DNA of 29,054 nt from a virus: IMG/VR virus record IMGVR_UViG_3300028553_000127, positions 1-29,054 of that record; one strand, written 5' to 3'. The position numbers were made by a program, and so were the translations under genes. Below are positions 1-29,054 of this stretch, piece after piece (within the stretch, counting starts at the first letter, position 1; each line of letters opens with the position of its first letter). Below the pieces are notes generated by a model. It had not been told where the DNA came from. It saw nothing but the letters and a program-made list of their open reading frames with translations, and made no database searches.

Positions 1-2
1 AG

Positions 3-251
3 CAACTCAGCAACTTTCCTTTGCATCAACAAATATGGGTACTGGACAATCAAAACAAGGATACTACAGCCCGGGAAAAAATGAAACAAATTATTGAAAC
101 TGGTCAGAAAGTGTTTGTTTGGCCCAAAAATATAATTTATAAAGATTTTAATGAAATGTGCATGGGGTTGAAACAAAACAAAGTGGATGTGAATTTTGTT
201 TTACAAAACACTTTTCAAGGACATAAAGCCCGGGCAAAAATGATGATCTGA
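3..251 (+). CDS. gp61: DNA primase, C-terminal end (T4 gp61-like), 5' truncated by the window
   Basis: The reading frame is open from the first bases of the window to a TGA stop, so only the last 82 residues are visible. The segment with W-V-L-D-N-Q-N-K-D, then a helix, then G-Q-K-V-F-V-W-P-K and K-D-F-N-E-M is the pattern seen near the end of T4-like primases, where the Toprim-type domain binds metal and makes RNA primers for the lagging strand at the gp41 helicase. The N-terminal zinc finger and most of the catalytic core lie outside the window. A TTG at 21 is only an internal codon, not a start. The gene abuts the convergent gene that ends at 252, with no terminator between them. Alternative: another Toprim protein, but the W-P-K...K-D motif makes primase the best reading. 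Confidence 0.7.
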   Translation, partial: QLSNFPLHQQIWVLDNQNKDTTAREKMKQIIETGQKVFVWPKNIIYKDFNEMCMGLKQNKVDVNFVLQNTFQGHKARAKMMI

Positions 252-677
252 TTATTTTTCGCTCTTGCTGGCGATAAGATATGCTTTGAGACGTTCGCTA
301 AGACCACTCAATTCAACGCAAACACGGGCAATTTTTTTAGTTTCACTCTTGGCAACTTTTTCAAAAAGCGTGTCGCAAGGAGCCATATGCAATTGAGTTT
401 GAACTGAATTAATGTCGGGACTGTTTAGATATTGTAAAAACTTATCTATATTTCTTACCCATGTTTGCAATTCAATTGCTTGAGCAGAATTGGTTTGACG
501 ACTGGCCATTTGCTCCCGGGTAATTGCTTTAACATCAAATTCTTGAGGTACTGTACCTTTATCCAATTCAGCTTCCATACTGGTCCTGTCTTCTGAAGGT
601 CTAACAGCAGGCACTTCCAGTTCAGGTTCGTCCTGTTCTTTTATAATATTTGAAAAGAATTTGTTAAATATTGCCAT
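252..677 (-). CDS. Hypothetical protein, 141 aa
   Basis: Not recognised. The protein starts with a short amphipathic segment (M-A-I-F-N-K-F-F), has an acidic, proline-containing low-complexity stretch (about residues 15-45), and ends in a predominantly helical half with alternating Leu/Val and Lys/Glu. No membrane segment or catalytic motif is visible. It is a single minus-strand gene between plus-strand genes. Its stop touches the end of the primase gene, and its start is 34 bases from the divergent gene at 712. An AATAAATA box (683-690, minus strand) ends 5 bases before its ATG and there is no Shine-Dalgarno site. This places it with the other late-type genes here, so a virion or assembly role is plausible but unproven. 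Confidence 0.75.
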   Translation of the reverse strand: MAIFNKFFSNIIKEQDEPELEVPAVRPSEDRTSMEAELDKGTVPQEFDVKAITREQMASRQTNSAQAIELQTWVRNIDKFLQYLNSPDINSVQTQLHMAPCDTLFEKVAKSETKKIARVCVELSGLSERLKAYLIASKSEK

Positions 678-682
678 ATTAT

Positions 683-690
683 TATTTATT
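683..690 (-). promoter_or_regulatory. Late-promoter-like box AATAAATA for gene 252-677
   Basis: AATAAATA differs by one base from the T4 late consensus TATAAATA read by gp55. It ends 5 bases before the ATG at 677, so the predicted transcript would begin at or next to the start codon. Confidence 0.5.
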
Positions 691-695
691 ATAAA

Positions 696-703
696 GGTAA
701 ATA
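696..703 (+). promoter_or_regulatory. Late-promoter-like box GGTAAATA for gene 712-1071
   Basis: GGTAAATA ends 8 bases before the ATG at 712. Together with the minus-strand box at 683-690 it makes a 34-base divergent promoter region. Confidence 0.4.
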
Positions 704-711
704 AAATATAT

Positions 712-1071
712 ATGTTTAATGAAGATACCCAAATGATTTATAATCGCTGGGTTAGTGGCATAGCCAGTCGAGACCTTAAGGGTCAAACACTTACAGTTGA
801 TGATTTAATTCAAAAATACTCCCCCCAAGGAAGCACACTGGCTCCTAAAAATCTTCCTTATCCTCTGGACAAGATTTTTGAAAGTTTGGCGGATAATTTT
901 GTAAAATTAAGCAACAGCAAGATGTTGTGTGAAATGAGCAAGAATAACCCTCTTATTGGCAACAAGAAAGAGAAATTAGAACAATTGGAACAGGTTATCG
1001 ACAAAATCAATCAGGCACAAAAGATACTTGAAGAAACTGTAAACCCTCTAAATAAGATTTTAGAGGGTTAA
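712..1071 (+). CDS. Hypothetical protein, 119 aa
   Basis: Not recognised. The frame is open from a TTG at 661, but that codon lies inside the start region of the divergent gene and precedes the promoter-like box, so the ATG at 712 (M-F-N-E-D-T) is the better start. The protein is soluble and mostly helical, with a C-terminal coiled-coil-like stretch (roughly residues 75-112, rich in Lys, Glu, Leu and Gln). The last codons (L-N-K-I-L-E-G) overlap a hairpin that holds a late-promoter-like box for the next gene. That gene starts 1 base after this stop. The cluster 712-2541 is one closely packed set of plus-strand genes. Confidence 0.75.
   Translation: MFNEDTQMIYNRWVSGIASRDLKGQTLTVDDLIQKYSPQGSTLAPKNLPYPLDKIFESLADNFVKLSNSKMLCEMSKNNPLIGNKKEKLEQLEQVIDKINQAQKILEETVNPLNKILEG
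1042..1069 (+). promoter_or_regulatory. Hairpin with embedded late-promoter box and sequestered ribosome-binding site for gene 1073
   Basis: An 11-bp perfect stem (1042-1052 with 1059-1069) closes a 6-base loop. TCTAAATA (1047-1054) spans the 5' arm and loop. The 3' arm holds GAGGG (1063-1067), a Shine-Dalgarno site 5 bases before the ATG at 1073. Read-through RNA would bury the site. RNA started from the box (near 1060) would lack the 5' arm and expose it. Confidence 0.55.
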
Positions 1072-1072
1072 A

Positions 1073-1489
1073 ATGCTATTCAGAACAATATTATTTATAA
1101 GTCTTCCTTTGACCAGTATTGGAATTTTATATTCCCTTAATGTAAGCAATTTTTGGACATATTTTTTCACATCTTGTTTCACAGTGGGACTGCAATATGC
1201 CATGGATTTTGCTTTTCATAAGTTTGCCATAGTAAGATATGGTTTGCGTATCAAAGAAACCAATTTGCAGATTGAAAAAGAGTATAATAAACGAGGAGTG
1301 GAACTGACATGTCCTTGTGCAGAGAAGAGCAAATGCTTTGTGCCAATTGATCTGAATCAAGGAACCAGCTATAAATGCCTTCAATGTAACAAACAAATAT
1401 CCGTTTATGTCAAATTGGGTACCGCACTTGAAACTGAACCAGTGGTGGTGCAATCTTTGGAAGCTCTGCCCATGAATCTGAATGAGTAA
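1073..1489 (+). CDS. Membrane-anchored zinc-ribbon protein, 138 aa
   Basis: Two hydrophobic segments (about residues 5-22 and 27-49) predict an N-terminal hairpin in the membrane. They are followed by a soluble domain with Cys80, Cys82, Cys88, Cys102 and Cys105 in the pattern C-P-C...C...C-L-Q-C, consistent with a zinc ribbon. The C-terminal part (V-Y-V-K-L-G-T-A-L-E-T-E-P) resembles small membrane/zinc-ribbon proteins I recall from other marine T4-like phages, none with a known job. A Shine-Dalgarno site (GAGGG, 1063-1067) lies within a hairpin described separately. The stop overlaps the start of the next gene (ATGAGTAA, 1482-1489), so translation is likely coupled. Function unknown. Confidence 0.75.
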   Translation: MLFRTILFISLPLTSIGILYSLNVSNFWTYFFTSCFTVGLQYAMDFAFHKFAIVRYGLRIKETNLQIEKEYNKRGVELTCPCAEKSKCFVPIDLNQGTSYKCLQCNKQISVYVKLGTALETEPVVVQSLEALPMNLNE

Positions 1490-1919
1490 TTTATTATACC
1501 AAATAGCCAAAAGTGTTAATAGCACAGCAGTTGTGCCTGTTTCCACTGTAAAAAATGAAAATTGGGCACAGGAATTTGACCAGGAACTAAGTGATTTCTT
1601 TGTTAAAAAAGGTCCAGAATATTATAATTTATATAAAATATTTCGAACCAAAAAGAAAAATTTCAACGACAGTGAACGTATTATTTTGGACTTTTTTGAT
1701 GAAATTTTTCAAGAATATAAAAAATTAAGCATAAAAAATCCAGAAGGTATCGACCGAAAAAGTTTTGTGGTGCATAAAATTTATGAATCGGTCAATGCAG
1801 CGTTCAGCATCATGACTGAATTGAAGATAAAGCTTGACGTTCCCCTGCTTTTCTGTATTTTGGCTGCATATGTTCAACAATACATTCACGATCAAAACAC
1901 AAACCGAAAACAACAATAA
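1482..1919 (+). CDS. Hypothetical helical protein, 145 aa
   Basis: Not recognised. The start ATG overlaps the upstream stop by 8 bases, which supports this start and suggests translational coupling. The sequence is mostly helical, with a charged central region (about residues 50-90) and a more hydrophobic C-terminal helix (D-V-P-L-L-F-C-I-L-A-A-Y-V). No catalytic motif is visible. The last 47 bases overlap the beginning of the next gene in another frame. Confidence 0.7.
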   Translation: MSNLLYQIAKSVNSTAVVPVSTVKNENWAQEFDQELSDFFVKKGPEYYNLYKIFRTKKKNFNDSERIILDFFDEIFQEYKKLSIKNPEGIDRKSFVVHKIYESVNAAFSIMTELKIKLDVPLLFCILAAYVQQYIHDQNTNRKQQ

Positions 1920-2541
1920 CCAAAAAATAATTTTATACATCCCGATCAATAATAAAAATGCAAAGATCGAGATGAGCGCTGATGAATGGCGGAACATTTC
2001 AGATAAAGTTGCTCGCACATTGAAAAATCCTCATCTTGAGAAAATCAAAGAAAATATTTATTTAAACATGATGTTTTATGGTCGCAGAGCACAGCTGAGT
2101 CTTTCCGAAAAAGAATTAAAAATTTTATGTGAAATTATTATGGAATTGAGTGACGATAATCCCAAAAGAATTTCTGATAATGTGGTCATGCAAATGAATC
2201 ATCAAAACCGTCCGGCCCGTGTTGAAATGAGCAAAAGCGAGATGGCTCGTTGGCTTTGTTTGGTGGAAAGTATTGATCTTATTGAAAAGAAATGCGGTGA
2301 ATTCAACGTGAACATGTCAGATGATTTTTGGATACAACCGATTGCCATTCAGAAATACATAGACAGTCGTTTTGAAACAATGTTGGATGAAGTGAATCAT
2401 CACGAATTTGGAATTGATACTAAAAAAGCAAATCTTGATATTTTAAAAAGAAAGAAATATCAGGAAGATGAATGTCAAAAAGAAGAAGAAGAAGTTGATT
2501 TGCCTGAAATTCAATTGAATCAACTATCCCGCACATCATAA
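1873..2541 (+). CDS. Hypothetical protein with three internal ~42-residue repeats, 222 aa
   Basis: Not recognised by family. Three units align by eye at residues about 19-60, 62-103 and 104-146. Each has a hydrophobic strand, a turn rich in Asn/Arg, then A-x-x-x-x-S-x-x-E and an amphipathic helix; the aligned Ser residues are 36, 79 and 121. The frame is open from 1834, but ATG 1873 is the most economical start that keeps the first repeat whole; the later ATG at 1972 would cut it. The tail is acidic and Glu-rich (about residues 195-215). The 3' end overlaps the convergent gp14-like gene by 22 bases. The repeat suggests a threefold strand-helix array, possibly for binding nucleic acid or protein. 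Confidence 0.65.
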   Translation, partial: FNNTFTIKTQTENNNNQKIILYIPINNKNAKIEMSADEWRNISDKVARTLKNPHLEKIKENIYLNMMFYGRRAQLSLSEKELKILCEIIMELSDDNPKRISDNVVMQMNHQNRPARVEMSKSEMARWLCLVESIDLIEKKCGEFNVNMSDDFWIQPIAIQKYIDSRFETMLDEVNHHEFGIDTKKANLDILKRKKYQEDECQKEEEEVDLPEIQLNQLSRTS

Positions 2542-3287
2542 GTTCCATACACTTCATCTTGTCCAGAACCTTCATAATCAAAAACAAATTTATTTACAAC
2601 TGCAGGAGCACTGTTCTGAATTTGGTTCGAACGAGGATTGGTCGGAACATTTCCACTGACAGTTGCACTGAGTGTGCCATAACCAGTGTTGTCCATGACT
2701 TGTTGATTACCCTTTTCATTGGGCAAATTTACTTCTTGTGAATAATCAAATCTCTTCATTTTCAGCAACCATACATAATGTCCGGCCAATGCATTGATTT
2801 TGCTGTTTTCGCTGTCCAATCTTTGCGTTATTTCAAACAATTTTCCATCCCGATCTCCGGGTCTGTCATTTCCATACTCCAGAAGTTTAACAACGTCTCC
2901 ACTTTTTGGTTCTTGATTTTGACCGAAAACACTATAAAAGCTGCTGATGTGTACAAATGCAGTAATATAATCCTGACCATCAAATCCGAATTTATTTAAA
3001 GTAAGATTGTCTTCATCCAGCGTGATGGCCATCACAATCTGGCTAGGGGCGGGCCAGTTTGTGATTGGATCTTCACCATAAATGTTGTCGGCACTCAATG
3101 TGCTATAAGGATTTCTCCAATAATTTATCTTTTGACCATAAAGATCTATCTGTTCTCGCCAATAGTTGCCGATCACATCCCGTTCACATTCATTGTTTTC
3201 TTTGTCAGTAAAACGAAGAACACTGGCTGTGTAATTAAAAGGATACACAGAAACACAACCAGGTCCTAGATACCGATCAACGCTCAT
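2520..3287 (-). CDS. gp14: Neck protein, T4 gp14-like (head completion), 255 aa
   Basis: In T4, gp14 with gp13 closes the filled head and receives the tail. The 255-residue length matches T4 gp14 (256). The order of motifs also matches: an early D-L-Y-G-Q, then a Y-G-E-D-P segment, a K-F-G-F stretch near residue 100, a P-K-S-G-D-V-V-K-L loop, an F-E-I-T strand, and a G-H-Y-V-W-L-L-K-M-K-R-F-D-Y-S-Q-E region. The C-terminal 60 residues are low in complexity. The ATG overlaps the stop of the upstream nucleotidyltransferase gene as ATGA, and it has one of the few clear Shine-Dalgarno sites here (GGAGAG), so it is probably read as the second gene of a two-gene unit. The 3' end overlaps the plus-strand gene ending at 2541. 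Confidence 0.65.
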   Translation of the reverse strand: MSVDRYLGPGCVSVYPFNYTASVLRFTDKENNECERDVIGNYWREQIDLYGQKINYWRNPYSTLSADNIYGEDPITNWPAPSQIVMAITLDEDNLTLNKFGFDGQDYITAFVHISSFYSVFGQNQEPKSGDVVKLLEYGNDRPGDRDGKLFEITQRLDSENSKINALAGHYVWLLKMKRFDYSQEVNLPNEKGNQQVMDNTGYGTLSATVSGNVPTNPRSNQIQNSAPAVVNKFVFDYEGSGQDEVYGTYDVRDS

Positions 3288-4354
3288 TCACTCTCCAATA
3301 CATATATATTATTTTGTTTTCTTATACTTACGGATGAACGACCCAACTTTACGGGCTTTTCACTTAAATTGACATTGTAAAAAGTTGCAATTTGCATGGC
3401 CCGAGGTTCGCTGATTATTCTTCTTCCTTTGCTTTTTTTCAAAACTCCAACTTCAGGAAATGTGTCTGTATTTTGATGCATGAGCGGAACTGTTCGGGAA
3501 TGTTTACGCAATCCAGGATCCCGGATGAAGGGCTTTTCATGACGGGCTCCCCGTTTCTTTTTATCAAACATTTGGGATGTTTGTTTTTTGGTTCCCATCA
3601 AATCACTCACAAAAAGATTAGGAATACCGCTGTTCCATGTTTGTTCTGTGTAAATTTTGTCATAGGTTTCTGATTTCAAATCATTTAGTTTATCCAGATA
3701 TCCTGCATCCCTTAATTTTTTGAAAACAAGATTTTCAATACAAAAATCAAAACCAATTTCACTTTTCATACATTCTCGACGGGATTCACTCAATTTGTTT
3801 TTAATATTTTTTGCTCTTTTTAATATAGATTTTAGAATAGTGTGGCTATTATTTTTGTTTTTTTCTTTAATGAGAAAATCTATTTCTTTTTTATAAAATT
3901 GATATTTTTTATTCACATTTTGTTCATCAATTTCCGGAGGATCATAAACAGGTTGTTTGATCCATTTATTTCTTAATATGCTGTAAATGCTTTTTGTTTT
4001 ATGGGGTTGAATGTACGTATCTTCCACAAAAATTTCCACGGGATGGTTTTTCAGGGTTATATCGTGTTTTAAACGCCATTTGTAAGCTTCGCCATCAAAT
4101 GCCATGAAAACCAATTTATCGTTTTTACTTGCTTTTTTAAAGTCTATGCGCAGATGCAAATCAATATCGCTGTTTTTTGTGTATGTATAATTGGTTATGC
4201 TTCCAGTAATTTGAATATCTTCCAAAGGAGCATTTGTTTGCAAATTGCTGTAAAAATCCAAAGCCATATCCACAAGATTGTTTCTGACTTTTTTATCAAA
4301 TCCTTTGTCAGTCCAAAACTTTGAATTTAGATCTTTATGATATTCAAACGCCAT
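3284..4354 (-). CDS. Nucleotidyltransferase-fold protein, 356 aa
   Basis: Residues 49-68 carry the signature of polymerase-beta-type nucleotidyltransferases: G51-S52, then S62-D63-I-D65-L-H. A candidate third acidic residue is E107 (in H-P-V-E-I-F). Such enzymes transfer a nucleotide onto protein, RNA or small molecules, and the substrate here cannot be told. After the catalytic domain comes a Lys/Asn-rich helical region (about 130-215) and a basic C-terminal part that may be a separate domain. The gene starts just after an intrinsic terminator, has its own ACTAAATA box 5 bases before the ATG, and overlaps gp14 by 4 bases. Its place beside a neck gene is odd for an enzyme and could mean a virion-borne or packaging-linked role. 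Confidence 0.65.
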   Translation of the reverse strand: MAFEYHKDLNSKFWTDKGFDKKVRNNLVDMALDFYSNLQTNAPLEDIQITGSITNYTYTKNSDIDLHLRIDFKKASKNDKLVFMAFDGEAYKWRLKHDITLKNHPVEIFVEDTYIQPHKTKSIYSILRNKWIKQPVYDPPEIDEQNVNKKYQFYKKEIDFLIKEKNKNNSHTILKSILKRAKNIKNKLSESRRECMKSEIGFDFCIENLVFKKLRDAGYLDKLNDLKSETYDKIYTEQTWNSGIPNLFVSDLMGTKKQTSQMFDKKKRGARHEKPFIRDPGLRKHSRTVPLMHQNTDTFPEVGVLKKSKGRRIISEPRAMQIATFYNVNLSEKPVKLGRSSVSIRKQNNIYVLESE

Positions 4355-4359
4355 ATAGT

Positions 4360-4367
4360 TATTTAGT
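4360..4367 (-). promoter_or_regulatory. Late-promoter-like box ACTAAATA for gene 3284-4354
   Basis: ACTAAATA ends 5 bases before the ATG at 4354 and lies directly after the T-run of the terminator that ends the preceding unit, so it can restart transcription at that point. Confidence 0.5.
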
Positions 4368-4368
4368 C

Positions 4369-4404
4369 AAAAAAAAACCCCCGTTGATTAGACGGGGGTT
4401 TTTT
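4369..4404 (-). terminator. Intrinsic terminator (bidirectional hairpin)
   Basis: A 7-bp GC-rich stem (4378-4384 with 4392-4398, CCCCCGT/ACGGGGG) closes a 7-base loop and is flanked by nine A on one side and six T on the other, so it reads as a rho-independent terminator on both strands. It follows the minus-strand gene 4419-5033. It is the clearest GC-rich terminator in the window. Confidence 0.85.
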
Positions 4405-4418
4405 ATTATATATTTTTA

Positions 4419-5033
4419 TCAGTTGGCTTGGAACAGGTCTTGATCACCTTTTCCACCACCTTTGATCACTGAGGAAACGACGTTGGCTTTTCCTTTTGTG
4501 CTTGTGGGTGCACCACCTCTGACTCCAGATCCAACAAGAGCATGGCCCCGTTCGCCTTCGGTTCCAACCTTGTCAGTTACTTTGGAATCACCACCCTTGC
4601 CGTTCTTGGCAAGGCTGGTTACTGTGCTGGCAACTTTGTTGCTGCCAGAAGAAACTTTTGATAGTTCTTGACCTTTTTTAGCATTAACAAGAGCATGACC
4701 GAGATCTTCAGCTTCGATCTCTTCAGTGGCCATTTCTCCATCTTCATCTTCGCTGTCATCAGTTTCTTCACCATCTTCATCTGAAGATGACATTTCATAG
4801 TCTTCGTCAGAAGCAGATTCATCACCACCGACATCATCGGGGATCAAATCAAGGCTTTGAAGCTTTTGCAAAAGTTCAATTGCTTTGGCGAGATGCTCTT
4901 TAGGAGTCAGCTCTGTTTCTTCACTAGTGGCTGCCGGGGCGACATCGGCGGTGCCGGGTTGAGCGTCAGTGATACCAAGTTCAACGTCGTCCTCGGACAT
5001 CACAGCTTCATATAGTTTGTCGAAGTTACTCAT
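4419..5033 (-). CDS. Acidic protein, candidate internal head or prohead-core protein, 204 aa
   Basis: The middle (about residues 65-105) is extremely rich in Asp, Glu and Ser, as in phage scaffold or core proteins. The C-terminal half is Gly/Lys/Ser-rich and holds the motif G-H-A-L-V twice. The N-terminus M-S-N-F-D-K-L-Y-E resembles the short capsid-targeting peptides of T4 internal proteins, and L-Y-E fits the (L/I)-x-E site cut by the T4 prohead protease gp21. This is inference from pattern only. The gene is followed by a strong terminator. An AATAAATA box ends 6 bases before the ATG. Similar low-complexity composition could also occur in an unrelated non-structural protein. Confidence 0.6.
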   Translation of the reverse strand: MSNFDKLYEAVMSEDDVELGITDAQPGTADVAPAATSEETELTPKEHLAKAIELLQKLQSLDLIPDDVGGDESASDEDYEMSSSDEDGEETDDSEDEDGEMATEEIEAEDLGHALVNAKKGQELSKVSSGSNKVASTVTSLAKNGKGGDSKVTDKVGTEGERGHALVGSGVRGGAPTSTKGKANVVSSVIKGGGKGDQDLFQAN

Positions 5034-5038
5034 ATAGA

Positions 5039-5644
5039 TTATTTATTGTTATCCTTTCTATTTTTTGTATTTTTATTTACAAAACTAAAAAATTCTTCAA
5101 GTGCTTCGGTATGACCATTGACTGCAGCCACAGTCAACAGATTCACGAAGTTTCTTTTGCCCCATATTGTCTTATATTCACTAAGACGTGTAAAAGCTTC
5201 ATGCTTATCATCTTTTACAAGTTCATTTATGATCAAAGTGACATTTTTTGTGTTAATTACGCTTTCGTTTGCACTACTGAGGTTTTCTGGTTCAAAATAG
5301 TTGTCTTTTTTAAATTTTTTATTTTTAGCATCAATAGGTTCAGCCAATTGTTCAGTATCAGGACCGCTGTCCTTATGAGCAAAATCTTTAAGTTTGGGTT
5401 CGGAAACAGTTTTCTTATCTTTAACCAATTCAAAAGCTTGCACTCCACCTTTTCCTGGTTTTGTGCCGAATTTGGCTTTAGCATCAGTTGTTTTCTTGCT
5501 TTTCTTTTCTAAAACAAGTTCATCTTGTTGATGTGCAGCATTTTCCAGAAGCATTTTATGATAAACTGCTCCAATGTCCAATAATGTGTTTGCGTTACTT
5601 TTAGGCATACCGTATTTCTTAATATATTTACTCTTTTGGTTCAT
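5039..5644 (-). CDS. Hypothetical basic protein, 201 aa
   Basis: Not recognised. The protein is Lys-rich and largely disordered in the middle (about residues 45-125), with a helical C-terminal part (about 130-195, N-E-L-V-K-D-D-K-H...F-V-N-L-L-T-V-A-A-V-N-G-H). It has no membrane segment or catalytic motif. An M-L-L-E-N site near residue 34 fits the (L/I)-x-E rule for prohead-protease cutting, which would suit a head protein, but this short motif is weak evidence. The gene diverges from gp17 with a 20-base gap that carries a perfect T4-type late promoter directed at this gene. Confidence 0.7.
   Translation of the reverse strand: MNQKSKYIKKYGMPKSNANTLLDIGAVYHKMLLENAAHQQDELVLEKKSKKTTDAKAKFGTKPGKGGVQAFELVKDKKTVSEPKLKDFAHKDSGPDTEQLAEPIDAKNKKFKKDNYFEPENLSSANESVINTKNVTLIINELVKDDKHEAFTRLSEYKTIWGKRNFVNLLTVAAVNGHTEALEEFFSFVNKNTKNRKDNNK
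5040..5047 (-). promoter_or_regulatory. Late-promoter-like box AATAAATA for gene 4419-5033
   Basis: AATAAATA ends 6 bases before the ATG at 5033. It overlaps the last codons of the upstream gene (stop at 5039-5041), and no Shine-Dalgarno site is present. Confidence 0.5.
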
Positions 5645-5652
5645 ACGTTAAG

Positions 5653-5660
5653 TATTTATA
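5653..5660 (-). promoter_or_regulatory. Perfect T4-type late promoter TATAAATA for gene 5039-5644
   Basis: On the minus strand the box reads TATAAATA exactly and ends 8 bases before the ATG at 5644. It sits in a small inverted repeat (AAGTAT-TT-ATACTT, 5650-5663) between two divergent genes. Confidence 0.6.
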
Positions 5661-5664
5661 CTTG

Positions 5665-7329
5665 ATGAAATCAAATGATAGATATTTGGGAAATCCAAAT
5701 CTGCCCACCCCAGTTGCCGAGTTTGAGTATACGCCAGAGATGATCAAGGAAATGAGCAAATGCAAAGCCAATATTCTTCATTTTGCAGAAAATCATTTTT
5801 TCATTGTTAATTTGGATGTGGGTCGAGTAAAGATAAAACTGCACAATTATCAAAAAAAAATTTTAAGAAGTTTGCGGGACAACCGATTTGTTTGTTTGCT
5901 ATCAAGTCGTCAGGCAGGAAAAACAACAGTCATGACCATTTATTGTCTTTGGCTGGCATGTTTTCAAAATGATCAAAGAATTCTTCTTGTGGCAAATAAA
6001 GAAGAAACTGCCAAGGAAATTTTTGCACGTATTCGATTGGCTTATGAAAATCTTCCAAACTTTTTAAAACCGGGTGTGACAGAATATGGAAAAACTGCCA
6101 TGGGTCTTGCCAACGGCAGTCGAATCAGTATCAGCACCACATCATCTGATGCAGGTCGTGGAAGTTCCGTTAATGTTTTGGTCATTGACGAGTTGGCTCA
6201 CATTGACAACAGCATGGTGGAAACATTTTGGTCTGCCGTTTATCCCATCATTTCATCCAGTAAGAAAAGTAAAATTTTTGTGGCCAGTACACCCAATGGA
6301 ACTGGAAATCTTTTTTATCAATTATACACAGACGGAATGGAAGGAACAAATAATTGGAAAACTGAACGGGTAGATTGGTGGGAAATTCCTGGTCGAGACG
6401 AAAAGTGGAAGGATAATACAATCAAAAGTCTGGGCAGTCGAGAATTGTTTGACCAAGAGTTTGGCAATTGTTTTCTTCAAGAGGGCGAAACAGTATTAAA
6501 CGGAGATGACTATGAAAAATATAAAGCAGCATGCAGTGATCCTCTTTTTATTTTTGATGATGGGAAATATAAAATATGGGAACAACCACATAAAAACGGA
6601 GTATATGTTGCAGGTGTAGATGTGGCTGAAGGGGTAGGACAAGCAAGCAGTGTAATTCAAATATTTGATTTGGCTGATTTAAGCAGCATTCGTCAGGTTG
6701 CCATGTACAGGGACAATACGATTACTCCTTATAACTTCACAATAAAACTTGTGGATATTCTTGCTCAATGGGGAAATCCTCCATTGTTGATTGAAAGAAA
6801 CAATTGCGGAGGTCAGATTGCAGATGCTCTTTTTGAAAATTATAGTTATGATCCAATGATCAGTTACAGTCACGGAAAAACATTTGATAAACCTGGAATA
6901 TTCACCAATACCAACACCAAATACCATGCAGTCATTAACATGCGATATTGGATCAATGAACTTCGATCCATAATTTTTCGGGATATTGTAACATTAAATG
7001 AATTGAAAACATTCATACGATATCCGAATGGCACATGGGCTGCACGAAAAGGAAATAACAATTTTGATGATTGTGTCATGAGCATGGCCATGGCTCTTCT
7101 CATTTTAACTGATGATCTTGTGGAAAAATATTATGAAGTAACTGGAAGAGACAAAAACAATCGGCCCAGTTCCATAATTCCTTTTAAAAAGAATGATGGA
7201 TTAACATTCAAATTTGGAGCCAATGAAGATGGATTTTCCGGCATGCCTGTGATCATGTCTTCTAATGATAAGGATGAAATGCAGATTGAAATGGATTATT
7301 ATTCCAATCAAGGCTGGAAACCCCTTTAA
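5665..7329 (+). CDS. gp17: Terminase large subunit (T4 gp17-like), 554 aa
   Basis: This is the DNA-packaging motor: an ATPase that pumps DNA into the prohead through the portal plus a nuclease that cuts the concatemer. The Walker A motif S-R-Q-A-G-K-T-T is at about residues 81-88 (the same S-R-Q-x-G-K-T-T form as in T4) and the Walker B V-I-D-E is at 173-176 with catalytic E176. The C-terminal RNase-H-like nuclease is marked by D319 in G-V-D-V-A-E-G, a downstream I-E-R-N-N segment and a late N-F-D-D-C-V. The frame can extend to TTG 5662, but ATG 5665 is preferred. No Shine-Dalgarno site is visible. It is somewhat shorter than T4 gp17 (610). The likely small subunit lies about 16 kb away on the other strand, unlike T4, where 16 and 17 adjoin. 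Confidence 0.95.
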   Translation: MKSNDRYLGNPNLPTPVAEFEYTPEMIKEMSKCKANILHFAENHFFIVNLDVGRVKIKLHNYQKKILRSLRDNRFVCLLSSRQAGKTTVMTIYCLWLACFQNDQRILLVANKEETAKEIFARIRLAYENLPNFLKPGVTEYGKTAMGLANGSRISISTTSSDAGRGSSVNVLVIDELAHIDNSMVETFWSAVYPIISSSKKSKIFVASTPNGTGNLFYQLYTDGMEGTNNWKTERVDWWEIPGRDEKWKDNTIKSLGSRELFDQEFGNCFLQEGETVLNGDDYEKYKAACSDPLFIFDDGKYKIWEQPHKNGVYVAGVDVAEGVGQASSVIQIFDLADLSSIRQVAMYRDNTITPYNFTIKLVDILAQWGNPPLLIERNNCGGQIADALFENYSYDPMISYSHGKTFDKPGIFTNTNTKYHAVINMRYWINELRSIIFRDIVTLNELKTFIRYPNGTWAARKGNNNFDDCVMSMAMALLILTDDLVEKYYEVTGRDKNNRPSSIIPFKKNDGLTFKFGANEDGFSGMPVIMSSNDKDEMQIEMDYYSNQGWKPL

Positions 7330-7336
7330 TTAAATA
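7329..7336 (+). promoter_or_regulatory. Late-promoter-like box ATTAAATA for gene 7342-7905
   Basis: ATTAAATA begins on the last base of the gp17 stop codon and ends 5 bases before the ATG at 7342; there is no Shine-Dalgarno site. Confidence 0.4.
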
Positions 7337-7341
7337 ATACC

Positions 7342-7905
7342 ATGGCAGCCACATACAACCAATCCATGCTTAATAAGGCACGGAAAGACAAGTTTTTGAT
7401 GGTTTTAACACCTTCCAAATTTTTAAGAGATAAAATCAGCAATTTGGAAAGAGGAAACGACACTATAAATTTGGATAGTTTTCAATTTTCAGTGTTTGGT
7501 ATTGATGTTCCAGATATAACCATACCTCAAGTTGAAGCCAGTTATGGTGCGCAAGTCTTAAAAGTTACAAGTTATTCCCGACCTTCTTTTAATAATGTTA
7601 ATGTTAAATTTACTGTGGATAATAATTACAATAATTACTGGTACATTTACAGTTGGATGAATCTTTTAAATGATGATAAAATAGCTATTCCAAATAAAAA
7701 CAGTTATCCTCCTTTATTGGATGATTATTCAACCACCATAACTATCTATGGATTAGATGAATACAATAAAAATAAAATAAAATTCGAATTTCACCAAGCA
7801 AAACCTATAAAACTAGGAGCAATAAGTTATAACTACAGAGACAGTGGAGAACTTGAAAGTAGTTTTGAATTTGGTTTTTTTCAACTTATTGTAAATCTTT
7901 TATAA
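7342..7905 (+). CDS. Tail-tube-fold protein (gp19/gp54-related), 187 aa
   Basis: The sequence shows the outline of T4 tail-tube-fold proteins: an I-D-V-P-D-I-T-I-P-Q stretch near residue 55, a strand with S-Y-S-R-P-S-F-N-N-V-N-V-K-F-T-V, then V-D-N-N-Y-N-N-Y-W-Y-I-Y-S-W-M-N, and a final pair of strands (Y-N-Y-R-D-S-G...S-F-E-F-G-F). It is not the main tube protein, which is at 12628. It may form a special ring, for example at the tail terminus or the tube-baseplate junction. The gene lies between gp17 and gp18, a place with no tube gene in T4. The assignment is by pattern and could be wrong in detail. Confidence 0.55.
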   Translation: MAATYNQSMLNKARKDKFLMVLTPSKFLRDKISNLERGNDTINLDSFQFSVFGIDVPDITIPQVEASYGAQVLKVTSYSRPSFNNVNVKFTVDNNYNNYWYIYSWMNLLNDDKIAIPNKNSYPPLLDDYSTTITIYGLDEYNKNKIKFEFHQAKPIKLGAISYNYRDSGELESSFEFGFFQLIVNLL

Positions 7906-7932
7906 AAAAAGTTAAAAAGTTATTCGGAATAG

Positions 7933-7940
7933 AATAAATA
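7933..7940 (+). promoter_or_regulatory. Late-promoter-like box AATAAATA for the tail sheath gene
   Basis: AATAAATA ends 6 bases before the ATG at 7947. There is no Shine-Dalgarno site, although tail sheath should be made in large amounts. Confidence 0.5.
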
Positions 7941-7946
7941 ATTTAT

Positions 7947-10316
7947 ATGTCTAAACGTACAATACAAAGTCCCGGAGTTGAAATTAACGAAGTTGATCTT
8001 TCTTTACGTCCTGTAATTAATGTTCCCACAACTACCTTAATTGCAGGTTTCTCACCGCAAGGACCTTTGGATGAAATTATCCAACCTTCAAGTCTGAGTG
8101 AATTTGAAAATATTTATGGCAAACCTGTTAATGCACCTGAACGTTATTTTTATCATACCGTAAAAGCAGCTTTCCAATCTCAAAATGAAATTCTTATTAC
8201 TCGTATGCCATATGGTAGCGGAAGTGGAGCAGGTTTCACCGATTCTTACAGTGCCCTTGTTTATCCTGTAACCAGCTATAACGGTGCTTACGTGACTGAT
8301 GAAGGAACAGTACCTGCTACTGGAGGATTTGGTCTTAGCGGTGCAAACACATATTTCTTGGGTCAACCCACTCAAATTGAACTGAATTCTCAAGAGTATC
8401 AAGATATTTTAAATGGAAGTGCATTTTCTGCATGGAATAATGTTCCAACACAATTCACATTTACCAGCACTGGTGCCAGCAAGCTGACACAATTGGCAAA
8501 TGCAGGAATTATCGTGTTGAATAAAGCTCAAACCAGCATTAATAACAAGTTTGAAGGATATTATTTAGGTGTAATTGACAATACAAACCTGAATCCTGCT
8601 ACTCAATTCGATGGTATTAATACTATCAAAACAATTGATAGCAAGGCCGGATCCACATTCAACTTCCTTTCAATTCCTCGTACACGTCTTAACTTCCCTC
8701 TCAGTGCAACTGAGTTTGGAATTGGAAACAGCGTCAGTGAAATTATGGAAAATCTTCCAACCTTCAATATTAGCACTCGTCAATTTGACGATACATTGAT
8801 GGTCGGTCTATTCAAACTTCGCCAAAGCACGTTTGGCACAGATACATTAACTCTTGATTATATCCTTTCTGAAAGTTATGTTGGTTCTCTTGATTATTGG
8901 AGACAAATCAATGATGTGAACGGTGGATTACCTATCTCATTCTACTTGGGATCCCGTGAAGATGATAGTCCCAATCTTTCATTGTTGATCAATCCGTTTA
9001 TCACCAATCGCAACACTCAAACATGGATCAACAGTGCAGGCTTTCCCACAAAGAAAGTCCGTATATTGAATCCTAATTTGGCAATTCCTTACAACGGCAA
9101 TGGATTTGTTGATAGCAATGTAACTTACGAAACACGTGTAGGTGCTCCTAGCGCAACTGTAAGTGCAATTCTTCAAAATGGAATTGTAAAAAGAGCTGAT
9201 TCACTATACAGCTTTGGTGCATTCGATAGCACAGTCGTTGACACCAAGCTTATCGGAAGCATACCCGCCAAACTGCAACGTGTGTTTGATCTTGTTGAAA
9301 ATGTAGATCTTTACAACATCAGCATCACTGTTGAAGCTGGGCTAGGAACCATTTTTGCTGCTGCTGAATATAATTCAGACGTATTGAGCGGTGCAAACAT
9401 CTTTGACGATACAATTCCTTTGGATATGAGTGGATTCTATGTGACAAACAATGAATCCCTCAATGGTAATGCGTTGACTATCCGTGAAAATTACAATGCC
9501 GTTGCCAGCACATTCATCAACTTCGCGCAAAATGTTCGTAAAGATCACATCTTTATTGCAGATCCTCTACGCAACATCTTTGTTCAAGGTGAAAACAGCA
9601 AGATCATTGATGATCCAAACAAAAACTTCAATCAACACATATACTGGCCACTCCGCCATAACTTCTCATTGATTAACACAAGCTATGCTGCAACTTATGG
9701 CACATGTGCTCGGGTATTTGATGATGGTCTAAGCAGGCAAACATGGGTTCCGTTTTCGGGATTCGCAGCTGCAGCTTATGCAAATACCGATGATAACTTC
9801 CAACCTTGGTTCGCACCTGCAGGATTTACTCGCGGTGTGTTGCTCGGTGTAAATGATCTTCCGATCTATCCTGTTCAAAAACAAAGGGATACACTTTATA
9901 AGATCAATATCAACCCTGTCGCATTCTTCCCGGCTGAAGGATTTGTAATCTTCGGTCAGAAGACCTTGCTCAAGAAACCCAGCGCATTTGATCGTGTAAA
10001 CGTTCGTCGCTTGTTCCTGTATCTGGAAACAGCCACACGCAACACAGTCAAGTACTTTGTGTTCGAGCCAAACACACTCTTCACACGTACTCAGGTTGTG
10101 AATGTTCTAACCCCGATCTTTGATCTGGCTAAGAATACACAAGGTGTCTACGACTACTTAATTATCTGTGACGAAAGGAACAATACCCCTGACGTTATCG
10201 ATCAAAATGAACTGGTTGTTGACATCTATATCAAACCTGTTCGTGCCGCAGAATTCATCTTGGTTAATTTCTATGCCACTCGTACCGGTCAAGATTTCCA
10301 AGAGCTTCTGGCATAA
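7947..10316 (+). CDS. gp18: Tail sheath protein (T4 gp18-like), 789 aa
   Basis: The sheath is the contractile outer tube that drives the inner tube through the cell envelope. The N-terminus is typical: S-P-G-V-E-I-N-E-V-D, then a T-T-T-L-I-A-G-F-S-P-Q-G-P motif and E-F-E-N-I-Y-G-K-P. The conserved C-terminal domain is also clear (about residues 640-789), with P-W-F-A-P-A-G-F-T-R-G, F-G-Q-K-T-L, N-V-R-R-L-F and the end strand E-F-I-L-V-N-F. It is longer than T4 gp18 (659), the extra length being in the middle, which forms the variable outer domains. From about 8.2 kb onward GC content and C-ending codons (AAC, ATC, TTC) rise above those of neighbouring genes, as expected for a very highly expressed protein. 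A hairpin terminator follows. Confidence 0.95.
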   Translation: MSKRTIQSPGVEINEVDLSLRPVINVPTTTLIAGFSPQGPLDEIIQPSSLSEFENIYGKPVNAPERYFYHTVKAAFQSQNEILITRMPYGSGSGAGFTDSYSALVYPVTSYNGAYVTDEGTVPATGGFGLSGANTYFLGQPTQIELNSQEYQDILNGSAFSAWNNVPTQFTFTSTGASKLTQLANAGIIVLNKAQTSINNKFEGYYLGVIDNTNLNPATQFDGINTIKTIDSKAGSTFNFLSIPRTRLNFPLSATEFGIGNSVSEIMENLPTFNISTRQFDDTLMVGLFKLRQSTFGTDTLTLDYILSESYVGSLDYWRQINDVNGGLPISFYLGSREDDSPNLSLLINPFITNRNTQTWINSAGFPTKKVRILNPNLAIPYNGNGFVDSNVTYETRVGAPSATVSAILQNGIVKRADSLYSFGAFDSTVVDTKLIGSIPAKLQRVFDLVENVDLYNISITVEAGLGTIFAAAEYNSDVLSGANIFDDTIPLDMSGFYVTNNESLNGNALTIRENYNAVASTFINFAQNVRKDHIFIADPLRNIFVQGENSKIIDDPNKNFNQHIYWPLRHNFSLINTSYAATYGTCARVFDDGLSRQTWVPFSGFAAAAYANTDDNFQPWFAPAGFTRGVLLGVNDLPIYPVQKQRDTLYKININPVAFFPAEGFVIFGQKTLLKKPSAFDRVNVRRLFLYLETATRNTVKYFVFEPNTLFTRTQVVNVLTPIFDLAKNTQGVYDYLIICDERNNTPDVIDQNELVVDIYIKPVRAAEFILVNFYATRTGQDFQELLA

Positions 10317-10345
10317 AGTATCACGACTAATCAATAATCTGTAAT

Positions 10346-10387
10346 AAAATAACTTGCCAATACTATAAATATTGGTAAGTTATTTTT
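10346..10387 (+). terminator. Long hairpin plus T-run after gp18, with a late promoter in its loop
   Basis: A 17-bp stem (10346-10362 with 10370-10386, one G-U pair) closes a 7-base loop and runs into a T-run directly before the ATG at 10388. It looks like an intrinsic terminator for the sheath transcript, but the stem is mostly A/T, so strength is uncertain. A perfect TATAAATA (10364-10371) occupies the loop, as described separately. Confidence 0.6.
10364..10371 (+). promoter_or_regulatory. Perfect T4-type late promoter TATAAATA for the homing endonuclease
   Basis: The box lies in the hairpin loop. Initiation about six bases downstream (near 10377) would yield an mRNA lacking the 5' arm, with an 11-base leader and no Shine-Dalgarno site; GGTAAG at 10374-10379 would be partly excluded. 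Confidence 0.55.
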
Positions 10388-12169
10388 ATGCACATAAAAG
10401 ATTATATAAAAAATAATCTGTTTACAAAAACAGGTAAAATCAATACCGCAATAATACGAAGAGAAACGTTCTTAAAGGGTAAAACGCATCAAGATATCAT
10501 TGAAAATACCCCAAACGTCCAAGGAACACTATCAGAACGCATCTATTGCATTGTAAATGATCTAGAAACTCCTCCAAAATGCGAGGGATGTCTTCATACT
10601 CCCCTCCGTTTCAAAACATTTCAAACAGGATATGAAAGATTTTGCAGTAACAAATGCGCCCGAAAGATAATAACGTGGAAAAGCTCCAGTTCTGTTAAAA
10701 AAGAAAAATCCACCCGTGAGATAACTGAATTGTTGGAATGTTGGCAGGATAAAACCTATACGCATGTGGAAGAATCTCTCCAAAAGAAGTGGATAGAGGA
10801 AAGAATTGGACGGAAATCCGCCACCTACATCTATTCCAATGATTATAGGGAAAACAAAGATATGCTGTGCAGTATTTTGACACGAACAGACTATCTCAAG
10901 GTCAATTCCCCAATCAATTGGAGTGAAAGATTTTATCATATTCTCAATAATCTAAGTGAACCAGTTGCCAACAAGTATTATCCAGAAGAATTAGCTTTTT
11001 ACGAGAATATAAATGTAGGGTATCGACACAAATACACAAAAAACAACAACATAACAAACCAACCACCCATCAGAGGATGGAACGATCATTATATAAAGGT
11101 TGATGAATATCTAAAACATCTAAATTTTCAAGTAGAATGTATAGATGATCTTAAAAATTTGAATAAGCAAAAAATAAAAATATGTTGTTTAAGATGTAAG
11201 AATACAGAAATTAAAGACCTTAGTGATGGCAAATGGCAGAGTGTGTTTTGTCACACCTGTTACGGGGATCCCAATAGCAGCCGTCAAGAAAAAGAAATAT
11301 CCGAATATTTGCGAACAATTTATACTGGGGAAATTGTTGAAAATTATATTTTAGAAGGAAAAGAATTGGACATTTTTTTGCCAGATAAAAATATTGGATT
11401 TGAATATAATGGTTTGATTTGGCATTCATTTGGGTCATGTTTTCCTTGTAACATACAGGAGGAAAATAATAAAAGATATCATCTTTTAGAAAAAAAAGAT
11501 TTTTTTAAACAACATGGAATACGAGTATATCACATTTTTTCCAATGAATGGCAGAATAAAAATACACAAGAAATATGGAAGTCTGTAATTAATAACATTT
11601 TGAAAACTTCCAATAAAATTTTTGCCAGAAAATGCCAAATACGATTAGTAGATCAAAAAACAAAAAATGATTTCATGTTTTATAATCATATTCAAGGAAT
11701 TGATCATTCTAACATTTGTTTAGGTCTTTATCACGACGATAATCTTGTTTCTGTTATGACATTCAATAAACCCCGATTCACTAAAAATGAAAAATTGAAT
11801 TATGAATTGATTCGCTTTTGTAATAAAAAAGATACAACAGTCATCGGAGGTGCAAGTAAATTGCTTAATTATTTTGAAAATAATTACAAACCAAAAGGAA
11901 TTATTTCATATGCTGATTTGAGACGTAGTGATGGAAATTTATATTTTAAATTAGGATTTAAAATGTCACATCAATCTGATCCAAATTACTTTTATTTTAA
12001 AGGTAATCGTATAATTCGAAGATATGCAGCACAAAAGAAAAAACTTAAAAAACTTCTAAAAGAAGGATTTGATGAAAATTTTTCAGAATCTCAAAATATG
12101 TTCAAAAACGATTATCGTAGGGTTTGGGACTGTGGAAACATGGTATTTTTGAAATATTATGATAAATAA
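10388..12169 (+). CDS. Free-standing homing endonuclease with zinc fingers and Vsr-like (EDxHD) nuclease core, 593 aa
   Basis: Homing endonucleases cut a matching gene in a rival genome so that repair copies the element across. The N-terminal part has a zinc-finger pattern, C65-x2-C68...C86-x3-C90, in the context G-Y-E-R-F-C-S-N-K-C that is common in phage homing enzymes. A second set is C267-x2-C270...C288-x2-C291. The nuclease core follows: E-L-D328-I-F-L-P, then F-E339-Y-N-G-L-I-W-H346, which resembles the Vsr-fold EDxHD family (I-Bth0305I type). The C-terminal third (about 400-593) probably binds DNA. It stands between the sheath gene and the tube gene, which adjoin in T4. No intron is visible around it, so it is free-standing. 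Its promoter lies in the loop of the upstream hairpin. Confidence 0.85.
   Translation: MHIKDYIKNNLFTKTGKINTAIIRRETFLKGKTHQDIIENTPNVQGTLSERIYCIVNDLETPPKCEGCLHTPLRFKTFQTGYERFCSNKCARKIITWKSSSSVKKEKSTREITELLECWQDKTYTHVEESLQKKWIEERIGRKSATYIYSNDYRENKDMLCSILTRTDYLKVNSPINWSERFYHILNNLSEPVANKYYPEELAFYENINVGYRHKYTKNNNITNQPPIRGWNDHYIKVDEYLKHLNFQVECIDDLKNLNKQKIKICCLRCKNTEIKDLSDGKWQSVFCHTCYGDPNSSRQEKEISEYLRTIYTGEIVENYILEGKELDIFLPDKNIGFEYNGLIWHSFGSCFPCNIQEENNKRYHLLEKKDFFKQHGIRVYHIFSNEWQNKNTQEIWKSVINNILKTSNKIFARKCQIRLVDQKTKNDFMFYNHIQGIDHSNICLGLYHDDNLVSVMTFNKPRFTKNEKLNYELIRFCNKKDTTVIGGASKLLNYFENNYKPKGIISYADLRRSDGNLYFKLGFKMSHQSDPNYFYFKGNRIIRRYAAQKKKLKKLLKEGFDENFSESQNMFKNDYRRVWDCGNMVFLKYYDK
12161..12168 (+). 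promoter_or_regulatory. Late-promoter-like box GATAAATA for gene 12174-12587
   Basis: GATAAATA overlaps the final codons of the endonuclease gene and ends 5 bases before ATG 12174, which favours that start over the in-frame ATG at 12159. Confidence 0.5.
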
Positions 12170-12173
12170 TCAT

Positions 12174-12587
12174 ATGCCAACCATAAAAGTTGTTAAATTA
12201 TACCAGGAACAACCAGTTTATGATCCAACAATTGTCATAAAATTAGCTCTTGAATGTTCAGCACAATTAAAACTTTTTCATTGGCAAACTTTCAGTTTTG
12301 CTCAACACGAAGCTTTTGATAAGATAGGAAAAGATTTGGCTAAAGCTTTTGATAGTTTGATAGAAACTTTACTTGGGCGTTATAGGCAATATGAATATAA
12401 ATCTTTGAATTTTGAAATTCTACCCCATTCTAATGAAAATGTTCTTTCAAAAATAAACCAGTATTTACAAATATTAACAGTTCAACCTTGTTCATTACTA
12501 GATCCTAAAGATTCAGATGCACAAAACATTGTGGAAGAGATTGTTGCAGATTTGAATAAACTTAAATATTTGTTGACTTTAGAGTAA
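12174..12587 (+). CDS. Small Dps/ferritin-like protein (resembles DUF5856), 137 aa
   Basis: The stretch from residue 32 (L-K-L-F-H-W-Q-T...Q-H-E-A-F-D) resembles a family of unknown function found in phages and algal viruses, and also the first helices of Dps mini-ferritins. H45, D60 and E64 have exactly the spacing (15, then 4) of the Dps iron-site residues His63, Asp78 and Glu82 of E. coli; H36 corresponds to His51 with a loop three residues shorter. If the similarity is real the protein could bind iron or fold as a four-helix bundle; no activity is shown. ATG 12174 is chosen over 12159 because the promoter-like box ends 5 bases before it. Like the endonuclease, it separates gp18 from gp19. 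Confidence 0.65.
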   Translation: MPTIKVVKLYQEQPVYDPTIVIKLALECSAQLKLFHWQTFSFAQHEAFDKIGKDLAKAFDSLIETLLGRYRQYEYKSLNFEILPHSNENVLSKINQYLQILTVQPCSLLDPKDSDAQNIVEEIVADLNKLKYLLTLE

Positions 12588-12614
12588 AAAAAATCAAAAA
12601 AAACATAACTTAAG

Positions 12615-12622
12615 AATAAATA
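12615..12622 (+). promoter_or_regulatory. Late-promoter-like box AATAAATA for the tail tube gene
   Basis: AATAAATA ends 5 bases before the ATG at 12628, with no Shine-Dalgarno site, again in front of a gene that should be highly expressed. Confidence 0.5.
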
Positions 12623-12627
12623 TTATT

Positions 12628-13221
12628 ATGGCTGATACAACACAAACAATTCAAAGTTTTTATCAAATCGCAACTGAGCGTGATTTCGCTCGTAAATTCA
12701 ACTTCCGTATATTATCAATTGATCCGGGAGATGCCACAAATGTAAGTTATGACGAAAATGATTTGGTTTATGTTCGTACTGCCCAACTTCCTGCCCGTGA
12801 AATAACTGAAGTGACAGTTCCTTACATGGGTCTAGATTTTCACATTCCAGGCACAGTTAAATATCCTGGTTCTGAAGCTTATAGCATGGAATTTTACTGT
12901 GACAGCAACAGCAAAATCCGTCAGAAATTTGAAGATTGGAGTCGTGATGTGTTTGATGATATCACAAGCACAGGAAATTATTTTTCTCCCAAACAAACAT
13001 CAACAATTGATATGGTTCAACTCGACAATCAATTAAACCGTATTGCTCAGTATCAATTGGTTGGAGTAAGCCCTCGAAGTGTTGGACCTCTTGAATATGA
13101 TACAACAAACGGAGGAGAATTCGTTACCTTCACAGCCACTATCGCTTATCACTATTTCCGCCGCACATTCCAAAATGGCGGAACAACTCCTCCCGTAAAC
13201 GCTAGATTTAGCAACCCATAA
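12628..13221 (+). CDS. gp19: Tail tube protein (T4 gp19-like), 197 aa
   Basis: This protein stacks in hexameric rings to make the inner tail tube through which DNA passes. The length is close to T4 gp19 (163) with a modest extension. The pattern is typical: an N-terminal F-A-R-K-F-N-F-R-I strand, a long loop ending in R-T-A-Q-L-P-A-R-E-I (contacts between rings), V-P-Y-M-G-L-D-F-H-I-P-G-T-V-K-Y-P, a helix (R-Q-K-F-E-D-W-S-R-D-V-F-D), and a final beta-hairpin Y-Q-L-V-G-V-S-P...F-T-A-T-I-A-Y-H-Y-F. The next gene starts 41 bases on, after a hairpin that carries its promoter. Confidence 0.9.
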   Translation: MADTTQTIQSFYQIATERDFARKFNFRILSIDPGDATNVSYDENDLVYVRTAQLPAREITEVTVPYMGLDFHIPGTVKYPGSEAYSMEFYCDSNSKIRQKFEDWSRDVFDDITSTGNYFSPKQTSTIDMVQLDNQLNRIAQYQLVGVSPRSVGPLEYDTTNGGEFVTFTATIAYHYFRRTFQNGGTTPPVNARFSNP

Positions 13222-13227
13222 TTGGGT

Positions 13228-13255
13228 TTTCCTTCTAAATAATATTAGAAGGAGA
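13228..13255 (+). promoter_or_regulatory. Hairpin with embedded late-promoter box and sequestered ribosome-binding site for the gp54-like gene
   Basis: The stem pairs 13228-13238 with 13245-13255 (11 pairs, one G-U) around a 6-base loop. TCTAAATA (13234-13241) spans the 5' arm and loop. The 3' arm contains GAAGGAG (13248-13254), the strongest Shine-Dalgarno site in the window, 8 bases before the ATT at 13263. A transcript beginning near 13247 would free it. Confidence 0.55.
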
Positions 13256-13262
13256 TAGAACA

Positions 13263-14393
13263 ATTAACGATCCAATCACAGATGCAATTCGGGGATTAAG
13301 CAATAATCTACGAGGGTTAACAACAGGCGCAAATCCTCCTTTTGCCCCACAAATTACAAACGCATACGGATTCAATATCCCTGGTGTACCTTTAATAAGT
13401 CCACAAGAATATTTTCTTGCTCAAATGGAAAGTTGGTTTTCAACTGTTCCTTTGAATAGTCAGTGGGTAATTTTAATAGACAATTATCCTAGATCTATAT
13501 CAAGTGAAATTATTCAAGGTTTAGAATATACAGACGGATCCAAACAAGGTTGGAACATAACTCGCCCTGCTCAAATACTAACCAGTCATTTTTATCAAAA
13601 GGTAGTCGGATGTATTTTTGCTCAAGGAGTCAATCTTCCTCAAGATGATTATGAAGTGGAAAGTGCACCCATAGACAATAACAGGGGATTTATACCTGGA
13701 ATTCTTGCTTCAAAACGAACTGCTTATACTAATAAGTTTTTAAAAATAGAATTTCTTGAAACAAATACTTCATTTTTAGATATGGTTATACGTCCCTGGG
13801 TAATTTTGGCAAGCCATTACGGATATGTGGCTCGTCCTGGTGGTACAGGTGATTTGCGTCATATAAAATGTAATCTTACAATTATGCAATACACTCGTTC
13901 TTATCAAAAAGTTAGTCAAATTCCCAGAAAAGTTTGGACTTTCTATAATTGTGTTCCTTATTTTGTGGATAATCAAAGCATAACATACAGTCCAGATACA
14001 GAATATGAGAAATATTCTACACAATGGATTTATAGTAATTACACTGTACATTCTAATTTGTATTTGCCGTTACCTGATATTATCAATCGAATCAGTAATG
14101 GTGTAATTCCAAACATTTCTCCTTTCCAAAATGGAAACAACTTTACCAACCAGAATTTACCCAAGACAGGATTGCCCGGTGCTTTCGGATGCTGGGTTGC
14201 TCGAGAGGTTTATGGTCAGGATAATCCAAAATGGCTCATGTTCCGTGAATGGATGCTCACCAAATCACCAAAATGGTTCATGCATTTGTACATTGCATTT
14301 GGTGCATCGTTTGCTAAGATGATTCGAAATCACACTTTTATTAAGAATTTTATAAGAAAATGGATGGATTCAAAAATAAAAGAGATTTTTTAA
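13263..14393 (+). CDS. gp54: Baseplate-tail tube initiator (T4 gp54-like), probably starting at ATT, 376 aa
   Basis: The frame has no ATG, GTG, TTG or CTG before ATG 13425, yet it is open from 13239 and reads as sensible protein. A start at ATT 13263, 8 bases after a strong GAAGGAG, gives 376 residues (T4 gp54 has 320). Starting at 13425 would leave a 203-base gap, the longest in the window. Tube-fold features follow the gp54 pattern: a Q-W-V-I-L-I-D strand, V-N-L-P-Q-D-D-Y, F-L-K-I-E-F-L-E-T-N-T-S-F-L-D, R-P-W-V-I-L-A-S-H, and W-T-F-Y-N-C-V-P with a following V-D-N-Q-S-I-T-Y. In T4, gp54 sits on the hub and starts tube growth. An annotated start at 13425 would lose 54 residues. Confidence 0.65.
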   Translation: MNDPITDAIRGLSNNLRGLTTGANPPFAPQITNAYGFNIPGVPLISPQEYFLAQMESWFSTVPLNSQWVILIDNYPRSISSEIIQGLEYTDGSKQGWNITRPAQILTSHFYQKVVGCIFAQGVNLPQDDYEVESAPIDNNRGFIPGILASKRTAYTNKFLKIEFLETNTSFLDMVIRPWVILASHYGYVARPGGTGDLRHIKCNLTIMQYTRSYQKVSQIPRKVWTFYNCVPYFVDNQSITYSPDTEYEKYSTQWIYSNYTVHSNLYLPLPDIINRISNGVIPNISPFQNGNNFTNQNLPKTGLPGAFGCWVAREVYGQDNPKWLMFREWMLTKSPKWFMHLYIAFGASFAKMIRNHTFIKNFIRKWMDSKIKEIF

Positions 14394-14396
14394 TTC

Positions 14397-15269
14397 ATGA
14401 ACAATTTTTACTGTAGGATATTCGTTCCTTCAACAGGAACATACGAATATTTTAAAGAAATAAATTTTGTTGCATCCAAAAGCATATCCAAGTTCATTCA
14501 AAACAATGATTTAAAAGGTTTAGCTCTATTTTTGGAAACTGTTGTAAAGGATAATTGCTATAATAAAAACATAAATTTTAATATACTGGACCTTCTTAGT
14601 ATTCTTTGTCAGTTACGCAGTTATTGTTATGGTAATGTAATAGCTTTTAACTTAAAAAATGAAAATAATGCAAAAATTTCATTCAAACACAATGTGCAAA
14701 GGGTTATTGAATTTGAAGAATTGTTTAAAAAATCATTTGAAACTGTAATACACCATAAAAATATTGAAATTAAATTGGATTTGCCAAGTCATTTGATGAT
14801 ATTAGACGATTCGGACATGATTTCTCAAAATATAAAATATATTAGTATTGAGTCAGACAAAGTTCCGTTCTCAAATTTAACAAAAAATGAAAAAGAATCT
14901 GTATTGAATTTGTTAACTGCAGATTTTTCAAATAAAATAATGGATTATATACAAGAAAACGTAAAATTTTTGTCAAATTATGAATTTTTTGAAAAAATAA
15001 ACATTAAGAGTTTTGAAAATATTACATTAAACCCTTATAATAATTCATTTATAGAATATCTAAAAATCATTTTCAACTATGATTTGATGAGTTTGTATGA
15101 AATAGAATACTTATTGATAAGAAAGCTTAAATTTTCTCTTTTAGATTTGGAAAATATATCTCTGAATGAAGCTGAATTGCATCTTAATTTATATAAAAAA
15201 GAATTAAAATCTATGGAGGAACAAAATAACAAATCAGGTGTTGCAAAAGGTATTAGTCCTGATAATTAA
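14397..15269 (+). CDS. Baseplate hub assembly protein, T4 gp26/gp51 family, 290 aa
   Basis: The first half fits the T4 baseplate-protein family (PF12322, gp26): Y-C-R-I-F-V-P-S-T-G-T-Y-E-Y near the N-terminus, then F-I-Q-N-N-D-L-K-G-L, a D-L-L-S-I-L-C-Q-L-R-S-Y-C-Y-G helix, and a C-terminal L-M-S-L-Y-E-I-E-Y-L-L-I-R-K-L region followed by S-L-N-E-A-E. In T4 such proteins help hub assembly and are minor or absent in the virion. Just 3 bases separate this start from the preceding stop. There is no late-promoter-like box and no strong ribosome site, so expression probably relies on the upstream gene. The second family member follows at once. Confidence 0.6.
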   Translation: MNNFYCRIFVPSTGTYEYFKEINFVASKSISKFIQNNDLKGLALFLETVVKDNCYNKNINFNILDLLSILCQLRSYCYGNVIAFNLKNENNAKISFKHNVQRVIEFEELFKKSFETVIHHKNIEIKLDLPSHLMILDDSDMISQNIKYISIESDKVPFSNLTKNEKESVLNLLTADFSNKIMDYIQENVKFLSNYEFFEKINIKSFENITLNPYNNSFIEYLKIIFNYDLMSLYEIEYLLIRKLKFSLLDLENISLNEAELHLNLYKKELKSMEEQNNKSGVAKGISPDN

Positions 15270-15274
15270 TCTAT

Positions 15275-16054
15275 ATGAGTCAAACAAATCTAGATAATGT
15301 ACTATCCAAATTAAAAGAAATTTCATCATCAGAGCGTATACCCGTACAAGTTTTATCCAAGAACAGCAAAGTACCATTTAAACCCATTACAGCAAAGCAA
15401 CAAAAGGATCTAATTGAAGCTGCTTCATCCGGACCCAAAGCCGCTTTCCTCTATCCTAAAGTAGTTAACAGCATCATTCTGGAAAACTCTGAAGAAAAAA
15501 ATATTTTAACAAGCGACCGGTCTCTTATTCTTATGGAGTTGAAAGTTAATTCTTTCGGTCCTGTTCATAAGATTGAAAAAGAAGGCAAAACATATGAATT
15601 GGATCTGCAAAAGATACTTAATGAATTTGATCCATCCACTGTAGCTTTTAATAAACAGGATTCATTTTCTCAAGGAGGAATTACAATAAACTGTGTGATT
15701 CCTTCATTGGATTATGAGAATCAAATCATTGATGGATTTTTAAAATCTTTTGGTTCTGATTTTGAAAACGAATCAAAACTTCAAAAAATCATAAGTGATG
15801 TGTATATTTTGGAAATTGTAAAATATATAGACACTATAGTGATAAAGGATACTGAATCTGCAACTATAGATTTGAAAACCTTGAATATTCTTCAAAAAAT
15901 CAAGGCAGTTGAATCTATCACGGCCAATCTTGTACAAAAAGCTATTGAATTTGTTTCAAAATCCAAGCAAGTGGAAAACAAACTTACTTCACAAAAGATT
16001 GGTGATGAAACTGTTGATATAAACTTAGATACATCATTCTTTTCAGGTTCATAA
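15275..16054 (+). CDS. Baseplate hub assembly protein, second T4 gp26/gp51 family member, 259 aa
   Basis: The N-terminal half has K-V-P-F-K-P-I-T-A-K-Q-Q-K-D-L-I-E-A, then D-R-S-L-I-L-M-E-L-K-V, the pattern of the PF12322 family that also describes the gene just upstream. Two family members in a row could correspond to the separate T4 proteins gp26 and gp51 (208 and 249 residues), but which is which cannot be said. The C-terminal third is helical and charged (about residues 195-245). Five bases separate it from the previous stop. The tape measure gene follows after 26 bases with its own promoter-like box. Confidence 0.6.
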   Translation: MSQTNLDNVLSKLKEISSSERIPVQVLSKNSKVPFKPITAKQQKDLIEAASSGPKAAFLYPKVVNSIILENSEEKNILTSDRSLILMELKVNSFGPVHKIEKEGKTYELDLQKILNEFDPSTVAFNKQDSFSQGGITINCVIPSLDYENQIIDGFLKSFGSDFENESKLQKIISDVYILEIVKYIDTIVIKDTESATIDLKTLNILQKIKAVESITANLVQKAIEFVSKSKQVENKLTSQKIGDETVDINLDTSFFSGS

Positions 16055-16066
16055 TTGATTTATTTT

Positions 16067-16074
16067 GATAAATA
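16067..16074 (+). promoter_or_regulatory. Late-promoter-like box GATAAATA for the tape measure gene
   Basis: GATAAATA ends 6 bases before the ATG at 16081. It is the 3' half of a weak A/T hairpin (16059-16074), and no Shine-Dalgarno site follows. Confidence 0.5.
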
Positions 16075-16080
16075 TTTGGG

Positions 16081-19074
16081 ATGACCAGTGAGGAGAGCAT
16101 CCTATTTTTAGGCAAAACCGCACAAAAGCTTGACCAGCTAGCTTCTGCCTTTTTGGAGGTGAAGCTCAGACAAGAGGAAGCATCTGAAAAGGATCGTAAA
16201 GCCAAGGAAAAAAATCCATCAGGAAAAGATGGCAAAGAAATAGCTCGGGATGGAAAGGGAAGATTTCAAAGAAAAGAAATAAAAATTTCTGAACCTTCTC
16301 AAAATTTAAAAATGTTGGCAGAAATTGAAAAAGAAGCCAAAAAGCAAAATAAGCTAAATCTACAAGAAAAAGCACCTAAAGTTGCTGAAAATTTAACATC
16401 GACTGAAAGAAAACGATGGGAAAACATAGGTACTATTCTGGCAACAGCTTTCAAAAAAATCCTTGAAGGTCGTCAAAAAGTAACACGGGAAAAAGGAATT
16501 GGAAAAGAGATTCAAGATCTGGAATTTATTGAAAATGAAAAATTAGAAAAGAAAAAAACAAGTTTCTTTAAAAAATTATTGGGTGCTTTAGCGTTTTTAT
16601 CTGGATTTGTTTTGGGAGTTATCACAGAAACCATAAAACAATTAAGAAAAATTTTTTCTGCTATAAAAGCTTTGTTAAACCCAGAAATATTTTTGAATCT
16701 TTTGCGTCAATTGAAAAATTCTAAATTTGGAAAATATGTTTTGCAGCTTTTTGAATTGTTAAAAACTAATTTTTTAAAACTAATTGAAGGTGTTAAAAAT
16801 TCAAAAACATTTCAATTTTTTTCAAAAATTTTTGAAAATCTTAAAACAAAATTTTTGGAGCTATTAAAAATTATAAGGGAATCTAAAGTTGGAAAATTTG
16901 TAGAAGGTATTTTCAAACAGCTAAAAACAAATTTTTTAAACTTAATAGAAAATATTAAAAATTCTAAAGTTTCTAAAGTAGTTACGCAATTTTTTGAATC
17001 TTTAAAAACAAATATTTTAAAAGCTATAGAAACTGCAAAAAACTCAAATTTAGTTCAAATAGTAAAAAATCTATTCCAAAATATTAAAACTAGTTTGTCT
17101 GGAATATCCAAAGCATTAAGTGAATCTAAATTAGGTAGCTTTGTAATTGGTATATTCCAAAATATTAAAACTAGTTTGTCTGGAATATCCAAAGCATTAA
17201 GTGAATCTAAATTAGGTAGCTTTGTAATTGGTATATTTGAAGGAATAAGTACAAAACTTGGTGGCTTAGTTAAAAGTGTTCGGGAAATAAAAATAACCAA
17301 CGTAATTCCTCAGTTGTTTTCAATAATTCAATCTAAATTTTTGGGTATTTTCAAATCAATTGGTGAATTTTTCTCCAGCTTTGGAAGAATTCTTAACATC
17401 ATAGAAAAGGGAAAAGGACCTCTTCTTTTCATGGAAAAACTATTGAAACCTATACCAGAATTTTTAAAATTTATAGTAGAAGGTCCTTTAAAAATAATAT
17501 TTAAAGGTTTGCAGCTAGGTTTAAAAGTAGGTAGACTTTTTGGAAAATTGCTCATACCTTTAGCAGTTGTTTTGGAGCTTTTTTCGGGGTTATTTAAAGC
17601 ATTTTCAGATGAAAAATTATCAAATAAATCTTTCATACAAAAATTAATTACTGGTGTTGTGGCTGGTATTGGAGGATTTTTAGATATATTTTCGATTTTT
17701 GGTTTGGAATTTTTTAACTTTGATGAAATACGAGATCGAATAGACAAAATATTCAAACCATTTCAAGAAGGTAAATGGATACAAGGAATTGGCCAAATAC
17801 TCAATCAAACTGTTTCATTTTTTCTTGCAATTCCAGGAAAAATACTTGGATGGGTAGTTGGTTGGTTTAGTAAAGATTTAGGTAAAAAAGTAACAGATTA
17901 TTTTAGAAATTTTAATCTTTTTGAAACTATAAAAGACATAATAATGTTTGTTCCAAACATGTTTGGAAATGTTTTGAGTAAAATTAAAAACTTTTTTAGT
18001 GGCGAAGGTGACGGATTTATATCCAAAATTTTTGAAAATATAAACAAAATTTTTGAATATTCCCCTATAGGTCTTTTAATGAAGGGAGCCAAAAAACTTA
18101 TAAGTATGTTTGGAAACGAATTTAATATGGATAGTATTGTTAATGGTATCAAAACCTTCTTCAAGTACACTCCAGTAGGAATGCTTTTAGAAAGTATCGA
18201 TTATATTAAGGAAGCTTTTAGTAATTTTAGTTTGGATTCTGTTATTAATGGTATCAAAACCTTCTTCAAGTACACTCCAGTAGGAATGCTTTTAGAAAGT
18301 ATCGATTATATTAAGGAAGCTTTTAGTAATTTTAGTATAGATGGTATTCTTAATAGTATTAAACAATTTTTCAATTATACCCCAATAGGAATGTTAATTA
18401 ATAATTCAGAAAATATTAAAAGTTTCTTTGGCGACACTTTCGGTAAAATTAAAAACTTTTTTACTTTCGTAAAAGATAAATTCGATAGCATTTTCGGTTT
18501 TATAGGTGATCTGCTATCAAAAATTTTCAATTTTATAAAAGACAAAGCCAAAAATATTCCGTTAATTGGAAAACTTTTTGAAAATACGGAAGATAAACAA
18601 GAGACGTATGTAGAAAATAAAAAAGAAAAAATACCTTTAGTACAAAATCCTTTTGAAATGTCAGAAGAACAACCAAGTCAATTCATACAATCGTTTCAAT
18701 CACCAGAAAACCAAGATTTTCAATCACCAGAAAACCAAGATTTTCAAACACAATCCATGTTTCAGGTTCCTGAAATAAATCGACTAAATGAAACCAGCAA
18801 ATTATTCTCCATGGAAAAGAAATCATCTTCACCTGAAGGTTTCGGAGATGTTAAAACAGGAATGGAAAATTTAAACAAAAATTCATCTGTAAATTCAAAG
18901 ATAGCAGTTGATCAATTGCGTGAAATAAAAGAATTAAACAAGAAAATGGAACAACTTGTTGCACAACTAACATCAAGTAGAGCCATGGTTGTTAATAATG
19001 TGAGAAACAGTTCTGTTAATTCATTCCTTCAACCCTCCACAATAAATAGTTTCAGAAGCTCATTCAGAGAATAA
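16081..19074 (+). CDS. gp29: Tail tape measure protein (gp29 role), 997 aa
   Basis: Tape measure proteins fill the tail lumen and set tail length. This one has a charged N-terminal region (1-160), a first hydrophobic segment (about 162-185), eight tandem 27-residue repeats (208-423), two more hydrophobic stretches (roughly 490-560), four 35-residue repeats (about 652-791), and a disordered Gln/Ser-rich tail with a doubled octapeptide F-Q-S-P-E-N-Q-D (residues 872-887). At about 1.5 angstroms per helical residue it would span at most about 150 nm, much longer than T4's 590-residue gp29. Some repeats are identical at the DNA level, a sign of recent in-frame duplication. The next gene is gp48-like, as after gene 29 in T4. 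Sequence similarity to gp29 itself is not obvious; the call rests on length, repeats and position. Confidence 0.8.
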   Translation: MTSEESILFLGKTAQKLDQLASAFLEVKLRQEEASEKDRKAKEKNPSGKDGKEIARDGKGRFQRKEIKISEPSQNLKMLAEIEKEAKKQNKLNLQEKAPKVAENLTSTERKRWENIGTILATAFKKILEGRQKVTREKGIGKEIQDLEFIENEKLEKKKTSFFKKLLGALAFLSGFVLGVITETIKQLRKIFSAIKALLNPEIFLNLLRQLKNSKFGKYVLQLFELLKTNFLKLIEGVKNSKTFQFFSKIFENLKTKFLELLKIIRESKVGKFVEGIFKQLKTNFLNLIENIKNSKVSKVVTQFFESLKTNILKAIETAKNSNLVQIVKNLFQNIKTSLSGISKALSESKLGSFVIGIFQNIKTSLSGISKALSESKLGSFVIGIFEGISTKLGGLVKSVREIKITNVIPQLFSIIQSKFLGIFKSIGEFFSSFGRILNIIEKGKGPLLFMEKLLKPIPEFLKFIVEGPLKIIFKGLQLGLKVGRLFGKLLIPLAVVLELFSGLFKAFSDEKLSNKSFIQKLITGVVAGIGGFLDIFSIFGLEFFNFDEIRDRIDKIFKPFQEGKWIQGIGQILNQTVSFFLAIPGKILGWVVGWFSKDLGKKVTDYFRNFNLFETIKDIIMFVPNMFGNVLSKIKNFFSGEGDGFISKIFENINKIFEYSPIGLLMKGAKKLISMFGNEFNMDSIVNGIKTFFKYTPVGMLLESIDYIKEAFSNFSLDSVINGIKTFFKYTPVGMLLESIDYIKEAFSNFSIDGILNSIKQFFNYTPIGMLINNSENIKSFFGDTFGKIKNFFTFVKDKFDSIFGFIGDLLSKIFNFIKDKAKNIPLIGKLFENTEDKQETYVENKKEKIPLVQNPFEMSEEQPSQFIQSFQSPENQDFQSPENQDFQTQSMFQVPEINRLNETSKLFSMEKKSSSPEGFGDVKTGMENLNKNSSVNSKIAVDQLREIKELNKKMEQLVAQLTSSRAMVVNNVRNSSVNSFLQPSTINSFRSSFRE
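16702..17349 (+). repeat. Eight tandem 27-residue (81-base) repeats in the tape measure gene
   Basis: Units start at 16702, 16783, 16864, 16945, 17026, 17107, 17188 and 17269. The consensus has a first hydrophobic helix, (N/E)-S-K, then a second helix with F near position 17 and (L/I)-K-T near 20-22. Units six and seven are nearly identical in DNA: 17072-17156 repeats exactly at 17153-17237. Confidence 0.85.
18034..18453 (+). repeat. Four tandem 35-residue (105-base) repeats in the tape measure gene
   Basis: Units start at about 18034, 18139, 18244 and 18349 and share (Y)-(T/S)-P-(V/I)-G-(M/L)-L and a later I-K-(E/S)-x-F. The central pair is almost identical: 18140-18231 repeats exactly at 18245-18336 (92 bases). 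Confidence 0.85.
18694..18741 (+). repeat. 24-base direct repeat, two copies, in the tape measure gene
   Basis: Copies at 18694-18717 and 18718-18741 are identical and encode F-Q-S-P-E-N-Q-D twice in the disordered C-terminal tail. It is a third in-frame duplication in the same gene. Confidence 0.85.
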
Positions 19075-19080
19075 TATTTT

Positions 19081-20391
19081 ATGCCTGATCTAATAGGAAA
19101 TATTTGGAAATTTACAAAGAACACTTCTGATAATATTTCACAAGGTTCAAGTGCTCCACCCATCTTGGTTCCTGCTAAATTTTCATCTATAGGGTCTTCA
19201 ACTTCACCTAAAGATGGAAGCAAAGTAAATCCCATACGTAGTCTTGGTATTAATTCAAATACAGGAATGGTAGATGTTATAAATGATCTTTATTGGACAC
19301 ATACTCCTTTCGGAAAACGAGAAGAAGTTCCAGTTTTATATCTTTCTGAGAAACGATTAATGACAAATGCTTTGGTTGCTCAAGCATTTTATAGTGCTGC
19401 CACAGTTGGATTTCAAGGTGGTATTTTAAGCAGAGCAGTTAATGCCGGTCAAAATGTTGCCCAAAATTTCGGAATAAACTTTTTAGATGATATAACAAAA
19501 AAATTGCAAAACAGTTTGGGTAATTTTGAAAATCTTTTTTCTAAATTAGGAGGTACACTATCTAATGCTCAAAAAGATCAAACAAATTTTTTACAAACAG
19601 CAGGAAATTCTAGTATATTAAATTCTTCAGATCAAGTATTGAAAGTATATAATGGAATATATATCACAGAACCTACAGGATGGAATTATAAATTTCCATA
19701 TTTTCAAGATCGCCATACCGGAATCTCTAATAATTTTTCAGACGAAAACCAAGGTATAGGACAAGGTTCTTTATCATTAGGAGCTTCAGATCTTGTGGAA
19801 GGAATGGCAGAAGCAACAAAAGGAGCTGCCGGTGCAATTAATATGTTTGAACCGGGAACCTTTATTGAACGTCCTAAATTTTACCAATTTCCAAGTAATG
19901 GAGAAACATTTAATGTTAAATTTCCTTTAATCAACACAGGCCATGCAACATTTGATGATGTTATAAGAAATTGGCAATTTGTGTTTCTTATGATTTATCA
20001 AAACCGTCCTTCTAGGTTTACACGTGATTTGATCGAACCTCCCGTCATTTATGAATTGGAACTACCTGGTCAAAAATATATGCCTTTTGCATATATTTCT
20101 AAACTGGAAGTTCAATTTTTAGGATCTCGTCGAATAATGGATATTCCTTACATTGATGAATCGGGTTTGGGACAATCCTCAAAAACAATAACTACAATCA
20201 TTCCTGATGGATATCTTATTGATATAGATTTTCAAGGATTGGTTGGTGATAGCAGAAACTTTGACTTTGCATCTTTAAATACTTCCATAGACATAAAAAG
20301 CCAACAAAACGGACAACTATTTTCACCCACTTCTAATCCATTTCAAAACCCAAATACACCTAACGTACCAAACCCTGGACAAGGAAGATAA
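19081..20391 (+). CDS. gp48: Tail tube cap / baseplate protein, T4 gp48-like, 436 aa
   Basis: In T4, gp48 sits on the hub below gp54 and caps the baseplate for tube growth. The placement directly after the tape measure gene matches T4 (29-48). Features agree with gp48: a Gly/Ser-rich N-terminal arm (about 1-60), a low-complexity region (about 120-185), a region with R-P-K-F-Y-Q-F-P, a W-Q-F-V-F-L-M-I-Y-Q-N helix, a V-I-Y-E-L-E-L-P-G strand, and the last strands Y-I-S-K-L-E-V-Q-F-L-G and P-D-G-Y-L-I-D-I-D-F. Length exceeds T4 gp48 (364). The ATG follows an ATAATATTTT stretch that is also found before the next gene. The exact choice between gp48 and another tube-fold baseplate protein is uncertain. 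Confidence 0.55.
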   Translation: MPDLIGNIWKFTKNTSDNISQGSSAPPILVPAKFSSIGSSTSPKDGSKVNPIRSLGINSNTGMVDVINDLYWTHTPFGKREEVPVLYLSEKRLMTNALVAQAFYSAATVGFQGGILSRAVNAGQNVAQNFGINFLDDITKKLQNSLGNFENLFSKLGGTLSNAQKDQTNFLQTAGNSSILNSSDQVLKVYNGIYITEPTGWNYKFPYFQDRHTGISNNFSDENQGIGQGSLSLGASDLVEGMAEATKGAAGAINMFEPGTFIERPKFYQFPSNGETFNVKFPLINTGHATFDDVIRNWQFVFLMIYQNRPSRFTRDLIEPPVIYELELPGQKYMPFAYISKLEVQFLGSRRIMDIPYIDESGLGQSSKTITTIIPDGYLIDIDFQGLVGDSRNFDFASLNTSIDIKSQQNGQLFSPTSNPFQNPNTPNVPNPGQGR

Positions 20392-20397
20392 TATTTT

Positions 20398-20769
20398 ATG
20401 ATTGATCTAGGAAAATATCAGAACGACATAACAAAACTAGGATCATTATCACCTTCTCGTTATGAAAATATTTTTAAATTATATCTTGACGGTAATAATA
20501 ATTATTTTTATAATATATTAAACTCCATAAACATACCTGAAGAAATAGATAAAACTTATTATTATGTGGTTATTGTTAACCGCCGAGTACCATGGACAAC
20601 CATAAGTTATGAACAATATCAGAATATCGATTTATGGTGGCTTATTTGTTTAATAAATAATATAAAAAATCCTATAGAATTTGCAGAACCAGGCAAAGAG
20701 CTTAAGATAATACGACAAGAATTTGTTCCTTTAATTTTAAACAATATTAAAAATACTATTACATTATGA
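20398..20769 (+). CDS. gp53: Baseplate wedge protein, T4 gp53-like, 123 aa
   Basis: The C-terminal half has the gp53 signature: W66-T-T-I-S-Y-x-x-Y (to 74), then N-I-D-L-W-W-L-I (75-82) and N-N-I-K-N-P with P-G-K-E-L following. gp53 clamps neighbouring wedges around the hub in T4. It is shorter than T4 gp53 (196), missing C-terminal sequence beyond the conserved core. The start is preceded by the same ATAATATTTT stretch as the gp48-like gene. The stop (TGA) overlaps the start of the hub gene (ATGA), so the two are likely coupled. Confidence 0.75.
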   Translation: MIDLGKYQNDITKLGSLSPSRYENIFKLYLDGNNNYFYNILNSINIPEEIDKTYYYVVIVNRRVPWTTISYEQYQNIDLWWLICLINNIKNPIEFAEPGKELKIIRQEFVPLILNNIKNTITL

Positions 20770-22385
20770 GCATGCTTCCATCAACGATTACAAATATTGA
20801 TGATCATTTTGATAAAGTTGTAAAAATAAATGATGACGGTCTTTATTATTATAATATTGTTCTTTTTAATCCGGACGGAGATGTAGTTCGGATTAAACAA
20901 TCCGCAATAAAAGCTTTGGTTTTGGAAGACACGATCAGTAATTTTTATCATGAGGGATATTTGATTTATGAAAATCGTTTCGATGTTTTGGAATCTATTA
21001 ATGCAATTGCCAATCCAGGGTCAGATAAAAATGAGTATTTTTCACAAAATAAAAATGATTCTTTTGTGGGTTATAGATTCAGGGGAGATTGTCGAGATTT
21101 TCTTTTTATTGATATTATGCCTGATGTTAAAGGTAAAGGAACATCAGTACTACAAGGCAATTTTGATGAACAGGATAAGCGTACTTTTAATTTAAAATTT
21201 GCTTTTTCAATTTATAATACTGAAGATGTTTTAGGTGATAGTCCTGAATTAAAATATAAAAAGCTTTATTTTCACGACATCAGCTATCAAATCATGAATG
21301 AAAAGCAGGTTTATTTTTCAACTTCAGATTTGATAAAAAATGATCAAATCATACTGCTCAACAACCAAGATCGAGGCGCACAAACCGGAATAGCTATTAA
21401 AGAATTATTGAAAAAAACATTTACACCGAATGAAAATTATAATATAAAATTTTCAGATATATGGGATGAAGGCGGTAGTTCACTTTTTTACAGTAGTCCT
21501 GCTCAATCAAAAGCCATAGACGATTTGCAATATCTTTTGGATTACCATGTCAGCACAGTGGAATCTAATTATGATAATTGTTTTTTAAGAATACAACGAT
21601 ATACAGATGAATGGAGTTTAACTAGTTATAGTGATCTTTTCAAAAGGGCATATCAATCCTCATCATTTTTACAAAATGAAGGCATTACAGGGTTGGGTGG
21701 TCCAGACATGATAGAAACCTTTTATTTGGCATTTCCCAGCGATAATTCCTCACCTAAAGACGTTGAAACAAGAATACCTGAATTTCAAAATAATCTTGTC
21801 ACTTTTAACAATTCCAGTATTCTTGATCGATATGAATTCACCACCATGTCAGGAATGGATTCGCAAAATGACATCATATCCCACCTTGTTCATAGTCATA
21901 ATTTCGCAGATCATACATTTCGCATAGATTTTACAAATAATAATATAGAAAAGGCGCAGGAGATATATTATCAAAATTATGTCCAAAACATGAAAGGACA
22001 AAACGGAAAATCACCAGCAAGTAACTTAACTTTAAACAAATATAGAGAACAACAAAAGAACATTAAAAATATTTTTTCTGTAAGTAGCGAAAGTCAAAAT
22101 CAAAGATTTTCATTTGGAAGAAACCAAATTTTAAAGTCTTCTTTGTTTTTAAACAATTGCATAAAATTTAAAACAAAAGGAAATACCATTCGTCAAGCCG
22201 CTAAATTTATCAACATCCAAAGAAACAATCCCGTTCCTAACAATCCTTTTGACGATAAGTATCTGGGAATATATCTGATAGTTAAATGCAATCACCTTTT
22301 CACTGATACTACCTATGACACGGAAATACTTGCAATCAAAACCTACAATTTTAATGATCTCAAGTTAACAAAAGAAGGATTATGA
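20766..22385 (+). CDS. gp27: Baseplate hub protein, T4 gp27-like, 539 aa
   Basis: The C-terminal part resembles hub proteins that form a trimeric ring around the tail spike: G-N-T-I-R-Q-A-A-K-F-I-N-I-Q-R, then F-D-D-K-Y-L-G-I-Y-L-I-V-K-C-N-H-L-F and T-E-I-L-A-I-K-T-Y. The N-terminal part has a plausible tube-like domain (V-L-E-D-T-I-S-N-F-Y-H-E-G-Y-L-I-Y-E-N). It is longer than T4 gp27 (391). The lysozyme-spike gene gp5 is not in the window. The ATG overlaps the gp53-like stop by 4 bases, and the stop overlaps the next start by 4, so three genes form one coupled run. The identification is by motif only, and another hub component is possible. Confidence 0.55.
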   Translation: MSMLPSTITNIDDHFDKVVKINDDGLYYYNIVLFNPDGDVVRIKQSAIKALVLEDTISNFYHEGYLIYENRFDVLESINAIANPGSDKNEYFSQNKNDSFVGYRFRGDCRDFLFIDIMPDVKGKGTSVLQGNFDEQDKRTFNLKFAFSIYNTEDVLGDSPELKYKKLYFHDISYQIMNEKQVYFSTSDLIKNDQIILLNNQDRGAQTGIAIKELLKKTFTPNENYNIKFSDIWDEGGSSLFYSSPAQSKAIDDLQYLLDYHVSTVESNYDNCFLRIQRYTDEWSLTSYSDLFKRAYQSSSFLQNEGITGLGGPDMIETFYLAFPSDNSSPKDVETRIPEFQNNLVTFNNSSILDRYEFTTMSGMDSQNDIISHLVHSHNFADHTFRIDFTNNNIEKAQEIYYQNYVQNMKGQNGKSPASNLTLNKYREQQKNIKNIFSVSSESQNQRFSFGRNQILKSSLFLNNCIKFKTKGNTIRQAAKFINIQRNNPVPNNPFDDKYLGIYLIVKCNHLFTDTTYDTEILAIKTYNFNDLKLTKEGL

Positions 22386-23245
22386 ACAATATAAAAACCA
22401 TAGATCCAGAAATGGTTTCTTTAAATCTTTTCTTTAAAAAGGATTTTTACAAATCAGCATCAAATTATCTTGATGTTATTGGAAATTTTCAAAATGAATT
22501 GGATGTTTCAATCAATTGGCAAAAAACATATATGGCAAATGATCCAATTACCTCAAAAACTAATTTTTTTAAAAATCTGGAAAAAGAAGGTTTTGCAAAA
22601 TTAAAAACTGATTTTGTGGTTTTTTGGTTGGATCAATACAAAACATCTTTGACCGAAGTACAGGATAAATTAAAATTTGAAATTGGTGGAAATGGTGTTT
22701 ATTTCAGAAATACTTCTGATTGCGTAGGTTTACTAACAAGAATGACCAATTACGCAGATTCTTCTACAGAGTTGCTTTCAGATCGTGATATTAAAAACCT
22801 ACCCACTCCAGTTTTGTATGGATCCACATTAGATAGTAAAGTCAGTCCAAATGCAAAAGTTGTTAATGCATCCTTGTCAAAGTCTACAAACACTTTGTTT
22901 CGGTATTCTTGTTTTAATATACAAGAAAAAATATCGAACAACACTCTTGCACACGGCCAAAATTTAATTCCAGATTATAATCATTATGAAAGAATGATGA
23001 ATGCAGTTAATAATTTAACTCAAAAAATACGCCAGGAATATAAAGACTTTTATAGAGTTCTAGAATTTTATGCATCTTATAATGCATCAGATCCTCAAAG
23101 TAATATTCAGGTGGTTCCGCCCACAGTTATTACAACTCTAATTGAAGGTAATCCTCAATATCAAACACAATTGAGATCAAGAGCAACTGATATTTTAACT
23201 TCGTTTACCAATCAAAGAGCTTTAGATGTTACTCCGATTTCTTAA
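22382..23245 (+). CDS. Hypothetical protein in the hub cluster, 287 aa
   Basis: Not recognised. The start overlaps the hub-gene stop (ATGA) and has an AGAAGG Shine-Dalgarno site just upstream, so it is co-translated with the hub. The sequence is soluble, with a helical first 100 residues, a Ser/Thr-rich middle (about 120-180, D-R-D-I-K-N-L-P-T-P-V-L-Y-G) and a helical C-terminal part. The context implies a baseplate or tail role, but nothing in the sequence shows which. Its last 17 bases overlap the convergent small terminase gene. Confidence 0.65.
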   Translation: MNNIKTIDPEMVSLNLFFKKDFYKSASNYLDVIGNFQNELDVSINWQKTYMANDPITSKTNFFKNLEKEGFAKLKTDFVVFWLDQYKTSLTEVQDKLKFEIGGNGVYFRNTSDCVGLLTRMTNYADSSTELLSDRDIKNLPTPVLYGSTLDSKVSPNAKVVNASLSKSTNTLFRYSCFNIQEKISNNTLAHGQNLIPDYNHYERMMNAVNNLTQKIRQEYKDFYRVLEFYASYNASDPQSNIQVVPPTVITTLIEGNPQYQTQLRSRATDILTSFTNQRALDVTPIS

Positions 23246-23696
23246 TATTTGAATCTATTGTAACAGATTCTATAGACACAGAAGATTCCATAAGTTTCTT
23301 CAGAATATCTTCCCGAGTAAACGTAACCCGATGTTCTGATTCTGTATTTTTAAGTTCTTTTTTGGATTCGATATCCATGATTTTAATCTCTTTGGCTGTT
23401 TTATTTTTCTGTTCCGCCAGATTTATTTTATTTAAAGTATCTATAGCAGAAGTACTTGCTTTAACCAATTCAGAAAAAGCTACTATTTCTTTGCTTTCTG
23501 GGCTGTGGGATATATAGTCCTTCATGGCCAATATGAGATTATTTGTTTCCCGTATTAATCTTGCAGATTGTTGTATAACAAATTCTTCAACTTCTTCCTT
23601 TTTAAGTTTTTTATCTTCAACCACTGCAGGACTAGCCAATGCCTGTACTTCATGCAATTGGTCTAAAAGACTCTTGACTTCTATTTTTTGATCCAT
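23229..23696 (-). CDS. gp16: Terminase small subunit, T4 gp16-like, 155 aa
   Basis: In T4 the small subunit rings the DNA and regulates gp17. The central helical region (residues 40-95) matches the gp16 pattern: R-L-I-x6-L-x9-S-P-x3-E-I-V-A-F-S-E-L-V-K-A-x4-I-D-T-L-x-K-I, comparable to the conserved helix pair of cyanophage and T4 gp16. The length (155) is near that of T4 (164), and the C-terminus has a D-I-L-K-K-L-M-E segment like gp16 family ends. It is a single minus-strand gene in the baseplate cluster, diverging from gp44 by 23 bases, far from gp17. Alternative: an unrelated coiled-coil protein with similar helix spacing. Confidence 0.5.
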   Translation of the reverse strand: MDQKIEVKSLLDQLHEVQALASPAVVEDKKLKKEEVEEFVIQQSARLIRETNNLILAMKDYISHSPESKEIVAFSELVKASTSAIDTLNKINLAEQKNKTAKEIKIMDIESKKELKNTESEHRVTFTREDILKKLMESSVSIESVTIDSNIKKSE

Positions 23697-23704
23697 ATCA
23701 TATA

Positions 23705-23712
23705 TATTTAGG
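23705..23712 (-). promoter_or_regulatory. Late-promoter-like box CCTAAATA for the gp16-like gene
   Basis: CCTAAATA ends 8 bases before the ATG at 23696, in a 23-base region shared with the divergent gp44 gene. Confidence 0.4.
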
Positions 23713-23719
23713 TTAATAA

Positions 23720-24655
23720 ATGACTATTGCAAACAATCTATGGGTTGAAAAGTATCGTCCAGCATGTTTGGATGATATTATTTTGGATGAAAAAACAAAA
23801 GACTTTGTAAAAAAATGTCTAGATAAAAAAACTATTACCCACCTTTTGCTGCACGGAAAACAAGGAATGGGTAAAACATCACTTGCAAAAATCATAGTTA
23901 AAGAACTTGATTGTGACCATCTTTATATCAATGCATCCGATACACGAGGTATAGATACTGTTCGAGATGAAATCAAAAATTTTGTTCAGCTTATGCCAAG
24001 TAACGGAAGCATCCAGGTAGTTATTCTTGATGAGTTTGATGGTTTTACACCAGATGCTATGCGGGCATTGCGAAATATGCTGGAAGAATATTCAGAAACA
24101 AACCGTTTTATTTTTACATGTAATGACATTAATCGTATTATCGAACCAATACGCAGTCGGGTTTATGAAATAAACATAACAAATCCTCCTATCAAAAAGT
24201 GTGTGGAAAGATGTGTCTTTATATTAAAAAATGAAAAGATAGCTTTAAACGAAGAAAATAAAAATATAATTTCCAAAAAAGTTAAAACATTTTATCCAGA
24301 TATACGCAAAATAATATTTGAACTTCAAACTTCATTAGATCTTTCCATCAATTTAAACGATAGTATTGAAAATGTTGATTCGTTTTCAGCTAATCTTTTA
24401 AACAAAATCAAATCCAGTGATTTTGTTGAACTAAGAAAATATATAATTGAAAATGAAAAGAATTTTGATTCTAATTATTATTCCGTTTTAAGAAAAATGT
24501 GTGAAATTATTTTCTATTCAGATATAGGTATAGAAAAGATAAAAAAATGCTTTGTGGAATTGTCAGAAGCAATTTATCGTAGCAAAAATACCTCTGATCA
24601 GGAAATTAATTTCAGTTCCTGTATGTGTAAATTACAGGATATAATTAAGACTTAG
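23720..24655 (+). CDS. gp44: Sliding-clamp loader large subunit (T4 gp44-like), 311 aa
   Basis: gp44 with gp62 opens the gp45 clamp and places it on DNA for the polymerase. The AAA+ motifs are complete: N-terminal W-V-E-K-Y-R-P, Walker A G-K-Q-G-M-G-K-T (46-53), Walker B V-V-I-L-D-E (100-105), sensor 1 F-I-F-T-C-N-D (130-136) and arginine-finger S-R (146-147). The length matches T4 gp44 (319). A weak AGG lies 8 bases before the ATG and there is no late-type box, fitting an early or middle gene. It stands alone among baseplate genes, unlike T4, where it lies with 45 and 62. The TAG stop overlaps the convergent next gene by 11 bases. Confidence 0.93.
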   Translation: MTIANNLWVEKYRPACLDDIILDEKTKDFVKKCLDKKTITHLLLHGKQGMGKTSLAKIIVKELDCDHLYINASDTRGIDTVRDEIKNFVQLMPSNGSIQVVILDEFDGFTPDAMRALRNMLEEYSETNRFIFTCNDINRIIEPIRSRVYEINITNPPIKKCVERCVFILKNEKIALNEENKNIISKKVKTFYPDIRKIIFELQTSLDLSINLNDSIENVDSFSANLLNKIKSSDFVELRKYIIENEKNFDSNYYSVLRKMCEIIFYSDIGIEKIKKCFVELSEAIYRSKNTSDQEINFSSCMCKLQDIIKT

Positions 24656-25253
24656 GAAGATAAGCGTAGGTATAAGAAGCCACGCTAGGATTCTTGTTAC
24701 CTTCAGCTGGACTGGAAGGTATCTTGATATTGGTGTTCTTTAACTCAACTTCAGAAGCAGTATTCTTTCCATTACCACGATCAGTATTTGAAGTTTGATA
24801 AGCAGGATTTGCATATTGAGGGTCGTTGCTTTTTTCTTCTTCAATTTCTTTTGGTTTGATATTGCTATTATTGGGTCTCTTTAACCCCTCTGGAACTTCG
24901 GGTAGATTTGGATAATAATCCTTATACTCAAGAATATCAGCAGGCAAGGTTATAAAATCTTTATAACACCCCGGGGCCAGTTCCAGGGTAATATCACAAT
25001 AAAAATCATCAGCATTGTTTGCTTCAACAAATCCTGGTTGAGTGCTTGGGCGGTTCGTTTTTACAGCACTTATTCTCATTAAAAGACCACTTTCAGCGAA
25101 CTGTTTTGCTTTTTCAAGAATGGCAGATCCTTGTTTTTTAAACCAATCACTCTTTAATGCATTATCTTTTAATTTGACAATATCTCCAGTCAAAAAACCA
25201 CCCCGTGTATATCTGCTAATAAAAGATTCATATAAGCTTGTAAATTTTCTCAT
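24645..25253 (-). CDS. Conserved T4-like phage protein of unknown function, candidate virion protein, 202 aa
   Basis: The motif Y-T-R-G-G-F-L-T-G-D (residues 15-24), the region A-P-G-C-Y-K-D-F-I-T-L-P-A-D, and the P-N-L-P-E-V-P...R-P...I-K-P segment match a protein family I recall as common in marine T4-like phages and without known function. The N-terminus M-R-K-F-T-S-L-Y-E has the same F-x-x-L-Y-E pattern as the gene at 4419, compatible with a capsid-targeting peptide cut after L-Y-E by a gp21-type protease. The last 60 residues are Asn/Ser-rich and probably disordered. A GGTAAATA box ends 6 bases before the ATG. The function is unknown; the virion link is inferred. Confidence 0.65.
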   Translation of the reverse strand: MRKFTSLYESFISRYTRGGFLTGDIVKLKDNALKSDWFKKQGSAILEKAKQFAESGLLMRISAVKTNRPSTQPGFVEANNADDFYCDITLELAPGCYKDFITLPADILEYKDYYPNLPEVPEGLKRPNNSNIKPKEIEEEKSNDPQYANPAYQTSNTDRGNGKNTASEVELKNTNIKIPSSPAEGNKNPSVASYTYAYLPKS

Positions 25254-25259
25254 TTAGAT

Positions 25260-25267
25260 TATTTACC
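25260..25267 (-). promoter_or_regulatory. Late-promoter-like box GGTAAATA for gene 24645-25253
   Basis: GGTAAATA ends 6 bases before the ATG at 25253. It is back to back with the box for gp25 across the 51-base divergent gap. Confidence 0.45.
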
Positions 25268-25286
25268 CTGAAAAACAAACTTTTAT

Positions 25287-25294
25287 AATAAATA
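25287..25294 (+). promoter_or_regulatory. Late-promoter-like box AATAAATA for gp25
   Basis: AATAAATA ends 10 bases before the ATG at 25305; an A/T inverted repeat (25292-25306) overlaps the start codon, but it is weak. Confidence 0.45.
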
Positions 25295-25304
25295 TTTTAA
25301 AAAT

Positions 25305-25778
25305 ATGGCAACTCCTAGTCTTGAATTTTTAAAAAGAGGTAAACTTGTTAGTGACCATATCTATAAAGATATTCAACTAGATTTAGAAAAAAATTATACC
25401 CAAGGTCTTCAATTACGTAACATACGTGAAATCAAAGACTTAAAACCTGATTATGACTTGGAAGCCATAAAAAATAGCTTGTTTAATCTTTTCACAACTC
25501 TTCCAGGTCAAAAAATTCTGAATCCTCCGTATGGATTGAATTTAATGCAATATGTTTTTACAAATTTAACTGAAAATAATGCACGTTTAATGGCCCAAAC
25601 TATTCTGCAAGGTGTAAAAATATTCGAACCTAGGGTCTCCATTTTAAATATAAGTGTGATTGTTAATTTCGACGAAAGCCAATATGATATAAATTTGCGA
25701 ATTTCAGTACCCTCACTAAATCTAGACAGTGTTTCTCTTAAAGGAGTACTTAAGGATAGTGGATATTACTTTATATAA
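25305..25778 (+). CDS. gp25: Baseplate wedge protein, T4 gp25-like, 157 aa
   Basis: gp25 is the small wedge protein that links gp6 and the sheath, with a lysozyme-like fold but no enzyme activity. The signature is clear: T-L-P-G-Q-K-I-L-N-P-P-Y-G-L-N-L, then E-N-N-A-R-L-M-A-Q-T-I-L-Q-G-V-K-I-F-E-P-R-V and a pair of end strands. Length is near T4 gp25 (132) with a small N-terminal extension. It starts a plus-strand run 25-6-PKD, with only 5 bases before gp6. The order 25 then 6 differs from T4, where 25 and 6 lie in separate blocks. Confidence 0.9.
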   Translation: MATPSLEFLKRGKLVSDHIYKDIQLDLEKNYTQGLQLRNIREIKDLKPDYDLEAIKNSLFNLFTTLPGQKILNPPYGLNLMQYVFTNLTENNARLMAQTILQGVKIFEPRVSILNISVIVNFDESQYDINLRISVPSLNLDSVSLKGVLKDSGYYFI

Positions 25779-25783
25779 AATAT

Positions 25784-27622
25784 ATGTCAAACGAAATTAG
25801 CAAAACAGATTTTCCTTTGAATCAAAATGCATATGTTGCTTTTGATGCCCAAAGCTTAAAATCATTGATGTTGGATCAATTGAATCGGGGAGGTGTATTC
25901 ACCGATCAAATATTTGAAGGAAGCAATTTCAATAGTTTATTGGATGTTATTGCTTATAGCTATCACACTCTTTTGTTTTATTTGAATCAAACATCTTCTG
26001 AAAGCATGTTCACCCAATCTCAAATTTTTGAAAACATGAATAGAATTGTTAAATTGATTGATTATAAGCCATTAGGATATCAAACTTGTGTTCTTTCATT
26101 TAATTCTATCGCAAACCAGCAGCTTCCTGTAGGCACATATACCATACCTCGTTACTCGTATTTTATTGTTAATGGAATTAACTATTCTTTCAAAGAGGAT
26201 ATAACATTTACAAAATCATTGTCTGGTACTGTTTCCTTGGATCAGTTGAGCAATAACAATCTTTTGTATCAAGGATCATTTGTTGAATATCCAATTTATT
26301 TTGCCACAGGAGAAGCATTTGAAGTTGTTAGACTTGTTTTAAAAGATCAAAACGGCAATTCTCCATTTGTGGATAATTTTGCTTTTGATGTGTATGTCAA
26401 AGACAATAGAACTTCAGTATGGACCATGTGGAATCGTGTTCCTAATTTATTTTTAAGCAATAATCAAGATTCTGTTTATGAATTGAGATTCAATGAAAAT
26501 GGTCACTATGAAGTTAAATTCGGAAATAATATTACCGGAAGACAATTAAATCCTAGTGATCAAGTTTTAATTTATTATCTAAGAAGTGATGGAACATCAG
26601 GTCAAATAAGTCCAAATATTTTGGATGGTAACAGTCTATTCCTTTTCTCTAGCACCAATTATTCTGCTGTTGTGAATGATACCAAGAGTGATAATCTTGC
26701 ATATTTAAGCCCCTCACAGATTCAATTGTTAAGCTTCACTAACGACAAACCTTCCACTATTTTCGGAGATCCTGAAACAGTAAATGATATCCGAAAGAAC
26801 GCACCGAACACATTTAAACGTCAATATCGTCTTATCACTGCAGAAGATTTTAAAAGCTATATTTTTACCAATTTCAGAAATATTATTCAAGATATTCAGG
26901 TTGTGAATAATCAGGATTATTTGAATACACACATAAAGTATCTGTATGAAATAGGTTTGAAAGCACCTTCATTGGAAAGCCGTCTTTTAGCAAATCAGAT
27001 AACATTTGCCGATACATGCAATTTTAACAATATATATGTTTATCTTGTTCCCCGCATATACGAAGCCAATTCTATTAAAGTTAACAATAATTTCACAACA
27101 GATTCTCAAAAACAATATATTGATAGTTTTGTAGACAGCATAAAATTAACAACCTCTGAAGTTATTTATATGGATCCTGTTTATATGGCATTTAATCTTG
27201 GAATTTCGTTACCAATTGAAACATTAGATAAAGATATTTATCAACAAACAAAAATTGTTATAGTAAAAAGAGCAGATTCTAGAATCAATGATGATGAAAT
27301 TAAAGGTTCTATCATTAGAATTTTTGAAAATTATTTTGATTCAAAAAATTGTGTATTGGGTCAAAACATAAGTTTAACGGAACTTAACAATTCGATAGGT
27401 GAAACAAAAGGTGTTAAAAGCTTTTATACTCAAAGAACTACAGAAGACGGAAGAATTCTTACAACAGATGGTTTAAGTGTTTTGATTTGGAATCCAGTTT
27501 ACGACAAAGAAGATATCATTGTAACAACCCAAAATTATAATCTCGCTTATTTTCAATTTCCTTATCTTTATGATAAAGAAAACTTCTTACAAAGAATTGA
27601 AATAATATCCGAAACAATTTAA
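25784..27622 (+). CDS. gp6: Baseplate wedge protein, T4 gp6-like (baseplate J family), 612 aa
   Basis: gp6 dimers form the continuous ring around the hub that rearranges when the tail contracts. The N-terminus (D-F-P-L-N-Q-N-A-Y-V-A-F-D-A-Q-S-L-K and the E-G-S-N-F-N-S-L-L-D-V-I-A-Y repeat) and the middle (E-L-R-F-N-E-N-G-H-Y-E-V-K-F-G-N-N-I-T-G, a long N-A-P-N-T-F-K-R-Q-Y-R-L-I-T-A-E-D-F segment) are characteristic. The C-terminal domain ends with the strand-rich V-L-I-W-N-P-V-Y-D. Length is close to T4 gp6 (660). The next gene begins 2 bases after the stop. Confidence 0.9.
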   Translation: MSNEISKTDFPLNQNAYVAFDAQSLKSLMLDQLNRGGVFTDQIFEGSNFNSLLDVIAYSYHTLLFYLNQTSSESMFTQSQIFENMNRIVKLIDYKPLGYQTCVLSFNSIANQQLPVGTYTIPRYSYFIVNGINYSFKEDITFTKSLSGTVSLDQLSNNNLLYQGSFVEYPIYFATGEAFEVVRLVLKDQNGNSPFVDNFAFDVYVKDNRTSVWTMWNRVPNLFLSNNQDSVYELRFNENGHYEVKFGNNITGRQLNPSDQVLIYYLRSDGTSGQISPNILDGNSLFLFSSTNYSAVVNDTKSDNLAYLSPSQIQLLSFTNDKPSTIFGDPETVNDIRKNAPNTFKRQYRLITAEDFKSYIFTNFRNIIQDIQVVNNQDYLNTHIKYLYEIGLKAPSLESRLLANQITFADTCNFNNIYVYLVPRIYEANSIKVNNNFTTDSQKQYIDSFVDSIKLTTSEVIYMDPVYMAFNLGISLPIETLDKDIYQQTKIVIVKRADSRINDDEIKGSIIRIFENYFDSKNCVLGQNISLTELNNSIGETKGVKSFYTQRTTEDGRILTTDGLSVLIWNPVYDKEDIIVTTQNYNLAYFQFPYLYDKENFLQRIEIISETI

Positions 27623-27624
27623 AA

Positions 27625-29054
27625 ATGGCATGTACATACGTAAATTTATCTGTCACAAATTATACCAATACTCAGGTTGCTTCAACCTACACATTGGATA
27701 TAACACCCCTGACTTTTATTGCGACATTATCATCTAGTAGCACCTTTTTAAGCGATAGAAGAGGATTATGGAATTTTGGGGACGGTTCATATTCTGAATC
27801 TCTATCAACAAAACACGCATATAAGTGGCCCGGAATATATGATGTTTCTTTTTTTGCATATACAAGCGCAGGCGATTCAATACAAGCATGCCAAACATTT
27901 AAGGTTTCAGCATATAACTATATTGGTAATTTTATAAAAACATCCTATTTAGGAGATGATCAAATCGCATCATATCCTTCTGGACAACCAACAGATGACA
28001 TTATCATATCAAGATTCAATTCTTGGCAGTCATATCCTGCCCTTTCAGCAGATGGTTATACACTTTATTTTTATGCAAGTGGAAGCAATTCAGATTATTT
28101 GGATTTAGATGAATATTCAAAAGATCCTTGGGCGCATCTTCAATCTTATTTCTTTTTTGTAAAAAAAGAAAACAATCGTTTTGAAATCTTAAGCTCTGCA
28201 AAAACAACAATTGAACCGATTTACGTTTCTTTATCAAATGGATCTTTAGTTGAAAGTTCGATTGCGGTTGATGGTTCAGTGTTGGCCGGAACTAGTGGAA
28301 TTGCAATTGTGAATTATGTCGATCAAAAACCAAAAAATTTAACTTCAGAACAACCTGTAATACTATTCACTCAATTAGACATATCAAAGTTTCCCACAAA
28401 AAATAATGTTTTGAATGAGACTCAAAAAGATTTTATTAATTTACCTATTGAAAATTTTTCATCATTAGAAATACCTGTAAAGATACGTTATAACGCTGCT
28501 ACTTCATTAAAAATTTCTTCTAATGGGATTGATGGAGAAGGAAATGAAGATGATTCATTTATCATAAATCCAATAAAATGGCAAAATTATCCAATTTCTT
28601 TCTTTATAAAATTAAAAGATTCCTTTAATTATTCTACAAAACATTATCCTAAACTTAATTTTAACAGAACAAATAATTTTTTTGATATTACTTGTGATCT
28701 TATTTCTTTATCAACACAAAAAGTTATTTCAAATATTCATTTTTATGAAAATACAAATATAAAAAATGTCACACGAACTGGAGGATTTTATGCCGGATAT
28801 TTTGTAAGTGATAATACTCTTGAAAATGTAGCCCTTACAGCATCTGTTAGAGTTTTCGATAATCCTTATTACTTCAAGGATTCTCCTTATGCATGGTTGG
28901 GACAGGGACTGGATTATTATTCTTATATAATTCCTTCCGGTGATGCTGTCGCATCCAAATTGTTCAGATATGGAAAATCAAGAATTTATAATGCATGTGG
29001 TCCTACGTTGTCCATGATTTTATCATCATCATTAAATTCTCCTACCATTTTTTC
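27625..29054 (+). CDS. PKD-domain virion protein, 3' truncated by the window (at least 476 aa)
   Basis: An ATG 2 bases after the gp6 stop opens a frame that is free of stops to the end of the window (at least 476 codons). A PKD-like Ig-fold domain is visible near residues 35-92: W-N-F-G-D-G-S-Y...H-A-Y-K-W-P-G-I-Y-D-V. The rest is Ser/Thr/Asn-rich beta-type sequence without obvious enzymatic motifs. In T4 the gene after 6 is 7, a large wedge protein at the baseplate rim, so this could be a functional replacement for it, or an adhesin-like part of the baseplate. No Shine-Dalgarno site precedes it; it is probably translated from the gp6 message. Confidence 0.7.
   Translation, partial: MACTYVNLSVTNYTNTQVASTYTLDITPLTFIATLSSSSTFLSDRRGLWNFGDGSYSESLSTKHAYKWPGIYDVSFFAYTSAGDSIQACQTFKVSAYNYIGNFIKTSYLGDDQIASYPSGQPTDDIIISRFNSWQSYPALSADGYTLYFYASGSNSDYLDLDEYSKDPWAHLQSYFFFVKKENNRFEILSSAKTTIEPIYVSLSNGSLVESSIAVDGSVLAGTSGIAIVNYVDQKPKNLTSEQPVILFTQLDISKFPTKNNVLNETQKDFINLPIENFSSLEIPVKIRYNAATSLKISSNGIDGEGNEDDSFIINPIKWQNYPISFFIKLKDSFNYSTKHYPKLNFNRTNNFFDITCDLISLSTQKVISNIHFYENTNIKNVTRTGGFYAGYFVSDNTLENVALTASVRVFDNPYYFKDSPYAWLGQGLDYYSYIIPSGDAVASKLFRYGKSRIYNACGPTLSMILSSSLNSPTIF

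Follow-up and report, generated by a model that had tools for sequence, protein, structure and literature searches.

The window, i.e. the whole 29,054-nt stretch of IMGVR_UViG_3300028553_000127, for which 29 gene starts were counted, carries genes for a tail sheath, a tail tube, an HNH-type homing endonuclease, a clamp loader and a gp25-like protein, among others. Megablast of the window against isolated phages gave no match. The initial annotation had reported the hexamer TAAATA just upstream of gene starts, and these sites were confirmed: the gap, defined as the number of bases between the end of TAAATA and the start codon, is 5-6 at nine starts and 8 at three, and one further start each has a gap of 10 or 16 (Table 1). 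The hexamer is part of the octamer TATAAATA or a close variant of it, being preceded by A or T at positions -2 and -1 of the hexamer. The clamp-loader gene 23720-24655(+), which diverges from the box gene 23229-23696(-), is without a box.

Table 1. Putative late boxes and associated elements in the window
Element	Position	Strand	Gap	Start codon and gene	Orthologues with box	Remarks
TAAATA box	683..688	-	5	ATG, 252-677(-)	24/25 (<75% identity)	
TAAATA box	698..703	+	8	ATG, 712-1071(+)	13/18 (<75% identity)	
TAAATA box	4360..4365	-	5	ATG, 3284-4354(-)	10/11 (<75% identity)	
Intrinsic terminator	4369..4398	-				Follows gene 4419-5033(-); hairpin CCCCCGTCTAATCAACGGGGG with nine T, its end 3 bases from the next box
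TAAATA box	5040..5045	-	6	ATG, 4419-5033(-)	11/11 (<75% identity)	
TATAAATA box	5653..5658	-	8	ATG, 5039-5644(-)		
TAAATA box	7331..7336	+	5	ATG, tail gene 7342-7905(+)	just 22/68 (<75% identity)	
TAAATA box	7935..7940	+	6	ATG, tail sheath gene 7947-10316(+)	32/44 (<75% identity)	
17-bp hairpin	10346..10386	+	16	HNH-type homing endonuclease gene 10388-12169(+)		TATAAATA (10364-10371) in loop; leadered exception
TAAATA box	12163..12168	+	5	ATG, 12174-12587(+)	7/7, 5/7 with GTG start	Within 3' end of endonuclease gene
TAAATA box	12617..12622	+	5	ATG, tail tube gene 12628-13221(+)	39/43 (<75% identity)	
Hairpin	13229..13265	+				Holds TAAATA 13236-13241; 3' arm carries Shine-Dalgarno AAGGAG (13249-13254); leadered exception
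TAAATA box	16069..16074	+	6	ATG, 16081-19074(+)	none found for comparison	
TAAATA box	23705..23710	-	8	ATG, 23229-23696(-)		
TAAATA box	25260..25265	-	6	ATG, 24645-25253(-)		
TAAATA box	25289..25294	+	10	ATG, gp25-like gene 25305-25778(+)	gap 5-7 in 4/6	

Only 14 bases separate the terminator at 4369..4398(-) from the ATG of gene 3284-4354(-), and the same arrangement of terminator and box is repeated in L004, L006, L007, L010, L013 and L017. At the hairpin 13229..13265, the gene ending at 14393(+) has its first ATG at 13425, yet its conserved coding frame begins near 13263; ATT at 13263-13265 is likely its start codon.

Placement and conservation of the box

What is extreme in this window is the placement of the box, not its number. 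TAAATA is not enriched window-wide (40 observed versus 53 expected from dinucleotide shuffles), but at a gap of 4-8 it is found at 12 of 29 gene starts compared with 0 of the 988 control ATGs in this window (Fisher p = 2e-20), in agreement with the earlier claim that such placement is beyond chance. Shuffling of each gene's own upstream sequence yielded, on average, 0.54 genes with a box at this gap, and never more than four; hexamers of the same letters show no gap peak, save those which overlap the box. Within the window, the box stands before 10 of the 15 genes at the head of a transcription unit versus 2 of the 14 operon-internal ones.

In the gp17 tree, the distance from TAAATA to ATG peaks at 5 bases on one side of a branch with 100% support (45 rows). 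T4, cyanophages and other T4-like phages, whose distances are mostly 14-40 bases, lack the gap-5 peak; the comparison with T4 proposed in the initial annotation separates the window's clade from these outgroups. The L159 group, which comprises the exceptions to the near/far split of the tree, partly uses the variant TAAGTA at the same gap of 5. For the Rhodothermus phage RM378, next to which Far-T4 phages are placed by core-gene phylogeny, the best gp17 matches among those listed all lie outside the window's clade; the usual Far-T4 marker is gp23. The box is retained gene by gene in divergent orthologues (<75% identity), and most others are without it. Relatives that remain rich in A/T and have lost the box, which would have spoken against its proposal according to the initial annotation, were not found. 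At a gap of 4-9, the box is missing from about half of the late-gene homologues, partly because their starts are mis-called.

Probable late promoters and the start of the message

Based on these data, the boxes (NATAAATA) are very probably late promoters of the T4 type that give leaderless late mRNAs. According to this model, they would be recognized by host RNA polymerase carrying a late sigma factor of the gp55 family, and transcription would begin on the start codon's first base or only a few bases away from it. The ribosome would then have to bind a 5'-terminal AUG or GUG, while operon-internal genes on the same mRNA would be translated via coupling or Shine-Dalgarno sites. Many non-late genes would be served by host-type TTGA...TATAAT promoters that stand one base further off, so that +1 again falls on the start codon.

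The box precedes 26 of 54 late genes versus 1 of 51 early genes. It has no -35 element, as no position ahead of 263 distinct gap-5 boxes is conserved, whereas genes with TATAAT show TTGA. The gp55 gene does not lie within the window fragment and is known from relatives: 6 of 11 relative records, from large relatives, contain homologs (PHROG late sigma family, E 1e-26 to 1e-29), which are devoid of the C-terminal clamp-binding tail of T4 gp55. Its partners gp45 and gp33 were not found in relatives by single-sequence search; a clamp candidate for gp45 lies beside gp32 (hhalign E 3.5e-4 but probability 37%), and a candidate for gp33 is suggested by position alone. Reading of the boxes by the host primary sigma factor, which would likewise give leaderless mRNAs, could draw on the similarity of TAAATA to a -10 element and on the putative nature of the link between gp55 and the boxes in this clade. 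We consider it very unlikely in view of the contrast in -35 elements, the late nature of the TAAATA genes, the presence of gp55 in relatives, and the identity of the box with the late consensus of T4 and S-PM2.

Because the T4 box spans -13 to -6, a gap of 5 would place the start codon at +1. The gap-5 peak is seen for ATG and GTG only, not for TTG, CTG or ATT, and GTG starts are almost confined to this gap (56 at 5, 10 at 6, 2 at 7, 0 at 8). The modal gap of TAAATA is exactly 5, and that of the second promoter class, TTGA...TATAAT with its -35 element, is 6; this is the one-base shift expected for sigma-70, and +1 would therefore fall on the start codon again. Gaps of 6-8 are common besides gap 5, and late transcription might start a few bases away from the expected site here, giving leaders of 0-3 bases. 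One might also suppose that the start is displaced or the RNA processed, such that working mRNAs carry a short leader; with a strict T4 geometry, the gaps of 6-8 would correspond to 1-3 leader bases. The exact modes of both promoter classes, the near confinement of GTG to gap 5 and the lack of room for a Shine-Dalgarno site render this very unlikely.

The initial annotation had offered leaderless late-gene expression as its first reading and, as its second, an A/U-rich translation signal that mimics a promoter. In the latter case, the box would be an initiation signal within an ordinary leader, as known from hosts that do without Shine-Dalgarno sites. Box genes are in fact without such sites, as had been noted earlier for almost all of those in the window, and their start regions are rich in A/T; the window's group shows no Shine-Dalgarno excess at box genes (4.5% versus 3.5% in shuffled sequences for mid relatives, 6.8% versus 4.3% for near relatives). 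In the near group, such an excess is present at operon-internal genes. However, the box is missing from most operon-internal genes and is nearly absent from early genes. Furthermore, a terminator T-run, mostly ending 3 bases before the box, occurs at 26 of 287 box genes versus 1 of 490 non-box genes on the same strand, and the terminator, lying right upstream of the box, leaves no space for any leader originating further up. The host-type promoters of the same genomes, with a -35 element, form a parallel class at a gap differing by one base, and in the leadered exception at 13229-13265 the box precedes the ribosome site instead of lying at it. Taken together, these points make the second reading extremely unlikely, while the comparative evidence strongly supports the leaderless one for the box genes. 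Not all genes are leaderless, the exceptions being the operon-internal ones and at least two with a leader. The leadered gene at 13229-13265, whose box lies in a hairpin that would hide the Shine-Dalgarno site, fits the late-promoter model.

Hosts and significance

A search for the host by aligning gp17 with bacterial genomes gave no match, and no IF3 encoded by these phages was found. A CHASE2/cyclase-like protein of relative G003 has relatives in bins of Flavobacteriaceae, Pirellulales and Alphaproteobacteria; it was rejected as a host clue, as the two contigs from Flavobacteriaceae resemble phage DNA themselves and nothing firm on the host follows from them. Promoters of Bacteroidota are of the TAnnTTTG type. 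Flavobacteriales, proposed in the literature as hosts of Far-T4-like phages, were considered and set aside; the host-type promoters here are TTGA/TATAAT, not of the Bacteroidota type.

We propose that, in uncultivated T4-like water viruses forming a large group, the late switch lies so near the start codon that messages should lack a leader and begin with that codon. Chances appear about even that they represent a deep clade in which both early (TTGA/TATAAT) and late (gp55-type) expression are largely leaderless, from promoters spaced one base apart such that both initiate at the start codon, and depend on hosts or phage-altered ribosomes initiating mainly at 5'-terminal AUG or GUG. If the leaderless reading holds, promoter and start codon have become fused in a widespread uncultivated branch of the T4 family. 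Exact protein N-termini would be predictable from sequence, and the missing ribosome sites in annotation would be accounted for, with a hint at the kind of host. Such phages would also provide a natural test of how leaderless translation sustains very high expression of virion proteins.

Comparison with known systems

Textbook accounts of T4 late transcription assume a leader and a Shine-Dalgarno site as a matter of course. The boxes described here share with the late promoters of T4, KVP40 and S-PM2 the octamer, with A or T at -13, the lack of a -35 element, the A/T-rich downstream region, the position upstream of late genes and a gp55 in the genome (here of relatives). What differs from T4 and the cyanophages is the distance to the ATG: mostly 14-40 bases there, which makes a leader, and 5-8 here.

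In T4 gene e, I-TevI and Aeh1 mobE, a late promoter lies within a hairpin at the ribosome site; read-through RNA folds over the site, and RNA begun at the late promoter is without the 5' arm of the hairpin (PMC3014915). The arrangement at 13229-13265, and similarly at 10346-10386, is alike, but these two stand apart from the other late genes of this group, which would be leaderless, and one of them seemingly starts with ATT.

For the Thermus phage phiYS40, most middle and late mRNAs are reported in a secondary source to be leaderless (PMC3594737). It is likewise a phage with leaderless mRNAs; its host, however, is Thermus, and the papers examined do not link these mRNAs to a gp55 promoter of the T4 type. 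In Actinobacteria and Deinococcus-Thermus, a -10 element about 10-12 bases before the start codon marks leaderless genes (PMC3160421), and in mycobacteria a 5'-terminal ATG or GTG, but not TTG, is necessary and sufficient for leaderless initiation (PMC4633059), which is the same rule as that observed here at gap 5. These cellular leaderless genes are of the sigma-70 type, whereas the main class here has a phage-type late box. The proposed union of two known parts, the late promoter and the leaderless start, is without a counterpart in T4 and those of its relatives that have been studied.

Late-box spacing in the window and its relatives

The window, a 29,054-base record of an uncultivated virus, is of T4 type, with recognisable genes for head closure, the gp17 terminase, tail sheath, tail-tube-fold proteins, gp25, gp6 and the clamp loader gp44. 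A near match is absent among 50,697 records of isolated phages, to which its gp17 and sheath show only about 33-42% identity. The T4-type late-promoter-like hexamer TAAATA is rarer in the window than expected (40 copies vs 53). With gene starts from our own codon-based caller, which is blind to upstream signals and mis-calls some starts, the box ends 4-8 bases before ATG at 12 of 29 gene starts and at none of the 988 other ATGs (Fisher p = 2e-20). This bears out the initial annotation, which held the placement not to be due to chance, and the same genes are recovered, nine with a gap between box and start codon of 5-6 bases and three with a gap of 8. Of the genes at the head of a transcription unit, 10 of 15 carry the box, vs 2 of 14 operon-internal genes.

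A gp17 search yielded 80 relatives, whose identity ranges from 100% to 52%; deeper relatives and outgroups came from a second search. Because kinship inflates raw counts, our conclusions rest on distinct contexts, on the tree and on comparing gene by gene. The box-to-ATG distance, which the initial annotation had suggested comparing across relatives, peaks in the clade at a gap of exactly 5 (of 3,179 distinct contexts, 348 are ATG and 85 are GTG starts at this gap), whereas in T4-like outgroups it is broadly spread, mostly about 18-30 bases. In a quick gp17 tree, some branches of which are long, a single branch with 100% SH-aLRT parts 45 rows (39 near-type, with the gap peaking at 5) from 35 rows (32 far-type, with T4-like spacing). 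Some of the exceptions have TAAGTA, likewise at gap 5: in the subgroup of relatives L159, L160, L161 and L166, several late genes carry it instead of TAAATA, so that the spacing is kept while one letter changes.

Loss of the box in relatives that keep A/T richness, regarded initially as evidence against the leaderless late-promoter reading, is mostly not observed: orthologues of window box genes with less than 75% identity retain it in 24/25, 13/18, 10/11, 11/11, 32/44, 39/43, 4/4 and 4/4 cases, but less often (22/68) at the 7342 gene. Several window genes without a box have orthologues likewise without one (box in 0/18, 0/6, 5/50 and 0/4), and for gp17 and the 15275 gene, boxless in the window, relatives often have it (34/65 and 17/24). 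Judged by sequence comparison, the compact late-box spacing characterises a clade. It is not quite exclusive to this clade, since pelagiphage/methylophage-type T4-likes that are otherwise far-type (L129, L134, L197, L200, L202) possess a few gap-5 late boxes, some of them at one shared orthologous gene (MxxHYEKYKDT).

The far-type T4-like contig L181 contains one gene with the same compact layout, i.e. a terminator, TAAATAGTAAT and then ATG. Starts of the form TAAATAGTAGTATG occur on two contigs binned as Flavobacteriaceae, NZAX01000026.1 (L215) and PAHL01000013.1 (L216), which look like T4-like phage DNA, either mis-binned or from infected cells.

Probable promoter signals and start codons

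Its surroundings mark the box as a probable promoter: it precedes 26 of 54 late genes vs 1 of 51 early genes, and 26 of 287 distinct box genes vs 1 of 490 same-strand non-box genes have an intrinsic terminator immediately before them, with a T-run that most often ends three bases before TAAATA. At 4360-4398(-), terminator and start codon are fourteen bases apart, which fits the box plus five bases only.

Counted from the transcript start, a T4 late box covers positions -13 to -6 (PMC1524935). With this geometry, a gap of 5 would place the start codon at +1, and the late mRNAs of the clade should be leaderless. The gap-5 peak is found at ATG (214 vs a background of 9) and GTG (56 vs 0.4); it was tested for TTG, CTG and ATT starts and is absent there. 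The near absence of Shine-Dalgarno (SD) sites reported initially holds for box genes, which show no excess (4.5% vs 3.5% shuffled in mid-distance relatives); operon-internal genes of the near group have one (52% vs 18%). A second gene set carries TATAAT with an upstream TTGA at canonical spacing; here the peak lies at a gap of 6, before ATG as well as before GTG. A sigma-70 -10 box ends at -7, a box of the T4 late sigma gp55 at -6, so that both classes would have the start codon at +1. T4 itself was checked for the TAAATA gap-5 and TATAAT gap-6 peaks, and neither is present.

In contigs L101-L109 of the relative G003, some TATAAT gap-6 promoters have AGGAACTRT upstream, about 8 bases from the -10 box; it is a candidate element of middle promoters.

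Leadered exceptions and hairpins

The tail-tube-like gene with its first ATG at 13425 has its true start near 13263, the coding frame being conserved upstream. Mid-distance relatives have a GTG exactly five bases after TAAATA; in the window's own group the aligned codon, behind a strong SD, is ATT or ATC and is likely the start (so in the window and in L003, L012, L014, L016 and L017, with ATC in L012). SD-led ATT starts work in mycobacteria (PMC4633059). The stem at this site varies among relatives by paired changes (CCTTCTAA/TTAGAAGG, CCTCTAA/TTAGAGG or CCCCTAA/TTAGGGG) and is broken in L013. In read-through RNA the hairpin would hide the SD, and RNA begun at +1 of the box would not include its 5' arm. 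T4 gene e and I-TevI follow the same logic (PMC3014915), which is an independent sign that the box is a promoter, with transcription starting a few bases downstream of it. The leadered exceptions fit the promoter reading. A similar hairpin before the endonuclease gene may be a terminator or a translation block for read-through RNA.

Features of the window and of late sigma homologues in large relatives
Feature	Location	Strand	Description
Terminator and late box	window 4360-4398	-	CCCCCGTCTAATCAACGGGGGTTTTTTTTT-gac-TAAATA-actat-ATG
Late box within putative SD-hiding hairpin	window 13229-13265		stem with paired changes among relatives
17-bp hairpin, then T-run	window 10346-10386		around TATAAATA; just before HNH-type homing endonuclease gene at 10388
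gp55 homologue	L105:12635-13108	+	late sigma family match
gp55 homologue	L097:18900-19505	-	late sigma family match
gp55 homologue	L124:17322-17774	-	late sigma family match

Comparison with known systems

Far-T4-like phages, to which this clade may or may not belong, have been linked in silico to Flavobacteriales, and their transcription-regulation core genes were reported as not detected. A tmRNA gene is predicted in the relative G001 (L093:283-688(-)); its tag, at 33 residues, is unusually long, and the prediction may be a mis-read permuted tmRNA or a false hit.

Leaderless phage mRNAs are already known, as in phiYS40, and T4 late promoters are known across the T4 family; none of the papers searched describes late promoters of T4 type in a position that would make the messages leaderless. 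Large relatives encode gp55 homologues, which match the late sigma family of PHROG at E 1e-26 to 1e-29; for the clamp and gp33 of the relatives there are candidates, whose identification is not firm. These homologues lack the C-terminal clamp-binding tail present in gp55 of T4, HTVC008M and Melnitz, so clamp coupling may differ. A -35 signal was looked for upstream of the clade's TAAATA boxes and not found, and T4 late promoters are likewise without this element (PMC2988020). Experiments on leaderless initiation in mycobacteria established the same start-codon rule, ATG or GTG, as is seen at the gap-5 genes (PMC4633059).
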